Of a DNA stretch of 64,000 nucleotides, positions 1 through 64,000 are shown piece after piece. Position 1 is the first letter of the stretch, and each line of letters starts with the position of its first letter. The notes beneath the pieces are model-generated. The model did not search any database. It saw only the letters and a program-made list of their open reading frames with translations, and was not told the origin of the DNA. Origin of the DNA: Gammaproteobacteria bacterium MOLA455 (GTDB lineage Bacteria > Pseudomonadota > Gammaproteobacteria > Pseudomonadales > Porticoccaceae); the NCBI GenBank assembly GCA_000511875.1, contig AZIN01000001.1:999332-1063331 (forward strand). Reading direction: 5' to 3'. Made by a program: the position numbers and the translations under genes.

Positions 1-969
<969 letters not shown>

Positions 970-1049
970 TCATCAATCTGGTTAAAACAAAAATTCTGTA
1001 GGCACTTTTTGTTACTAGCTGCCTACTACAAGCTATTTATTACACGCTC

Positions 1050-1343
1050 TTAGGCTTCGATAACGGCTTTGATATCGGTTTCGCTGAGAATAATCAGCTC
1101 TTCGCCTTCAACATCAATAGTGTCCTGTCCGGCGTACTTGCCAAACACAACCTTGTCACCCACTTTCACATCAACCGGGCGCACATCGCCGTTATCCAGA
1201 ATACGGCCACTGCCTACAGCAATAACTTCGCCCTGGTTAGGCTTTTCTTGTGCAGAACCTGGCAGCAAGATACCACCAGCGGATTGTGCTTCTTCTTCCT
1301 CGCGACGAACGATCACTCGGTCGTGTAATGGACGAATTTTCAT
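1050..1343 (-). CDS. groES: Co-chaperonin GroES, 10 kDa subunit
   Basis: This 97-residue protein begins [14 protein letters not shown] and carries the mobile loop ([15 protein letters not shown]) that docks on GroEL. It ends in the usual [13 protein letters not shown] region. It forms the heptameric lid of the GroEL chamber. The ATG at 1343 is chosen over an in-frame TTG at 1358 because GGAGAG (1351-1356) lies 7 nt upstream and the protein then has the standard length. It is first in the groES-groEL operon, behind a sigma-32-like promoter at 1419-1447. Confidence 0.98.
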
Positions 1344-1418
1344 ACTTTGTCTCTCCAATTTATCTATCTATGTTGTTCAAAAGTTACCTGTGCGAGTGGA
1401 ATCCCGCGGTTGCACTTC

Positions 1419-1447
1419 ATATGGTGGCGCCCGATTTCTTTTTCAAG
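1419..1447 (-). promoter_or_regulatory. Heat-shock (sigma-32 type) promoter of groESL
   Basis: On the minus strand, CTTGAAA (1441-1447) is followed after exactly 14 bp by CACCATAT (1419-1426). The known RpoH consensus is CTTGAAA, 13-15 bp, then CCCCATnT. The -35 box is perfect and the -10 box matches 6 of 7 defined bases. It lies about 75 bp upstream of the groES start, the expected place. No CIRCE inverted repeat is seen. Confidence 0.8.
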
Positions 1448-1522
1448 GGATCAGGGTAATTATTTTGTCTCTTCCTTTTGAGAAATCCTCCTTGTTTGTT
1501 AATGCTATAAAGTGGTTTTAAC

Positions 1523-2002
1523 TTACTTTTCGTCCCAGGACTCACCTTCGATAATATCGTCGGACGTCGAAGCCCCACCAGAGGCGGAGTGATCGACCCT
1601 GCCGCCACTAGCTGTAAAGCCTGTAGTTGATGAACCCATGACCACACCAGAGACCACCATGCGACTCAGCACCAAGCGCGCAACCGCACCGCGCACCGCG
1701 GGAATCAATCCGGCAAAGCCAATCCCATCGGTGACAAAGCCCGGGGTCAGCAACAGAGCGCCGGATACCGCTAGAATAATGCCCTCGGCAATTTCCTGGG
1801 CTGGCAACTGGCCCTCGGCAAACTTGCGTTGGCCGCGCCACAATGTATCAAAGCCCTGATAGCGCAGTAGATTCACACCGACAAAGGCGGTCAGCAATAC
1901 CAGACTTATAGTGGCCAGCGCGCCAATCTGGGCGCCGACGGTAATCAGCAGCCACATCTCCAGCACAGGCGTAATCACAAATATCAAAAATAGGTAGCGC
2001 AC
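1523..2002 (-). CDS. fxsA: FxsA family cytoplasmic membrane protein
   Basis: From the GTG at 2002 this is a 159-residue membrane protein. It has the FxsA core: RYLFLIFVITPVLEMWLLI as first segment, the second and third segments near residues 35-50 and 70-95, and the family signature GALLLTPGFVTDGIGF. FxsA in E. coli is an inner-membrane protein whose overproduction relieves F-plasmid exclusion of phage T7. Its normal role is unclear. The frame is open up to 2107, but homology starts at the GTG, which has a GAGAGAA purine run upstream, so the shorter form is preferred. Next to groESL it may be co-expressed, which is an inference. Confidence 0.85.
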   Translation of the reverse strand: MRYLFLIFVITPVLEMWLLITVGAQIGALATISLVLLTAFVGVNLLRYQGFDTLWRGQRKFAEGQLPAQEIAEGIILAVSGALLLTPGFVTDGIGFAGLIPAVRGAVARLVLSRMVVSGVVMGSSTTGFTASGGRVDHSASGGASTSDDIIEGESWDEK

Positions 2003-2105
2003 AGTGGTTCTCTCATTTTCTGCAACCCAGTATGGGCGGTCTATTAGGTACATTGGGGTAGTTTCGTCTATTTCAACAGCGCGGCGAATAGCGTAATCTT
2101 GGGCC

Positions 2106-2450
2106 ATGACAAATAACTGCGCCGAAGAACCACGGCGAGACCCTGAACCCAGCAGAGAGCAAAAAGTCTATATTGCTCTGGCGGCTATACCCTGGGGTAG
2201 GGTCGTGACCTATGGTCAGCTTGGAGATTTAGCAGGACTGTCGCGAGCAGCGCGTCAAATAGGCTACATATTGCGCAATCTGCCTCCTGAAAGCACCCTG
2301 CCCTGGCACCGGGTAATCAATGCCGCAGGCAAAATCAGCCTGGGTCCAGAGACAGAGAGCGGCATAATGCAACGGGCGCGGTTACAAGAAGAAGGGGTTG
2401 TGTTTAATAGCGGCCGTATTAGTCTCAAACAATTTCGCTGGCAGCCCTAG
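2106..2450 (+). CDS. Alkyltransferase-like protein (ATL, MGMT family without catalytic Cys)
   Basis: This 114-residue protein matches the DNA-binding domain of O6-alkylguanine-DNA alkyltransferases: IPWGRVVTYGQLGDLAGLSRAARQIGYILR, then the active-site strip. The acceptor motif PCHRV is replaced by PWHRV, so the reactive Cys is a Trp. This is the hallmark of ATL proteins, which bind O6-alkylguanine, flip it out and flag it for nucleotide excision repair without transferring the alkyl group. It is divergent from fxsA and 39 bp upstream of ampG. The start is the ATG at 2106; a start slightly further in cannot be excluded. Confidence 0.88.
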   Translation: MTNNCAEEPRRDPEPSREQKVYIALAAIPWGRVVTYGQLGDLAGLSRAARQIGYILRNLPPESTLPWHRVINAAGKISLGPETESGIMQRARLQEEGVVFNSGRISLKQFRWQP

Positions 2451-2489
2451 GCATCAGCAGCACTTGTAAGAATAGCAATAAGGCTCACA

Positions 2490-3764
2490 ATGAACTCAAC
2501 CAGCATCAAGCAGGCACTGTTAAACCGCCGCATGTTGATCTGTATCTTTACCGGTTTTGCCTCTGGCATGCCGCTCTATTTACTGATCTCGTTAGTGCCG
2601 GCCTGGCTGCGATCCGAGGGCGTCGGCCTAAAAGAAATCGGTTTCTTTGCCCTGATCGGCCTGCCCTACACCTGGAAATTTTTCTGGTCGCCGCTGCTCG
2701 ATCGCTATCGCTTAGCCATTCCCGGTTTAAGCAAGTTTGGCTTTGGTTTTGGTTTTGGCGGTGGCTTACGCCGCGGCTGGATGCTCGCCACTCAGATCGG
2801 TTTATTACTGTCGATTGGCGCCCTGGGCTTTTTTAACCCCAACACCGATATCTGGAGCATCGCCTGGCTCTGCCTGCTAATCGCTTTTTTAAGCGCCACG
2901 CAAGATATTGTCCTCGACGCCTACCGCCGTCAGATACTGCCAGACCAGGAACTGGGTCTGGGCAATTCGATTCATGTGAACGCTTACCGGGTCGCTGGTT
3001 TAGTCCCCGGCTCCCTGTCACTGATACTAGCCGATAGCCTGCCTTGGCAATCCGTGTTTATGGTTACCGCAGCCTTTATGTTGATCGCTATTGTGATGAC
3101 TCTGAGCATTGCTGAGCCCAAGGCCGATGCTCGCCATCCCACTACTTTGAATCAAGCTATTGTTGATCCCTTTAAAGAATTCTTTTCTCGCCAAGGTGTG
3201 CAACAGGCCTGCCTGATTTTGGCCTTTATGCTGCTCTATAAACTCGGCGACAGCATGGCCACCGCGCTGGCGACACCGTTTTATTTGGATATGGGTTTCA
3301 CCAAGACTGAGATCGGCCTGATTGCCAAACATGCAGCGCTCTGGCCCATGATTGTCGGAGGTATTTTGGGCGGCATCTTGATGCTTAAGATCGGCATCAA
3401 TCGCGCTCTCTGGCTGTTTGGCTTGGTACAGATTATATCGATTCTCGGCTTTGCTCTGCTCGCGCGAGTGGGTGAAGGGCTGTGGCTGCTGGGGCTGGTG
3501 ATTAGCTTTGAATATCTCGGCGTCGGTCTCGGCACCGCCGCCTTTGTCGCCTTTATGGCGCGCTCTACCCATCCGGCCTTTGCTGCCACCCAGCTGGCGC
3601 TATTTACTGCCCTGACCGCAGTGCCGCGCACCCTGGCCAGTTCCGTTACTGGAATTATTGTCGAAGGGGTGGGCTGGGAAAATTTCTTTTATGTCTGCAC
3701 CCTGCTGGCCATTCCAGGGATGTTGCTATTGTTTAAAGTGGCGCCCTTCAATAAAGAGCAATAA
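2490..3764 (+). CDS. ampG: AmpG muropeptide permease (MFS)
   Basis: This 424-residue polytopic protein of about 12 segments has AmpG signatures: FTGFASGMPLYLL at the first segment, KFFWSPLLDRY near residue 65, and ATQDIVLDAYRRQIL near residue 135. AmpG imports GlcNAc-anhydroMurNAc peptides from the periplasm for cell-wall recycling. It sits close to ampE and ampD, the next steps and signalling partners of that pathway. A Gly/Phe-rich run (GFGFGFGGG) lies near residue 85. The stop codon (3762-3764) lies inside a seven-unit 10-bp tandem array. Confidence 0.93.
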   Translation: MNSTSIKQALLNRRMLICIFTGFASGMPLYLLISLVPAWLRSEGVGLKEIGFFALIGLPYTWKFFWSPLLDRYRLAIPGLSKFGFGFGFGGGLRRGWMLATQIGLLLSIGALGFFNPNTDIWSIAWLCLLIAFLSATQDIVLDAYRRQILPDQELGLGNSIHVNAYRVAGLVPGSLSLILADSLPWQSVFMVTAAFMLIAIVMTLSIAEPKADARHPTTLNQAIVDPFKEFFSRQGVQQACLILAFMLLYKLGDSMATALATPFYLDMGFTKTEIGLIAKHAALWPMIVGGILGGILMLKIGINRALWLFGLVQIISILGFALLARVGEGLWLLGLVISFEYLGVGLGTAAFVAFMARSTHPAFAATQLALFTALTAVPRTLASSVTGIIVEGVGWENFFYVCTLLAIPGMLLLFKVAPFNKEQ

Positions 3765-3820
3765 AGCGCAATAAAAAGCAATAAAGATCTATAAAGATCT
3801 ATAAAGATCTATAAAGAGCA
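3751..3820 (+). repeat. Seven tandem 10-bp units across the ampG stop codon
   Basis: Seven consecutive decamers share ATAAAG or ATAAAA followed by AGCA, CGCA, AGCA, ATCT (three times) and AGCA. The ampG stop TAA (3762-3764) lies in unit 2. The period is one DNA helical turn and is not divisible by three, so the array cannot extend a reading frame. No function is known. The three ATAAAGATCT units are identical, which points to recent slippage. Confidence 0.95.
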
Positions 3821-3851
3821 CAGTAGAGAGACGATCGCGACTTATCCAGTA

Positions 3852-4859
3852 TTAACTCGTCAATACGAGCAATGCAATCGCCACCAACCAACCGGTCATT
3901 GAGCGTCTAAATAAGGCGACTATATCGGCCACCTGAGAGAGGGCTTCGGTGTCGTCTAGGGCCTGATCGACCTCAGCAGAAGACTCTGCCTCATTCCTCG
4001 GCTGAATATTTAGCGCACCTAGCACACAGCGACGCAGCACATCAGCTGTAGACGTTGTCGGACAGAAAACCAATTCTTTTAAGGGCGCAGTGGCCTTGGA
4101 AAAGTCGCCCATCAAACCCAAAGTCAGAGCCAGAGCCCGCACTGGAATCCACTCAAGATACCAAAGTAAGCGGTTGGCCTCATCTGCAGTCGCTTGCTTG
4201 AGCATCTCACTCGAAGCGTCTTCGCTGCCCTGCTGTTCTTGCTCATGCTCTTCTTGCTCATGCTCTTCTTGCTCCTGATCTACTTGAACATCAGCCACCT
4301 GCAACTGCATATCCCCATGCAGCGCCAACAAACGGTAGGCTAAAGCCACAGGCGCACCCAAGAAAAAGAACCAGAACACCACCACAAAGCTGCGTTCAAA
4401 CATTCTGTAAGGCAGGCTCGCCGCCAGTTCGCGAAATAGCCCTGAGGCGTTGTCCGCTGAAACGGCGCGATGGCCAATATTAAATACCGCAGCATCATGA
4501 AACGCGGCCTGGAGATCATTGCGCTGGATATCTGACTGCAGCACGCCAACCTGAGCACCGAGATCGCCGCGGCCCAAGCAGTAGAGCAACACCGCCAACT
4601 CAACTAAGAATACCACTATGCCACTGCCCAAGTACCAAAGCAGCAGCTGCAAAACCAGCACCGGAATCAGTACAAAGGCCAAAACATTTAGTGTTGAATT
4701 ATTTTCCAAAGAGGGCAACTTGGACGACAATAACGTTGAGCACGACAGCTTGGCCAGTGCCCCGTGCCACTTCTGCACCCATAAATCACGCTGAATAAAA
4801 GCCAGCTGCCCATTGCTTTCCAACACTGCAATGGCGATTAAAATAATTAAAAAATGCAC
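3852..4859 (-). CDS. ampE: AmpE-like inner-membrane regulatory protein
   Basis: This 335-residue protein begins from GTG at 4859, with AGAGG 7 nt upstream. It has AmpE features: membrane segments near residues 60-95 and 155-175, the motif LLYCLGRGDLG, and the conserved SLPYRMFERSFVVVFWFFFLGAPVALAYRLL. AmpE is a membrane protein co-encoded with AmpD; its biochemical role in beta-lactamase signalling is unsettled. It lies 31 bp after ampD. A cytoplasmic acidic insert of Glu/His/Gln repeats near residues 193-208 comes from a 15-bp tandem repeat (4236-4280) and is not a family feature. Confidence 0.88.
   Translation of the reverse strand: MHFLIILIAIAVLESNGQLAFIQRDLWVQKWHGALAKLSCSTLLSSKLPSLENNSTLNVLAFVLIPVLVLQLLLWYLGSGIVVFLVELAVLLYCLGRGDLGAQVGVLQSDIQRNDLQAAFHDAAVFNIGHRAVSADNASGLFRELAASLPYRMFERSFVVVFWFFFLGAPVALAYRLLALHGDMQLQVADVQVDQEQEEHEQEEHEQEQQGSEDASSEMLKQATADEANRLLWYLEWIPVRALALTLGLMGDFSKATAPLKELVFCPTTSTADVLRRCVLGALNIQPRNEAESSAEVDQALDDTEALSQVADIVALFRRSMTGWLVAIALLVLTS
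4236..4280 (-). repeat. Three 15-bp tandem repeats inside ampE
   Basis: Two identical 15-bp units (4236-4250, 4251-4265) and a third with two changes (4266-4280) encode an acidic EQEEHEQEEH-type stretch in AmpE. The period is divisible by three, so the frame is kept. Confidence 0.9.
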
Positions 4860-4890
4860 TCTTTACCTCTGTGTTTGCATCGGCACAGAC

Positions 4891-5433
4891 TCAGCCGAGC
4901 AGTTGTTTGTAGTGGTCCCACTGAAACGCCTTTCCGGGATCGGTTTTGCGCCCAGGCGCAATATCACTGTGACCGACAATACGATCCGCACTCATTAACG
5001 GGTACCTGTCCAGAAGTGCTTTGCTGACGTCCGCCAGCACCTGATATTGCTCCTCAGTGTAAGGAATATGATCCGCCCCTTCCATCTCAATACCAATGGA
5101 AAAATCATTGCAGTTAAAGCGCTCCTCAAACTGAGACACCCCCGCATGCCAAGCCCGTTGATTAAAGCTGACAAATTGGGTGATCTTGCCATGGCGATCA
5201 ATCAGCAGATGGGAGGAGACTTTGAGGTGGCAGATCTCGGCAAAATAGGCATCCGCCTCGGGATCCAAGCAGTTAGTGAAAAACTCGCCAATATGACCAC
5301 CGCCAAACTGATTGGGCGGCAGGCTAATATTGTGGATCACCAGCAGACTAATATCCGCAATCTGAGGACGCTGGTCTGTATTAGGCGATGGCATTTGCGT
5401 GGCACAACTGAGCCAACCGTTTTCTATCTGCAT
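4891..5433 (-). CDS. ampD: 1,6-anhydro-N-acetylmuramyl-L-alanine amidase AmpD
   Basis: This 180-residue cytoplasmic zinc amidase cleaves the stem peptide from anhydro-muropeptides that AmpG brings in, which limits AmpR-driven beta-lactamase induction. The zinc ligands are visible as H34 (LLVIHNISLPP), the second His at about 155 and Asp at about 165 in GHSDIAPGRKTDPG. Glu in IGIEMEG is the expected catalytic region. The start at the ATG 5433 (MQIENGWL) puts the first ligand at residue 34 as in E. coli; the frame runs further upstream but overlaps the neighbouring gene. The gene lies 13 bp after the DUF1631 gene and just before ampE. Confidence 0.95.
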   Translation of the reverse strand: MQIENGWLSCATQMPSPNTDQRPQIADISLLVIHNISLPPNQFGGGHIGEFFTNCLDPEADAYFAEICHLKVSSHLLIDRHGKITQFVSFNQRAWHAGVSQFEERFNCNDFSIGIEMEGADHIPYTEEQYQVLADVSKALLDRYPLMSADRIVGHSDIAPGRKTDPGKAFQWDHYKQLLG

Positions 5434-5446
5434 AAGGGGCGATCTG

Positions 5447-8182
5447 CTAGCTCGCGACGGGCAATCCTTTAATTTGCGTGATTGCCTGTTTAATGGCTTT
5501 ATCAAAAAGATAGGAGTTATCGAGAACCGTGACAGTACCATTCAAAATATCCACCGCCAAGCGCGCTCTGTCGCGCTCAGCAATTAATTTGCCCTGATTA
5601 TCGACAAACACATACTTCCAAGAGGGCCCAACGATGCCCGCCAACTTGCCCCGTTTGTGGGCTTTGATATCACCGCCCAACTCGATCCAGCAGCCGGTTT
5701 TCATCGCTGCGAGTCGGCGCTGAGCTTCGCTGTCTATAGCCTCGGCATCATGCACAGCCTGTGCAATATTCTTCCCCGGCAGCTCGGTTTTCACTGCCGA
5801 CATCAATACCCGTTTTACCTCAGGTAGCAGGGCATCTTCAGCTTCGGAGCCCTTTCCATGACGGTATTTCCTGACCATTTTACTGGCCCACTTTTTCGCT
5901 GCCGGGGCGATCTCGGTGATCTTAGCCGAACGCTGGGGTTGTGGGTTGAGCCCCAAGGCATCGCTAAGCTGTTGGATCTGCAAACTGCGCTGCGCTATGT
6001 CAGTGGAGATATGCCCGAGGCGCAGATCCAGATGCTTAACTAACTCGCGACGATATTTAATATCTTTGTCACTGATCGGGCGACTGGCTAAATAGAGTAG
6101 GTTATCCAGCAATTTAAGCGCCACCTGCCAGTCTCGGCTGGCCTCGCCTTTTTGCTGATGGGCCATATGCAGCACCAGACACCAGCTGCGCTGCACAAAA
6201 TCGATAATCCCCTGGGCATGGTCGTTTCCCACCATGCGTTTGGCCACCTCTTGCTCTACCCGGGTGCGCGCCCAGTTGATCTTTTCACGGGCCGCTACAC
6301 GCTCGATCTCGCGCCTCTCAGAGACGGAAGTAACCCGTTTGTCGCGATCAATAATACTCATAAACTCACTGAGTATTAGGGGCAGATTGCGCTCTTCAAA
6401 GGAGTCCTCACTCATGGTGTTGGCGAGTTTGAGCATCTGCTGATAAATTTTATTGTCTTCGCAATCGCCCTGCTCTAGACCTATGGCATATTTGGCCATC
6501 TCATTAAACAGTCGCCGAATAGGATGATTTTGCTGGTCAAAGAGTAGCGGCTTTTTTAGCGCCAACTTGAGCATCGGAACCTCACAGCGATTAATCACCT
6601 GGCGCACTTCTGGTGCCACCACCATGGATTCACCAAAACTGGCAAAGGTATTTTCCACCACTTGAAAGACACTGGCATCATTGCGGTGCAGACGACCGCC
6701 CTCTGCAGATTCATTCCCGCGACCCAACTGCTTGATTGCCGCAGCCAGATCCCGTGTAATCTGGCCATTGCTGGCCAATTCACTGCCGTGGCTCACCAGA
6801 TGGTTGACATGTTTATTGATCTCGGCAAATAGCTGGGGTTTATCCATGCAGGGGCGCCTGGTCTGTGCCCTGCTCGATGCTGCCCTACCAGATGAAGAAC
6901 TGGATAAAGAGTCAGACGAAGAACTAGATAAAGAGTCAGATGAACTGCTCACTGCACTGTCGCCCTGCTGAGCTATTTCAAGCCGGGCATCCTGCTCCGC
7001 GTTTTCTAGCATCGAGCTGATTTTGGCCAGCAGTTCTGTCTGGATACGAGTATTGGCAATTAAAGGCTCATCCCCATAAGCTGGACTCTGCTCGTTCACC
7101 CCCTGTGCTGGAATGGAGCTCTCAGAACTCCTAGCACTCTTAGAACTCCTAGCACTCTCAGAATCCAAATCAGTGGGTTCTGCAGCATCAGGAATAGGTT
7201 TATTACTGGCAAGCCTGGGCTCTTTTTGGTCATTATGGTCCCTGTGCTCTTGATCCCTGTGCTCTTGGTCCCTGTGCTCTTGATCCCTGTGCTCTTGGTC
7301 CCTGTGCTCTTGATCCCTGTGCTCTAATTCCTGCAGTGCTGCCTGTTTAACCTCAGTCTTATCCACAGAGGGTTTTGGTCGCGGTGACCTCTGGTCAGTC
7401 CCGGTGCTCTCGACTAATTCAAAGCCAGCCTCCGCCAGCTGGTCAATCGCCAGGCAGAGCATCTCGCCATAGGACTGATCAAAGCAGACTTCAGCAAAGA
7501 TCTTGACCAGCTCCAACTGCACTTCAAGGGCGATAACATCATCATCTAGGGCTTTGGCAAACGCCTCAAGCAGAGCATCCGGTGACAGCGGCAGTCCGCT
7601 GTGACTGTAGCCACTCTGATTAATAAGCGATGTAAAACGCCCCTCCAGCTCATAGAGCTCACTGCCCAGAGCCTCGCGCACCGAACTGGAACTATTATCC
7701 AAGGCAATCATTACCTCGAGATCCTCATGCTCGACGAGCTTGAGACTGTCGCCGGCACCGCGAGCTGAGCGCCCTTTTGCCTTCGGACTTTTGCTTGCAG
7801 CCACAGTTTCCGCACTGTTCTCGACGGCCATAAACTGCGCAGTCCGGCCGCTTATATCCTGAGAAAGATCCGATAGCGTTGAATTAGATCCCGGTGAGTT
7901 AGATCCCGGTGAATTAGATAGCAGAGACCCAGGCAGCGAAAGTGGCTGCAGTGCGCTGTCGATGGTGCGCCACTCAATCTCTGCGCCTTGCAGTCGCAGC
8001 AGTCGCTGGGTGTCAAAATAGAGCGTTTGGAGACGGTTGCTGGGGGCCTTTTCCGCCAGTGCGGTGAGTTTGGCGCTGGCAAGTGGCTGGAATTTATCAA
8101 AGGCAGCCGCAAGATGTTGCTGGCAGCAATGCCTCAACGACGTTAGCAGCTGTTGCTCTGTGTGATGAGATTCCTTGCTCAT
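5447..8182 (-). CDS. DUF1631 family protein, 911 residues, function unknown
   Basis: The N-terminal region (SLRHCCQQHLAAAFDKFQPL) and the C-terminal half (KPLLFDQQNHPIRRLFNEMA, then a C-terminal small beta-rich domain around KTGCWIELGG) fit the DUF1631 family, typical of gammaproteobacteria. No enzymatic motif or membrane segment is seen. It is probably cytoplasmic. Residues from about 80 to 460 are low-complexity linker in large part, with four separate tandem repeats: SPGSN units, SARSS units, six EHRDQ-type units and Ser-rich SSSSSDSL units. It lies upstream of ampD-ampE on the same strand, so probably shares a transcript. Family assignment is likely; function cannot be stated. Confidence 0.8.
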   Translation of the reverse strand: MSKESHHTEQQLLTSLRHCCQQHLAAAFDKFQPLASAKLTALAEKAPSNRLQTLYFDTQRLLRLQGAEIEWRTIDSALQPLSLPGSLLSNSPGSNSPGSNSTLSDLSQDISGRTAQFMAVENSAETVAASKSPKAKGRSARGAGDSLKLVEHEDLEVMIALDNSSSSVREALGSELYELEGRFTSLINQSGYSHSGLPLSPDALLEAFAKALDDDVIALEVQLELVKIFAEVCFDQSYGEMLCLAIDQLAEAGFELVESTGTDQRSPRPKPSVDKTEVKQAALQELEHRDQEHRDQEHRDQEHRDQEHRDQEHRDHNDQKEPRLASNKPIPDAAEPTDLDSESARSSKSARSSESSIPAQGVNEQSPAYGDEPLIANTRIQTELLAKISSMLENAEQDARLEIAQQGDSAVSSSSDSLSSSSSDSLSSSSSGRAASSRAQTRRPCMDKPQLFAEINKHVNHLVSHGSELASNGQITRDLAAAIKQLGRGNESAEGGRLHRNDASVFQVVENTFASFGESMVVAPEVRQVINRCEVPMLKLALKKPLLFDQQNHPIRRLFNEMAKYAIGLEQGDCEDNKIYQQMLKLANTMSEDSFEERNLPLILSEFMSIIDRDKRVTSVSERREIERVAAREKINWARTRVEQEVAKRMVGNDHAQGIIDFVQRSWCLVLHMAHQQKGEASRDWQVALKLLDNLLYLASRPISDKDIKYRRELVKHLDLRLGHISTDIAQRSLQIQQLSDALGLNPQPQRSAKITEIAPAAKKWASKMVRKYRHGKGSEAEDALLPEVKRVLMSAVKTELPGKNIAQAVHDAEAIDSEAQRRLAAMKTGCWIELGGDIKAHKRGKLAGIVGPSWKYVFVDNQGKLIAERDRARLAVDILNGTVTVLDNSYLFDKAIKQAITQIKGLPVAS
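6891..6938 (-). repeat. Two 24-bp tandem repeats encoding Ser-rich linker
   Basis: Two 24-bp units differing at two bases, followed by a partial third, encode the SSSSSDSL repeats of the DUF1631 protein on the minus strand. Confidence 0.85.
7121..7156 (-). repeat. Two 18-bp tandem repeats in the DUF1631 gene
   Basis: Units CTCAGAACTCCTAGCACT and CTTAGAACTCCTAGCACT lie back to back and encode SARSSK/SARSSE on the minus strand. Confidence 0.85.
7237..7326 (-). repeat. Six 15-bp tandem repeats in the DUF1631 gene (EHRDQ units)
   Basis: Six 15-bp units alternate between GGTCCCTGTGCTCTT and GATCCCTGTGCTCTT; the last base differs in the sixth. The array therefore looks like a 30-bp pair amplified three times. 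It encodes consecutive EHRDQ pentapeptides, a charged and probably disordered linker. Confidence 0.95.
7881..7925 (-). repeat. Three 15-bp tandem repeats in the DUF1631 gene (SPGSN units)
   Basis: Units at 7881-7895, 7896-7910 and 7911-7925 (the last degenerate) encode SNSPGSNSPGSN on the minus strand. Confidence 0.85.
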
Positions 8183-8438
8183 TACCTGCCATCCTCATGG
8201 CGCGACTCTAGTTTTGAGTCTCTACTGCCTCTACTGGACGACCGGCTATATGCTCATTCAGTAATAACCGGCTAATTAATCGTTCAAGTATGGACCTTTT
8301 TGAACCAGTTCACATAAAAAAACGCGGCTAAATTTTCTCGGCAACAAATAACCCCCTATTCATTGCTGCTATAATCTCGGCCATCGACTGAAAGCCAGCC
8401 CGGCAAGGCTTTCAGCAACAGAGTATGACCACCTAAAA

Positions 8439-9380
8439 ATGATGATAGAGACGCCAATGGCCGACAGCAAACAGGCTCCAATGCCAACAGTATCCAGCGA
8501 CCTTCTCAAGGCAATTGCCGCCGATATTCCCCACTGTGTGGCCCGTGCCCTCGCGGAAGATATTGGCAGTGGCGATATTACCGCCCAGCTGATCCCGCAA
8601 CAGCAGCGCGCCACGGCAGTGGTAATCTGCCGTGATCCGGCGGTGATCTGCGGACGCCACTGGGTCGATGAGGTATTTCGCCAGTTGGACAGCGCTGCGA
8701 CCGAGCAGACCGATGGATCCCAAGAGAGAACGCAGGTCGAATGGCATATTAATGAAGGGGACAGTGTCAGCCCCAACCAATCGCTCTTTACCCTGCGCGG
8801 CAATACCAGGCTGTTGTTAACCGGCGAGCGCGCCGCACTGAATTTTTTGCAGACGCTCTCCGCCACCGCCACCAGCGCTCGTCAATACGCCGATATCAGC
8901 TTAAACAGCGCCAACAGCCAGATTAAAATACTCGATACCCGAAAAACCCTGCCCGGCCTGCGCCTGGCACAAAAATATGCCGCGGCAGTGGGCGGCTGCC
9001 AAAATCATCGCATTGGTCTCTATGACGCTTTTCTGATCAAGGAAAACCATATAGCCGCTTGTGGGGGAATCGGCAAAGCCATAGCCAAAGCTCGAGAGAT
9101 CGCCGCGGATAAGCTGGTGGAAGTTGAGGTGGAAACTCTCGAGGAATTGCATCAGGCACTGGCCGCCAGAGCAGATGTCGTGATGTTGGATAACTTCTCA
9201 GCGGCGGACATAGAGGCGCTGTCATCCATAGATTTGGGTGAGACTAAGATTGAGGTGTCCGGAGATATTACCGAAGAGAAAATTAAGGCCTACAGCCATG
9301 GGGCGGTAGACTTTATTTCATCTGGGAGTATTACCAAACATATTCGCGCGGTGGATCTGTCGATGCGCTTGGTGGGTTAG
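8439..9380 (+). CDS. nadC: Nicotinate-nucleotide pyrophosphorylase (carboxylating), quinolinate phosphoribosyltransferase
   Basis: The 313-residue protein converts quinolinate and PRPP to nicotinate mononucleotide in NAD synthesis. It shows the family motifs [12 protein letters not shown] near residue 40, [16 protein letters not shown] near 130, [19 protein letters not shown] with active-site Arg/Lys near 160, [20 protein letters not shown] near 185, and EVEVETLEE then VMLDNF. Several starts are possible (8439, 8442, 8457); 8457 has a GAGAC purine run upstream and gives a length nearer the family norm. It is divergent from the DUF1631-ampD-ampE group, matching the usual ampD-nadC neighbourhood, and ends at a strong terminator. 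Confidence 0.96.
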
Positions 9381-9396
9381 GCATTTAGAACGGCAT

Positions 9397-9423
9397 AAAA
9401 AAGGCTCCCGAGGGAGCCTTTTT
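9397..9423. terminator. Bidirectional rho-independent terminator between nadC and pilA
   Basis: The stem GGCTCC (9403-9408), loop CGAG, stem GGAGCC (9413-9418) is flanked by six A on the left and five T on the right. It can therefore stop both convergent genes, nadC (+) and pilA (-). Confidence 0.92.
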
Positions 9424-9435
9424 AAACATGCTAAA

Positions 9436-9873
<438 letters not shown>

Positions 9874-9932
9874 TTAAATTAAAAATTCGTTATTCCAGTT
9901 AACTGGCAAATGACTTTGCACCCTAAGGGAAT

Positions 9933-9949
9933 TGCAATTGCTGTGCCAA
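9933..9949 (-). promoter_or_regulatory. Sigma-54 (RpoN) promoter of pilA
   Basis: The minus strand reads TTGGCAC-AGCAA-TTGCA, a full match to the -24/-12 consensus TTGGCAC-N5-TTGC. The -12 GC falls at 9934-9935, so transcription should start near 9922, about 60 nt before the pilA ATG. In Pseudomonas, pilA is known to be controlled by RpoN with the PilS/PilR two-component system. Confidence 0.9.
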
Positions 9950-10024
9950 AACAATTTTATATATAAATTTCAATTACTTAGGCGTTTTAAATTTTTCTTA
10001 AAACCAAAATCATAGGCTTTATTC

Positions 10025-10069
10025 TGTCGCCAATTAACATCTCTCTGTCAGTTTGTGACTTTTTTTGTC
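10025..10069. promoter_or_regulatory. Candidate PilR-type activator sites (phased TGTC motifs)
   Basis: Three TGTC tetramers at 10025-10028, 10046-10049 and 10066-10069 are spaced 21 and 20 bp, two helical turns. They lie about 105-145 bp upstream of the predicted pilA start site. PilR of Pseudomonas aeruginosa is reported to bind clustered (C/G)TGTC sites upstream of pilA. The rest of the 489-bp gap (9862-10350) is AT-rich without a gene. These could equally serve pilB; the call is tentative. Confidence 0.45.
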
Positions 10070-10350
10070 AGTACAAATTGGATTTTTTGCTTTTTCTATT
10101 TCAATTTGGAAATTGTTTAAAAAAAACCTTTAAACCCCGCCTGTGAAGAAAGCCTTTTTTTTTAAAACCGGCCTTATAAAAAACAAAACAGGCTGCTACA
10201 GCGTTAGCATTTGCTGACCGAGTCAGCCAGCTATGCCAACTGTTTTTAAATAGACTGTTATCTGGCGCACAAAATATTTTTACTTCTGTGGAACTTGGCA
10301 CGACACAGAATAAAAACCCTAAGTAGACTTGCCGGTACTGCTTATTAAGG

Positions 10351-12099
10351 ATGAACGCTGTTATGAATATGCCCCAGATTGCATTGCATGGACTGCCCAA
10401 GCGCTTGGTAGATGATCAGCTTATTGCTGCAACCGTAATAGAAGAGGCCAGCGCCAGCGCCAAAACGAAGAAAATCTCTCTGGTGCAGTATCTCTGCGAT
10501 AAACAGTTGCTCTCGTCACATCAGATTGGCGAGTCTGCTGCAAAAGAATTTGGCATTCCCCTCTACGCTCTGGACAAACACAACCCTGACTATTTCCCCC
10601 GCGATGTGGTGGACAGCAAGCTGCTGAAAAAGCATCAAGCAATCCCCCTAATGGTCCGGGGTCAGCGGCTGTTTTTGGCAATTGCGGATCCGACTAATCA
10701 GCGCGCCATTAGCGAGATTCAATTTCAGACCGGTGTAGCAGTGGAACCTGTGCTGGCTCTGTACTCAGATATCACTGAAGCCTTGGAGAAGTGGCAGGAA
10801 AGTAACAATGAGAGTGATATAGGCCAGACTCTGGGCACTATGGATGATGTGCATCTGGACGATCTGGATATGGAGGCGGTGGATGACAACGCCGATTCCT
10901 CAGAGGGCGCTGAGAATAATGGCGATGACGACGCGCCGATTGTGCGCTTTGTGAACAAGATGCTGCTCGATGCTATTCGCCTGGGGGCGTCGGATATCCA
11001 CTTTGAACCCTATGAAAAATCCTATCGGGTGCGCTTTCGCGTCGACGGAATTTTGCAGGAGATGTCTCGCCCACCGGCCAATTTGGCCCCGCGTCTGGCG
11101 GCACGGTTAAAAGTGATGTCGCGCATGGATATCTCCGAGCGCCGCGTGCCCCAGGATGGTCGGGTTAAATTAAAGCTCTCGAAGGACAAGGCAATTGATT
11201 TTCGAGTGAATACCTTGCCCCTGCAGTTTGGTGAAAAGATTGTGCTGCGTATTCTCGACCCCAGCAGTGCCAAGATGGGTATTGAGGCTCTGGGCTACGA
11301 GGACGATCAGAAGCAACTCTATATGGATGCCCTGGCACGGCCTCAGGGAATGATTCTGGTGACCGGGCCAACCGGTAGTGGCAAGACTGTGTCGCTTTAT
11401 ACTGGACTCAATATACTCAACACCACGGAGCGCAATATCTCCACGGCTGAAGATCCGATTGAAATTAATATGGAGGGCATTAACCAAACCCAGATCAATA
11501 TGCGTGTGGGCCTCTCTTTTGCCGAGGCGCTGCGCTCATTTTTGCGTCAGGATCCGGATGTGGTAATGGTCGGTGAGATTCGCGATCTGGAGACCGCGGA
11601 GATCTCGATTAAGGCGGCCCAGACCGGTCACCTGGTGCTCTCGACACTGCACACTAACAGTGCCCCTGAGACCTTGACCAGATTACTCAATATGGGTGTG
11701 CCGGCATTTAATGTGGCGACCTCGGTGAATTTGATTATCGCCCAGCGCCTCGGACGCAAACTCTGCTCACGCTGTCGCGAACCCTTTGATGATATTCCCG
11801 ACAAGGTGCTCAGCGAAGAGGGCTTTGATGATATTGGCATTCCCCGAGAACAGATTACCGTTTATAAGCCGGTGGGCTGCACTCTCTGCACCAATGGTTA
11901 TAAAGGCCGCGTCGGGGTTTATGAAACATTGAAAATTACCCCGGCCATTTCGCGGATTATAATGGAAGGGGGCAGCTCGCTGGATATTCTCGACGCGGCG
12001 ATCAAGGAAGGCTTTAGACCATTGCGCAGTTCGGCTTTACGCAAGGCGGCACTTGGTCTAATTAGTATTGAAGAAGCTAATCGTATTACCAAGGACTAG
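10351..12099 (+). CDS. pilB: Type IV pilus assembly ATPase PilB
   Basis: This 582-residue hexameric ATPase drives pilin polymerisation from the cytoplasmic side. Seen in order are an N-terminal MshEN-type domain (about 1-150), an acidic linker, the Walker A motif GPTGSGKTVSLY near 335, the Asp-box region, Walker B VMVGEIRDLETAE near 405, the His box, and a zinc-binding pair of CxxC motifs (CSRC near 472, CTLC near 510). The first ATG directly abuts AAGG, so the ATG at 10363 (12 nt after AAGG) may be the real start. It is first of pilB-pilC-pilD, divergent from pilA. Confidence 0.96.
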   Translation: MNAVMNMPQIALHGLPKRLVDDQLIAATVIEEASASAKTKKISLVQYLCDKQLLSSHQIGESAAKEFGIPLYALDKHNPDYFPRDVVDSKLLKKHQAIPLMVRGQRLFLAIADPTNQRAISEIQFQTGVAVEPVLALYSDITEALEKWQESNNESDIGQTLGTMDDVHLDDLDMEAVDDNADSSEGAENNGDDDAPIVRFVNKMLLDAIRLGASDIHFEPYEKSYRVRFRVDGILQEMSRPPANLAPRLAARLKVMSRMDISERRVPQDGRVKLKLSKDKAIDFRVNTLPLQFGEKIVLRILDPSSAKMGIEALGYEDDQKQLYMDALARPQGMILVTGPTGSGKTVSLYTGLNILNTTERNISTAEDPIEINMEGINQTQINMRVGLSFAEALRSFLRQDPDVVMVGEIRDLETAEISIKAAQTGHLVLSTLHTNSAPETLTRLLNMGVPAFNVATSVNLIIAQRLGRKLCSRCREPFDDIPDKVLSEEGFDDIGIPREQITVYKPVGCTLCTNGYKGRVGVYETLKITPAISRIIMEGGSSLDILDAAIKEGFRPLRSSALRKAALGLISIEEANRITKD

Positions 12100-12136
12100 C
12101 GATAAAAACCACAAAGGGACAAGGAAGGAAAAGGCT

Positions 12137-13351
12137 ATGGCGACGACTGCCGAAAATCAGCTGTTTATCTATCGCGGTAAAAACCGCAAAGGCGAGAAAG
12201 TCCAGGGAGAGGTTTCCGCTGACAGCTTGATTGCCGTAAAAGGTCAGCTGCGCAAGCAGGGGATTATCTCTACCTCGATCAAGAAAAAACCCAAACCCTT
12301 ATTCAGCAAAGCCAAAAAAATTGTGCCCGGGGATATAGCCCTATTTACCCGACAGCTGGCCACCATGATGAAAGCCGGTGTGCCTCTGGTGCAGTCCTTT
12401 GATATTGTCGCCGACGGCTTTGACAACCCCACCATGCGAGAACTGATCCATCAGATCCGCGACGATGTAGCTGCCGGCGGCAGTTTTTCCAATGCCTTGC
12501 GTCGCAGCCCGCGCTATTTTGATGATCTGTTTTGCAGCCTGGTGGACTCCGGTGAGACCGCCGGTGCTCTGGAGACCATGCTCGATCGGGTCGCCACCTA
12601 TAAAGAAAAGACTGAACAGTTAAAAGCCAAGATCAAGAAAGCCCTAACCTACCCTATCGCGGTGCTGGTGGTGGCGATGGTGGTGACCGGGATTTTGCTT
12701 GTCAAAGTGGTGCCAGTATTTGCTGAGACGTTTAGTAGCTTTGGCGCCGACCTGCCGGCCTTCACCCTGTTTGTCTTGGGCCTGTCGGAGATGATGCAGG
12801 AGTACTGGCTGATTATATTGATAGCCCTTGGTGTGGGGCTCTACGCCTTTAAAGAGGCGCGCTTTCGCTCAAAAAAGTTTGCCTATGAGGTGGACCGCTA
12901 TTCTTTAAAGCTGCCAATTATTGGCGACATTATCTACAACTCTGTGGTGGCGCGTTTCGCCCGCACCCTGGCCACCACCTTTGCCGCTGGTGTTCCCATA
13001 GTCGATGCCCTTGAGTCCGTGGCTGGTGCCGCGGGCAATGCCCTCTATCACGATGCGATTTTGAATGTTCGGGATGATGTGACCACCGGCGTGCAGCTGC
13101 AGACGGCGATCAAGGCGACCCATATGTTTCCTATTCTACTGCAACAGATGACCGCCATAGGGGAGGAATCTGGGGCACTGGACGAGATGCTAGCGAAGGC
13201 GGCACTGCACTATGAGGAACTGGTGGATAATTCGGTGGATAATCTCACCAGTCTGCTGGAGCCACTGATTATGTCGGTGTTAGGCGTGTTGGTTGGCGGC
13301 CTGATGATCGCGATGTATCTGCCGATATTCCAGCTGGGTAATGTGGTTTAA
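12137..13351 (+). CDS. pilC: Type IV pilus inner-membrane platform protein PilC
   Basis: This 404-residue protein has the duplicated T2SF domain (GTG...FTRQLATMMKAGVPLVQSFDIVADG near residue 70; ARFARTLATTFAAGVPIVDALESVAG near 275) and three membrane segments near 170-190, 215-235 and 375-395. PilC couples the PilB and PilT motors to the pilin in the inner membrane. The ATG at 12137 is preceded by GGAAAAGG; the frame is open further upstream but would overlap the end of pilB. It follows pilB by 37 bp. Confidence 0.95.
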   Translation: MATTAENQLFIYRGKNRKGEKVQGEVSADSLIAVKGQLRKQGIISTSIKKKPKPLFSKAKKIVPGDIALFTRQLATMMKAGVPLVQSFDIVADGFDNPTMRELIHQIRDDVAAGGSFSNALRRSPRYFDDLFCSLVDSGETAGALETMLDRVATYKEKTEQLKAKIKKALTYPIAVLVVAMVVTGILLVKVVPVFAETFSSFGADLPAFTLFVLGLSEMMQEYWLIILIALGVGLYAFKEARFRSKKFAYEVDRYSLKLPIIGDIIYNSVVARFARTLATTFAAGVPIVDALESVAGAAGNALYHDAILNVRDDVTTGVQLQTAIKATHMFPILLQQMTAIGEESGALDEMLAKAALHYEELVDNSVDNLTSLLEPLIMSVLGVLVGGLMIAMYLPIFQLGNVV

Positions 13352-13469
13352 TACCGAGATCAGGCCAATAGAATGTTAATTGAACCTATTGTGGTCTAGA
13401 TTATTGTCAACAAACCTCAAAAACTGCCTGGCGCTGATTCATGCGCTGAGCCCAAACTGTGAATAACCT

Positions 13470-14369
13470 ATGCTTTTAGAAACTGGTCTATCCGCCACGG
13501 CCTCTTTATCCGCCACGGCACTTGCCATCGCCGCCTTTCCCTTTGGTTTGATTATTGGCAGCTTTCTCAATGTGGTGATTCTGCGTTTTCCGCAACAGTT
13601 AAAAAACAGCTGGCGGCGTGAATCTGAGGATTTTCTTGGCCTGACCGGGGACTCGGCACCAGAGTCGGCAGGGCACGAAGAAGAGTTGTCACTGTCGGCA
13701 CCGGCATCGCGCTGCCCCAACTGCGGTGTACCGATCAAGCCCTGGCACAATATTCCGGTTATCAGCTACGTATTTTTGCGCGGCAAGTGCAAGGCTTGTT
13801 CGGTTCCTATCTCAATCCAATATCCACTGGTAGAGCTGTTTAGTGCGCTGGCTACGGCGTTTATTGTTTTCCAGTTTGGCGTGTCGCTGATGGCCGCCTA
13901 CTGCCTGATATTTACCTGGGTACTGATCGCCCTCACCGGAATTGATTTCCGCGAGCAGCTGCTGCCGGATCAAATCACTCTGCCTCTCATGTGGCTGGGG
14001 CTGTTTGCTAATCTCAGCGGCACCTTTGTTCCTTTAAATGAGGCGGTGATTGGCGCCCTGGCAGGTTACCTTTCTCTGTGGTCGGTGTTTTGGCTATTTA
14101 AGTTAGTCACCGGCAAAGAGGGTATGGGTTACGGTGACTTTAAGTTACTTGCGGCGCTGGGAGCTTGGATGGGCTGGCAGATGCTGCCGCTGATTATTAT
14201 TTTATCCACCTTTGTCGGCGCGTTGGTGGGTGTTGTGGGAATGCTGATGAGCACTAGAGATAGGCAGGTTCCCATGGCGTTTGGGCCATTTTTAGCCATG
14301 GCAGGTTGGATTGCTTTAATCTGGGGTGATAAGATTCTCGACTGGTATTTTAGTGTATTTGGCCTCTAG
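13470..14369 (+). CDS. pilD: Prepilin leader peptidase / N-methyltransferase PilD
   Basis: This 299-residue polytopic aspartyl protease cuts the leader of PilA-type prepilins and methylates the new N-terminus. It has the N-terminal GLIIGSFLNVVILRFP, the four-Cys zinc site (CPNC near 91, CKAC near 112), and the two catalytic Asp regions, LTGIDFREQLLPD near 155 and GMGYGDFKLLAALGAWMGW near 215. An insertion of about 30 acidic/Ser residues (near 50-85) separates the first segment from the zinc site. It lies 118 bp after pilC. Confidence 0.95.
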   Translation: MLLETGLSATASLSATALAIAAFPFGLIIGSFLNVVILRFPQQLKNSWRRESEDFLGLTGDSAPESAGHEEELSLSAPASRCPNCGVPIKPWHNIPVISYVFLRGKCKACSVPISIQYPLVELFSALATAFIVFQFGVSLMAAYCLIFTWVLIALTGIDFREQLLPDQITLPLMWLGLFANLSGTFVPLNEAVIGALAGYLSLWSVFWLFKLVTGKEGMGYGDFKLLAALGAWMGWQMLPLIIILSTFVGALVGVVGMLMSTRDRQVPMAFGPFLAMAGWIALIWGDKILDWYFSVFGL

Positions 14370-14452
14370 GGGCGGCGCTTAATCAATGCGTTTTTGCAAT
14401 ACTATCAATACATAAATACATAAATCTATATCCATAACCATGGCGCTCTATA

Positions 14453-15187
14453 GTGAATTCAACAGCATCCAATTCAGGCTCTGGCTCTCTATCTAGTTCT
14501 CCATCTAGCTCCAGTTCTCAATCCAGTTCTCAATCCAGTTCTCTGATTATCGGCTTAACCGGTGGTATCGGCAGTGGCAAAAGCACTGTGGCTGAGGCCT
14601 TTCGTCAGCTCGGAATTGAAACCGTGGACGCGGATCAGGCTTCTCGCGCGGTGGTTGAGCCGGGCATGCCGGCGCTGGCCGCAATCGAGGAACGCTTTGG
14701 CAGCCAGATTATCCTGGGGGACGGCAATTTGGATCGTGGCGCTCTGAGGCAAATTATCTTTAGCGACCCAGATCAGAAACTCTGGCTCGAGTCACTGCTG
14801 CACCCGCTAATTCGCGACTGGATTGTGCAGCGCTTAGAGGCCGCCACCAGTCCCTATGTGATTCTCGAATCACCGCTGCTTTTTGAAACCGATCAACATC
14901 AGCTGGTCAATAAGACTGTTCTGGTGGACTTGCCGGTGGCACTGCAAATAGACCGTGCCTGCGCGCGGGATGGCAATCAAGCCGAGCAAATTCAACGGAT
15001 TATTGATGCTCAAATGCCCCGTGAGGAAAAGCTATCACGCGCAGATATAGTGTTGGATAATGCACAGCCTTTGGAGAGTCTCGCAGACCGCGTGACTGCA
15101 GTTCACCAGACTCTGTTACAACTTTGTAAGGGCTCTGCAACTCTCTCCAAAGCAAACTCGGCCAGTCAGGTACAAACTAATGAGTAG
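14453..15187 (+). CDS. coaE: Dephospho-CoA kinase CoaE with Ser-rich N-terminal extension
   Basis: CoaE phosphorylates dephospho-CoA, the last step of coenzyme A synthesis. The conserved part starts at IIGLTGGIGSGKSTVA (P-loop near residue 40), followed by VDADQASR near 58, HPLIRDWI and the lid region ESPLLFE. Ahead of it lie about 30 residues almost entirely of Ser and Gln, read from a GTG at 14453; they come from 12-bp tandem repeats (14510-14545) and are absent from the usual 200-residue enzyme. No ATG, TTG or other GTG lies between, and no good ribosome site is seen at the GTG. It overlaps yacG by 8 bp; zapD, usually between them, is absent. Confidence 0.93.
   Translation: MNSTASNSGSGSLSSSPSSSSSQSSSQSSSLIIGLTGGIGSGKSTVAEAFRQLGIETVDADQASRAVVEPGMPALAAIEERFGSQIILGDGNLDRGALRQIIFSDPDQKLWLESLLHPLIRDWIVQRLEAATSPYVILESPLLFETDQHQLVNKTVLVDLPVALQIDRACARDGNQAEQIQRIIDAQMPREEKLSRADIVLDNAQPLESLADRVTAVHQTLLQLCKGSATLSKANSASQVQTNE
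14510..14545 (+). repeat. Three 12-bp tandem repeats in the 5' end of coaE
   Basis: TCCAGTTCTCAA occurs twice exactly, then TCCAGTTCTCTG. They encode SSSQ repeats in the N-terminal extension of CoaE and stop where the conserved kinase begins. Confidence 0.92.
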
Positions 15188-15422
15188 CGTCACCAAATTA
15201 AATTGCCCAACCTGTAAAACCCAAATTGAGTGGACAGATAAGTTCCCCTTTCGTCCATTTTGCTGTCAGCGTTGCCAGCAGATTGATTTTGGTGGCTGGG
15301 CTCAGGAGAGTTTTGCCATTAAAGGCGCGGCCCTAATAGATCCAGAAGTCATGGATTCTGATCAGTTGGCTCAGGAGTTGCTCAATGCGGGAATGATTGA
15401 TCCAGATTTATTGGATTCTTAA
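15180..15422 (+). CDS. yacG: DNA gyrase inhibitor YacG (zinc protein)
   Basis: This 80-residue protein has the YacG zinc ribbon: CPTC near residue 9 and CCQRC near 28, followed by the conserved QIDFGGWAQE. YacG binds GyrB and inhibits gyrase in E. coli; the Cys4 zinc site and the acidic tail (here MIDPDLLDS) are known family features. It overlaps the coaE end by 8 bp, so translation is probably coupled. Confidence 0.93.
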   Translation: MSSVTKLNCPTCKTQIEWTDKFPFRPFCCQRCQQIDFGGWAQESFAIKGAALIDPEVMDSDQLAQELLNAGMIDPDLLDS

Positions 15423-15444
15423 AGACTGCTCACTGTTGGGTTTT

Positions 15445-15508
15445 AGAGCTTTTGAATTTAAGAGCTTTTGAATTTAAGAGCTTTTGAATTTTAGAGCTTT
15501 TGGATTTT
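15445..15508 (-). repeat. Four 16-bp tandem units across the mutT stop codon
   Basis: AGAGCTTTTGAATTTA occurs twice, then two variants, at 15445-15460, 15461-15476, 15477-15492 and 15493-15508. The mutT stop (15491-15493) lies at the junction of units 3 and 4, so unit 4 encodes the end of MutT and the others spread into the space towards yacG. Confidence 0.95.
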
Positions 15509-15919
15509 AAGACCCTGCTCAGCAAGACGCTGAAGAATTGGCTGATTACCCGCCGGGAAACACAGGTCATTATCTGCTGCTGGCGCCAGCAACTGCTCCA
15601 AACTCAACCAGCGACATTGCTGCCCTTCTTTGCCCTGGGCATTGCCAGAAAAAGCATCTACTTGCCAGATATCCAACAAAACTTTTTTATCCACATAGTC
15701 ATGCTCCACCTGCATATAGGGTTGGGCATGGGTGACATGGATATCAATCTCTTCAAATAGCTCTCGAGCCAGTGCGGCGTAGGGGCTTTCACCTACTTCA
15801 ACTTTGCCCCCGGGAAATTCCCAGAGTCCGCCCTGATGGAGATGCTCCCCACGTCGTGAGATAAATATCTGCTGATCCGGACCGACGATAATCGCGGCCA
15901 CTACATGGACGCGCTTCAC
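15491..15919 (-). CDS. mutT: 8-oxo-dGTP diphosphatase MutT (Nudix)
   Basis: This 142-residue Nudix hydrolase has the complete Nudix box from GGKVEVGE to RELFEEIDI, with the REL-FEE catalytic core near residues 52-60. MutT removes oxidised dGTP from the nucleotide pool. The start is a GTG at 15919 (MKRVHVVAAII), which matches the family N-terminus. It is convergent with yacG and directly downstream of argJ and secA, as in the E. coli secA-mutT order. Its last codons lie in a 16-bp tandem array. Confidence 0.93.
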   Translation of the reverse strand: MKRVHVVAAIIVGPDQQIFISRRGEHLHQGGLWEFPGGKVEVGESPYAALARELFEEIDIHVTHAQPYMQVEHDYVDKKVLLDIWQVDAFSGNAQGKEGQQCRWLSLEQLLAPAADNDLCFPAGNQPILQRLAEQGLKIQKL

Positions 15920-15952
15920 CCTGCCAACTTAAGTGCTAGTTTAGCTAAAAGA

Positions 15953-17182
15953 CTAAGTGCGATATTCAGCATTGATACGCACATATTCATAGGTGAGGTC
16001 GGTGGTCCAGACAGTTTCTGTTACGGTTTTTTCAGGCGCGCCGCGATCAAGAGAAATTTGAATGGTAATATCTTCAGGGGCCATGGCCTGTTCCCCTGCG
16101 GCTTCGGTATAACTAGCCGCGCGGCCTCCGGCTTCAACAATTAAGATACCGTTAAGATGGACTGAGACGCGACTAACATCGAGCTTTTCAACACCGGCGC
16201 GACCCACCGCGGCCAGTATGCGCCCCCAGTTGGCATCTGAGGCTGCCAGTGCGGTTTTGACCAGTGGTGATTCGGCTACTGTGTAGGCGACTTTGAGTGC
16301 TTCAGCTGAATCCAGTGCACCGTCGACGATCACCGAGACAAATTTACTGGCTCCCTCACCGTCACGAATAATCGACTGCGCCAATTCAATAAAAACAATT
16401 TCTAGTTGCGCGACAAATTGTTCGAAATTAGTTTCATCTATTGCCAATTCGCTGGCGCCTGTGGCCACTAGCATCACGGCGTCGTTGGTGGAGGTGTCAC
16501 TGTCCACGGTGATGCGGTTAAAGGATTTATTTGCTACCAGCCTCAGGGCACGCTGAAGTAATTCGGCATCCACTTTGGCATCGGTGGCCACATAGCCGAG
16601 CATGGTGGCCATATTCGGCTTAATCATGCCCGAGCCCTTGGTGATACCGGTGATGCTAATCAGCTCATCAGAGGCGCTGTTAGGCTGGTATTGCAGGCTT
16701 GCGCCTTTGGCTCTGGTGTCGGTGGTCAAAATTCCCTGAGCGGCGTCGGCCCAAGTGGTTTCCTCTAACGCTGCCACTGCTGCGGGCAGTGCTGCGAGGA
16801 GTTTTTCTATAGGCAGTGGCTCACCAATCACGCCGGTAGAAAACGGCAGTACTTGATCTACAGAGACCCCCTGTAATTCAGCCAGTGCTGCACAGCTCGC
16901 CAGAGCATCGGTCATGCCCTGCTCGCCCGTGCCGGCATTGGCATTGCCTGTGTTGGTCACTAGATAGCGTGGCGCGGCGCTGCTGAGGTGCTGCTTGGCC
17001 ACCACCACAGGTGCGGCGCAAAAGGCATTTTGAGTAAATACGCCGGCCACGGTAGAGCCGGGCTGCAGTTCCATCACTACCAGATCACTGCGTCCGGGAG
17101 TTTTGATTCCGGCGCTGGTGGTGCCCAGTTTGAACCCGGCAATCGGGTGCATCTGTGGAAAGGGTTTATTACCTGTGGCCAT
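15953..17182 (-). CDS. argJ: Bifunctional ornithine acetyltransferase / N-acetylglutamate synthase ArgJ
   Basis: This 409-residue enzyme transfers the acetyl group from N-acetylornithine to glutamate in the cyclic arginine pathway. It carries the autocleavage site in GSGMIKPNMATMLGY near residue 175, the oxyanion-type motif FSTGVIGEPLP near 112, and a C-terminal DANWGRILAAVGRAG. The ATG at 17182 (MATGNKPFP) is preceded by AGGA at 7 nt and preferred to the upstream frame opening at 17218. It lies between secA and mutT on one strand. Confidence 0.95.
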   Translation of the reverse strand: MATGNKPFPQMHPIAGFKLGTTSAGIKTPGRSDLVVMELQPGSTVAGVFTQNAFCAAPVVVAKQHLSSAAPRYLVTNTGNANAGTGEQGMTDALASCAALAELQGVSVDQVLPFSTGVIGEPLPIEKLLAALPAAVAALEETTWADAAQGILTTDTRAKGASLQYQPNSASDELISITGITKGSGMIKPNMATMLGYVATDAKVDAELLQRALRLVANKSFNRITVDSDTSTNDAVMLVATGASELAIDETNFEQFVAQLEIVFIELAQSIIRDGEGASKFVSVIVDGALDSAEALKVAYTVAESPLVKTALAASDANWGRILAAVGRAGVEKLDVSRVSVHLNGILIVEAGGRAASYTEAAGEQAMAPEDITIQISLDRGAPEKTVTETVWTTDLTYEYVRINAEYRT

Positions 17183-17230
17183 GGTTATTCCTGATCTCAA
17201 TTGTCTGCTTTCTAGCAACCCTCAATGGGT

Positions 17231-19978
17231 TTAGTTAATTTTGCCGTGACACTGTTTGTACTTTTTCTCGGAACCACAGGGACAGGGGTCATTGCGCCCT
17301 ACCTTGGGTCCGAGGCGTTGCACTGGCTGCGACGCTGGAGCCGCCTCTTCACTCTGTTCCTGAGCCAGATTTGCTGACTGTGCATGCTGGTATTCACGGC
17401 CTTCCTGCTCTTTGCGGCGCTGAGCTTCGAGCTTGCGCATATCATCATCGCTGGCCACTTGAATATGGCTGAGGAAACGAATGGTTTCGTATTTTATATT
17501 GGCCAGCAGCTCTTCGAACATGGCGAAGGATTCACGCTTGTATTCCTGCTTAGGATTTTTCTGTGCGTAGGCGCGGAGACCAATACCCTGACGCAGCTGG
17601 TCCATATTAGCGAGATGATCTTTCCACTGGGTGTCGAGCACCTGAAGCATAATCTGACGCTCCACTTCACGCATCTGCGCGCCAACATCGGCGTAGCGAG
17701 CCTGATAATCCTCTTGCACTAACTCAATGACGCGGGCGCGGAGAGTCTCTTCGTCGAGACGACTGTCTTCTTCGAGCCACTGGCTGATAGGTAACTGCAA
17801 GGCGAAATCCGTGTGCAGGGATTTTTCCAGGCCTTCGATATCCCACTGCTCTTCAAGGCTCATGGGGGGAATAAACATATTCATAGACTGGGTTACCACG
17901 TCTTCGCGAACCGCGGTAATCACGTCGGAGATATCGCCATCTTCAAGTAGGTCGTTGCGCTGCTGATAGATCACCTGACGCTGGTCATTGGCCACATCGT
18001 CGTATTCCAGCAGGTGCTTACGGATATCGAAGTTGCGCCCTTCGACTTTGCGCTGCGCTTTCACAATGGCATTGGTGACCATGCTGTGCTCTATAGATTC
18101 ACCGTGCTCCATGCCCATTGAGCGCATCATATTTTTAATTCGGTCTGAGGCAAACAGGCGCATCAGGGGATCTTCTAGGGATAGATAGAAACGGGATACA
18201 CCCGGATCACCCTGACGACCGGAGCGGCCGCGAAGCTGGTTGTCGATACGACGTGACTCATGGCGTTCGGTGGCCACTATATGCAGGCCGCCGGCTTCGA
18301 TAACCGTTTTGTGGCGCTCTTGCCACTCGGCTCTGAGCTTTTCCAGTTTAGCTTCACTGGGGTTGTCGAGCTCTTTGATCTGGGCTTCGACATTGCCACC
18401 CAAGACGATATCCGTACCGCGTCCGGCCATGTTGGTGGCGATGGTCACGGCACCGGGAAGTCCGGCTTCGATAATAATATTGGCTTCACGCTCATGCTGC
18501 TTGGCGTTCAGTACATTGTGCTTAATTCCAGCTTTTTTCAGCATCTGTGAGAGTAACTCGGAGGTTTCAACCGACGCGGTGCCCACGAGTACTGGCGCGC
18601 CTTTCTTGGTGATGTCGGCGATATCTTCGATTACTGCTTCGAACTTTTCTTCCTGGGTTAAAAACACCAGGTCATTTAAATCCTGACGCTTTACTTCCAC
18701 ATTGGTGGGGATAACCATCACCTCCAGGCCATAGATCTGCTGGAATTCGAAAGCTTCGGTGTCGGCGGTCCCGGTCATGCCGGCGAGTTTTTCGTAGAGG
18801 CGGAAATAATTCTGGAAGGTGGTAGAGGCCAATGTCTGGCTCTCTTGCTGAATCTCCAGTCCCTCTTTGGCTTCAATGGCTTGATGCAAACCCTCAGAGA
18901 GACGACGACCGGGCATGGTGCGACCGGTGTGTTCATCGATCAATACCGCTTGATTGTCTTGGACTATATATTCGATATCTCGCTGAAACAGGTTTTGCGC
19001 GCGCAGCGCCGAGTGCACATGGTGCAACAAACCAAGATTCGCAGCCTGATAGAGACTCTCGTCAGCAGTGAGTAAACCCTCACCAATTAGAATATCTTCA
19101 ACCTTTTGGAAACCCTCTTCCGAGAGTTCTACAGAACGGGTCTTTTCGTCGACAATAAAATCGCCCGGTTCTTCTTCAGTGCCGGCATTGAGTTTCAGAG
19201 TCAGGGCGTTGACACTGCGATAGAGGGACGAGCTGTCTTGGGCTGCGCCAGAGATAACCAGCGGCGTACGCGCTTCATCGATAAGGATCGAATCCACTTC
19301 GTCGACTATGGCAAAGCTCAGGCCACGCTGAGATTTATCATCTTGACGCAGGGCCATATTATCGCGCAGATAATCGAAACCAAATTCATTGTTAGTACCA
19401 TAGGTAATGTCCGCGGCATAGGCTTCGCGACGGCTGCTGGGACGCAATGTCTCGTCACCCTGATCCATGATAAAGGAGTTCGGGCTGTCTGGCCCCTGGT
19501 AGGACTGAATCACACCAACAGACAGACCCAGGGCCTGATACAGCGGTGCCATCCATTGGGCATCGCGACGCGCCAGATAATCATTCACTGTGATCACGTG
19601 CACGCCATTGGCTGGCAGCGCATTTAAGTAGGCTGCCAATGTGGCGACCAAGGTTTTACCTTCACCGGTGCGCATTTCGGCGATACGCCCTTGATGCAGA
19701 GCCATGCCACCGATCATCTGCACATCGAAGTGGCGCATGCCCATGACTCGATTAGAGGTTTCGCGGACCAGGGCAAAGGCTTCGGGCAGGAGTTCGTCGA
19801 GGGTACTACCAGCTTCTAATTTGCCCCTCAGACGCAGGGTTTCAGCCTTGAGATCCACATCATTAAGCGCCGCTAAAGCGGCTTCTAACTGATTGATCTG
19901 GGCGACAGTTTTGCCTAACTTGCGTATTTCTCGGTCGTTCTTGGAACCGAAAACTTTCTTGAATATAGTTGCGAACAT
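17231..19978 (-). CDS. secA: Preprotein translocase ATPase SecA
   Basis: This 915-residue motor drives Sec-dependent export. It shows the first nucleotide-binding fold with [17 protein letters not shown] near residue 102, [17 protein letters not shown] near 208, helicase motifs [14 protein letters not shown] near 505 and [12 protein letters not shown] near 575, the scaffold region, and a C-terminal SEC-C zinc site [14 protein letters not shown]. The ATG at 19978 ([11 protein letters not shown]) is chosen over an upstream in-frame codon because it matches the family start. No secM-like gene lies upstream; an M23 peptidase does. Confidence 0.98.
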
Positions 19979-20096
19979 TTGTTTTTTTCCATCAATAGGT
20001 AATAAGACTTTCAAGGGAATAGATAACCACAGTGTAGACCGACTGCGCTGAGGTCTTCACGTCATCTGCAGGGGCCATACTGAATGTGCGGGGGAA

Positions 20097-21038
20097 TTAG
20101 CGGTGGGTCTTGTGGATATAGCTTGCCGGATCGACTGTGCGGCCGTTTTTGTACACTTCGAAATGCACATGGGGGCCGGTGGAACGACCGGAACTGCCCA
20201 TGCGGGCAATCTGCTGACCTTTTTTGACAACACTGCCAAGGCTGACGAGGTTTTCATCGTTGTGGCCATAGCGAGTAACAAAGCCATCGCCATGATTGAT
20301 CTGCACCATATTGCCATAGCCGCTGAGCTTGCCCGACCAGGTCACTACGCCAGAGGCCACGGCCACTACGTCTGAGCCCTGTTTGCCGGCAAAATCGACG
20401 CCGCCATGCCAGCGCTGTTCACCGTGAAACGGGTCAGTGCGCATACCGTAGGAGGACGACATCCAACCTTTGGTTATCGGTTTGCCTGCAACAGTTTGCT
20501 CCTTCTTTAGCTTGCTGTCGGACAACATTGAAGTGAGTATCTGTAACTGGGCTTCACGGTTTTCAAGTGTGCGGTCGAGCTTGTCAAACATCGCCGTTAA
20601 CTCTGGCTGCACACTGATGGCGCTGATACTGCGCTGTAGGGGCGAGCCCTCAGGTCCACCAATGCCAGGGGTGTCGGAGAAGTTGAATTCGCCGTCTTCA
20701 AGGCGCGCAATCTGCGTCAGCCTCTCACCCAGCGCATCGAGACGGATCAGACGCGAGCGCATTTCGGCTAACTTAATGGTCATCGCATTTAGGGTACGGT
20801 TGGCTTCTAAGCGCCCGCTATCCACTTCTTGCTGTTGCAACATCAGCTCGTGCTGCATCTCATTAATGCTGTTTTCGACTAGCAGTTCCCAGCGACCATC
20901 GGCAATCTTGACGCCCAACAGCGTGCCAGCGGCAACCGGTATACCGAGCAATAAGATAGACAGCAGTCCTTTGGCCCAACTATTGAGCTTCAGGGTACGG
21001 ACTTTTTCGGCCCGCTTGCTGATCAGAATGATTTTCAC
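20097..21038 (-). CDS. Membrane-anchored M23 family metallopeptidase (murein endopeptidase-like)
   Basis: This 313-residue protein has an N-terminal membrane anchor (residues 23-45), a coiled-coil-rich stalk (about 50-180) and a C-terminal LytM/M23 domain. The zinc-site motifs RWHGGVDFAG and GPHVHFEVYKNG are intact, as is GYGNMVQINHGDGFVTRYGH. It probably acts in the periplasm as a DD-endopeptidase on peptidoglycan, or as an amidase activator; the complete zinc ligands favour the former. It lies between lpxC and secA, in the place of secM in enteric bacteria. Confidence 0.9.
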   Translation of the reverse strand: MKIILISKRAEKVRTLKLNSWAKGLLSILLLGIPVAAGTLLGVKIADGRWELLVENSINEMQHELMLQQQEVDSGRLEANRTLNAMTIKLAEMRSRLIRLDALGERLTQIARLEDGEFNFSDTPGIGGPEGSPLQRSISAISVQPELTAMFDKLDRTLENREAQLQILTSMLSDSKLKKEQTVAGKPITKGWMSSSYGMRTDPFHGEQRWHGGVDFAGKQGSDVVAVASGVVTWSGKLSGYGNMVQINHGDGFVTRYGHNDENLVSLGSVVKKGQQIARMGSSGRSTGPHVHFEVYKNGRTVDPASYIHKTHR

Positions 21039-21112
21039 TGTCGGTTTGTAACCCGTTCTATAACGTCTAATGTCTAGTGCTAACTAACAATGTAGTTAAA
21101 CTGGTTAAATGG

Positions 21113-22018
21113 TTAGCTGGCCTTCATGTACATAATCGGCACATCTTCCGGATTGTCGACAAATGTCACGACTTCCCAGGCATCGGTGTCTGCAATCAGT
21201 GCTCGCACAGCGGCATTATTCAACGCGTGGCCGGATTTATGGGCGCTGTATTCGCCGATCAGGCTATTGCCCAGCAGGTACAGATCGCCGATGGCATCGA
21301 GAATCTTGTGTTTTACAAATTCATCTTCGTAGCGCAGACCCTCTTCATTCAATATCTTAAGGTCATCCACCACAATCGCGTTTTCAAAGCTGCCACCGCG
21401 GGCCAGACCCACGGAGCGCAGATATTCAAATTCGTGCATAAAACCAAAGGTTCGTGCACGGCTGACTTCTTTAACGAATGAGGTACTTGAAAAATCAACG
21501 CTGGCGGTGAGAGCCTGTGTTTTAAACACTGGGTGATCAAACTCAATTTCAAAGTTTACTTTAAAGCCATCAAAGGGCTTAAAAGTAACTACTTTATCGT
21601 CCTGACGGATGGTCACTTCGCGGATCACGCGGATAAATTTCTTTGCTGCATCCTGCTCGCGGATGCCAGCGGATTGCAACAAGAATACAAAGGGGCTGGC
21701 ACTACCATCCATAATCGGGACTTCAGGACCGGAGATGTCGACGATTAGGTTATCTATGCCGAGGCCGGCAAAAGCCGAGAGCAAATGTTCGACAGTGCTG
21801 ACACGCACATCGCCGTTCATTAGGGTGGTAGAGAGCTTGGTGTCGCCGACATTGTCAGCTTTGGCTTGGATTTCTACTACGGGATCTAGGTCGGTACGGC
21901 GAAAAACAATGCCCGTATCCGGATCAGCAGGGTGCAGGGTCAGGTAGACCTTGTCGCCGGTGTGGAGACCCACGCCAGTTGCACGTATCACGTTTTTTAA
22001 CGTGCGCTGCTTTATCAT
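21113..22018 (-). CDS. lpxC: UDP-3-O-acyl-N-acetylglucosamine deacetylase LpxC
   Basis: This 301-residue zinc deacetylase catalyses the first committed step of lipid A synthesis. The family start [19 protein letters not shown] is present, with the ligand His in VEHLLSA near residue 78 and the second zinc pair and general acid/base in [14 protein letters not shown] near 237. It closes the dcw cluster downstream of ftsZ, as in other gammaproteobacteria. Confidence 0.97.
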
Positions 22019-22127
22019 GCCCTAACTCTCTTGTTGAAGGCTCGGGATATTACCAGAGATACCCCCTATCACCAAGATTTTAAATCTGAGGCGAAGGTGA
22101 CAGGAGGCACGGTTTCTAGGGCTTTTA

Positions 22128-23294
22128 TCAGTCCGCTTGCTTGCGCAAAAAGGCTGGAACGTCTAGATAATCGAGCTCTGGATCAGACTGCAGATCCATC
22201 TTGCGCGCAGTAGATTGGCCTGCGCCCTGACCACGACGGGTAACAGTTGGCTTGACCAGGCTGTCGTAATCCACTTCGCCACGTGAGGTGCGCGGTGGGT
22301 TATCCACTACTACGCTCATTGGCGGGCGCTTCTCACCGGGCTCTTGAAGGCCGGTGGCAACAACTGTGACGCGTAGACTATCAGTGAGCTCTGGATCAAA
22401 TACGCTACCGACAATAACGGTGGCATCTTCGTCAGAGAAGTCGCGGATAATATTACCCACATCTTCAAATTCACCCAGAGTCAGGTCATAACCACTGGTG
22501 ATATTGACCAGAATACCTTTGGCACCCTGCAAGTTGACATCTTCCAACAGTGGACACTTGATAGCGCTCTCTGCGGCGATAACCGCGCGATCTTCGCCAC
22601 TGGCTTCGCCAGTGCCCATCATGGCCATGCCCATTTCGGACATTACCGTGCGCACATCGGCGAAATCGACGTTGATCAGGCCTTCCAGCAAGATCAGATC
22701 GGCAATACCCTGAACCGCACCGAAGAGTACATTGTTAGCCTGTTTAAAGGCGTTCAGTACAGTCATGTCTTTACCCAGTACCTGAAGCAGCTTCTCGTTG
22801 GGCACGATAATCAGTGAGTCGACACGCTCTTTAAGCTGAGCTATGCCCTGATTGGCGATATCCATGCGCTTGCGGCCTTCAAAAGCAAAGGGTCGCGTCA
22901 CCACGCCGACGGTAAGAATACCCATCTGCTTCGCCACTTCAGCGATTACCGGTGCTGCACCAGTACCTGTTCCGCCACCCATACCAGCGGTAATAAAGAC
23001 CATGTCCGCGCCTTCGATGGCTTGGGCAATGCGTTCTTTGTCTTCGAGAGCGGCCTGACGACCGACTTCGGGGTTGGCGCCAGCGCCTAGACCTTTGGTC
23101 AGTGTTCCGCCGAGCTGCAAGACAGTTGCATTGCTCAGATCGTTGAGTGATTGGGCATCGGTGTTAGCGCAGATAAACTGCACGCCCTCGATATTACCTT
23201 CCATCATATGACGGACTGCGTTGCCGCCACCGCCGCCTACTCCGATTACTTTGATATCTGCATTCTTTGGAATGCTCTCTACTAGTTCAAACAT
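22128..23294 (-). CDS. ftsZ: Cell division GTPase FtsZ
   Basis: This 388-residue tubulin homologue builds the division ring. It has [15 protein letters not shown] near residue 18, the GTP signature [14 protein letters not shown] near 107, the T7 loop NVDFADVR near 205, a variable linker from about 318, and the C-terminal partner-binding tail [18 protein letters not shown] lies 6 nt before the ATG. It follows ftsA by 54 bp. Confidence 0.99.
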
Positions 23295-23348
23295 ATATTT
23301 CCCCTTGCGCCTCTCAATTAAAAAATAGTCACCAACATTGACGACCTT

Positions 23349-24584
23349 TTATAAACCACCCTGGGTCCAGTTTTTGAGCCTGCTAAACCAGCTCTGCGAT
23401 GGACCCTTTGTTGACACTCCCGCACTCTGCTTACGCTGAGCTTGGGCTCCAAAATGTAGCAGACCAACACCAGTGGAATAGATCGGATTATTGACTACAT
23501 CCGAGAGTCCCTTGATGTTGACCGGTGTACCAATTCGCACTGGCATATGGAAGATTTCCTCCGCCAGCTCAACCACCCCTTCCATCTTTGATGTGCCGCC
23601 GGTCAAAACCACACCTGCGGCAATCAATTCTTCAAAACCGCTACGACGTATTTCCGCCTGAATCAGGGTAAATAGTTCGTCGTAGCGCGGTTCGACCACT
23701 TCGGCGAGAGATTGGCGGGACAGATCCCGGGCTTCTCGATCACCAACGCTGGGCACTTTCACGGTCTCTTCTGGACGGGCCAGTTTCGCCAGAGCACAGG
23801 CGTATTTAATTTTCAGTTCTTCAGCATGGGGCGTCGGTGTGCGCAGGGCCATGGCGATATCATTGGTCACCTGATCACCGGCTATTGGGATCACTCCGGT
23901 ATAGCGAATCGCGCCTTCGGTGTAGATAGCAATATCCGAGGTGCCGCCGCCTATATCGACCAGCGCCACGCCTAACTGCTTTTCATCTTCGGTGAGCACT
24001 GCGTCGCTTGAGGCGAGCTGCTCGAGAACTATGTCTTCCACTTCTAGACCGCAGCGACGAATACATTTCTTAATGTTCTGGGCAGCGTTAGCAGCACAGG
24101 TCACCAGATGTACCTTGGCTTCAAGGCGGACGCCGGACATTCCGATTGGCTCGTGCACCCCTTCCTGATTGTCGATAATAAATTCTTGAGACAAAACGTG
24201 AAGAATTTCCTGATCTGCAGGAATGGCTACAGCTCTAGCGGCATCCAAAACCCGATCCACATCCAGCTCCTGCACTTCACGATCGCGAATCGCGACAATG
24301 CCATGGGAGTTAAGGCTGCGAATATGGCTGCCGGCAATACCTGCATACACCGAATGAATAGAGCAACCGGCCATCAGCTCAGCTTCCTCTATGGCGCGCT
24401 GAATCGAGTTCACCGTGGCTTCAATATTCACTACGACGCCCTTTTTCAGACCCGATGAGGGATAGCTTCCGGTCCCTATAATTTCAAGCTCACCGCGCTC
24501 ACTGATTGAACCGACAATGGCGACGATTTTGGACGTACCTATGTCCAATCCGACGATCATATTTTCTTCATTTGCACTGGCCAT
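23349..24584 (-). CDS. ftsA: Cell division protein FtsA (actin-like FtsZ anchor)
   Basis: This 411-residue protein tethers FtsZ filaments to the inner membrane. It starts with the actin-fold phosphate loop VGLDIGTSKIVAIVG and has VDIGGGTSDIAIYTEGAI near 205 and GVVLTGGTSKMEG near 335. The C-terminal amphipathic targeting helix is WFSRLKNWTQ. GAGG precedes the ATG. It lies 23 bp after ftsQ. Confidence 0.98.
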   Translation of the reverse strand: MASANEENMIVGLDIGTSKIVAIVGSISERGELEIIGTGSYPSSGLKKGVVVNIEATVNSIQRAIEEAELMAGCSIHSVYAGIAGSHIRSLNSHGIVAIRDREVQELDVDRVLDAARAVAIPADQEILHVLSQEFIIDNQEGVHEPIGMSGVRLEAKVHLVTCAANAAQNIKKCIRRCGLEVEDIVLEQLASSDAVLTEDEKQLGVALVDIGGGTSDIAIYTEGAIRYTGVIPIAGDQVTNDIAMALRTPTPHAEELKIKYACALAKLARPEETVKVPSVGDREARDLSRQSLAEVVEPRYDELFTLIQAEIRRSGFEELIAAGVVLTGGTSKMEGVVELAEEIFHMPVRIGTPVNIKGLSDVVNNPIYSTGVGLLHFGAQAQRKQSAGVSTKGPSQSWFSRLKNWTQGGL

Positions 24585-24607
24585 ACTCTTACCTCACCAA
24601 CTCTCTG

Positions 24608-25429
24608 TTATGCTTGAACAGGGTTTGCATTGTTTGTTTGGGTACTGTCTTCTGAGTTTTTTTGTCTTCTGTTGTGCTGTATCGCCAACGCAGTTTCGCG
24701 CCAGGCAACAGCCAATCCATTGGGATAGCGCAGATCTACAGCTGCGATATTTTTTACATATTTATTGAGGCCAGAAGCCCACACCAGATTAAAGCGGCGA
24801 ATCTTTTCGCTAATCTGATCGCGACCAATCACCATGCGCAGTCCCGGCGCTGTATCCACGTACCAAACACCTAGGCTATCGCGCCGCAGCTCGGCGATTT
24901 TCAGTCCCGTGGGAACCAGTAATTCAGCCATCAATTGATAGTTCACCATCATCTCGCGAGAGCTTGCGGTATCCGCACGCAGCACTGGAAGTGCACTCAG
25001 GTGACTGTTGTTTTCAATAATCAGCTCTTCACCTAGGCGATTTAGAAAGCCCTTCTGGCCCCAGCGAGCAATCGGCACTTCTTCCGTGACTTCAACTTTT
25101 AGCATGGACGGCCACTCACGACCTATGCTCACATCCCTTACCCAGGGATGCTCCCTGAGAACTTGCCTGAGAGCGGCTAAATCGACACTTAAAAAGCCAC
25201 CCTGCACCTCACCAGCGAGCAGTTGGCTCAGTTCAGCGGGCTGTAAATAGGTGAAGTCGCCGCCGATCATCACATTGGTCAGCGGCTTATCAATTTGCTT
25301 GTACAACAGGCTGCCACCGTAGCCCACTAGAGCCATCACGCTAACCAACACAATTCGCGCAAGATGGTTGCCGGCGGCTTGCAGCATTGATCCTGAATCC
25401 TGACTCTGGCGATGATTGGCTTTGGCCAT
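24608..25429 (-). CDS. ftsQ: Cell division protein FtsQ
   Basis: This 273-residue bitopic protein has one membrane segment (about residues 27-45), then a POTRA domain (about 50-120, including VMIGGDFTYLQPAELSQLL) and the FtsQ beta domain. It links early and late divisome proteins, with FtsB and FtsL. Its ATG shares one base with the ddl stop codon. The C-terminal tail is short and polar. Confidence 0.95.
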   Translation of the reverse strand: MAKANHRQSQDSGSMLQAAGNHLARIVLVSVMALVGYGGSLLYKQIDKPLTNVMIGGDFTYLQPAELSQLLAGEVQGGFLSVDLAALRQVLREHPWVRDVSIGREWPSMLKVEVTEEVPIARWGQKGFLNRLGEELIIENNSHLSALPVLRADTASSREMMVNYQLMAELLVPTGLKIAELRRDSLGVWYVDTAPGLRMVIGRDQISEKIRRFNLVWASGLNKYVKNIAAVDLRYPNGLAVAWRETALAIQHNRRQKNSEDSTQTNNANPVQA

Positions 25430-26337
25430 TACCGGGCCCCCGCGAGAATTTTCTCGACCAGCTGATCAAAATTTAAACCAGCAGCCTTGGCCGCCATGGG
25501 CACCAGGCTGTGACTGGTCATGCCTGGCACTGTGTTTACTTCGAGCAATTGGAACTGGCCCTGATCATCGACCATGACATCGACCCGCCCCCAACCGCGG
25601 CAGCCAACTGAATTAAAGGCCTCTAGACAGAGAGTCTGGAGCTCTTTTTCGCGGCTTTCGGACAGCTCGCTGGGGCAGAGATACTGGGTCTGAGCGGAGA
25701 AATATTTCGCCTCATAGTCATAAAAGTCCGCGTTCGATTCAATGCGAATAGAAGGCAATACCTGGCCATCCAAAATCGCCACGGTGTATTCGGGACCCGG
25801 CAGCAGAGGCTCAGCAATCACTGCAGTGTTGTATTGGGACGCACCAGCCCAAGCGGCCTCTAACTGGTCCGGGGTTGCAGCGCGGCTCATGCCAATACTG
25901 GAACCCTCAGCGGCGGGCTTAACCATAACTTGGCCACCCAAACGCTGGAGCTCTGCAGACCAGTCCGAATCGGCTTTTAACAGCGCAAATTCGGTGGTGG
26001 GCAAACCTATGCCCTGCCACATTTGCTTACAGCGCAACTTGTCCATAGCCAGGGCTGAAGCCAATACACCACTGCCTGTATAGGGAAGTTTGAGATAATC
26101 CAGAGCACCCTGAAGCGTGCCATCTTCACCGCCGGGACCATGGAGAGCGATAAACACTAGATCCAATTGATAGCTGGGCAGTGATTGCACGAGATTGTCG
26201 CCAGCATCTATAGCCACCACATCGACGCCCAAATTCTGTAGCGCCTGATGTATGGCGTGGCCACTCATCAGCGAGACTTCTCGCTCTGAAGAGGTGCCGC
26301 CGTAAAGCAGACCTACGCGACCATAGTTATGACTCAT
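25429..26337 (-). CDS. ddl: D-alanine--D-alanine ligase
   Basis: This 302-residue ATP-grasp enzyme makes the D-Ala-D-Ala dipeptide for peptidoglycan. It has [21 protein letters not shown] at the start, the ATP-grasp region [16 protein letters not shown] near 145, and the metal and substrate motif [27 protein letters not shown] near 245. It overlaps the murC end by 4 bp (ATGA) and the ftsQ start by 1 bp. Confidence 0.97.
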
Positions 26338-27791
26338 GAGGTTACCTCGCTGTCCGCTACAAGGCTCAACCCCAAACCGCCGTCGGCGAGTCTGGCCACT
26401 AATTTACTCACGCTACCGGCACCCTGAGTAATAACTAAATCATTGTCCTGGACCAACCCCTTTAACAGGGCGGGAATTTCCTCGATGGTCTCGGCATAAA
26501 TCGGGTCAACAGTGCCGCGCTGACGGATACTGCCGGATAAGTTTTTGCTGCTCGCACCGGCGATCATTTCTTCACCGGCGGGATACACCGCCAACAAAAT
26601 TAATACGTCGACCTCGGCCAGCACTTTGACAAAGTCCTCGTATAGATCGCGGGTGCGGGTATAGCGATGGGGTTGGAAAATCATCACCAGGCGCTTGTCG
26701 GGCCAGCCGCCGCGCACTGCATCTATAGTGGCTTTGAGTTCCGTGGGATGATGGCCGTAGTCATCCACCAACATGGCGCTGCCGCCGCTGTCGAGCTGGT
26801 AGTCGCCGTAAATTTCAAAGCGTCGGCCAACACCAGAAAAACTGCTCAGGCCTTGAATAATGGCGCGATCTGAGATCCCTTCATCGCTGGCCACGGCTAT
26901 GGCCGCCGCTGCATTTAGGGCATTGTGACGACCGGGCATATTGAGGCTCACGTCTAGCGCTGCCAGTCCATCAGGACGTTCAATGACAAACCTTGAGCGG
27001 CCCTGCTCGACACTCAGGTCGCGAATGCGGTAAGCCGCGTCATCGCTAAAGCCATAGGTCAGCATAGGTCGAGCCACGTCCACCAACAGATCGCGAATCA
27101 CTGGATCGTCTATGCACATCACAGCCAAACCATAAAAAGGTAGGTTGTGTAAAAACTCTATATAGGTTTTGGTCAGGCGACTGAAGTCAAAATCATAGGT
27201 TTCCATATGATCCGCTTCAATATTGGTGACTACAGCAACCATGGGCTGCAGATGCAGAAACGAGGCATCGCTCTCATCCGCTTCAGCTACCAGATAGCGA
27301 CTGCCACCGAGTTTTGCATTGGTGCCTGCGCTATTCACTCGACCACCGACAACAAAGGTCGGGTCGCGGCCATCTTCAGCCAAAATCGCAGTGATTAAAC
27401 TGGTGGTTGTGGTCTTGCCATGTGTCCCGGCGATGGCGATACCATGACGGTAGCGCATCAGCTCAGCGAGCATTTCGGCGCGGCGCACAACCGGAATGCC
27501 CTGGGCGCGGGCGGCAGCAATCTCGGTATTTTCAACGGTCACTGCAGAGGATTTCACCACAACATTAGCGCCGACTATATTGGCTTCGCTGTGGCCGATA
27601 AACACCTTGGCACCCGCAGCTTGCAGACGGCGAATACTCGGCCCCTGACTGATGTCGGAGCCGGAGATTTGGTAACCTTGATTGAGCAGTACTTCGGCGA
27701 TGCCGCACATGCCACTGCCGCCAATACCGACAAAGTGAATACGCTTGATACGGCGCATTTCCGGCGGCTGAAAGTTAATTTGATCAGGCAT
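26334..27791 (-). CDS. murC: UDP-N-acetylmuramate--L-alanine ligase MurC
   Basis: This 485-residue Mur ligase adds L-Ala to UDP-MurNAc. Visible are the N-terminal [22 protein letters not shown], the ATP loop [13 protein letters not shown] near 112, [14 protein letters not shown] near 165 and the C-terminal [14 protein letters not shown] near 335. The ATG at 27791 ([11 protein letters not shown]) overlaps the murG stop by 8 bp and gives the usual length; the frame is open 66 bp further upstream inside murG. Confidence 0.97.
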
Positions 27792-28911
27792 GAGCGACCT
27801 CCAGGCAGACATCTGCAACCCGTTCTGCAGCGCCATTTTTGGCCAGCTGACGTGCATTTATTGCCATTTTTAAGCGGCCTTCGCTGTCGCTGCAAAGGGC
27901 GCTAATTTGCCCAGCCAGCAATGCTGGCGTTAGATCGCTCTGAGCAATCATCAAAGCAGCACCCTGATCAACCAGCAGCTTCCCATTAACGGTTTGATGA
28001 TCGTCAATGGCAAAGGGAAAAGGAATTAACAGTGCACCTAGACCAGCGCTAGTGAGCTCGGCCACGGTCAGGGCACCGGCACGACAGATGGCAAAGTCCG
28101 CCCAGCCATAGGCCTCGTCCATCTGATCAATAAAGGGCACCACTTCAGCGCTGACAGCGGCGGCGTCATAGAGTGCTTGAGTCGCGGCGCAATGTAGCTT
28201 GCCGGTCTGATGGCGAACCTGCGGACGTTGATGGGGCGCGATTAGAGCCAGAGCTGCGGGCAGCAGCTGATTGATTGCCAGTGCACCGCGACTGCCACCC
28301 AAAACTAACAGGCGCGGCAGACCACCGCGGTTCGCCAGGCGCTGTTCTGGGGCGCTCAGATGGGCAATCTCGGGACGCACTGGATTGCCGCACCACTCGC
28401 CATTGGCCAGAGCCCCGGGGAAACCTTGCATCACTCGCTGGGCGATTCGCGAGACCAGCTTATTGGTGGTGCCAGCGACAGAATTTTGTTCATGTATAAC
28501 GATTGGAATACCTTTTAAGCGAGCTGCCACAGCGCCAGGGCCCGAGGCAAAGCCACCCATACCCAGAACCACCTGTGGCTGAAAGTCACTCAGAACAGTC
28601 AATGCCTGGCGAAGGGAACGCCACAGCAATAGAGGTGCTTTCAGTAGAGCGCTGAGTCCACGACCGCGGATTCCTTCAATATCTATACAGTTCAAGACAA
28701 TGCCTGCAGCTGGAACCAGGTCCGATTCGATACCGCGCTGAGTACCGAGCCAGGCTACTGATGCATTGGCGGCGCGGAGCTGATCGGCAACGGCCAGCGC
28801 GGGGAATACATGCCCGCCAGTGCCACCGGCCATAATCATCACCCGGCAGCCATTAGCTAGCGTCTCGCTAGATGGAGTGGCTGTGGATAAGTTGTCCCGG
28901 TTAGCGACCAC
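27784..28911 (-). CDS. murG: UDP-GlcNAc:undecaprenyl-PP-MurNAc-pentapeptide GlcNAc transferase MurG
   Basis: This 375-residue glycosyltransferase makes lipid II on the inner face of the membrane. It has [35 protein letters not shown] near 100 and the nucleotide-binding [33 protein letters not shown] near 270. The GTG at 28911 is chosen because a perfect AGGAGG lies 7 nt upstream, the strongest ribosome site seen in the cluster. It overlaps the end of ftsW by 11 bp. Confidence 0.95.
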
Positions 28912-30079
28912 GACGCACCCTCCTGACAACCTGTGTATCTGGATGCAATTCATGACCTATGCGCAGCATCATGCCAACCATGGCGCAGGTCACCATCAGA
29001 CTGCTGCCGCCGTAGCTGACAAAGGGCAAGGTCAGACCTTTGGTGGGTAAGAAACCGGCATTAACGCCCAGGTTAATCAAAGTCTGGCCGCTAATTAGGC
29101 AACCAAAACCGATCAATACAAAGACGCCATACCAGTACTCTTGAGCCACTGCCTTTTTGCTCAGACTAAAGATGCGCCACACTAGCAGCACGTAGAGTCC
29201 CAGCAGGCAAAGCACGCCGATAAAACCAAATTCTTCCGCAAAAATAGCGAATACAAAGTCGGTGTGAGCTTCTGGAAGATAGAGCATTTTCTGTACCGAC
29301 TGGCCCAGGCCAACACCAAACCACTCACCGCGACCAAAGGCGATCAATGACTGGGTCAGCTGATAGCCGGAGTTAAACTGGTCTGACCAGGGGTCTAAAA
29401 AGCTACTCAAACGGGCCATGCGATAAGGCGCGGCTTCGGCAAATATAAACAGCACCGAAGAGCCGGCGAGGACTAAACCCAGGTAGTGCCACATTTTAAT
29501 ACTGGTTAAAAATAGCATCGCCATAAAGGTGCAGGAGAGCACCACCAAGGAGCCAAAGTCAGGCTCCATGAGCAACAAAAACAATGGTAGCATCAGCACA
29601 AGCAGTGGCTTCGCCCAGTCACGCCAATCTTCTCCAAAACCTTCGCGGCTATTGGCAAAATAACTCGCCATAAACACTACAGTGGCAACTTTCGCCAACT
29701 CAGAAACCTGCAATGTCATGCCACCTAGACTCAACCAGCGACGGCTGCCGTTCACTTCACGACCTATACCGGGAATCAATACAATAATTAACAGCAGGAT
29801 CGCTAGCAGCATCCATAGACGACTGTATTGAGACCACAGGCTAGGTGGCGTAAAGAATGTTACGGCCATGACCGTGAGGCCAATAAAGATATAAATAGCA
29901 TGGCGCTTAACGAAATAAAATTCGTTATTGAAATTGTGTTCGGCATAGCTAAATGACGCTGAGGCGACCATGGTCAGACCCAGAGAGATTAGCGTTAGGG
30001 CAGCAAGTAAAAGCAGACTGTCGATACGCCAACTGCTGCGCTCTGAAGCGGAAAAGTTAAGTGGTAATGTCATATTCAT
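28901..30079 (-). CDS. ftsW: Septal peptidoglycan glycosyltransferase FtsW (SEDS family)
   Basis: This 392-residue SEDS protein polymerises lipid II at the septum with FtsI. It has about ten membrane segments, the conserved GREVNGSRRWLSLGGMTLQVSELAK near 105, LLLMEPDFGSLVVL near 165 and the C-terminal GFLPTKGLTLPFVSYGGSSL near 345. Its ATG overlaps the murD stop by 4 bp. Confidence 0.97.
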   Translation of the reverse strand: MNMTLPLNFSASERSSWRIDSLLLLAALTLISLGLTMVASASFSYAEHNFNNEFYFVKRHAIYIFIGLTVMAVTFFTPPSLWSQYSRLWMLLAILLLIIVLIPGIGREVNGSRRWLSLGGMTLQVSELAKVATVVFMASYFANSREGFGEDWRDWAKPLLVLMLPLFLLLMEPDFGSLVVLSCTFMAMLFLTSIKMWHYLGLVLAGSSVLFIFAEAAPYRMARLSSFLDPWSDQFNSGYQLTQSLIAFGRGEWFGVGLGQSVQKMLYLPEAHTDFVFAIFAEEFGFIGVLCLLGLYVLLVWRIFSLSKKAVAQEYWYGVFVLIGFGCLISGQTLINLGVNAGFLPTKGLTLPFVSYGGSSLMVTCAMVGMMLRIGHELHPDTQVVRRVRRGR

Positions 30080-31440
30080 GCCGCCACCGCCATTACCGCT
30101 TGCTGGAAGCAGCGGCCGCGCTCTTCAAAGCCAGAGAACATATCGAAACTGGCACAGGCCGGAGACAACAGCACTATGTCGCCGGGTTGAGCTGCTGCTC
30201 GAGCCGTGTCAACGGCACTCTGCAGCGAACTGAGAGTCTCTATTTGCGTACTGTCAGAAAGAGGCTCTCTTAGGGTCTCGGCAATTGACTGGGCATCTTC
30301 ACCAAACAGCGCAAGTAGCTTAACAAACTTACTCAGAGGCACTTTTAACTCACTGAAGTTTTGGCCCTTGCCCTGACCGCCGGCAATCAAAATTAGATTG
30401 GCTCGGTGGTTCTCGCCAAAGCCATTAAGAGCAGCAACCGTGGCGCCAATGTTGGTGCCCTTGGAATCATCTATATAAGTGACACCGTCGACAGTTGCCA
30501 CATATTCGCAGCGATGAGGCAGGCCTTTAAATGTTTTCAAGGTCTGTAGCATGGCAGCCATATCGAGACCAGCGGCCTGGCCCAAAGCCAATGCAGCCAG
30601 TGCATTGGCAATATTGTGACGGCCTTTGATGGCCAACTCGGCGCTAGGCATCAGCGGTTTTAATCCATGGGCCAGCCAAGTTTCATCTCCCTCGTCCAAC
30701 AGACCATAGGCGGCAAGATCGGGGTGATTTAAACCAAAGCTATTGATTTTGACCGCCACTGATAACAGTGGGTTGGTCAACGGGTCCTGGCGGTTGTAAA
30801 TCACCTGACTGGCGCCGCGGAAAATACGGTGTTTGGCCGCATGGTATTGCTGCAGACCAGCGTAGCGATCCATATGGTCGGGGCTGATATTTAAGATTGT
30901 CGAAATAGCACCCTGTGTGTCGGTGAGCAGTTCTAACTGAAAGCTCGATAGCTCAATCACATAGAGTTGCTTGTCATGGTCCAACAGATCCAGCATAGGA
31001 GTGCCAAGATTGCCGCCGACGCCGACCTCTAAGCCACTGGCTTGAGCCATCTCGCCAACCAATTTGGTCACGGTGCTCTTGCCATTGGAGCCGGTAATAA
31101 GAATAACCGGTGCTTTGGCGTGGGCCAAAAACAGTTCCACATCACCGAGTAATGCAATCTTTTGCTGTTGCGCAGCAACAAGTGCCGGCTCCTGAAGCGC
31201 GATGCCGGGACTGACCACAACGCTATCAAAGCCAAGCAGCAGATCTGCGTCAAAGGGACCCAGTACGACGGGAACATCGGGATAGGTTTCACGGACTTCA
31301 GCTAGGCGCGGTGGCGCGGTGCGGCTGTCGGCAAAGACAAAGGACTTACCCATTGATGACAAAAATCGGGCGACCGACAGTCCCGTGGCGCCTAGGCCAA
31401 GGATAGCGGTGTTGCGATTAGTGGCAATCAAGTTTGTCAT
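30076..31440 (-). CDS. murD: UDP-N-acetylmuramoyl-L-alanine--D-glutamate ligase MurD
   Basis: This 454-residue Mur ligase adds D-Glu. Motifs are AILGLGATGLSVARFL at the start, the ATP loop ITGSNGKSTVTKLVGEM near 115, HNIANALAALAL near 280 and YIDDSKGTNIGATVAAL near 318. It lies between mraY and ftsW, 58 bp after mraY and overlapping ftsW by 4 bp. That gap holds the mraY 3' repeat. Confidence 0.97.
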   Translation of the reverse strand: MTNLIATNRNTAILGLGATGLSVARFLSSMGKSFVFADSRTAPPRLAEVRETYPDVPVVLGPFDADLLLGFDSVVVSPGIALQEPALVAAQQQKIALLGDVELFLAHAKAPVILITGSNGKSTVTKLVGEMAQASGLEVGVGGNLGTPMLDLLDHDKQLYVIELSSFQLELLTDTQGAISTILNISPDHMDRYAGLQQYHAAKHRIFRGASQVIYNRQDPLTNPLLSVAVKINSFGLNHPDLAAYGLLDEGDETWLAHGLKPLMPSAELAIKGRHNIANALAALALGQAAGLDMAAMLQTLKTFKGLPHRCEYVATVDGVTYIDDSKGTNIGATVAALNGFGENHRANLILIAGGQGKGQNFSELKVPLSKFVKLLALFGEDAQSIAETLREPLSDSTQIETLSSLQSAVDTARAAAQPGDIVLLSPACASFDMFSGFEERGRCFQQAVMAVAA

Positions 31441-31474
31441 CTTTGTAGCTCTGCTCTCTTTCGTTAAGTTGTTT

Positions 31475-31513
31475 ATCTAGGCTCTTTATCTAAGCTCTTT
31501 ATCTAAGCTTTAA
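31475..31513 (-). repeat. Three 13-bp tandem units across the mraY stop codon
   Basis: On the plus strand the units are ATCTAGGCTCTTT (31475-31487), ATCTAAGCTCTTT (31488-31500) and ATCTAAGCTTTAA (31501-31513). The mraY stop (31499-31501) falls at the junction of units 2 and 3. Each unit repeats the stop region of mraY in the short gap before murD. Confidence 0.9.
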
Positions 31514-32581
31514 GGTAGCCAGGCCAATCAGCACTAGGACCACGGTAATAATCCAAAAACGCACGATCACTCGGGGCTCTGGCCAACCCTTTAATTCGTA
31601 ATGGTGATGCAGTGGTGCCATACGGAAAATACGCTTGCCAGTGAGCTTGAATGAGGCCACCTGCAAAATCACCGACAGGGTTTCTATAACAAACACACCG
31701 CCCATAATGGCCAGCACAACTTCCTGGCGAATAATTACAGCAATCACGCCCAGAGCTGCGCCCAGTGCCAGGGAACCTACGTCCCCCATAAAGACCATGG
31801 CGGGATAGGTGTTAAACCACAGAAAACCGAGGCCAGCGCCGCAGAGTGCGCCGGTAAAAATCAGTAACTCGCCTGCGCCGCTGATATAGGGAATATGCAG
31901 ATAGCTGGCAAACTGATAGTTGCCTGTCAAATAGGCCATGATGCCGAGCGCGCCGGCCACCAATACTGTGGGTAATATCGCCAAACCATCGAGGCCATCG
32001 GTAAGGTTTACCGCATTGCTGGTGCCGACAATCACAAAGTAGGTGAAGAGGATATAAAAGGGTCCCAGATTTAATGCGACATTTTTAAAGAAGGGTACGA
32101 TCAAGTCTAACTCCGCTGCAGACTGGGCATGGGAGAACAAAAATACGGCTGCTGCCAGACCACAGAGGGATTGCCAAAAATATTTCCAGCGTGCTGGCAG
32201 GCCGCGAGGATTTTTGTGTACCACTTTGCGATAGTCATCGACCCAGCCGATCAGACCGAAGCTGAAAGTGACTGCCAGAACAACCCAGATATAGACATTT
32301 TCCAGATTGGCCCACAACAATGTGCTGATAAACATCGCCATTAGGATCAACGCGCCGCCCATGGTTGGGGTGCCCGCTTTGCTCAGATGACTCTGAGGGC
32401 CATCGTTGCGAATTGCCTGCCCCATTTGCAAGCTGTTGAGCAGAGCGATCATTCGTGGCCCCAGCACCCAACAGATTGTCAGCGCCGTGATCACCGAAAA
32501 AATACCGCGCAGGGTGAGATACTTCACCGCTGAGAACGGGCTGTAGAATTGACTCAAATATTCAGCTAGCCACACCAACAT
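31499..32581 (-). CDS. mraY: Phospho-N-acetylmuramoyl-pentapeptide transferase MraY
   Basis: This 360-residue integral membrane enzyme makes lipid I from UDP-MurNAc-pentapeptide and undecaprenyl phosphate. It has about ten membrane segments, [11 protein letters not shown] near 70, [21 protein letters not shown] near 113, the catalytic region [14 protein letters not shown] near 190 and the cytoplasmic [20 protein letters not shown] near the C-terminus. The ATG shares a base with the murF stop. Its stop codon lies in a 13-bp tandem repeat. Confidence 0.98.
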
Positions 32582-33948
32582 TAGGATTTCCCCGTCACTA
32601 AGATATCAACTATTAAATCCATTTTTGAGCTGCGCGATCCCTTGACCAATAAACTCAGGTCGCTGCGCTCAACCTCTTTAAATAGTGGTACTTTTAAGTC
32701 TTCCAGATCAGCGAAGTGCTGACCGTTGAATACTGCGCTGGCACTGGCGCTCAAATTACCCAAGGTATAGAGCTGATCGATACCCGCACTCAGGGCATAG
32801 TCGCCAACTTCGCGGTGCAACTGCTCCGCATCTACACCCAACTCCGCCATATCGCCCAGCACCATCACGCGACGCCCAGGACGGCTGGCCAGTACATCAA
32901 TGGCTGCACGCACTGATTCCGGGCTGGCGTTATAGCTGTCATCAATAATCTGGCCGCCCTGAGCCAAGGCTTTGATCTCTAAGCGCCGGGCTGGAGAGCG
33001 AGTTGCCTCCAAGCCTGTGACAATTTGCTCGATGCTGGCACCGGCAGCCATTGCACAGGCGGCGGCGGCCAGAGCATTGCTCACCGAGTGACGACCGGGA
33101 ATAGCCAGACTAACCACCTGACTCTCTAGAGATGTGTCAGTAAATAGATGCAGGGTAAAGCGACAGCAGCCACCCTCCATCATTTCAATATCACTGGCGC
33201 TTACATCAGCGCAATCGTCGTCCAGCGAAAAAGTAATGCAGGCGCGCTCGCCAATCAGCGCCATCCACTCGGCTTGCCACTGTTGATCGAGATTTAAAAT
33301 AGCGGTGCCAGCAGCATCTAGACTGCTGTAGATCTCACCTTTGGCTGCGGCAATTCCCGCAACGCTACCAAAGCCCTCGAGGTGAGCACTCTGCACATTG
33401 TTGATCAGGCTAATGTGGGGCTGGGCAATAGAGCACAGATAGCTGATCTCGCTAGCGGCGCTGGCGCCCATTTCAACAACCGCAAAGTCGCTGTCCTGCT
33501 GCATATCAAGCAGGGTTAACGGCACACCAATATGGTTATTGAAGTTACCCTTGGTGGCATGAACAGTACCGAGACCACCGAGAATTGAGCTAATCAAGTC
33601 TTTTACAGAGGTCTTGCCAGTGCTGCCGGTGACCGCAATAACAGTGCCACTAAAGGCTTCTCGCTGAAGCTGTGCCAGCTGGCCGAGAGCCACTGTGGTG
33701 TCTTCAACGACCCACTGGGGAAGGGGCAGATCTCTGTCCGCAGCAGAGACCACTAGGCCACTGGCCCGATCTGATACATCGGCAAGAAATTTATGGCCAT
33801 CTTGGCGCTCGCCAATCAGTGCGACAAATAGATCGCCCTCGGCTATGCTGCGGCTGTCGATAGAGACGCCATCAAATTCACAATCTGGATTGAGTAGAGT
33901 TCCACCAAAGCGGATCGCGGCATCAGTGAGGCGCAGAGAGTTAATCAT
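32581..33948 (-). CDS. murF: UDP-N-acetylmuramoyl-tripeptide--D-alanyl-D-alanine ligase MurF
   Basis: This 455-residue Mur ligase adds D-Ala-D-Ala, made by the Ddl enzyme encoded downstream. It has the N-terminal [21 protein letters not shown], the ATP loop [14 protein letters not shown] near 105, the [15 protein letters not shown] region near 280 and [19 protein letters not shown] near 320. Four bp overlap with murE and 1 bp with mraY indicate coupled translation. Confidence 0.97.
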
Positions 33949-35483
33949 TTATTCTCAGCCTCCGCTTTCTGACGCAGCGCTAAACCTGCCTCTGCCACAT
34001 CGCTAAACGGCAATCTGTTGGCACCGACTATCTGGTAGGCCTCGTGGCCCTTGCCGGCGACCAAAACAATGTCGTCGACTGCAGCTGCATTAATTGCAGC
34101 ACGGATGGCGTCCCTGCGATCCGTTACCGCAAGTACTTTGCGGGTGATGCCCAGAAGAACCTGTTGAATAATTTGTTCCGGTGACTCGCTGCGTGGGTTG
34201 TCGCTAGTGACTACAACAGAATCGGCGAGCTGGTCGGCAACGCGACCCATTTCGGCGCGCTTGCCCTTATCCCGATCACCACCGCAGCCAAATACTACCC
34301 AGAGCTTGCCACTGCACTGCAGACGCAGAGCGCGCAAGGCTTTATCTAAGGCATCGGGCGTGTGCGCGTAATCCACTACGACTAATGGGCGAGCGCTGGG
34401 ATCAACAACTTCCATGCGCCCGGGCACAGCTTTCAACTTGGCCGCAGCTCGAAGAATGTCATCTAAGCTGAAGCCCTGAATACCAGCTGCACCGATCACG
34501 GCAAGTAAATTGGCGAGATTGAATTTGCCCAGCAACGGCGAGCTGAGTCTGCCTCGACCCCAGGGCGTTACTAGCTCGGCAGTAATCGCTGAAGCACCCA
34601 GCTCTATGCGATCGCAGTGAATATCGGCAGTGTGATTTTCAAAGCTGTAGGTGATGCCATTCACTGCGGGATCAAGATTGGCCAAAATCAGACGACCTAC
34701 GTTGTCATCGAGATTGATCACCGCATGCTTGAGTCCGGACATGCCGAACAGTCGGGACTTGGCCGCGGCATAGCTGTTTAGGTCACCGTGGTAGTCGAGA
34801 TGATCGCGGGAAAGGTTGGTAAAAATCGCAGTATCAATTTGAAGCCCGGCGATGCGTCGCTGCGCCAGACCGTGCGACGATGCTTCAATTACTACTCGGC
34901 GAGAGCCGTCATCGCGCAATTCGGCGAGAATACGCTGCATAGCCACTGCATCTGGCGTGGTTAAAATATCGCTGGCGGCAACCTCAGAGCAAGGCAGTAA
35001 TTTGGCTATTTGATTTGCAGCAGTATTAGCAACGGTCCCATAACCAACAGTTCCAACGCAACCGGCAGGCTCGCCAAGCAATTCAAAGAGATTGGCCAGC
35101 AACTGGGCGCAGGTGGTTTTGCCGTTGGTGCCAGTAACCGCTGTAACCGTCATCTGTCGAGATGGGTGAGCGTAGAACGCACCGGCTATATCCGAGACAA
35201 ATTCACTTAACTGAGGTACTGCAATAACCGGTACTGGCAGCTGTCCATAGGCGTCAGCTTTTTCACCAGCGTCGATCAATATAGCGACAGCGCCCTGCTC
35301 GAGGGCCTGAGTAATATATTGAGCACCGCTGGTCTGAGAACCTTTCAAGGCAATAAACACATCGCCGACGCTGACGTCGCGACTATCCAAGCTCAGGCCG
35401 GTAATTGTCGTCGCAGGGCAGCTGCTGACGTCGACAAACTCGGCGAGCAGTGCTGATAAAGTTGTCCGCGGCGAAGCCATCAT
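33945..35483 (-). CDS. murE: UDP-MurNAc-L-Ala-D-Glu:meso-diaminopimelate ligase MurE
   Basis: This 512-residue Mur ligase adds the third stem residue. Motifs are LDSRDVSVGDVFIALKGSQ near 30, VTGTNGKTTCAQLLANLFE near 115, and the substrate-specificity motif TSDNPRSESP near 430. The DNPR signature is known to mark meso-diaminopimelate specificity, so the cell wall should be of the standard Gram-negative type. It overlaps ftsI by 4 bp. Confidence 0.97.
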   Translation of the reverse strand: MMASPRTTLSALLAEFVDVSSCPATTITGLSLDSRDVSVGDVFIALKGSQTSGAQYITQALEQGAVAILIDAGEKADAYGQLPVPVIAVPQLSEFVSDIAGAFYAHPSRQMTVTAVTGTNGKTTCAQLLANLFELLGEPAGCVGTVGYGTVANTAANQIAKLLPCSEVAASDILTTPDAVAMQRILAELRDDGSRRVVIEASSHGLAQRRIAGLQIDTAIFTNLSRDHLDYHGDLNSYAAAKSRLFGMSGLKHAVINLDDNVGRLILANLDPAVNGITYSFENHTADIHCDRIELGASAITAELVTPWGRGRLSSPLLGKFNLANLLAVIGAAGIQGFSLDDILRAAAKLKAVPGRMEVVDPSARPLVVVDYAHTPDALDKALRALRLQCSGKLWVVFGCGGDRDKGKRAEMGRVADQLADSVVVTSDNPRSESPEQIIQQVLLGITRKVLAVTDRRDAIRAAINAAAVDDIVLVAGKGHEAYQIVGANRLPFSDVAEAGLALRQKAEAENK

Positions 35484-37234
35484 AAGCCTCCCCGCTTCGC
35501 CAGCGTGGCGGGCAGGCTGACAATATTGCGCTCGGCACTTATGGCATCTGGCGTTACTTGCAATAGACGCAAAGCACTGCCGGTAACTTCAGAAAATACC
35601 GGTGCAGCCACTAGGCCGCCAAAATAATCGCCGTCGCGGGGCTCATCGATAACCACGATGGTGACCAAGCGCGGATTATCAACTGGCGCTAGTCCAGCGA
35701 AAGCAGACATATAGCGATGCTGGTCATAGCCGCCGCTGGGCTTGATCTTGTGCAGCGTGCCGGTTTTTCCGCCAACTGAATAGCCATCGATCATGGCGCG
35801 TCTGCCGGTGCCCTGATCGCTAGCCGCGGTCTTGAGCATTGAGCGAACGGTTGCGCTCAACTGGGCATCCATTACGCGGACATTTTCGGGAGCGCTGTCA
35901 GTAGCCAGCATGGTGATTTCATGGCGCAGGCCATTGTTGGCGAGAATTGAATAGGCTCTAGCCAACTGCAATGAAGACACACTCAAGCCATAACCAAAGG
36001 CAAAGGTCGCCTGAGTCACCGGATCCCATTTGCGGTAGCCGGGTAAATTGCCGGCAGTTTCTCCAGGGAAGCCACTGCCAATGCCCTCGCCGAAACCAAC
36101 ACGCTCAAACAGCTCGCGGGTGGTATCTGGATTGAGCGCCAAAGCCAGCTTGGTGGTACCCACTTGGCTCGATTTTTTGAGAATACCGGTCAAGTTCAGA
36201 GAGCCGTAATCACGCGTATCAACGAAGGTTTTGTAATTGACTTTTAGATAGCCAGGACTGGTATTGATGACAGTCTCAGGGTTAAATTTACCGCTCTCAA
36301 GAGCGGCTAAAATCGTAAAGGGCTTCACCGTTGAACCGGGCTCCATCATATCGGTGACAGAGCGATTGCGAATCGAATCAGGACTCAAGTTAGAACGATC
36401 ATTGGGGTTAAATGATGGCTGATTAGCCATGGCCAGAACTTCACCACTGTGCACATCGAGGACAATTACCGAACCGGACTTAGCCTGATGCTTTTGCACT
36501 GAAGCTTTTAAGGCGCGGTAAGCGGCGTACTGCACGCGGAGATCAATACTTAGACGCAGGGTGCTACCGTGATTGGCTGGCTTGACCAGGGAGATATCTT
36601 TAATCACTCGGCCGGCCAGATCTTTAACCACTTTTTTAGCGCCGGGCTCGCCTGCCAAAATTGCGTTATAGGCCAGCTCCATGCCCTCTTGACCGGCATC
36701 GTTGATATCGGTAAAACCGACTAACTGAGCGGTGACTTCACCAGCGGGGTAAAAGCGCTTATATTCTTGACGGCCAAATACGCCTGGTATCTGTAGGTCG
36801 AGGATACGATCAGCTTCGACACTGGGAAGCTGGCGCGCAAGATACATAAAGGATTTGTTGCGGTAGCGCTTGAGGCGGCTTTGCAGCTGCGTCAGAGAAA
36901 TATTCAGAGCTTTTGCCAGCTTCGCCAAATCATCGGCCTGAGCCTGCTCATTGACGCGCTTGGGATTGGCGATCAGCGTGGTAACCGGCGTGCTTACCGC
37001 CAGTGGCTGACCATTTCGGTCGGTGATTAAACCGCGGTGACCGGGAATAGTTTCAGTGCGGATAGCTCGGGCGTCGCCCTGGGTCTGGAGAAACTCGGAA
37101 CCATGCTCTTCGCTGGGCATAATTTGCAGTTGGGCAATCTTGACTGCAACCACCAGGGGCAGTGAACCCAGGACCAGCATTACAGAGTAGTAACGCCCGC
37201 GCGATAGGGTATTTTTTATCGACTTTTTAGCCAC
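35480..37234 (-). CDS. ftsI: Septal transpeptidase FtsI (penicillin-binding protein 3)
   Basis: This 584-residue class B PBP cross-links septal peptidoglycan. It has an N-terminal anchor (about residues 14-33), a pedestal domain with TIPGHRGLITDRNGQPLAVS near 65, and the transpeptidase domain. The active-site Ser is in EPGSTVKPFTIL near 300 and the third motif is GGKTGTLHK near 480. The second motif reads KSSQVGT near 350, with Gln where most relatives have Asn (SxN). It begins at a GTG (37234) 2 bp after ftsL. Confidence 0.96.
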   Translation of the reverse strand: MAKKSIKNTLSRGRYYSVMLVLGSLPLVVAVKIAQLQIMPSEEHGSEFLQTQGDARAIRTETIPGHRGLITDRNGQPLAVSTPVTTLIANPKRVNEQAQADDLAKLAKALNISLTQLQSRLKRYRNKSFMYLARQLPSVEADRILDLQIPGVFGRQEYKRFYPAGEVTAQLVGFTDINDAGQEGMELAYNAILAGEPGAKKVVKDLAGRVIKDISLVKPANHGSTLRLSIDLRVQYAAYRALKASVQKHQAKSGSVIVLDVHSGEVLAMANQPSFNPNDRSNLSPDSIRNRSVTDMMEPGSTVKPFTILAALESGKFNPETVINTSPGYLKVNYKTFVDTRDYGSLNLTGILKKSSQVGTTKLALALNPDTTRELFERVGFGEGIGSGFPGETAGNLPGYRKWDPVTQATFAFGYGLSVSSLQLARAYSILANNGLRHEITMLATDSAPENVRVMDAQLSATVRSMLKTAASDQGTGRRAMIDGYSVGGKTGTLHKIKPSGGYDQHRYMSAFAGLAPVDNPRLVTIVVIDEPRDGDYFGGLVAAPVFSEVTGSALRLLQVTPDAISAERNIVSLPATLAKRGGL

Positions 37235-37236
37235 TT

Positions 37237-37518
37237 TTATCGCTTCACCATTATAATTTCCTGGGGCTGCGGACTGTGCATATCCAGACCTTCCTTAGCC
37301 ATTGTCTCGATCCGCTGCAGCGATCCCCAGGCACTTTGCTCCAGTAAATATTTACCGTAAGCCACCTGCAGTTGATTTTTCTCTCGTTCGAGAGCTGTCA
37401 ACTGGTCATACTTTTGTCGGCACACATGGCTGGCATAAGCAACCGCCAGCGCACTGGCCAACACAACAATCCAAAGCAGCGCTATCTGCGCTGAGTTACG
37501 ACCTGTTACAGCACTCAT
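37237..37518 (-). CDS. ftsL: Cell division protein FtsL
   Basis: This 93-residue bitopic protein has a membrane segment (about 10-28) and a periplasmic coiled coil (about 32-60) with ERE and Leu heptads. FtsL, with FtsB and FtsQ, activates the FtsWI synthase. Assignment rests on size, topology and its invariant place between rsmH and ftsI; FtsL sequences are poorly conserved. It overlaps rsmH by 4 bp. Confidence 0.93.
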   Translation of the reverse strand: MSAVTGRNSAQIALLWIVVLASALAVAYASHVCRQKYDQLTALEREKNQLQVAYGKYLLEQSAWGSLQRIETMAKEGLDMHSPQPQEIIMVKR

Positions 37519-38444
37519 GCAACACGCACGGCAACACGCATTACCGCGCTGCGCGAGCGAACATTACCGCCAACTTCGACTGCTTCAGGCTTAACTGCTT
37601 TGCCTATTTTTTTTAATCGAACACCACGCTCTACATCTCGAACCGGTAGGTTTTTCGGCAGCTTGATGCCACGCTCTTGATCGCGAATAAAACGCTTAAC
37701 CTTGCGGTCTTCAAGAGAATGGAAGCTAATAACCACTAGCCGGCCATCGATCTTTAATAAATCTATTACCTGTTCCAACAGCGCCACCAAATCATCCAGT
37801 TCGCGATTGATAAAAATTCTAATTGCCTGAAACGCCTTGGTTGCCGGATGCCTGCCGCGCTCCCAAGCCGGGTGTGCATCAGCTAATATTTTCGCCAACT
37901 GCACTGTTCTGGTGATCGGTGTCAGCTCCCGCTCACGCACTACGGCAGTCGCCATGCGCTTGGCGAAACGCTCTTCTCCAAACTCTTTAATCACCTGAGC
38001 AATGTCTGCTTCAGCTGCAGTGGCAATCCATTCCGCTGCCGATAACCCAGAGCTGGTATCCATGCGCATATCCAACGGCCCATCACGCATAAAACTAAAT
38101 CCGCGCTCCGCCTGATCCAGCTGTGGTGAAGAGACACCCAAGTCGAGCAATACACCTGTCACATCGCGCCCTTCAAGCCAGTTGCCCATATCGGCAAAAG
38201 AACCGTGAACAATGGTCAATCGGCTGTCGTCAGCAAAGCGTTCTCGACCCGCGGCTATAGCCTGAGGGTCTTTATCTATGGCTAATACTCTGCCGTGCTC
38301 AGACAGCCTCGAAAGTAACTCTGCAGTGTGTCCGCCGCGGCCAAAGGTGCCGTCGATGTAAAAGCCATCTGGATCTGTAACCACCGCATCAATCGCCTCG
38401 TGCAAAAGCACACTGGTGTGCTCCGGCTTTTCAATATCATTCAC
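37515..38444 (-). CDS. rsmH: 16S rRNA (cytosine1402-N4)-methyltransferase RsmH
   Basis: This 309-residue AdoMet methyltransferase modifies C1402 in the ribosomal P site. It has EHTSVLLHEAIDAVV at the start, the AdoMet loop DGTFGRGGHTAELL near 35, LLDLGVSSPQLDQAERGFSF near 100 and a C-terminal VISFHSLEDRKVKRFI. The GTG at 38444 is preceded by AGAGG at 5 nt and lies 8 bp after the mraZ stop. An in-frame TTG at 38459 would overlap mraZ and is less likely. Confidence 0.95.
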   Translation of the reverse strand: MNDIEKPEHTSVLLHEAIDAVVTDPDGFYIDGTFGRGGHTAELLSRLSEHGRVLAIDKDPQAIAAGRERFADDSRLTIVHGSFADMGNWLEGRDVTGVLLDLGVSSPQLDQAERGFSFMRDGPLDMRMDTSSGLSAAEWIATAAEADIAQVIKEFGEERFAKRMATAVVRERELTPITRTVQLAKILADAHPAWERGRHPATKAFQAIRIFINRELDDLVALLEQVIDLLKIDGRLVVISFHSLEDRKVKRFIRDQERGIKLPKNLPVRDVERGVRLKKIGKAVKPEAVEVGGNVRSRSAVMRVAVRVA

Positions 38445-38452
38445 GAGAACCT

Positions 38453-38920
38453 CTACCAAGACAGATTCTTCAATGCATCCGACATATTGTCTCGGTCGAG
38501 AAGCATGTTGCGGTACGTTGCCTGTGATTTCTCACGCTCAGTGTTCCAGTTCTCTTCGGACCAGATTTCGAGACGCTGACTGCGACCTACCAAGACCAAT
38601 TTTTTCTCCAACTGTGCATAGCCGCGCAACTCCGGCGGAATTAGAATGCGACCACTGCCATCGACCTGAAGATCTTTAGCTTGGCCGACAACAAAGCGAC
38701 TCAACATCTCGGCAAGCTCATCGAGAGCAGGCAAGGCGGCAACTTTTTCTTCGAATTTTTTCCATTCAGGCAGCGGTGACAACATAAGGCAGGTAGACTT
38801 CATATCGATGGTGATAACCAGATCACCAGCGCAGAGTTCGTCGAGCAGGGGACGGTAGCGGGTCGGAATTGCCATCCGGCCTTTTGTGTCCATATTGATT
38901 GGATCGCTACCCTTAAACAC
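38453..38920 (-). CDS. mraZ: Transcriptional regulator MraZ
   Basis: This 155-residue protein consists of two SpoVT/AbrB-like halves, each with the DxKGRxxxP motif: MDTKGRMAIPTRYR near 10 and VDGSGRILIPPELRGY near 88. MraZ is known to repress the dcw cluster by binding repeats at its own promoter. It is the first gene of the cluster. The start is a GTG at 38920 with AAGGGG upstream. Candidate binding repeats lie at 38994-39010. Confidence 0.96.
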   Translation of the reverse strand: MFKGSDPINMDTKGRMAIPTRYRPLLDELCAGDLVITIDMKSTCLMLSPLPEWKKFEEKVAALPALDELAEMLSRFVVGQAKDLQVDGSGRILIPPELRGYAQLEKKLVLVGRSQRLEIWSEENWNTEREKSQATYRNMLLDRDNMSDALKNLSW

Positions 38921-38993
38921 TTACTACCCCTTTTAAACCCTTTTAGCGAACTGGCCCGTTATCTATTTTTGTTGCTATAGGGACCTATATTCG

Positions 38994-39010
38994 CCACTTT
39001 TTGCCACTTT
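38994..39010 (-). promoter_or_regulatory. MraZ box-like direct repeats upstream of mraZ
   Basis: On the minus strand AAAGTGG occurs at 39004-39010 and again at 38994-39000, exactly 10 bp apart, with a degenerate third copy (CATATGG, 39014-39020) in phase. In Mycoplasma, MraZ is reported to bind tandem AAAGTG(T/G)NNN boxes of the same 10-bp period. The site lies 74-90 bp upstream of the mraZ GTG, which fits autoregulation of the dcw cluster. Confidence 0.6.
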
Positions 39011-39164
39011 TACCCATATGTGTACACTATTCACAGCTAGGGTTAAAGTCAAGGCTCAGCGAGGCATAAAAAAGTGAATAAAATCAGTAAGTTCCGGCAA
39101 TATCATCAGTTTGTGCCGGGCAGCCAAAAAGACCTAAAATATTTAACAATATAAAACATATGGC

Positions 39165-39197
39165 TAAAGCTAGAAGTTAATGTAACTTCTAGCTTTA
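39165..39197. repeat. Perfect 15-bp inverted repeat with 3-nt loop
   Basis: TAAAGCTAGAAGTTA (39165-39179), loop ATG, then TAACTTCTAGCTTTA (39183-39197) pair along 15 bp without mismatch. It lies between rnpB and mraZ, about 90 bp after the 3' end of rnpB. It could terminate read-through from rnpB, but no clear T-run follows on either strand. The rest of the 364-bp gap between mraZ and rnpB holds no gene. Confidence 0.8.
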
Positions 39198-39284
39198 CGT
39201 GGTTTTAAGAATAATTTTCACTATTTTTAGGATCTTTTAGATCTAAATGGAATAGGCAATCCGAGTGGATTGACTACAAAAATT

Positions 39285-39667
<383 letters not shown>

Positions 39668-39673
39668 GGCGCG

Positions 39674-39682
39674 ATCATAGCA
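39674..39682 (-). promoter_or_regulatory. Extended -10 promoter of rnpB
   Basis: The minus strand reads TGCTATGAT, an extended -10 element (TGnTATAAT type), ending 7 nt before the inferred rnpB 5' end. No good -35 box is visible at 17 bp, consistent with an extended -10 promoter. Confidence 0.55.
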
Positions 39683-39767
39683 CAGCTATTGTGCTGTTAT
39701 AGGCGTTTATTGGTTGGTATCTCCAGCGCAATAGAACTTTATAATCTTGAGCGTAACAAAGAGATCT

Positions 39768-40350
39768 ACCATCAGCCCGCTCAATCTCCCAGTGAAGTCA
39801 TGGGGACCCTTTGCGATCAATCAGGGCCCGCTTATAAGTTTGTTCTTTTCAGATTGAGAGAGCGCTTTGCTTGAGCGATAGCGAGTTGCGCGAACGCTGA
39901 AAATAACAAACTTATGGGACCGATCGCAAAGAGTCTTTATGGCTTTGCCTGCGCTCAACCAACAGCCCCCTCAATCTCCCAGTGGAGTCATGGGGACCCT
40001 TTGCGGTCAATCAGGGCCCGCTTATAAGCTTGTTCTTTTCAGATTGAGAGAGCGCTCTGCTTGAGCGATAGCGAGTTGCGCGAACGCTGAAAATAACAAA
40101 CTTATGGGACCGATCGCAAAGAGTCTGTATGGCTTTGCCTGCGCTCAACCAACAGCCCCCTCAATCTCCCAGTGGAGTCATGGGGACCCTTTGCGGTCAA
40201 TCAGGGCCCGCTTATAAGCTTGTTCTTTTCAGATTGAGAGAGCGCTCTGCTTGAGCGATAGCGAGTTGCGCGAACGCTGAAAATAACAAACTTATGGGAC
40301 CGATCGCAAAGAGTCTGTATGGCTTTGCCTGCTCTCAACCAACAGCCCCC
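39768..40350. repeat. Three tandem 190-bp units, each a long imperfect palindrome
   Basis: Units occupy 39781-39970, 39971-40160 and 40161-40350. Units 2 and 3 differ at one base; unit 1 differs from unit 2 at five. Thirteen bases before unit 1 (39768-39780) resemble the unit end, so the array is about 3.1 copies. Within unit 1, 39805-39818 pairs with 39922-39935 (13 of 14) and 39834-39852 pairs with 39897-39915 (18 of 19), giving a long hairpin around a GC-rich core. The period is not divisible by three and no frame persists, so it is not coding. No transposase is present. It could be a miniature element, a structured RNA array or a recombination product. Confidence 0.95.
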
Positions 40351-40356
40351 TTGGAA

Positions 40357-40620
40357 TCATTCTTTTAACAGTGCATGCCCCTCTGGCAACTGCCGCGACA
40401 ACCACAGCGCCAGCTTGTGACGCATATTCGGATCACTGATATTCTCTTTCGCCAATGGCTGAATTAACTTGTCTTCCACCAATACCTTGTAGATGAACTC
40501 AACCTTGAGCTTCACCGAGTCAGTCTCTTCTATCTCGCCATAGGCACGCTTTTTGGCATAAACGGCACCGACCTGAAGTGCCTTCTTAAACAACTCTGCT
40601 TCATTGGGTAGCTTTGACAT
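40357..40620 (-). CDS. DUF5062 family small protein
   Basis: This 87-residue acidic/basic helical protein has no membrane segment or Cys. The C-terminal block IQPLAKENISDPNMRHKLALWLSRQLPEGHALL fits the DUF5062 family of gammaproteobacteria, recalled from memory and not searched. Function is unknown. Its stop codon lies 7 bp from the last of the 190-bp repeats. It is 55 bp downstream of purL's end on the same strand side, but transcribed away from rnpB's upstream region; an own promoter in 40621-40674 or read-through from purL is possible. Confidence 0.75.
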   Translation of the reverse strand: MSKLPNEAELFKKALQVGAVYAKKRAYGEIEETDSVKLKVEFIYKVLVEDKLIQPLAKENISDPNMRHKLALWLSRQLPEGHALLKE

Positions 40621-40674
40621 GGCACAGCCTCCTGGCTATCTAATTGGGCCTAATAATGTAGTTTGCGCGCATCT

Positions 40675-43600
40675 TTAATCGACAAACTTTCGCGCATTTC
40701 TAAAGATACGCATCCAGGCACCATCTTCGCCCCAGTCATCTGGGTGCCAAGAATTCTGCACTGTGCGATAAACCCGCTCTGGGTGCGGCATCATCAATGT
40801 GGCGCGGCCATCGCTGCTGGAAACACCGGTAATAGCATCTGGCGAACCATTGGGGTTGGCCGGATAAGTTGATGCAACCTCGCCATTATTGTCAAGGAAA
40901 CGCATGGCCACCTGATTGCTGGAGAGCAACCGATCCATCGCCTTCTGGGACGAAAATTCCGCGCGCCCCTCGCCGTGAGAGATTGCAATCGGCATATGTG
41001 ATCCGGCCATACCCTGCAAGAATATAGACGGCGAATCTTCAACTCGAACCAGCGAGAAGCGCGCTTCAAACTGCTCTGAGTAATTGCTGACAAAGCGTGG
41101 CCAGAGTTCGGCACCGGGAATCAATGTCTTGAGGTTACTGAGCATCTGGCAGCCATTACAGACGCCGAGACTGAAGCTGTCGGAACGCTGAAAAAAGCGC
41201 TGAAACTGGTCGCGTATTTGCTCGTTAAATAGCACTGTCTTGGCCCAGCCTTCGCCGGCACCCAAGACGTCACCGTAGGAGAAACCTCCACAGGCAATCA
41301 CGCCGCCAAAGTCACTCAGCAGACGCCGACCGGCGAGCAGATCGCTCATATGCACATCCACCGCATCGAACCCAGCGCGATCAAATGCCGCGGCCATTTC
41401 CAGATGACTGTTAACCCCCTGCTCACGAAGAATCGCCACGGCAGGCCTAACACCGGAATTAATATAAGGTGCGGCAATATCATCGCTGGGATCGTAACTG
41501 AGCTTCACCGACAGACCTGGGTCATTGCTGGCAATATTATTAAACTCTTCTAAAGCGCAGTCGGTATTGTCGCGCAATGCTGCCATGCGATAGGAGGTTT
41601 CGCTCCAGGTCCGCTGCAAATCAACTCGCGGGCGCTTAAACAGCGGCAGCTTTTTATTGATAATCTCAACGGTCTGATGACTGTTTAACCCACCCAGCAG
41701 ATGAACGTCGACACCGGCATTGCTAAAGCGCTCTGCCACCCTATTGGTGTGCTCGGCAGAAACCTGAATCACTGCTCCCAGCTCTTCATTAAACAGCGCG
41801 GCAATGGGATCGCCACCAAGACCAAAGACGTCGACAGAGATACCTACGTGCCCGGCAAATGCCATCTCAACCAGAGTGGCCAACAGACCGCCATCAGAGC
41901 GATCGTGGTAGGCGAGAATATCGCCCTGCTCAAGGGAGACCTGCATCGCATCAAAGAAGTTTTTCAACAGCGCAGGGTTATCTAAATCTGGCGCCGTATC
42001 ACCCATCTGCTGATTCACCTGAGCGAGAATCGAGCCACCCATGCGCTGGGCACCGGCACCCAGATCGAGCAATAACAACTGGGTTTCACCAGCATCGGTA
42101 CGCAACTGCGGGGTGACTGTTTTGCGTACATCGAGAACCGGTGAGAAGGCGGTAATAATCAGCGACATGGGCGAAGTCACCGCCTTGTCTTCATCGCCAT
42201 CAGTCCAGGTGGTGCGCATAGACATAGAGTCCTTGCCCACCGGAATAGTAATACCCAGAGCCGGGCACAGCTCCATGCCCACGGCCTGCACCGCGCGATA
42301 GAGTTTTTCATCTTCGCCGGGATGACCGGCAGCACTCATCCAGTTAGCTGAGAGCTTGATATCTTGCATCTGGCCAATGCGTGCCGCGGCTATATTGGTA
42401 ATCGCCTCACCAATGGCCATACGCCCTGAGGCTGGCGCATTAATCAGCGCCAACGGTGTCCGCTCGCCCATGGCCATGGCCTCACCAGCAGTGCTGTCAT
42501 AAGTCACTGTAGTCACTGCACAGTCAGCCACGGGAATCTGCCAGGGGCCGACCATTTGATCGCGAGCGACCATACCGCCAACCGTGCGATCGCCGATGGT
42601 GATTAAATAGTTTTTACTCGCCACTGTGGGGTGGCGCAGCACCTGAAATACAGCGTCTTCAATATTCAGATTTTTCGTGGCGAAGGGTTTGCCTTCAGCC
42701 TGATCGCGCTCAGCGACACGATGCATCTTTGGCGCCTTGCCAAACAGCACCGACATGGGCAGATCTACGGGATCATTTTTGAAATAGCTGTCGCTGACAG
42801 TGATGGTTTTATCTTCTACCGCTTCGCCAACTACAGCTACTGGGCAGCGCTCTCGGTGACAGATTTCTAAAAAGCGCGTCAGGTCGCGAGGCTCGACGGC
42901 TAGTACATAGCGTTCTTGAGCTTCGTTACACCAGATGGCTACAGGTGCCATACCAGGTTCGTCATTGGGCACTTTGCGCAACTGAAAATGGCCGCCAGTG
43001 CCGCCGTCTTTGACCAGCTCCGGCAACGCATTGGAAAGCCCGCCAGCGCCGACATCGTGAATAAAGGCGATAGGGTTGTTGTCCCCCTGCTGCCAGCACT
43101 GATCGATCACCTCCTGACAGCGTCGCTCCACTTCTGGATTCATACGCTGCACTGAGGCAAAGTCGAGATCCACCGAGCTCGAGCCAGTGGCCATAGACGA
43201 GGCGGCACCACCCCCGAGACCGATCAACATCGCAGGACCACCGAGCACGATCAACTGTGCGCCAGGTTTAAATTCAGGTTTGTCGACATGGTCGGCGCGA
43301 ATATTGCCGTAACCGCCAGCGATCATAATCGGCTTGTGATAGCCGCGACGCTGGTTGTCAAAGTCCACTTCAAAGCTGCGCATATAGCCGCAGATATTGG
43401 GGCGACCAAATTCATTGTTAAACGCAGCGCCGCCAATTGGGCCCTCGAGCATAATATCCAGTGCCGAGACTATACGCCCAGGCTTGCCATACTCTTCTTC
43501 CCAAGACTGCTTGTAGTTGGGGATATTGAGATTGGAGACGCTAAAACCCACCAGCCCCACTTTCGGTTTTGAGCCGCGGCCCACTGCACCTTCGTCGCGG

Positions 43601-44547
43601 ATCTCGCCACCGGAACCGGTGCCGGCACCAGCATAGGGAGAGATAGCCGTTGGGTGATTATGGGTCTCGACTTTCATTAGCAGATGCACTGGCTCTTGGC
43701 TGTAGCCATAGAGCTTGGTTGCCGGATCCGGATAGAAACGGCCACCCTCGGTGCCTACTACTACGGCAGCGTTATCCGAGTAGGCGGAGAGAACGTTCTC
43801 ACCGTTGACCTTATAGGTATTGCGAATCATGCCAAACAGGCTGTGCTCTTGGTCTTCACCATCGAGGGTCCAGCTGGCATTAAATATTTTGTGACGGCAG
43901 TGCTCTGAGTTGGCCTGAGCAAACATCATCAATTCCACATCGGTGGGATTGCGCTTGAGACCGTTGAAGCTCTCCACCAGATACTCTATTTCATCTTCGG
44001 CCAGTGCCAGACCCAGCTCGGAATTGGCTGTTCTCAGGGCATCGACACCGCCGCCCAATGTATCGACACTGGTGACTGGAGCCGGCTCTTGATGGCTAAA
44101 TAATATCTCTGCCTGCTGCAGCCCATCGAGCACTGTTTCAACCATGCGGTCATGAAGTTCAGCGCCTAAGTCGGCAAGCTGCTGTGCACTGAAGGCCTCT
44201 TCGCCCTGAACATAATAGGCGGTGCCGCGCTCGACTCTGACAACCTGATCTAGGCCGCAGTTGTGGGCTATATCCGTGGCCTTGCTCGACCAGGGTGAAA
44301 TGGTTCCAGGTCTTGGCACCACTAAAATAAGCTGTCCTTTGATGGACGTCTTTTCCTCTCGTGGACCATAGGTCAGCAGCGCTTGGAGCGTTTCCACTGC
44401 GCTCTCAGAGAGCGGCTGAGTCAGCTCGGCAAAATGCACAAATTCAGCGTAGACTGACACCGTAGAGGGCACCACTTGCTGCAGAGTTGAAAGGAGTTTT
44501 TTACGTCTAAACGCAGACAGAGAAGGTGCGCCGGTGAGGATCATCAT
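40675..44547 (-). CDS. purL: Phosphoribosylformylglycinamidine synthase PurL (single-chain)
   Basis: This 1290-residue enzyme catalyses the fourth step of purine synthesis, using ATP and glutamine. It is the large fused form: an N-terminal PurS-like domain, a linker, two AIRS-type halves (with [29 protein letters not shown] near 300) and a C-terminal glutaminase. The glutaminase Cys is in [13 protein letters not shown] near 1137 and the His region is in [11 protein letters not shown] near 1190. The start is ATG at 44547 or the next codon at 44544, which better matches [13 protein letters not shown]. It is divergent from mltF, a common gammaproteobacterial arrangement. Confidence 0.98.
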
Positions 44548-44749
44548 AGAGGCAGTGCTCGCAAAACTTTCGAATGAGAAAGCGCGTTATTCTAGCTGAA
44601 AAAACTGTCGGTAGGCAGATAGAATTGAGTAAAGCCTGTACAATTCTGTCAGCTACAGGCGTTTTGAAGTAATTATTTACTAAGATGACCCTTGAGTAGT
44701 CGAAAGCGGCCGTTTAGAGCAACATTTCAGGGATCTTTTGGAGAGCACT

Positions 44750-46225
44750 TTGCTCGGACCTATAACAAAATTTGCAACTCGATTCCCAGTCAGCGCAAGA
44801 CGCGCTGGCACGCGCATCACTTTGGCCTTTATCACCGCATTATTCCTCTTCCATTTTAGTAGCAGTGCCCGTGTCAGCGACCTCCAGCAGGTGCAACTAA
44901 GCGGCACATTGCAGATGCTCACTGTCGACGGCCCAACCACTTACTATGAAGACGGCAGGGGTAAAAATGGCCTTGAGTATTTGCTTGCCAAAGCCTTTGC
45001 TGAGAGCCTCGGTGTAGAGCTGGTGGTGCGTTCAAAGCCTAGCCTGAAAGCCCTGCTGCTTTCAGTTGGCGGGCCCGAAGGCAATTTTGCCGCCGCCAAC
45101 ATTACCATCACCGAAAGCCGCAGAAAGTCGCTGCAATTTAGCGATCCCTACCTGCAGGTGACACAATATTTGGTTTACCGCCGTGGCTCCGCGCGGCCAC
45201 AGTCACTGGCAAGTCTCGACGGCGACCTGCTGATAGTTAAGGGCTCTTCTCACAGTGAAAAACTCAAATACTGGGCCAGGCAATATCCAACTTTAACGTG
45301 GCGTGAAAACGCCAACAGTGAAATGAGCGAACTGCTGCGTATGGTTCACGACAGTGAGATCGATTACACCGTGGTGGACTCTCTGGCCTATTTGGTAAGC
45401 CGGCATATCTACCCCCAAGTGCGTCGGGCCATCGATATTTCCGAGCCCCAATCTGTGGCCTGGGCCTTTCCCCGTCATGGCGACGGCACCTTACTAGCGG
45501 CGGCCAATCGCTTTCTCAGTGACTACAGTGCCAGCGGTGAATTAGCGGCATTAAAAAATGACCTGCTGGAACAGGCCGACAATTTCTCTGTGGCTGGATC
45601 TCAGCGCTTTGGTCGGCTAGTCAATAGCAGGCTGCCAAATTATGAGCCGCTGTTTAAGCTGGCGGCAGAGCAGTTTGGGTTTGACTGGCACCTGCTGGCT
45701 GCCGTGGCCTATCAAGAATCACACTGGAATCCAAAGGCCCGCTCCCCCACCGGCGTTCGCGGCTTAATGATGCTGACCCTGACCACCGCCCGGGAAATGA
45801 ATATAACCAATCGTCTCGACCCACAGCAAAGTCTGACTGGCGGCGCCGCGTATCTGTCGAAACTCCGCTCGCGCCTTCCGGATCGCATCAGCGAACCAGA
45901 CCGCACGCTGCTGGCGCTGGCGGCCTACAATGTCGGCTTTGGACACATGGAAGATGCGCGCATTCTCACTCAACGCAATGGACAGAATCCGGATTTATGG
46001 GAGCATGTGCGACAGCACTTACCCAAACTGAGCAATAAAAAGTATTACCCAACACTTAAATACGGCTATGCGCGGGGCCATGAGCCAGTGATCTATGTGG
46101 ACAATATTCGCTACTACACACGCTATCTGGAACTACATGAGCTCTCTCAGCAACTGGAGGTGCAAAATGAAGAAGCGCTGCAGCCAAGCAGCGAATGGGA
46201 AGACTCAGCGCCCTCCTCTCTCTAA
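44750..46225 (+). CDS. mltF: Membrane-bound lytic murein transglycosylase MltF
   Basis: This protein of about 491 residues has an N-terminal membrane anchor or signal (TLAFITALFLFHF near 24-37), a periplasmic solute-binding-like domain (about 50-260; LTVDGPTTYYEDG, VVRSKPSLKALL) and a C-terminal lytic transglycosylase domain. The catalytic Glu is in AYQESHWNPKARSPTGVRGLMMLT near 320. It cleaves glycan strands to anhydro ends, the substrate for AmpG/AmpD recycling. No ATG is available; TTG at 44750 follows GGAGAG by about 6 nt, and TTG at 44738 is an alternative. Its stop lies in a 16-bp tandem array. Confidence 0.93.
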   Translation: MLGPITKFATRFPVSARRAGTRITLAFITALFLFHFSSSARVSDLQQVQLSGTLQMLTVDGPTTYYEDGRGKNGLEYLLAKAFAESLGVELVVRSKPSLKALLLSVGGPEGNFAAANITITESRRKSLQFSDPYLQVTQYLVYRRGSARPQSLASLDGDLLIVKGSSHSEKLKYWARQYPTLTWRENANSEMSELLRMVHDSEIDYTVVDSLAYLVSRHIYPQVRRAIDISEPQSVAWAFPRHGDGTLLAAANRFLSDYSASGELAALKNDLLEQADNFSVAGSQRFGRLVNSRLPNYEPLFKLAAEQFGFDWHLLAAVAYQESHWNPKARSPTGVRGLMMLTLTTAREMNITNRLDPQQSLTGGAAYLSKLRSRLPDRISEPDRTLLALAAYNVGFGHMEDARILTQRNGQNPDLWEHVRQHLPKLSNKKYYPTLKYGYARGHEPVIYVDNIRYYTRYLELHELSQQLEVQNEEALQPSSEWEDSAPSSL

Positions 46226-46284
46226 AGCCGGATCAATCTAAAGCCAGATCAATCTAAAGCCGGGCCAATCAATAGCCTGGCCAA
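46221..46284 (+). repeat. Four 16-bp tandem units across the mltF stop codon
   Basis: TCTAAAGCCGGATCAA (46221-46236), TCTAAAGCCAGATCAA (46237-46252), TCTAAAGCCGGGCCAA (46253-46268) and the degenerate TCAATAGCCTGGCCAA (46269-46284). The mltF TAA (46223-46225) is in unit 1. The array fills nearly the whole gap to the convergent tadA. Confidence 0.93.
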
Positions 46285-46293
46285 CCAAAAATC

Positions 46294-46767
46294 CTATAAT
46301 TTTAGCGCTTTTCCTGCGGCCCGCTTAGCGCGAAAAAAACCGCTCATAATCGCCCCGCACTCGTCCGCCAAAACACCCCCCTGCCATTCGATGGAATGGT
46401 TGTAGTGCGATTCATCCATCAGTCGCAACTGACTTTCCAAGGCGCCAGCGCGAGGCTCTCTGGCACCAAAAATAATCCTGCCAATACGGGCGTGAACCAT
46501 GGCGCCGACACACATGGTGCAGGGTTCAATAGTCACATAGAGATCGCAGCCACTCAGGCGATAGTTACCCAGTGCTGTGGCAGCGTTGCGCAGAGCAATA
46601 ATTTCAGCGTGGCCGGTGGGATCGCAACTGGTGATAGGCTGGTTGTAACCCTCGCCAATCACCTCGCCACCTTTGACCACCAGAGCGCCAACCGGCACTT
46701 CTCCCGCTGCCGCCGCCTGTTGCGCAAGCACCAGGGCGCGACTCATAAAATCTTCTTCTACAGACAC
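46294..46767 (-). CDS. tadA: tRNA adenosine(34) deaminase TadA
   Basis: This 157-residue zinc deaminase converts A34 to inosine in tRNA-Arg(ACG). The zinc site is complete: GHAEIIAL (His and catalytic Glu near 53-55) and EPCTMCVGAM (Cys pair near 83-86). EVPVGALVV near residue 23 is also conserved. The start is a GTG at 46767, with AAAGG about 8 nt upstream. It is convergent with mltF and divergent from epmB. Confidence 0.95.
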   Translation of the reverse strand: MSVEEDFMSRALVLAQQAAAAGEVPVGALVVKGGEVIGEGYNQPITSCDPTGHAEIIALRNAATALGNYRLSGCDLYVTIEPCTMCVGAMVHARIGRIIFGAREPRAGALESQLRLMDESHYNHSIEWQGGVLADECGAIMSGFFRAKRAAGKALKL

Positions 46768-46895
46768 ATCAACACCTTTACTGGAAACTCACTATGTAGC
46801 CACGCGTCAATCGCGTAAACTCTCCGACTTAATTCTGGCTTAGAGCGGCCAATAGACGCCATCAATAGCTAAAGCCAAAGGACTCAACATTCACC

Positions 46896-47921
46896 ATGCC
46901 AACGATAACAAGCAATCTCAGCCCGGCACAACCGATCAGCATTAGCCCTGACTGGAAAGTGCAACTGAGCCAAGCGGTCATTTCCACAGATGAACTGCTG
47001 AGCTATTTAAATCTGGCCCCAGAGCAGCTCTCTACTAGCCAGCAGGCAGCAGCAGAATTTGCCCTCAAAGTGCCCAAGCCCTTTATCCAGCGCATGGAAC
47101 CGGGAAATCCTAAAGATCCATTACTACTTCAGGTACTGCCTGTCGGCGCCGAAATGCAGCAGAGTCCAGACTACAACAAGGACCCCCTAGAAGAAAGTAA
47201 GCACAATCCTATCGCGGGCATTGTACATAAGTACGCCAATCGACTGCTGCTAGTTATTAGCCCAGCCTGTGCGATCAACTGCCGCTACTGTTTTCGTCGC
47301 CACTTTCCCTACAGTGAAAATCGTCAGAGCAAGCAGCAGTGGCAATCTGCTCTGGACTATATTCGCAGTGACGAAAACATCAATGAAGTGATTTATAGTG
47401 GCGGCGATCCATTGGCCGCCAATGATAATTTTCTCGGCTGGCTAACTACCGAAATTGCCGAGATAGCCCATATCAAACGACTGCGTATTCACACCAGACT
47501 GCCGGTGGTGATTCCAGCGCGTATAGATCAGGGATTTTTAAAATGGGCCACAGCCACCAGACTCAAACCCATTGTGGTGCTGCATATTAATCATGCCAAT
47601 GAGATTGACGCCGAGGTTGCCAGGACCATCAACAAATTAAAAGAGGCTGGTATGCAAGTGCTTAACCAGTCGGTGCTGCTGCGCGGGGTTAATGACAGTG
47701 CCGTGACGCTGGCGGAATTGAGTGAACGATTATTTGATTGTGGCGTATCGCCTTACTATTTACATCTTTGCGATCCGGTTGCGGGAGCCCAACATTTTGA
47801 TCTAGACGACAGTGTCGCCAAGCAGATTTACAGCGAGTTACAGTGCTTATTACCGGGGTTTTTAGTGCCGAAATTGGTGCGCGAAATACCTAACAGGCAA
47901 TCAAAGACTCTTATTATTTAG
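46896..47921 (+). CDS. epmB: EF-P beta-lysylation protein EpmB (lysine 2,3-aminomutase-like radical SAM)
   Basis: This 341-residue radical-SAM protein has the cluster motif CAINCRYCFRRHFPYS near residues 126-140, YSGGDPLAANDNFL near 168 and the PLP-lysine region around VSPYYLHLCDPVAGAQHF near 287. EpmB makes (R)-beta-lysine for modification of elongation factor P by EpmA. The 341-residue length fits EpmB rather than the longer catabolic lysine aminomutases (KamA). The genes efp and epmA, often adjacent, are not in the window. Confidence 0.92.
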   Translation: MPTITSNLSPAQPISISPDWKVQLSQAVISTDELLSYLNLAPEQLSTSQQAAAEFALKVPKPFIQRMEPGNPKDPLLLQVLPVGAEMQQSPDYNKDPLEESKHNPIAGIVHKYANRLLLVISPACAINCRYCFRRHFPYSENRQSKQQWQSALDYIRSDENINEVIYSGGDPLAANDNFLGWLTTEIAEIAHIKRLRIHTRLPVVIPARIDQGFLKWATATRLKPIVVLHINHANEIDAEVARTINKLKEAGMQVLNQSVLLRGVNDSAVTLAELSERLFDCGVSPYYLHLCDPVAGAQHFDLDDSVAKQIYSELQCLLPGFLVPKLVREIPNRQSKTLII

Positions 47922-47991
47922 CCTTCAGTTAAACACTGTCTAAAACCTTATAAAACAGCCTAATAGATACCGCGCACCGATTTTCAGCATT

Positions 47992-48039
47992 GCTACAAAT
48001 TAAATGGGCTACAAATTAAATGGGTTACAAATTACATGC
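47992..48039 (-). repeat. Three 16-bp tandem units across the VOC gene stop codon
   Basis: GCTACAAATTAAATGG occurs twice (47992-48007, 48008-48023), followed by GTTACAAATTACATGC (48024-48039). The stop of the VOC gene (48032-48034) lies in the last unit, so each copy repeats a TAA-bearing segment on the minus strand. Confidence 0.93.
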
Positions 48040-48412
48040 GCATCAAAGCACAGATTTTATTGCCCGCGGGATCACGCAGATAAGCCAAGTACATATCACC
48101 CATACCGCCGCCAGCGCGAACACCTGGAGCGTCTTCGCAGGTGGTGCCGCCATTAGCCAGACCAGCAGCATGCCATGCATCGCCCTGTTCCGTGCTAGTA
48201 ACATTAAAACCAATAGTACTGCCATTGCCGTGACTCGCAGGCTGGCCATCGATTGGCACACTCAAGGCAAGAATACCGGTCTCACTCATGTAAAAACAGC
48301 GACCCTTGGGATCAACTGTGCCTGCCCCAAAGCCCAACACACCCATTGTGGCATCGTAGAATTTCTTCGATTCTTCAATATTGTTGGCACCGATCATAAT
48401 ATGACTGAACAT
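48032..48412 (-). CDS. VOC family protein (glyoxalase-like fold)
   Basis: This 126-residue single-domain protein has the beta-alpha-beta-beta-beta pattern of the vicinal oxygen chelate fold: MFSHIMIGANNIEESKKFYDATMGVLGF at the start and YLAYLRDPAGNKICAL at the end. The N-terminal His (SHIMIG) and the region near the C-terminus are candidate metal ligands. Such proteins include glyoxalases and lactoylglutathione-lyase-like enzymes; the substrate cannot be told. It lies 100 bp downstream of liuE on the same strand. Confidence 0.88.
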   Translation of the reverse strand: MFSHIMIGANNIEESKKFYDATMGVLGFGAGTVDPKGRCFYMSETGILALSVPIDGQPASHGNGSTIGFNVTSTEQGDAWHAAGLANGGTTCEDAPGVRAGGGMGDMYLAYLRDPAGNKICALMRM

Positions 48413-48512
48413 AATTTCTCTCTCATTTTTATTGTGTCTGGTTTTAAATCGCGTTCTTTATCGATAATTTTAGTCTGTATTGCAAGGCTTTTTACGTTTT
48501 CACGTGACAAAT

Positions 48513-49415
48513 TTATGCAGCGCTCGATCGCGCCTGAGCAACATGTGAATTAGTCGACTTGCCCAATAAACTAGAAATCGATTGCCCGACCTCGATCAAC
48601 TTATTCAAGTCGATGCCGGTAGAAATACCCATACCTTCAAGCATATAGACTACATCTTCGCTGGCTACATTGCCGGTTGCATTCAATGCATAGGGGCAGC
48701 CACCCAAACCTGCCACTGAGGCATCCACTGTGGCAATGCCGTATTCCAGTGAAGCGCAAATATTGGCCAGGGCCTGGCCGTAGGTGTCGTGACAATGCAG
48801 CGCAAGCTTATCAGCCGATGTGCGCAGTAATAGGTGATCCAACAGACGCTTAAAGTGCCCCGCTGTGCCGACACCAATAGTGTCGCCCAGAGAGACTTCA
48901 TAGCAACCCATATCAAACAGCGCCCGAGAAACCAGATCTACCTGCTGGGGTGTAACCAAGCCATCGTAGGGACAGCCAACCACGCAGGATATATAACCGC
49001 GCACTGCCACACCCTGATCCCGGGCAGCCTGCATAACAGGTTCGAAACGGGTCAAACTTTCAGCGATGGTGCAGTTGATATTTTTCTGCGAAAAGCCTTC
49101 AGAGGCCGAAGCAAAAACTGCCACCTCTTTGATCCCAGCTTCCATCGCCCGCTCAAACCCTTTGAGGTTGGGCGTTAACGCAGCCAGAGTTATCGCATCA
49201 GTTGACCTCAAGCCAGCAAACACCTGGTCGCTGTCGGCCATTTGAGGCACGCTGCGGGGATTCACAAAACTGCCGGCTTCGATATAGCTAATACCAGCAT
49301 CAATCAAGCCGTGGATAAGATTAATTTTGTCCGCGGTTGAAACCGGCGCTGATTCGTTCTGCAGGCCATCTCGTGGACCCACTTCAACTAGTTTTACTGA
49401 CTGTGGAATGGTCAT
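48513..49415 (-). CDS. liuE: Hydroxymethylglutaryl-CoA lyase
   Basis: This 300-residue TIM-barrel enzyme splits HMG-CoA to acetoacetate and acetyl-CoA, the last step of leucine catabolism. It shows VKLVEVGPRDGLQNE at the N-terminus, the metal ligands in LALHCHDTYGQALANI near 205, and the HMG-CoA lyase signature VASLGGCPYA-like stretch (SVAGLGGCPYALNATGNVASEDV) near 235 with the active-site Cys. It follows liuC by 4 bp. The remaining liu genes are not in the window. Synonym mvaB. Confidence 0.95.
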   Translation of the reverse strand: MTIPQSVKLVEVGPRDGLQNESAPVSTADKINLIHGLIDAGISYIEAGSFVNPRSVPQMADSDQVFAGLRSTDAITLAALTPNLKGFERAMEAGIKEVAVFASASEGFSQKNINCTIAESLTRFEPVMQAARDQGVAVRGYISCVVGCPYDGLVTPQQVDLVSRALFDMGCYEVSLGDTIGVGTAGHFKRLLDHLLLRTSADKLALHCHDTYGQALANICASLEYGIATVDASVAGLGGCPYALNATGNVASEDVVYMLEGMGISTGIDLNKLIEVGQSISSLLGKSTNSHVAQARSSAA

Positions 49416-49419
49416 CTGA

Positions 49420-50211
49420 TTACCCTACTATCCAAGCTGCGCTGCGTTTTTCAAGAAAGGCATTTAAACCTTCACGGCCCTCTTCACTGCCGCGAATTTC
49501 AGCAATGCGACGGCTAGTTTCCGCAACCAGTTGATCAGTGATGGGCACAGCCGCCACATCGGCAACCAGCTGTTTGGCCGCCGCCATGGCCAAGGGACCA
49601 TTGTTGAGTAATATTTCAACCGTAGCTTCAATACGCTGATCCAATTCAGTTTCCTCACAGAGCTCACTCACGAGCCCCAGATCCAATGCAGTGGCAGCGG
49701 AAAAACGTTCCGCGGTCATACAGTAGCGGCGCGCGGCACGGGGTCCAATGGCAGCGCTGACAAAGGGGCTGATCACTGCTGGGATAAGACCAAGCTTGAC
49801 CTCGGATAGACAGAAGCTCACAGCTGGCGTAGCAAACACCAGGTCACAGACAGCGGCCAGACCCACACCGCCACCGAAGGCAGCGCCCTGAACCCGCGCA
49901 ATGGTGGGCTTTGATAGAGTGTTGATACGTCGAAACATCGCCGCCATCAAGGTTGCGTCGCGATGGTTTTCTTCATAGCTGTAATCGGCCATGCGCCGCA
50001 TCCAAGCAAGATCGGCACCGGCGGAAAAACTGCGACCAGTGGCCTGTAAAATCACTATGCGCACGCCAATATCCACTTCCAGAGCGTCAAAGATCGTCTT
50101 TATCTGGGCAATCAGCTGGTCATCAAAGGCATTGTGCTTTGACGGGTTATCAAGAGTCACGGTGGCAACACCGCGGCTATCCGTTTCCGTTGTTACCATT
50201 TGTTGAATCAC
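49420..50211 (-). CDS. liuC: Enoyl-CoA hydratase family protein, probably methylglutaconyl-CoA hydratase LiuC
   Basis: This 263-residue crotonase-fold protein has the oxyanion-hole motifs GRSFSAGADLAWM near 62 and VQGAAFGGGVGLAAVCDLVFA near 105, with the Glu/Glu catalytic area around LSEVKLGLIPAVISPFV near 135. The ADLAWM motif and its pairing with liuE support methylglutaconyl-CoA hydratase in leucine degradation rather than a beta-oxidation hydratase. The start may be GTG at 50211 or ATG at 50199. A 17-bp palindrome lies about 120 bp upstream. Confidence 0.85.
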   Translation of the reverse strand: MIQQMVTTETDSRGVATVTLDNPSKHNAFDDQLIAQIKTIFDALEVDIGVRIVILQATGRSFSAGADLAWMRRMADYSYEENHRDATLMAAMFRRINTLSKPTIARVQGAAFGGGVGLAAVCDLVFATPAVSFCLSEVKLGLIPAVISPFVSAAIGPRAARRYCMTAERFSAATALDLGLVSELCEETELDQRIEATVEILLNNGPLAMAAAKQLVADVAAVPITDQLVAETSRRIAEIRGSEEGREGLNAFLEKRSAAWIVG

Positions 50212-50329
50212 TGCCTGAACTACCTCACTGTTTAAAAACTGGACCCTATTGTGTCAACAACTGTGGCAGTGGGCCAATTGATCTCACCGTCCCCTGACAC
50301 TCTTGCCAATATACTTTGCTGCCGCCTAA

Positions 50330-50346
50330 ATAAGTAACTTACTTAT
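50330..50346. promoter_or_regulatory. 17-bp palindromic candidate operator upstream of liuC
   Basis: ATAAGTAACTTACTTAT is a perfect palindrome around a central C. Size and symmetry fit a TetR-family operator. It lies 119 bp upstream of liuC; no regulator gene is in the window. Confidence 0.45.
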
Positions 50347-50858
50347 AGCAGCTTACGTGAGTATTTTCTTACCGATGACCCTAACCGTAACCTCTAATTG
50401 ACAAAGGTTGGAGGATAAAAGCGACGCAGCAGTCACCACCTCAGAATTGCTTGCTATATCAAAGCGGCAGAGCTGCGCGAAGAAGCTCGTGACATAGTCC
50501 GTAAGGATTATCTCACTAGCGCTACAGACACAGTTTCAACAACAAAATGTGCCACTTAGCAGCGGCCAATCATCGGCAAAAAACCTGAGCAAATCTTCCA
50601 CTATTGGCTAGTTGTGGCTCTGGGTTAAGGACTCTTTGATTTCACTGACTCTTAATGTAGAGCTTTATTTAATCCTATTAGTGGTTTTGGCGATGCTGTC
50701 AAAACGCGATATAAGAATCGCTAAACTGTCGGTTTTAGACGTTAACCAAAGTGTTTTTTAGTGCTAAGATCTCAGAGATTTTCCGCTATTAAGGAAGGTC
50801 GCTACTTATAAAAACAAAAAAGTGTAACTCAGTACCAACCAATAATTAGGGGATTATC
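50347..50858. other. Intergenic region between liuC and TonB-dependent receptor gene
   Basis: No supportable gene. A short frame around 50450-50550 reads as a charged 40-odd residue peptide, lacks a start with a ribosome site and is not recognised; it may be a gene remnant. A candidate promoter for the downstream receptor lies at 50687-50715. Confidence 0.5.
50687..50715 (+). promoter_or_regulatory. Candidate sigma-70 promoter of the TonB-dependent receptor gene
   Basis: TTGGCG (50687-50692) and TATAAG (50710-50715) are separated by 17 bp. The -10 box sits within the inverted repeat GCGAT-ataaga-ATCGC (50706-50721), a possible operator. The leader to the ATG at 50859 would be about 135 nt. 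Confidence 0.4.
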
Positions 50859-53360
50859 ATGAAGAAGCTCACTCTCAGCTTGTATACCGCTGCGGCTACT
50901 CTGGCCATGGCCGTCAGTGCGCCCGCGCTGTCACAAGCTTTAACGCTCGAAGAAATCATAGTCACGGCAACTAAACGCGCCGAAGGACTGCAAGAAGTAC
51001 CCATCGCCATTTCAGTAATGAGTGGTCAAGAGATGAGCGCCAAAGGCCTCACAAAGATGGAAGATCTCTCCATGTACATGCCTAACGTGCATGTGGCTGA
51101 AGCCAGTGCTGGCACGCAGATGTTTATTCGCGGTATTGGTTCAGGTGTTAACTATGGCTTTGAACAGTCGGTCGGCACTTTCGTCGATGGCGTCTACTTC
51201 GGTCGCGGCCGCAGTGCCCGTGGCAAGTTTCTCGACATTGAACGTGTTGAAGTCCTGAAAGGACCCCAGTCAACTCTATTCGGCAAAAATACTATTGCCG
51301 GGGCATTGAACATCACCACCGCCCAACCTACTGAAGAATTTGAAGGCTATGTCAGTGCCGGTTATACCACTGAGTTAGAAGCCATGACGCTCACAAGCGT
51401 AATCTCTGGACCACTGAGTGACTCAGTTCGCGGCCGTTTGGCTGTGCGCGGCTATGAAGATGAAGGCTATGTACGCAACCTAGCCGCTGATGGCGTCGAT
51501 GGCCCGCAAAATGAAAGCCTTTATGTTCGCGGCACACTGGCTATAGATGTTAACGAAGATTGGACTGCCACCATCAAAGCCGAGCACGGCTATGTGGATG
51601 TACTCGGCCGCCAAGAGCTGATTTCGAATACTGATACTAGTCTGGCGACTGGTGGAGCTGCTGCGCTCTACGGTACACCTTTTGGCTCAACTAACTTTGA
51701 AGCGGGTTTTGGTTACACCACTTACGAACAAAACGTTCGCAATATGCCGCTGTATGATGATACAGAGTCAAATATTTTCCAAGTTACACTGGATGGCACC
51801 TATGCTGAGCACGGCGTCAAGGCGGTTATGGGTTACACCGACTATGAGTTTAACAACAGCTTAGACACGGACTATAGCCCCCTAAGATTACTCAATCGCG
51901 GTCGCAACGAGCAGCACGAACAGTTCAGTGCCGAGCTGATTATCAGCTCACCAAGCGATGACAAGTTCGAATACCTCGCCGGTGCTTTTTATCAGACTGA
52001 AGAGCTATCCAACGAGCGCTTCACCCATGTTGATATGTCGGCAGTGGGACCACTGCAGGCTAATATATTTGGACTATTGAACGCAGCCAACCCCGCACTG
52101 GGCGGCGCAAGCTTTACTCAGGCGGTTCTCAACCAAATTTTTCCAGCTGGAACGGCACCCGGGGATATGGCCCTAACGCCAGCCGCTCACAGTGGTATTT
52201 TTGATGCGACAGCCGAGAACTTCTTTAATCAAGATTCAGATAGCTGGTCGATCTTTGCCGAAGGTACCTACCATGTCAGTGACAGTGTCCGCATTACTGC
52301 TGGTTTGCGTTATTCGGAAGACGAAAAAGACATGTCCAAGAGCTCTCAAGTGCTCTATATCAACGACTGGCTATTGGCTAATGGCTATTCCGATAAGGTT
52401 AAAGACACCCCCACCATACCACTGCCTTTTGTAGCAGCAGTCTACAAAAATGCGCTTAACCTAGTATCGGCGCACAGCTACACCCGCGAGCGCAAAGAAG
52501 ACCATGTAACTGGCCATGTTAATTTTCAGTGGGACATGAACAATGATGCAATGGTCTACCTAGAGTTGGGCAACGGCTATAAGGCAGGCGGGTTTGACGA
52601 AGATAATGGCATGGGTCGTGAAATTGAAACGGTTAATGGCGTTACCGATGACCTGGCCGACTTTGAAGATGAGTCAGTTGAAACTATCGAAATTGGTGCC
52701 AAAATCAATCTCGCCGATGGTCGTGGCCGTCTTAATATTGCCGCATTTAGCAGCAACTATGAAGATGTTCAGGTCTCTACCTTTGACGGCAATGCCGGCT
52801 TTGTAGTGGGCAACGCAGCAGAGTCTGAGGTTCAGGGTATCGAAGCTGATGTGCTTTACCGCCTTACCGAAGAACTCACTCTTAACGGTGCCTTTGCTTA
52901 TCTGGATGCCACTTATAAATCCTTCCCTGGTGCCGGCTGTAACCTAGCTCAATCACTAGTCTGGACAGGTACAGGCGGATGTGTTCAAGATCTCAGCGGC
53001 CAGCCGCTGCAGTTTGCTCCTGAGCACACAGCTAACATTGGTGTCACCTACGAGAGAGAGCTGTCTTCCGGCTTAATGTTGAGCGCCGGTTTGGACTACA
53101 ACTGGAGCGACGACGTGATTGTATCTGCAGACCTGGACGAGACGTTAGTTCAGAATGCCTTTGGCAAACTGAACGCGCGCATCGCCATTGCTGGAAATGA
53201 CCAGTGGCAGATTTCAGTAGTCGGTAAAAACCTCACAGATAAAGAGACCTTTATGTGGGGCAACGATATTCCACTGGGACCTCAGGGATTCAACGGCTCT
53301 TACTTCAAACTAATCGATCCACCGCGCACTGTTGAAATTACAGCTCGCATGAACTTTTAA
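50859..53360 (+). CDS. TonB-dependent outer-membrane receptor
   Basis: This 833-residue protein has a signal peptide (about residues 1-27, cleaved after SAPALSQA), the TonB-box-like LEEIIVTATKRAE, a plug domain (about 40-160; MFIRGIGSG, VDGVYFGR, VEVLKGPQSTLFGKNTIAGALNI) and a 22-strand barrel ending in ITARMNF with a C-terminal Phe. AGGGG precedes the ATG by 7 nt. The form with IIVTATKR and DGVYFGR is common in marine gammaproteobacteria and sphingomonads for organic substrates. The ligand cannot be deduced. It is monocistronic, ending at a strong hairpin terminator. Confidence 0.95.
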   Translation: MKKLTLSLYTAAATLAMAVSAPALSQALTLEEIIVTATKRAEGLQEVPIAISVMSGQEMSAKGLTKMEDLSMYMPNVHVAEASAGTQMFIRGIGSGVNYGFEQSVGTFVDGVYFGRGRSARGKFLDIERVEVLKGPQSTLFGKNTIAGALNITTAQPTEEFEGYVSAGYTTELEAMTLTSVISGPLSDSVRGRLAVRGYEDEGYVRNLAADGVDGPQNESLYVRGTLAIDVNEDWTATIKAEHGYVDVLGRQELISNTDTSLATGGAAALYGTPFGSTNFEAGFGYTTYEQNVRNMPLYDDTESNIFQVTLDGTYAEHGVKAVMGYTDYEFNNSLDTDYSPLRLLNRGRNEQHEQFSAELIISSPSDDKFEYLAGAFYQTEELSNERFTHVDMSAVGPLQANIFGLLNAANPALGGASFTQAVLNQIFPAGTAPGDMALTPAAHSGIFDATAENFFNQDSDSWSIFAEGTYHVSDSVRITAGLRYSEDEKDMSKSSQVLYINDWLLANGYSDKVKDTPTIPLPFVAAVYKNALNLVSAHSYTRERKEDHVTGHVNFQWDMNNDAMVYLELGNGYKAGGFDEDNGMGREIETVNGVTDDLADFEDESVETIEIGAKINLADGRGRLNIAAFSSNYEDVQVSTFDGNAGFVVGNAAESEVQGIEADVLYRLTEELTLNGAFAYLDATYKSFPGAGCNLAQSLVWTGTGGCVQDLSGQPLQFAPEHTANIGVTYERELSSGLMLSAGLDYNWSDDVIVSADLDETLVQNAFGKLNARIAIAGNDQWQISVVGKNLTDKETFMWGNDIPLGPQGFNGSYFKLIDPPRTVEITARMNF

Positions 53361-53432
53361 TGGCTAGTTTTAAGCGTTAACGTAAGTGCTTTAGTAAGTT
53401 CCAAAAAAGTAACTAGTTCGAAGAAGTGAAAC

Positions 53433-53463
53433 GAAAAACCGCGGCCTAGGCCGCGGTTTTTTT
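53433..53463 (+). terminator. Rho-independent terminator after the TonB-dependent receptor
   Basis: The 10-bp perfect GC-rich stem AACCGCGGCC / GGCCGCGGTT around TA (53438-53459) is followed by a run of T, with A upstream. It lies about 75 bp after the receptor stop. Confidence 0.93.
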
Positions 53464-53720
53464 ATGCCACTTTTTCAGTTCAAACAGAGATCAAAAAGTA
53501 ACGAAAATCTAACAAAAAAATGCTTGCAACCAGTGTAAATCAGGATCTAAATGGCGGCTGGAAGCGCCTTTACCCAGGATGCAGGAACCCTCAGTTGATG
53601 ATCTATCTGGCATCGCCTTCTAAATCCTAAGACTAATATATAGGCCGCCACTGGCAGTAATGCTGTTCAATAAAATGACCGACTCAGCCCCATTTAGACG
53701 ACCTCTGGAAGCTATATTCA
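53464..53720. other. Leader region of ptsP
   Basis: No gene seen. TTGCAA (near 53525) and CTAAAT 17 bp later form a weak promoter candidate for ptsP, leaving a leader of about 165 nt that contains the short inverted repeat GGCGnnnGGAAGCGCC-like element. Nothing else is recognisable. Confidence 0.3.
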
Positions 53721-55964
53721 ATGACCAATATTTCGATGCTAGAGTTCAATCGCATTATTCAAGGGGCTGCTCTGGCAGACAGCGCGGAACAACAGGTACA
53801 GCTGATTGTCGATGCTATTAGTGAAGTGGTTGCCACCGATGTCTGCAGCCTGTATCGACAAAATGCGGACAAAGATATGGCACTGATCGCCAGCCACGGT
53901 CTGGCCAAGGGGCACCCTTTCATTATTCCCGCCAATCGAGGATTGGTCGGCCGCGTGGCACAGTCACGCCACAGCATTAATCTTATCAATCCGGACGAAT
54001 TGGCTGACTATTACTATGTTGCGGGTTCCAATGAGGAACAGTTTCACAGCTTTTGCGGCGTGCCGCTGGTGCAGCGCGGTGATGTGATTGGCGTGCTGGT
54101 GGTACAGAGTCGTCGCCCCCAGGCACTAGCCCCTGAGCAGGAGGCTTTTTTAACCACCTTGGCGACCCATCTGGCACTGCTGCTGGCATCGTTACCCGCG
54201 CAGTTATGCCAACCATCAAGGCCGCTGCTCAACGATTACCGCACTGGCATCAGTGGTGCCCCAGGCATTGCCATAGGTAGAGCGCGGGTGCGTCGTGCCG
54301 CGGGGCTGGCCAATGCTGTAGAGTCTACGACTGAACAGATCGACGCGGAACTTGACGCTTGGCTCGCCTTAAAATCCAGAGTTATGGCTGAGCTAAAGCA
54401 GGAGCGGCATATAGTCGAGCAAACTCTCGGCGACAATCTCGCGGCCGTAGTCGACGCTTATCAGATGTTATTGGATGATCCGGGCTTCGGCGCACATGTC
54501 ACTGATGCCATCAAAACCGGAAAGGTCTTGCCCTGGGCACTAAAACTGGCGGTGAGCTATTTTTCTGAGCTGTTTAAAGCAATGCAAGACCCCTATCTGA
54601 GCGCTCGCCATGAGGATATAGAACAACTTGGAGACAAACTCTACCTTGCCTGGCGTGGCCATGAGCCAGAGATTATGGCGCCGGAGGATGGCTCGCCGAT
54701 AATACTGGTCGGCGATCAATTAAGCGTATCCGACATTGTCAGCCTGCCCATTGACCTTATGGTGGGGATAGTCTGTTCTGCTGGCGCCGCACTCTCGCAC
54801 ATTTCAATATTTGCCAATGCGCTGGGAATTCCAGCAGTGGTGGGTGTAGGTGAATTGTCACTACCCATGAGCCAACAACTGATTGTTGATGGCGATAATG
54901 GGCAGATTATTATTGCTCCCAGCGAAGCCCTTATTGAGGAATACCAAAGTATCATTAAGAGCCAGCAGAATGTTGCCCTGCGCCTCGCAGTAAACCGAGA
55001 CCTTGCTGCCATAACAACCGATGGCATAAAGGTCAGGCTGATGGCTAACTCTGGCCTGCAAGCTGATTTATTGCCCGGACTTAAGAATGGCGCCGAAGGT
55101 ATTGGCCTCTACCGCAGCGAAATTCCGTTTATGGTGCGCCAGAGTTTGCCCTCGGAAGCGGACCAAGTGGCTGTATACAGAGAGGTCATTGAGTCCTATA
55201 AAAACAAGCCGGTTTACATCCGCACTCTCGACATTGGCGCCGACAAACCGCTGCCCTACTTACCCATAGTTGAGGAGGATAATCCGGCCTTGGGGTGGCG
55301 CGGCATCCGCTTTACTCTCGACAATCTACAATTGCTGATAACGCAATTTCGAGCCGTTATGGTGGCGGCGGCGGGACGGGATGATGTCCACCTACTGCTG
55401 CCAATGGTTGGCTCAACAGGTGAATTGAACCAGGCTATCGAATTACTCGATGAGTCGCTCAAGCAATTATTGGCTGAAGGCAAAAGCGTTTGCCGCCCAC
55501 GTCTGGGCATTATGGTGGAAGTGCCGAGTAGTATCTCGCTGCTTCCACTATGGCGTAATAGACTGGACTTTATCTCCATCGGCAGTAACGATTTGAGTCA
55601 ATATCTATTGGCCATCGACCGCAACAATCCGCTGGTGGGCAAACTCTATGACCCGCTGCACCCGGCTATTATTCACGAAATACTTCGCATAGTTCGCTGT
55701 GCTCAGGATTGTCAACTGCCGGTGAGTCTGTGCGGCGAAATGGCATCTGATCCAGTCGCAGTGCTGCTATTGATCGGTATGGGTATCAGGCAGTTAAGTA
55801 TGAGCTCGTCGAAACTGCCGTTAATCAAATGGCTGCTGCGAGCCACCAGCGTGAGTGATGCTGAAGCCTTTTTGACAGAGGCACTGACCATGGACAATGC
55901 GCAGGATATTCGAGCAGCGGCAGAAACTCTGATAGCCAAATCCGCCATCTACGTTAACGGCTAG
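53721..55964 (+). CDS. ptsP: Phosphoenolpyruvate--protein phosphotransferase PtsP (nitrogen PTS enzyme I)
   Basis: This 747-residue protein has a GAF domain (about 1-155), the enzyme I N-terminal domain (from ISGAPGIAIGRARV near 175), the phospho-His region CSAGAALSHISIFANALGIPAVVG near 352 and the PEP-binding barrel (GIGLYRSEIPFM near 462, GWRGIRFTLDN near 528, SIGSNDLSQYLLAIDR near 620, CGEMASDP near 672). It starts the nitrogen PTS phosphorelay to NPr and EIIA-Ntr, linked to sigma-54 physiology. The N-terminal GAF domain separates it from the sugar-PTS EI. It overlaps the convergent DUF1295 gene by 4 bp. Confidence 0.95.
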   Translation: MTNISMLEFNRIIQGAALADSAEQQVQLIVDAISEVVATDVCSLYRQNADKDMALIASHGLAKGHPFIIPANRGLVGRVAQSRHSINLINPDELADYYYVAGSNEEQFHSFCGVPLVQRGDVIGVLVVQSRRPQALAPEQEAFLTTLATHLALLLASLPAQLCQPSRPLLNDYRTGISGAPGIAIGRARVRRAAGLANAVESTTEQIDAELDAWLALKSRVMAELKQERHIVEQTLGDNLAAVVDAYQMLLDDPGFGAHVTDAIKTGKVLPWALKLAVSYFSELFKAMQDPYLSARHEDIEQLGDKLYLAWRGHEPEIMAPEDGSPIILVGDQLSVSDIVSLPIDLMVGIVCSAGAALSHISIFANALGIPAVVGVGELSLPMSQQLIVDGDNGQIIIAPSEALIEEYQSIIKSQQNVALRLAVNRDLAAITTDGIKVRLMANSGLQADLLPGLKNGAEGIGLYRSEIPFMVRQSLPSEADQVAVYREVIESYKNKPVYIRTLDIGADKPLPYLPIVEEDNPALGWRGIRFTLDNLQLLITQFRAVMVAAAGRDDVHLLLPMVGSTGELNQAIELLDESLKQLLAEGKSVCRPRLGIMVEVPSSISLLPLWRNRLDFISIGSNDLSQYLLAIDRNNPLVGKLYDPLHPAIIHEILRIVRCAQDCQLPVSLCGEMASDPVAVLLLIGMGIRQLSMSSSKLPLIKWLLRATSVSDAEAFLTEALTMDNAQDIRAAAETLIAKSAIYVNG

Positions 55965-56890
55965 CGGAAAGATCGCGGCCCAGGAAAAAAGCGATTAGTC
56001 CGCTGCTGATACTCTGCATATCCAGGACGTTTCTGCACCGAGTAATGCTCCGAAGGCACCGCACCTGTGACATAGACCAGCGTGCTGTACATCATTCTCG
56101 AGGTAAACAGCAGGCCAAACCCAAGCAGCACCCAAACCAGTGTGGTTTCACTGCCCTGCAGTGCTAACCAAGAGGGTATCGCCGCGATTACCAGCCCGTT
56201 CCAAACCATCCATTCAGCAAAATAATTCGGGTGTCGACAATAACGCCAGAGTCCAACATCGCAGACCTGACGTTGTTTACCCTCTTTCTTCATCTTTTTC
56301 AGAAAGTGTAATTTTTGCATATCGGCCACCGTTTCCATGGCAAATGCCAGCAGCCAGATGATCAAGCCAATCACTTCGAAAATCGAAAGCTCGGCGCTAT
56401 TATTCGAGGCGATAATAAAAATCGGCAGCGCCAGAAAGGATGCATTGGCCAGACCCTGAGAAATGGCATCCACCTGAAGGGCTAGCTGAACATTGGATTT
56501 GCCATCCCTCTCCCAGCGTCCGCGCTGATATTGGTAGCGGGGGAATTCCTTTTTCAACATTCCCATGCGCCACATTTTTAGTGCACCCATGCCCATGCGC
56601 AGGCCAATCAAAACCAACACTCCACTGACCACCAGAGAACGTAGCCAGTGGCCATCGCTGATCCAGTAGCTGATCAAACCGAGTAATACCAGACCCCAGG
56701 GCCAACCTATATCCACATAGCTCATGCGTTCGGTACGCCAAATTGGCAGACAAACCACAAGGGCAAAAAGCAGCAACTGCCCGAGCCCGTTGACCAGGCC
56801 TACGTAAGAGAATGTTGAGGTATAGAGAATCAGAGCCCATCCGAGCAGGAATGGATACAGGGGGCGGAAGTATTTCATAGGATTAGCCAT
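55961..56890 (-). CDS. DUF1295 family membrane protein (steroid 5-alpha-reductase / ICMT-like)
   Basis: This 309-residue protein has about seven membrane segments and the DUF1295 signature MSYVDIGWPWGLVLLG near 55 and LWRYCRHPNYFAEWMVWNGLVI near 215, followed by a C-terminal EHYSVQKRPGYAEYQQRTNRFFPGP. The fold is shared with NADPH-dependent steroid reductases and isoprenylcysteine methyltransferases. The substrate is unknown; a lipid or sterol-like compound is likely from the fold. It is convergent with ptsP and divergent from the following hydrolase. Confidence 0.85.
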   Translation of the reverse strand: MANPMKYFRPLYPFLLGWALILYTSTFSYVGLVNGLGQLLLFALVVCLPIWRTERMSYVDIGWPWGLVLLGLISYWISDGHWLRSLVVSGVLVLIGLRMGMGALKMWRMGMLKKEFPRYQYQRGRWERDGKSNVQLALQVDAISQGLANASFLALPIFIIASNNSAELSIFEVIGLIIWLLAFAMETVADMQKLHFLKKMKKEGKQRQVCDVGLWRYCRHPNYFAEWMVWNGLVIAAIPSWLALQGSETTLVWVLLGFGLLFTSRMMYSTLVYVTGAVPSEHYSVQKRPGYAEYQQRTNRFFPGPRSFR

Positions 56891-57029
56891 TTAAGAATTG
56901 GGTATTTTATCGGCAAACGCTGAGGTTAGCCTGTTTCATCGCTGTTTTGTGTTTTAATATCGAGCGACGTTAACCTGATTCTGCAGCAACAACAACGCTG
57001 ATAAAAAAACACTGCAATAACAACATTAA

Positions 57030-58391
57030 ATGGGGAACAGCTTGTCCATAAAGTGGTTAATAATGACTGCCTTAATCTCTGCGGCGCTACTGAGTAGTAT
57101 TGTCAGCGGCGAAATACAGAGTGCCTCCAGCAATAAGCAAAACAACGCGGAACAACTCTATACTAATCAAGCCCCAGTGACACCAGAACTCGCCTTTTCC
57201 GGCCCTTACACTGTGGGCGTAACCACTATTGCCGCCACCGATCCCAAGCGTCTCGACAGCGCTAACTTCGTCTTCAATACTGAGCGCCAGCTGGTGTTGG
57301 AAGTCTGGTATCCAGCAGCTCGGCCCGAATCCAAGGAAGGCGACAAGGCATTAGCCACTTATAAGAATGTCACGCGTCTGCAAAAACCTTTTGAACTTCA
57401 GGGCGAGGCCTATCGCGACGCACCAACGCTAAGTGAAGGCAATTTCCCGCTGATACTCTTATCCCATGGTTTTACCGGCTATCGCACACAAATGTTTTAC
57501 CTCGGCGAACATCTCGCCAGTCATGGCTATGTAGTAGTGGGCATAGATCATAGCGGCTCCACCAACGCCGATATTGAAGATGATTCAGATCGACCTGCAG
57601 GCTTTGTTGATACACTTTATAACCGCGCTCGAGACCAGCAGTTTGTACTCGACTATTTTGCCGACCAGACGTCAGTAGTGGACGCCATTGTCGACACTGA
57701 TAGGGCTGCGATTATCGGTCATTCTATGGGTGGCTTTGGCGCCATCAATACTATTGGTGGCTGCTATGACTTCAACGCGGAATTTTTTAAGCAGCTCGGG
57801 GTTAATAGCGCCATCGCCATGATTCTGCCCCTTGCCTTAGATTCTTGCTACGCTGGACGCGAGCAGCTAGACCCGCGCTGGAAGGCGGTACAGCTTCTCG
57901 CTCCCTGGGGTGGTGAAGCCAGTGTTCATAATATTGCGGCTATGAAAAAAATTAGCGTGCCAACCTTTTATCTCGCCGGCAATCAGGACAACACCTCAGG
58001 CTTTAAAAATGGTATTAAAAGACTTTATCAGCGTACCGGCTCTGAGCATAACTATCTGCTCGTATTTGAAAATGCACGGCATAATATTGGTCCTCATCCC
58101 GCACCAGCAGTGTCCTTTACCACTGACTTTGAATTGGGGCACTACTTCGATCCGGTGTGGGATACTGAAATTATTAATAGGGTAGTCGAGCATATGAGTT
58201 TGGCATTCCTGAACTGCCATGTGAAAGCGGATCTAGCCAGCTGTGCCTATCTGCCGACACGCGCCAGCAGCCAACAATACAAGGGAGCAGATCATCAATT
58301 CGACAATGCTTGGAAGGGCTTTAAGCATCTCTGGGCCAGCGGACTACAATTTTTTAAAAAACCTGATGGAATTTCACCCCTTTTAAAGTGA
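57030..58391 (+). CDS. Secreted alpha/beta hydrolase, platelet-activating-factor acetylhydrolase-like
   Basis: This 453-residue protein has a signal-like N-terminus (IKWLIMTALISAALLSSIVSG). The hydrolase fold follows: LILLSHGFTGYRTQMFYLGEHLASHGYVVVGIDHSGS near 140 gives the oxyanion loop, and the nucleophile elbow is GHSMGGFGAINTIGG near 230. A late Asp (LAGNQDN) and a His (ENARHNIGPHP) complete the likely triad. Family: PAF acetylhydrolase/dienelactone-hydrolase-like esterases. Probably periplasmic or lipid-anchored; the substrate is unknown. It ends before a bidirectional terminator. Confidence 0.85.
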   Translation: MGNSLSIKWLIMTALISAALLSSIVSGEIQSASSNKQNNAEQLYTNQAPVTPELAFSGPYTVGVTTIAATDPKRLDSANFVFNTERQLVLEVWYPAARPESKEGDKALATYKNVTRLQKPFELQGEAYRDAPTLSEGNFPLILLSHGFTGYRTQMFYLGEHLASHGYVVVGIDHSGSTNADIEDDSDRPAGFVDTLYNRARDQQFVLDYFADQTSVVDAIVDTDRAAIIGHSMGGFGAINTIGGCYDFNAEFFKQLGVNSAIAMILPLALDSCYAGREQLDPRWKAVQLLAPWGGEASVHNIAAMKKISVPTFYLAGNQDNTSGFKNGIKRLYQRTGSEHNYLLVFENARHNIGPHPAPAVSFTTDFELGHYFDPVWDTEIINRVVEHMSLAFLNCHVKADLASCAYLPTRASSQQYKGADHQFDNAWKGFKHLWASGLQFFKKPDGISPLLK

Positions 58392-58490
58392 CAACCTGAG
58401 TAATTTTGTCCACCTTTTTTGAACGGCATACCTCTGTCAGTCGAGCACAGAGTGCCAATAGATCAAGGCTCGTCCTTTGACGATAGAACA

Positions 58491-58524
58491 AAAAAAATGC
58501 CATCTCTAAAGACAGCATTTTTTT
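58491..58524. terminator. Bidirectional terminator between hydrolase and Rieske genes
   Basis: The stem ATGC-CA-TCT, loop CTAA, AGA-CA-GCAT (58497-58518) is flanked by seven A on the left and seven T on the right. It can serve both convergent genes. Confidence 0.75.
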
Positions 58525-58564
58525 CACATATTTTGACCTTATAAACTGGGCGATCGCAGCTCAA

Positions 58565-59386
58565 TTATTCAATCAAAAATTGTTTGTACCATTTTCTGAA
58601 TTTTGCAAAAGGCCCGTCGCCATCGCACAACATTGGCTTTTCATAGTATTTCTTGCGATCCCATATAATTCGATCCTCTTCCATCTGCTGACAAATGTTG
58701 CGCACAATCGCTTCAGCGATGCGCGACTTACCTGACTCAGCATCAGACGCCTTCTGGATAAAGGCGTAAAAGGCTCGAGTATGAGTAGCGGTTACCGGCG
58801 TTAGATGCGCCAGCAGAACTGTGTCGACGATGCCGGAAAAGCGCACGACAGCCAGCCCGGGCCCTATATTTTGATTTTCTATCGAGCCTTCAATAATCCC
58901 CTGTGGAGTTGGGTTGCGAGTGCGTAAAAGACCGCGACGGGTGTGCCCCTCAAATTCCATCACTTCCGCATCAGGTATATCTTTAGTGCCGTGCACATAG
59001 AGGAAATGTACCGAATCCACGGCATTTTCACCCACTTCTTGCATGTGGGTATTAATCTCCCAACTGTGGCTGTCAAGCTCTCCCCAGTCCGAGTTCTCAC
59101 TGTTCGCTTCGGCTATTTCCAGCGGCTCGTATGTAGGTGCTTCTCCATGAGGGTGATACCAGACCAAAATACATTGATTGATCTCACGAACATGCCAAGT
59201 GCCTAAAACCTGCTCTTCGCGCGCAACTTTCGGTGGCATATTTTTGGCATAGGGAATATGGGTACATTTACCCTCGCCATCATAGGCCCAACCGTGAAAC
59301 GGGCAGACAATACTCTCACCAACCACCGCCGAGCCCTTGGCTACATGCGTTGAGGGGTGACAATTAGTCACCCTGTCATCCTCCAC
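58565..59386 (-). pseudogene. Rieske non-heme iron oxygenase, KshA-like, 5'-truncated (probable pseudogene)
   Basis: The open frame (273 residues from a GTG at 59386) holds the second half of the Rieske site, ESIVCPFHGWAYDGEG near 27, and the intact catalytic-domain iron region ENAVDSVHFLYVHGTKD near 118. The C-terminus resembles the KshA_C type (GPFAKFRKWYKQFL). The first Rieske pair should read C-x-H 17 residues before CPFH. The His is there, but the residue two before it is Asn (NCH), and about 40-50 N-terminal residues are absent. A TAA lies directly upstream. The break coincides with the inverted repeat GGGTGAC/GTCACCC (59355-59373). It is the last gene of the lig cluster strand, 41 bp after the MFS gene. 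A functional Rieske centre is unlikely. Confidence 0.65.
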
Positions 59387-59427
59387 TTTTTAGGCAAAGC
59401 TAAAAGTAACAGCCATTAACGGTAGAG

Positions 59428-60615
59428 TTAATTATCCTGGGCTAAGGGGCTGGCACCGCGACCGCTGAGCAGCGCCACTGCCATGAGCACAGCCGCCACG
59501 ACCCCATAGGCCAATAGCACATTACTCAAACCGCCCAATGGTTGATCGAGCGCCACAGCCACCAGGGGCGCAATGAATTGCCCGAGAAAGAACATACCAG
59601 TCCATAATCCAGTTCCTCGGCCTCTGACACTCGGGGAAATAATACTCATGACCCATGCTAATGTGCATGGCAGCAGCATACCCGCACCCAGACTAGTTAT
59701 CATTGCGAATACAATCGTGGTCGATAGCCCAGACGACAGGCCCATACCGCCATAGCCGACAGCAAAAAATGCCATGCCAATGGCGAGAATTTTGGCACCA
59801 GATTTTTGCCCTTTCAGCTTCATAAAGGTTAGAGATCCGATCATCACACCGAGATTAAACGCGGCTCCAACACCACCAATTATGGCCGGGCTCACGTCTT
59901 GAATAAGGAGCAAAATATCACCGAGCTTGACGACAGTGGTGTAAAAGAGTATCCCAACACCAAGGGTAACAAAGAGAAGCGGTAGCAACGATTTCCAAGG
60001 CAGGCTGCCGCTGACTTCACTGTTTTTTTCAATGACTTCAGGCTCAAATAGTTTCCACAAAACCAATAGCGCTATAGGTATAGCCAAGAGATAGAGAAGA
60101 AAAGGCCCTCGAGAACCTATTGCTTCACCTAGGGCGCCACCTATACCAATAAGAAAAATCGCACTTAAACTGACCACACCAATCTGTATTCCAATCCATT
60201 TTTCTCTTGCAGCACCTTTGAAGTAGTCACCAAGAAGCGCGGTTGCAACCGTCATGATAACAGCTTCACAAACACCGAGAGCGAAGCGCGCACCAACAAT
60301 CTGCATAAGATCTGTTAAAAAGAATGGAATCAACCCGATGACGGCGTAGCCAAGCAAGGCAAAAAACAACAGCATTTTTCTACCGATACGGTCTGATAGC
60401 CATCCTGCTAGCGGCGAAAAAACGGCGACGCATAGAGCGGGGATTGTCAGCGCAATAGGAACAAGTGCAGCACTGCCGGAGACGCCAGCAAATTCTCGCC
60501 CTAACAGTGGCATGACCGGCACCAGTGAAATAATCGCCATTGCCGGCATGATAGACGCCAACACAAGGATAATCCCGTGAATATTGGTTGCTTGCGATAC
60601 GGTTTTCTGTGACAT
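59428..60615 (-). CDS. MFS transporter, probably aromatic-compound or organic-acid carrier
   Basis: This 395-residue protein has 12 membrane segments and the MFS motif GWLSDRIGRKMLLFFAL near residue 70. The N-terminus reads ILVLASIMPAMAIISLVPVMPLLGREF. Position directly downstream of the lig genes, on the same strand after an 82-bp gap, suggests uptake of a protocatechuate-pathway substrate; this is inference from context. Drug export is the alternative for this 12-segment type. Confidence 0.85.
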   Translation of the reverse strand: MSQKTVSQATNIHGIILVLASIMPAMAIISLVPVMPLLGREFAGVSGSAALVPIALTIPALCVAVFSPLAGWLSDRIGRKMLLFFALLGYAVIGLIPFFLTDLMQIVGARFALGVCEAVIMTVATALLGDYFKGAAREKWIGIQIGVVSLSAIFLIGIGGALGEAIGSRGPFLLYLLAIPIALLVLWKLFEPEVIEKNSEVSGSLPWKSLLPLLFVTLGVGILFYTTVVKLGDILLLIQDVSPAIIGGVGAAFNLGVMIGSLTFMKLKGQKSGAKILAIGMAFFAVGYGGMGLSSGLSTTIVFAMITSLGAGMLLPCTLAWVMSIISPSVRGRGTGLWTGMFFLGQFIAPLVAVALDQPLGGLSNVLLAYGVVAAVLMAVALLSGRGASPLAQDN

Positions 60616-60697
60616 ATGAACCCTCTTATTCTTGTTGGTAGAGCCCTATTCCACCGACAGCTACAACGGAGACTTTTTTATAGTATTGGAAACATTA

Positions 60698-61489
60698 TTA
60701 TTTAACATTGTTTGACTCTTTTCTGACAAATCGATCAAAGGTATCGGCCACGCTGGCAGACATTTCCGATTTTACCTGCGCCTGACTGACAGTTTTGGCA
60801 ACCTCGCGCATCTCTTCGGCCCTGCGCAGTCCATGAGTGGCTACACGCTCAAACCAATAGTCGACACGATCTTCACACCATCCCATCCCAGGAAAACTGG
60901 TATCCAAAGATGACTTTATTTCGTTTTCTACATCATAAAAGCGAGCGGTTTGAAAACACTCAAGAGTCAGAGCCTCCATACCTTTTATCATTACTGATCG
61001 GCACATCTTTATTGCCGCTGCCCGCCCAACGTCTGGACCCACATATCGACTGTTTAGCCCCAGCTCGCTGAGTGCCTGACTGAGCGCCTTACCTTCGGGA
61101 TGAGCTATCAAAAGTGGTACGGCCGCTTTCTGAGGGTACACAGGTGCCATAATCGCAATATCAACAAGGTTAGAGCAGTATCGGGCATTGGCTTGTTTTG
61201 TTGCGGGCGCTATAGAGTTCATTTCGACAAAATAGTGCGCTGGCCGTAAGTAGGCAGCAGCGTTTTTAGCCACTGTTGAGGCCTGATCTGCAGTGACCAG
61301 GGACAGTACAAATTTGGCATCCAGCATCGCATCAGCAAGGTTGGTCTGAAACTGAACGCCGAGCTGCTTTGCCTGCGCTTTTATTTCAGCATTTTGCTTT
61401 ATATCGTAGACATGCACCTCGGCGTGTCCCGCTAGGTGCTCAGCGAACATCTTCCCGGCTTCACCAAATCCAATAATGGCAATCTTCAA
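60698..61489 (-). CDS. NAD(P)-dependent dehydrogenase, 6-phosphogluconate-dehydrogenase-like with DUF1932 domain
   Basis: This 263-residue protein opens with the dinucleotide fold KIAIIGFGEAGKMFAEHL and has SLVTADQASTVAKNA near 65, MNSIAPATKQANA near 95, and a helical C-terminal DUF1932 region (AAAIKMCRSVMIKGMEALTLECF near 160). It resembles beta-hydroxyacid dehydrogenases; the family Lys lies in AAIKM. It starts at a TTG overlapping the ligU stop by 4 bp, so it is translated with the lig genes. It is not LigC, which belongs to the Gfo/Idh family. Its reaction in the pathway is unknown. Confidence 0.82.
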   Translation of the reverse strand: MKIAIIGFGEAGKMFAEHLAGHAEVHVYDIKQNAEIKAQAKQLGVQFQTNLADAMLDAKFVLSLVTADQASTVAKNAAAYLRPAHYFVEMNSIAPATKQANARYCSNLVDIAIMAPVYPQKAAVPLLIAHPEGKALSQALSELGLNSRYVGPDVGRAAAIKMCRSVMIKGMEALTLECFQTARFYDVENEIKSSLDTSFPGMGWCEDRVDYWFERVATHGLRRAEEMREVAKTVSQAQVKSEMSASVADTFDRFVRKESNNVK

Positions 61490-62535
61490 GGAAAGACCTC
61501 TCCATCCATTATTTTACGGGCTGTACGTAAAAGAGCGGTGCGCACAACAGTGCCACCATCCCATTCTAATTCGACCGTAAGCGCTCCAGTAGGATGCTCA
61601 ACATCTATTTGGCAGGGATTGATATCGGCAAACATGGCCATACCGGCACCGACACCCTCGGGTAACATGCAGCCAGCCGCGGCCGAGGCCGCGCCGAGCA
61701 CGCCAACAGACTGGTGGACACGATGGGGAATAAACGTCCGCGTGGAAATAATGCCACCATTTTTAGGTGGCGCAATCAGGCACATTTTGGGAATAGTCTT
61801 GTCCGTAACATTGCCTAGATTCATCATCACACCAGCCTGAAGTCGTATGGCTTCGAGACGTGTTTTCAGCGCCTCATTGGCCTCCAAGACTTCGGGATTT
61901 TCGTCGCCGCTTAAGCCCAGATCTTGCGAGCGTATCAGGACGCTTGGCATGCCATTGTCAATCAGGGTGCAGTCGATGCCGTCAATTCTGTCCATGGCAT
62001 GGCCTGTAGGCAGCAGGGCTCCGCACTGGGCGCCGGCAGTTCCAAAATAGCGTTGCAGCACAGGCGCATGGGACCCGGGCACACCGTCAATTTTAGCCTC
62101 GCCCTCATAGGTCACACTGCCGTCTGGGGTCTGCACAACCAGTTCTGCATAGGCATCAGAGTTCACCATATGCACGCGCACTACTGTTTGCCCAATATCC
62201 GCGATCACCAGGCCACGCTCAATAGCAAATGGACCAACCGCGGCGAGCATATTGCCACAGTTCTGGGCCACTGAAATCGAGCCAGTTTCTGGTGTTACCT
62301 GCAAGAATAGATAGTCAACATCCACATCAGCACGCTCAGAGGGCGACACTATAGCAACCTTGCTTGTGAGAGGATGCGCGCCGCCTAAACCATCGATTTG
62401 ACGGGCATCGGGGGATCCCATAATTCGCAGTAGTATTTGATTGCGAGCTTCTACATCGGCCGGCAAATCCCGTGCGAGAAAAAACGGCCCTTTGGAGGTA
62501 CCGCCACGCATTAGCATGCAGGGAATTCCACTCAC
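61486..62535 (-). CDS. ligU: 4-oxalomesaconate tautomerase (PrpF family; LigU/GalD-like)
   Basis: This 349-residue PrpF-fold isomerase has IPCMLMRGGTSKGPFFLARDLP at the start, GSPDARQIDGLGGAHPLTSKVAIV near 42, and AQNCGNMLAAVGPFAIERG near 85 with the catalytic-type Cys. It moves the double bond of 4-oxalomesaconate in the protocatechuate 4,5-cleavage or gallate pathway. PrpF proteins also act on methylaconitate; adjacency to ligI and ligK decides for the aromatic pathway. Its GTG overlaps the ligI stop by 4 bp. Confidence 0.88.
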   Translation of the reverse strand: MSGIPCMLMRGGTSKGPFFLARDLPADVEARNQILLRIMGSPDARQIDGLGGAHPLTSKVAIVSPSERADVDVDYLFLQVTPETGSISVAQNCGNMLAAVGPFAIERGLVIADIGQTVVRVHMVNSDAYAELVVQTPDGSVTYEGEAKIDGVPGSHAPVLQRYFGTAGAQCGALLPTGHAMDRIDGIDCTLIDNGMPSVLIRSQDLGLSGDENPEVLEANEALKTRLEAIRLQAGVMMNLGNVTDKTIPKMCLIAPPKNGGIISTRTFIPHRVHQSVGVLGAASAAAGCMLPEGVGAGMAMFADINPCQIDVEHPTGALTVELEWDGGTVVRTALLRTARKIMDGEVFP

Positions 62536-63437
62536 ACTAAATGATCCGACCAGTAAAGGGACATCGGATTGTCGACTAACAACTTGCGCTGTAACTCGAC
62601 AGTGGGCGCAATAAATGGAATGCGATCCACAAGCTCACCGTCATCTGCAATATGTGTTTTCATATTGGGGTGCGGCCAGTCGGTACCCCAGAGCACTCGA
62701 TCCGGGAAGCGTTCAACCAGCGTTCGGGCAAAAGGCGTGACATCATCGTAGGGCGGGCCAGTGACTGACAACCGTTCGGGGCAGGATACCTTGACCCAAA
62801 AGTTTGGATTGTCATCCATTAATTTTACGAAACGTAAAAATTGCGGATGGGTTGCGGTCAAACTGATATCGGGGCGACCCATATGGTCAATAACCAGGAT
62901 GGTAGGAATTGACTCAAGGAAAGGGGCAATGTCGTCAAGTTCCTCAGCCTCGAAATAGACCACGACGTGCCAGCCCATTTTGGCAACTCGCTGTGCGATG
63001 TTGAGATAGTCAGATTTTGGCGTTGGGTCCACCAGACGCTTCAAAAAGTTAAATCTCACTCCCCTCACGCCGGCAGCGTCAAGCGCTTGTAATTCATCAT
63101 CCGATATTGCGGGATCAACAATGGCTACACCCCTAGCCTTGCCGCCTGATTGGTTGAGGCAATCAACCATGGCAGCGTTATCCTTGCCGTGACAGCTGGC
63201 TTGAACCAAGACGTTTTTATCAAAACCCAGATGATCACGAAGGGCAAATAACTTGGCCGCAGGCGCATCGTGAGGGGTGTATTTTCGAATCGGCGAATAG
63301 GGAAATTTATCTGAGGACCCAAACACATGGCAGTGAGCGTCCACTGCGCCCGGAGGTACAATAAAATCAGGTTTTTTGGGGCTGGGGTGCACATCGAGCG
63401 CACCTGGCGTCGGTGGCTGAGATTGGAGGCTAGGCAT
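62532..63437 (-). CDS. ligI: 2-pyrone-4,6-dicarboxylate hydrolase LigI (amidohydrolase family)
   Basis: This 301-residue TIM-barrel hydrolase opens the lactone 2-pyrone-4,6-dicarboxylate to 4-oxalomesaconate. It has the HxH motif [18 protein letters not shown] near 35, [14 protein letters not shown] near 128, VIDHMGRPD near 180 and [10 protein letters not shown] near 250 with the catalytic Asp. These match LigI rather than other amidohydrolases. It overlaps ligK by 8 bp and ligU by 4 bp. Confidence 0.9.
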
Positions 63438-64000
63438 CAGTGTATTTCAACCCTTTTTCTGCGAGCCGTTCACGCATTCCGTAAACGTCTAGTCCAAGTT
63501 CACCGGCGGCAAATTTAGCCCGATTGCGCGCCTCTTTCTCCTCTCGAGCTCGCGCATTCGCCAGTACATCTGTTGCAGTTTCCCGAGGCACTACACAGAC
63601 CCCATCATCATCTGCAACGATTACATCACCAGGCCTAACACCTTGCCCTGCACAGATGATGGGTATGTTGACTGAACCTAGGCTCTCCTTAACCGTGCCT
63701 GTTCCCTGAACATATTTTGACCATACCGGAAAGTCCATTTCTTGCAGCTCAGCGAGATCACGCACACCCCCCTCAATAATGAGCCCGCGAACACCACGGT
63801 ATTTCAGAGCTGTGGCAAAGAGATCACCAAAATAGCCTGCGTCGGACTCAGAGGTCGGCGAAATCACCAAGATATCGCCTTCCTGGCACTGCTCAACCAC
63901 CACGTGAATCATCCAGTTGTCCGCCGGCGGAATAGAGACGGTCACCGCATTGCCTGCGATGCGAGCGCCCGGATAAATGGGCCGCATATAGGGCTTCATA
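63430..64000 (-). CDS. ligK: 4-carboxy-4-hydroxy-2-oxoadipate aldolase LigK (RraA-like), 5' end beyond window
   Basis: About 189 C-terminal residues are visible. They begin [19 protein letters not shown] and include [20 protein letters not shown], the RraA-family core [27 protein letters not shown] (Arg/Asp metal site) and [18 protein letters not shown]. The enzyme splits 4-carboxy-4-hydroxy-2-oxoadipate to pyruvate and oxaloacetate, the last step of protocatechuate 4,5-cleavage. About 40 N-terminal residues lie beyond the right edge. It is the first visible gene of a coupled ligK-ligI-ligU run. Confidence 0.9.

Follow-up and report, generated by a model that had tools for sequence, protein, structure and literature searches.

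Five short tandem arrays that overlap stop codons in the genome of Gammaproteobacteria bacterium MOLA455 (G000) are probably minisatellites comparable to bacterial VNTR loci, born by local duplication and slippage and surviving at gene 3′ ends through tolerance. All five were detected by Tandem Repeats Finder in the window, the 64,000 nt stretch of DNA analyzed here, and each overlaps the stop codon of its named gene (Table 1), as the initial annotation had described. The Pfam content of the five genes is, in order, MFS, NUDIX, MraY, SLT plus SBP_bac_3, and glyoxalase/VOC; we take the first gene to encode AmpG and the fourth to encode MltF. Four arrays are located between convergent genes and the fifth between mraY and murD. 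As the four convergent spacers are just 68-110 bp long, almost any array that they contain is close to a stop codon.

Table 1. Tandem arrays of the window. Spacer lengths are given as G000/G047, G047 being a close relative.
Array	Position	Strand	Units	AAGAGC	Gene context	Comparison with G047
ampG end	3748..3820	+	10-bp units of the CAATAAAGAGC type; period 10/20 bp	present	crosses the stop of ampG (2490-3764) into the convergent spacer	spacer 87/61 bp
NUDIX gene	15441..15512	-	16 bp x 4.4; TTTAAGAGCTTTTGAA on + strand	present	crosses the stop of the NUDIX gene (15491-15919, minus); convergent partner, YacG gene (15180-15422)	spacer 68/28 bp
mraY	31472..31509	-	13 bp x 2.9; AGATAAAGAGCCT type on gene strand	present	crosses the stop of mraY (31499-32581, minus) in the mraY/murD spacer	spacer 58/44 bp
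mltF	46221..46290	+	16-bp units, TCTAAAGCCGGATCAA; three overlapping Tandem Repeats Finder rows	absent	crosses the stop of mltF (44738-46225); convergent partner, TadA-like deaminase gene (46294-46767)	spacer 68/20 bp
VOC gene	47992..48038	-	16 bp x 2.9; GCTACAAATTAAATGG on + strand	absent	crosses the stop of the VOC gene (48032-48412, minus); convergent partner, radical-SAM gene (46896-47921)	spacer 110/110 bp
AmpE-like gene	4231..4286	-	in-frame 15-bp units, QEQEEHEQEEHEQ	present	inside the AmpE-like gene (3852-4859; weak Pfam match)	G047 copy 30 bp shorter (-30 bp)
DUF1631 gene, four arrays	6889..7919 (6889-6944, 7119-7163, 7236-7325, 7880-7919)	-	periods 24, 18, 30/15 and 15 bp		inside the DUF1631 gene (5447-8182)	+12, +45, -60 and 0 bp
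12-bp array	14510..14543	+	12 bp x 2.8		at the start of the gene that ends at 15187, or ahead of it; the start codon is uncertain (14453 or 14588)	

The initial annotation had added that intergenic DNA elsewhere in the window has no such arrays apart from one of 190 bp. The absence of other arrays did not stand, since six further arrays scored at least 60 (11 arrays in total with this score and a period of up to 100), five of which lie inside genes and have periods divisible by 3. Nine of the 11 arrays have a different length in G047, whose flanks are 88-100% identical to those of G000, with the proviso that draft assemblies may give incorrect copy numbers. In the array comparison, anchoring made the mltF array of G047 come out as length 0, and spacer lengths were used instead. 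Two defining features of VNTRs and minisatellites, head-to-tail units of roughly 10-60 bp and a copy number that varies between close relatives, are both seen here. The five coding arrays differ from those of G047 by multiples of 3 bp only, and in a 769-kb sample of the genome, periods divisible by 3 were found in 29/32 coding arrays as against 15/51 spacer arrays. At the orthologous gene ends of congeners, the arrays consist of other or diverged units.

In a study of the Mycobacterium tuberculosis rnc-fpg1 VNTR (PMC2734929), the repeat begins 40 bp past the rnc stop codon. The MOLA455 arrays are like such loci in their short direct units, in copy numbers that vary among close relatives and in their location in the spacer after a stop, but unlike rnc-fpg1, many of them overlap the stop codon itself and lie between convergent genes.

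In the 769-kb sample of the same genome, 41/83 arrays are found no more than 30 bp from a stop codon and 24 overlap it; samples beyond the window are stretches of up to 20 kb rather than whole genomes, genes were called by our own script using a hexamer score instead of curated annotation, and start codons are uncertain. When the spacer arrays were placed at random within the same spacer, 35.1 of 51 were expected within 30 bp of a stop compared to 36 observed (p=0.40), and 21.1 were expected to span it compared to 24 observed (p=0.15). The nulls that draw on all spacers gave a different result: in convergent spacers of up to 300 bp, 27/35 arrays span a stop versus 14.1 to 21.2 expected (p from below 0.003 to 0.03), and in tandem spacers of this size 18/54 versus 10.1 to 17.6 (p=0.007 to 0.52). 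With spacers of up to 1 kb, the corresponding values were 28/40 versus 9.1 and 18/59 versus 7.7. Anchoring to stops beyond chance, as the initial annotation had proposed, is not seen within the same spacer, whereas for convergent spacers the all-spacer nulls leave an excess, 1.3- to 3.1-fold according to the rule used, and the two kinds of test disagree. Long spacers may conceal missed genes or regulatory DNA.

Array coverage drops away from the stop codon, convergent spacers included (10.7%, 7.4% and 4.6%). Per 10 kb, convergent spacers of the own-genome sample carry 15.1 arrays, tandem ones 7.3 and divergent ones 2.2, the order expected if promoters and start codons exclude arrays. Among the 45 stop-spanning arrays of five genomes, the gene is entered by at most one period in 32 and by at most 1.44 periods in 43. 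The 13/45 arrays that intrude by more than one period, like the drop in coverage and the excess left by the all-spacer nulls, sit uneasily with tolerated slippage.

Local duplication and slippage would both create the arrays and alter their length. If a duplication straddles a stop codon, the copy on the gene side would stay intact and the protein unchanged, which is why gene ends would tolerate arrays; spacers between convergent genes contain neither a promoter nor a ribosome-binding site that an array could disrupt. In coding DNA, this process would leave chiefly units that are multiples of 3. Where units are rich in stop codons, the reading frame may moreover become trapped so that it ends within the array, which could explain the residual excess of stop-spanning arrays. 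The four interpretations offered in the initial annotation are partly supported as a set, and tolerated slippage fits best, for random placement in the same spacer already predicts the proximity to stops. Most of the position effect can do without a repair or replication process acting at gene ends, but a core sequence shared among arrays suggests a sequence-biased process that acts in genes as well as at their ends.

The location of arrays after stop codons and between convergent genes would also suit transcript 3′-end elements, either terminators or RNA-stabilizing structures, and two of the seven gene-end transcripts that were folded had a z-score below -2 (the plus-strand transcript of 15180-15422, -2.34; mltF, -2.69). 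However, array ends do not differ in folding from controls (median z-score -0.66, n=41, versus -0.52 in 150 of the 329 control ends; p=0.33). Intrinsic terminators, in which a U run follows a stable hairpin, should be more frequent here than at other gene ends, yet terminator-like hairpins were found at 2/41 array ends versus 28/329 other ends. In addition, the units and copy numbers turn over among close species. The role as terminator or RNA structure was thus rejected, and this interpretation is very improbable. Rfam covariance models gave no match at E ≤1 in the region 18900-19500 of locus L052, which carries an 18-bp array. As for the proposal of backup stops, another in-frame stop follows in the next 10 codons at 31/50 array ends versus 772/1686 others (p=0.03), which hints at such a function, and 50% of shuffles of the same sequence also contained one. 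A stop-context motif was searched for at 1975 array-free ends: AGAGC occurs in 47 twelve-base windows starting at the stop versus a mean of 27.0 further downstream. As the count falls to 27 when the letters of the stop codon are excluded, the stop codon itself supplies the excess, and this candidate was rejected.

The abundance of spacer arrays differs between lineages. Five genomes of the MOLA455 group carry spacer arrays at 4.7 times the density (109 arrays in 180 kb) of two more distant congeners, which make up the entire outside comparison with four arrays in 31 kb (p=1e-4). The group comprises 13 genomes, which together with G016 are separated from 19 others with a support of 1.00 in a midpoint-rooted tree of two proteins; the exclusion of G016 has a support of just 0.23. 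The 109 arrays are those assigned to spacers with a period of 7-60, and the 112 arrays referred to below are those not wholly within a gene with a period of 8-60. This lineage would form or keep spacer arrays unusually often.

Loss of the three ssDNA exonucleases, Exonuclease I, ExoVII and RecJ, could destabilize repeats. A lost repeat-stabilizing nuclease or repair gene that raised the slippage rate in the group would agree with the 4.7-fold density, and the large subunit of ExoVII is unmatched in the group members G053 and G060 and represented only by a piece below the cut-off in G043, another member. Nevertheless, Exonuclease I was matched in 50/50 genomes, and ExoVII and RecJ in 46/50 each, including the five sampled genomes; the misses (G012, G040, G053 and G060 for ExoVII; G012, G013, G037 and G038 for RecJ) are all draft genomes of at least 80 contigs. 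Loss of any of the three was rejected, since all were matched in the sampled genomes although some drafts lack a match, and a nuclease or repair defect is an unlikely cause. A general rise in slippage should also increase coding arrays, yet their density ratio between the group and the two distant congeners is 0.94 in the sampled stretches. At the loci around the five genes, coding arrays are denser in the group (0.8 versus 0.16 per 10 kb).

Many of the arrays have a hexamer in common. AAGAGC ranks first of 2080 hexamers by the number of loci with a tandem triple in five genomes (12 versus a mean of 0.28), the next best hexamer of the same composition reaching 3, and it is contained in 34/212 arrays compared to 1.9 in shuffles, which simple slippage leaves unexplained. 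The long core, AAGAGCCYTCAGC, is 13 bp, to which the repeats add 4-7 spacer bases. Outside arrays, AAGAGC is not over-represented in the G000 sample (452 versus 476.9 expected), nor is AAAGAGCC (20 versus 21.1), at odds with a DNA uptake sequence. The triple pattern is present in 30/50 genomes of the genus (reversed control, 6/50) and in 80/293 genomes of the order (reversed control, 22/293 as counted by eye). It is positive in all 13 group genomes and zero in G016 and a six-genome branch (G003, G007, G015, G020, G042 and G044), and the long core occurs in at least 11 genomes of other families by a count by eye, spanning several families of one order. The shared core exceeds ordinary slippage, as does the 4.7-fold spacer density.

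The long core recurs in fimV, dnaX, ruvB and gyrA in three readings as well as after stop codons, which points to a cause at the DNA level. It is read as EPSA in FimV-like, DnaX, DUF6491-like and one unnamed protein, as ESLQP or ESPQP in the FimV-like and RuvB proteins of G000, and in antisense as AEGS close to the end of GyrA in G018. The serine codon is TCA in all five EPS clusters of the first reading, compared to 12/114 isolated EPS. Core units of 17, 19 and 20 bp were also found.

These results lend themselves to a reading that we consider possible but somewhat doubtful, namely that DNA with the AAGAGC core is amplified by a sequence-directed process, both within genes and at their ends. 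An enzyme, a block to replication or the copying of arrays already present might be responsible, and the arrays at gene ends would be harmless products. On this tentative proposal, a sequence-specific process in SAR92-type bacteria and other families of the order would tandemly amplify DNA with the long core, seed the arrays of fimV-like genes, dnaX, ruvB and gyrA in whichever open frame fits and those that follow stop codons, where units of any length would persist, and the stop-centered arrays of the window would be its partly decayed or shortened outputs. It is favored by the rank of AAGAGC in arrays set against its ordinary frequency elsewhere, by the reversed controls, by the TCA codons and by the diversity of readings and unit lengths. 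However, AAGAGC is contained in just 25/112 spacer arrays of the five genomes and 0/5 of the two distant congeners, where it ties for second place (5 loci; CTCAGC, 6), and it is missing from two of the five gene-end arrays of the window. Furthermore, 12 of the 14 coding arrays with repeated AAGAGC share one sense frame, suggesting that selection on the protein also acts. A candidate enzyme was not found in a search of the three exonucleases, and a link to viruses or plasmids was rejected, as viral contigs searched with the paired long core and plasmids searched with a 72-base query yielded no matches. For the window, slippage with tolerance remains the preferred explanation, in which array formation may be biased to sequences with the AAGAGC core.

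Several known repeat systems are comparable in part. Archaeal Borg arrays evolve fast, have independent origins and occur in spacers and in genes, where they encode amino-acid repeats, and their base-composition bias, an adenine enrichment, was taken as a clue to mechanism (PMC9879509). The arrays studied here likewise evolve fast, probably arose independently, occur in spacers and genes and yield amino-acid repeats when coding, but they belong to bacterial chromosomes, are imperfect and share a hexamer core instead of adenine enrichment. The TAACTGA repeats of marine Beggiatoaceae, 7-bp units that lie mostly just upstream of start codons and include 819 single copies (PMC4679880), are similar in that a single word is tandemly repeated at many spacers in Gammaproteobacteria; in contrast, our units are mostly 13-20 bp, occur at gene ends and in genes and show no excess of single copies. 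A survey of prokaryotic satellites reported transposed non-coding families, with long repeats, only in Leptospira interrogans and Methanocella conradii (PMC6749651). Related satellites at several sites of one genome are seen here as well, since G000, G019 and G047 carry long-core arrays at several loci, which may have moved or arisen separately; unlike those families, the core is 13 bp and occurs in several families of one order. REP/BIME elements are dispersed palindromic units of 20-40 bp (PMC3733652), and the spacer arrays listed here consist of direct units of 7-54 bp. Among the matches listed in literature searches, 'tandem repeat' was not found for SAR92 or HTCC2207, and those for the core strings look by title like unrelated animal and cell studies; a search for repeats common to unrelated genes gave no match for five of six terms together.

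Taken together, stop-centered repeats need little or no dedicated machinery at stop codons, as a harmless position accounts for most of their placement. The repeat core is common to coding and non-coding DNA and to more than one reading frame, species and family, and the origin of bacterial minisatellites thereby becomes testable with one short sequence.

All five short tandem arrays that the initial annotation placed at the stop codons of ampG, the NUDIX gene (there called mutT), mraY, mltF and the VOC gene were recovered by Tandem Repeats Finder, and by sequence a stop codon lies within each. Convergent spacers hold four of the five (all but mraY), the partner genes encoding an AmpE-like protein (weak match) for ampG, YacG for NUDIX, a TadA-like deaminase for mltF and a radical-SAM protein for VOC, while the mraY array is flanked by mraY and murD (by Pfam), both on one strand. 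Arrays are not confined to gene ends and the 190-bp array, as had been thought: the window contains six more with a score of ≥60, five of them intragenic with periods of 15, 24, 18, 30 and 15. The DUF1631 gene carries four arrays, three of which vary in length relative to its ortholog in the congener G047, and is a candidate locus for strain typing. The 190-bp unit is repeated 3.1 times with a 97% match, and both its length and its uniformity set this array apart from the short ones.

Arrays, long-core loci and associated features
Feature	Location	Gene or product	Remark
Gene-end array 1	window	AmpG-like MFS transporter	Pfam; AmpG named by us from domain content
Gene-end array 2	window	NUDIX hydrolase	Pfam
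Gene-end array 3	window	MraY	Pfam
Gene-end array 4	window	MltF-type lytic transglycosylase	Pfam; MltF named by us from domain content
Gene-end array 5	window	glyoxalase/VOC protein	Pfam
Sixth further array	window 14510-14543		not among the five intragenic
Four arrays	window 5447-8182	DUF1631 gene	gene coordinates
190-bp array	window 39768-40351		flanking genes end at 38920 and 40357 (our gene calls)
11-bp array	L036 16064-16148		divergent spacer
Second array type	around G000:C1:1711512-1711607		L314 and L320
18-bp array	within L052 18900-19500		scanned against Rfam
Long core, EPSA reading	G019	FimV-like protein	
Long core, EPSA reading	G011	DnaX	
Long core, EPSA reading	G019	DUF6491-like protein	under family cut-off
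Long core, EPSA reading	G047	gene without Pfam match	
Long core, ESLQP/ESPQP reading	G000	FimV-like protein	
Long core, ESLQP/ESPQP reading	G000	RuvB	at its end
Long core, AEGS reading	G018	GyrA	near its end; antisense strand
18-bp core locus	L243:8480-11101		
18-bp core locus	L242:12263-12811		
18-bp core locus	L228:10853-12778		
18-bp core locus	L227:19639-19998		
18-bp core locus	L035:13641-16241		
18-bp core locus	L042:1476-2576		
18-bp core locus	L086:15746-18487		
ExoVII large-subunit gene	G011:C1:366895-368182		in pieces

Arrays (score ≥50, period 7-60) were collected from the window and 36 further stretches of the own genome, G000 (769,476 bases together), and from 200-400 kb of each of six congeners, with genes called by our own script. 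The 83 own-genome arrays comprised 32 genic, 32 tandem-spacer, 15 convergent-spacer and 4 divergent-spacer arrays; a stop lay within 30 bp of 41 and was overlapped by 24. Whether arrays lie nearer to stops than random placement predicts, as had been proposed, depended on the null. When the 51 spacer arrays were placed randomly in their own spacers, entering a 3′ end by at most one period and leaving 15 bp free at starts, 36 were observed within 30 bp of a stop against 35.1 expected (p = 0.40), and 24 spanned a stop against 21.1 (p = 0.15). The latter expectation was 18.4 without the start clearance (p = 0.02) and 8-11 when gene intrusion was forbidden (p near 0), which is unfair because duplications across a stop do no harm. 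The own-spacer version for five genomes gave expectations of 22.7 to 26.3 (convergent) and 18.3 to 23.4 (tandem), with no p < 0.05.

A stricter null distributed arrays over every spacer of the five genomes. In spacers of ≤300 bp, 27 of 35 convergent arrays spanned a stop, compared with 14.1 expected for an intrusion of one period (p < 0.003), 17.4 for one period plus 6 bp (p = 0.003) and 21.2 for two periods (p = 0.03); for tandem spacers (18 of 54) the corresponding values were 10.1 (p = 0.007), 13.8 (p = 0.11) and 17.6 (p = 0.52). With one-period intrusion, the observed and expected numbers were 25/31 vs 16.1 (convergent) and 17/34 vs 10.3 (tandem) in spacers of ≤150 bp, and 28/40 vs 9.1 and 18/59 vs 7.7 in those of ≤1 kb, where long spacers may contain genes overlooked by our caller. 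The proposed anchoring to stops showed no excess under the own-spacer null but an excess under the all-spacer null, chiefly in convergent spacers. Array coverage of convergent spacers was 10.7% at <30 bp from a stop, 7.4% at 30-80 bp and 4.6% beyond; as the all-spacer excess is accompanied by coverage falling away from stops, there may still be a genuine excess of arrays at stops. Array units contain 0.087 stop triplets per base vs 0.067 in shuffles, and such stop-rich units may trap the reading frame and in this way add to the stop-spanning excess. The gene is entered by more than one period in 13 of 45 stop-spanning arrays (in two of these by >1.44 periods), which the strict argument from harmless duplication does not predict. 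The attachment of the five arrays to stops is best read as mostly what harmlessness predicts, with the remainder unexplained. One divergent spacer, a rare setting for arrays here, has 7.7 copies of an 11-bp unit (GTAAAGATCAT type), possibly a regulatory site.

The arrays had also been suggested to be transcript 3′-end elements or backup stops. The former is not supported: folding is no stronger at array ends than at others, nor are terminator-like hairpins more frequent there. A second in-frame stop came within 10 codons after 31 of 50 array-spanned stops vs 772 of 1686 other stops (p = 0.03); when the same sequence was shuffled, the figure was 50%. Neither result requires a function.

The core AAGAGC was repeated in 34 of 212 arrays from seven genomes vs 1.9 in shuffled units. 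It was present in 25/112 spacer and 11/78 coding arrays of five genomes, and in 0/5 and 5/17, respectively, of the congeners G011 and G019; equal-length random spacer windows for the 112 spacer arrays gave a mean of 4.7 and a maximum of 12. When units sharing a 10-mer were counted once, 14 of the 86 units from spacers contained AGAGC (random windows: mean 3.4, maximum 10), as did 10 of the 64 coding ones (mean 3.1, maximum 7). By number of distinct tandem-triple loci, AAGAGC ranked first among 2080 hexamers in the five genomes (12 loci, against a mean of 0.28) and joint second in G011 and G019 (5, after CTCAGC with 6). Outside arrays, it was not over-represented in the own-genome sample. In the window it is found in the ampG, NUDIX and mraY arrays (three of five, mltF and VOC lacking it) and in two coding arrays. 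Of 117 spacer arrays in seven genomes, 26 contain it, 17 in sense and 8 in antisense to the gene of the nearest stop (p = 0.11) and 1 in a divergent setting. The triple-repeat pattern is present in 30 of 50 genus genomes (reversed pattern, 6/50) and in all 13 of the group on the own-genome side of a two-protein tree, and is zero in G016 and in the branch of G003, G007, G015, G020, G042 and G044; across the order, it is present in 80 of 293 genomes, and the reversed control, by our own count, in 22. A second array type, CGAGAAAACAGCCCTGAG, is found in G000, and G002, G011 and G019 also have arrays with units starting CGAGAAAGCGC.

Many AAGAGC-triple arrays have in common a longer core, AAGAGCCYTCAGC, with 4-7 further bases after it, both in SAR92 genomes and, by our reading, in at least 11 genomes of four other families among the matches listed. 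It also appears in 17-, 19- and 20-bp units, and within genes it has three readings; the genes at the 18-bp core loci of five genomes are FimV-like, DUF6491-like, DnaX, unnamed, RuvB and GyrA. Serine is encoded by TCA in 5/5 EPS clusters, chosen by protein sequence alone and two of them in one gene, vs 12/114 isolated EPS. Long-core arrays also lie past stops in G000, where the array has a counterpart in G047, and in G036. Chance convergence of proteins therefore explains the core poorly, given its three readings, the TCA usage and the arrays after stops; it could derive from common descent, copying between loci or sequence-specific amplification. No match was obtained in viral contigs (paired long-core query), in plasmids (72-base query) or in Rfam (18-bp array), and the literature searched yielded no description of the shared core. 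The AAGAGC core is a real feature of the data examined.

Spacer arrays numbered 109 in 180,449 spacer bases of five genomes on the same side of the tree (G000, G018, G047, G036 and G046) and 4 in 31,236 of two congeners on the opposite side (G011 and G019), a density ratio of 4.7 (p = 1e-4; 4.2 without G000). Coding arrays were alike in density (82 in 1,768,701 vs 18 in 366,358 bases; ratio 0.94). At 40 loci surrounding homologs of mltF, most of them from Vibrio, Photobacterium and other gammaproteobacteria, there were 2 arrays in 38,312 spacer and 3 in 238,359 coding bases. Around the five genes, a sample biased by gene choice, the group and outside genomes had 17.1 vs 3.2 spacer arrays and 0.8 vs 0.16 coding arrays per 10 kb, so that coding arrays are not firmly unaffected. 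G000 has Exonuclease I, the ExoVII large subunit and RecJ; the ExoVII large subunit had no full match in the group drafts G043, G053 and G060. In G011 its gene appears in pieces in differing frames, one with a TAA, through either gene damage or an assembly error. The difference in spacer-array density between the sampled genomes is real in the data examined.

Comparison with a close relative, along the lines of a check suggested in the initial annotation, revealed instability: in G047, which the compared proteins place closest, 9 of the window's 11 arrays have a different length. The coding arrays differ by -30, +12, +45, -60 and 0 bp, and spacer lengths at the five gene ends are 87/61, 68/28, 58/44, 68/20 and 110/110 bp (G000/G047). 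More distant congeners have arrays at equivalent gene ends with other or diverged units, such as 15-bp units at the ampG end in G001, and 16/32-bp, 16-bp and 23-bp units at the mltF end in G036, G043 and G060, respectively. By eye, the units at mltF look related between G000 and G036, so that not every one of these arrays is independent. The best interpretation of the five arrays is that they are unstable minisatellites which are tolerated.
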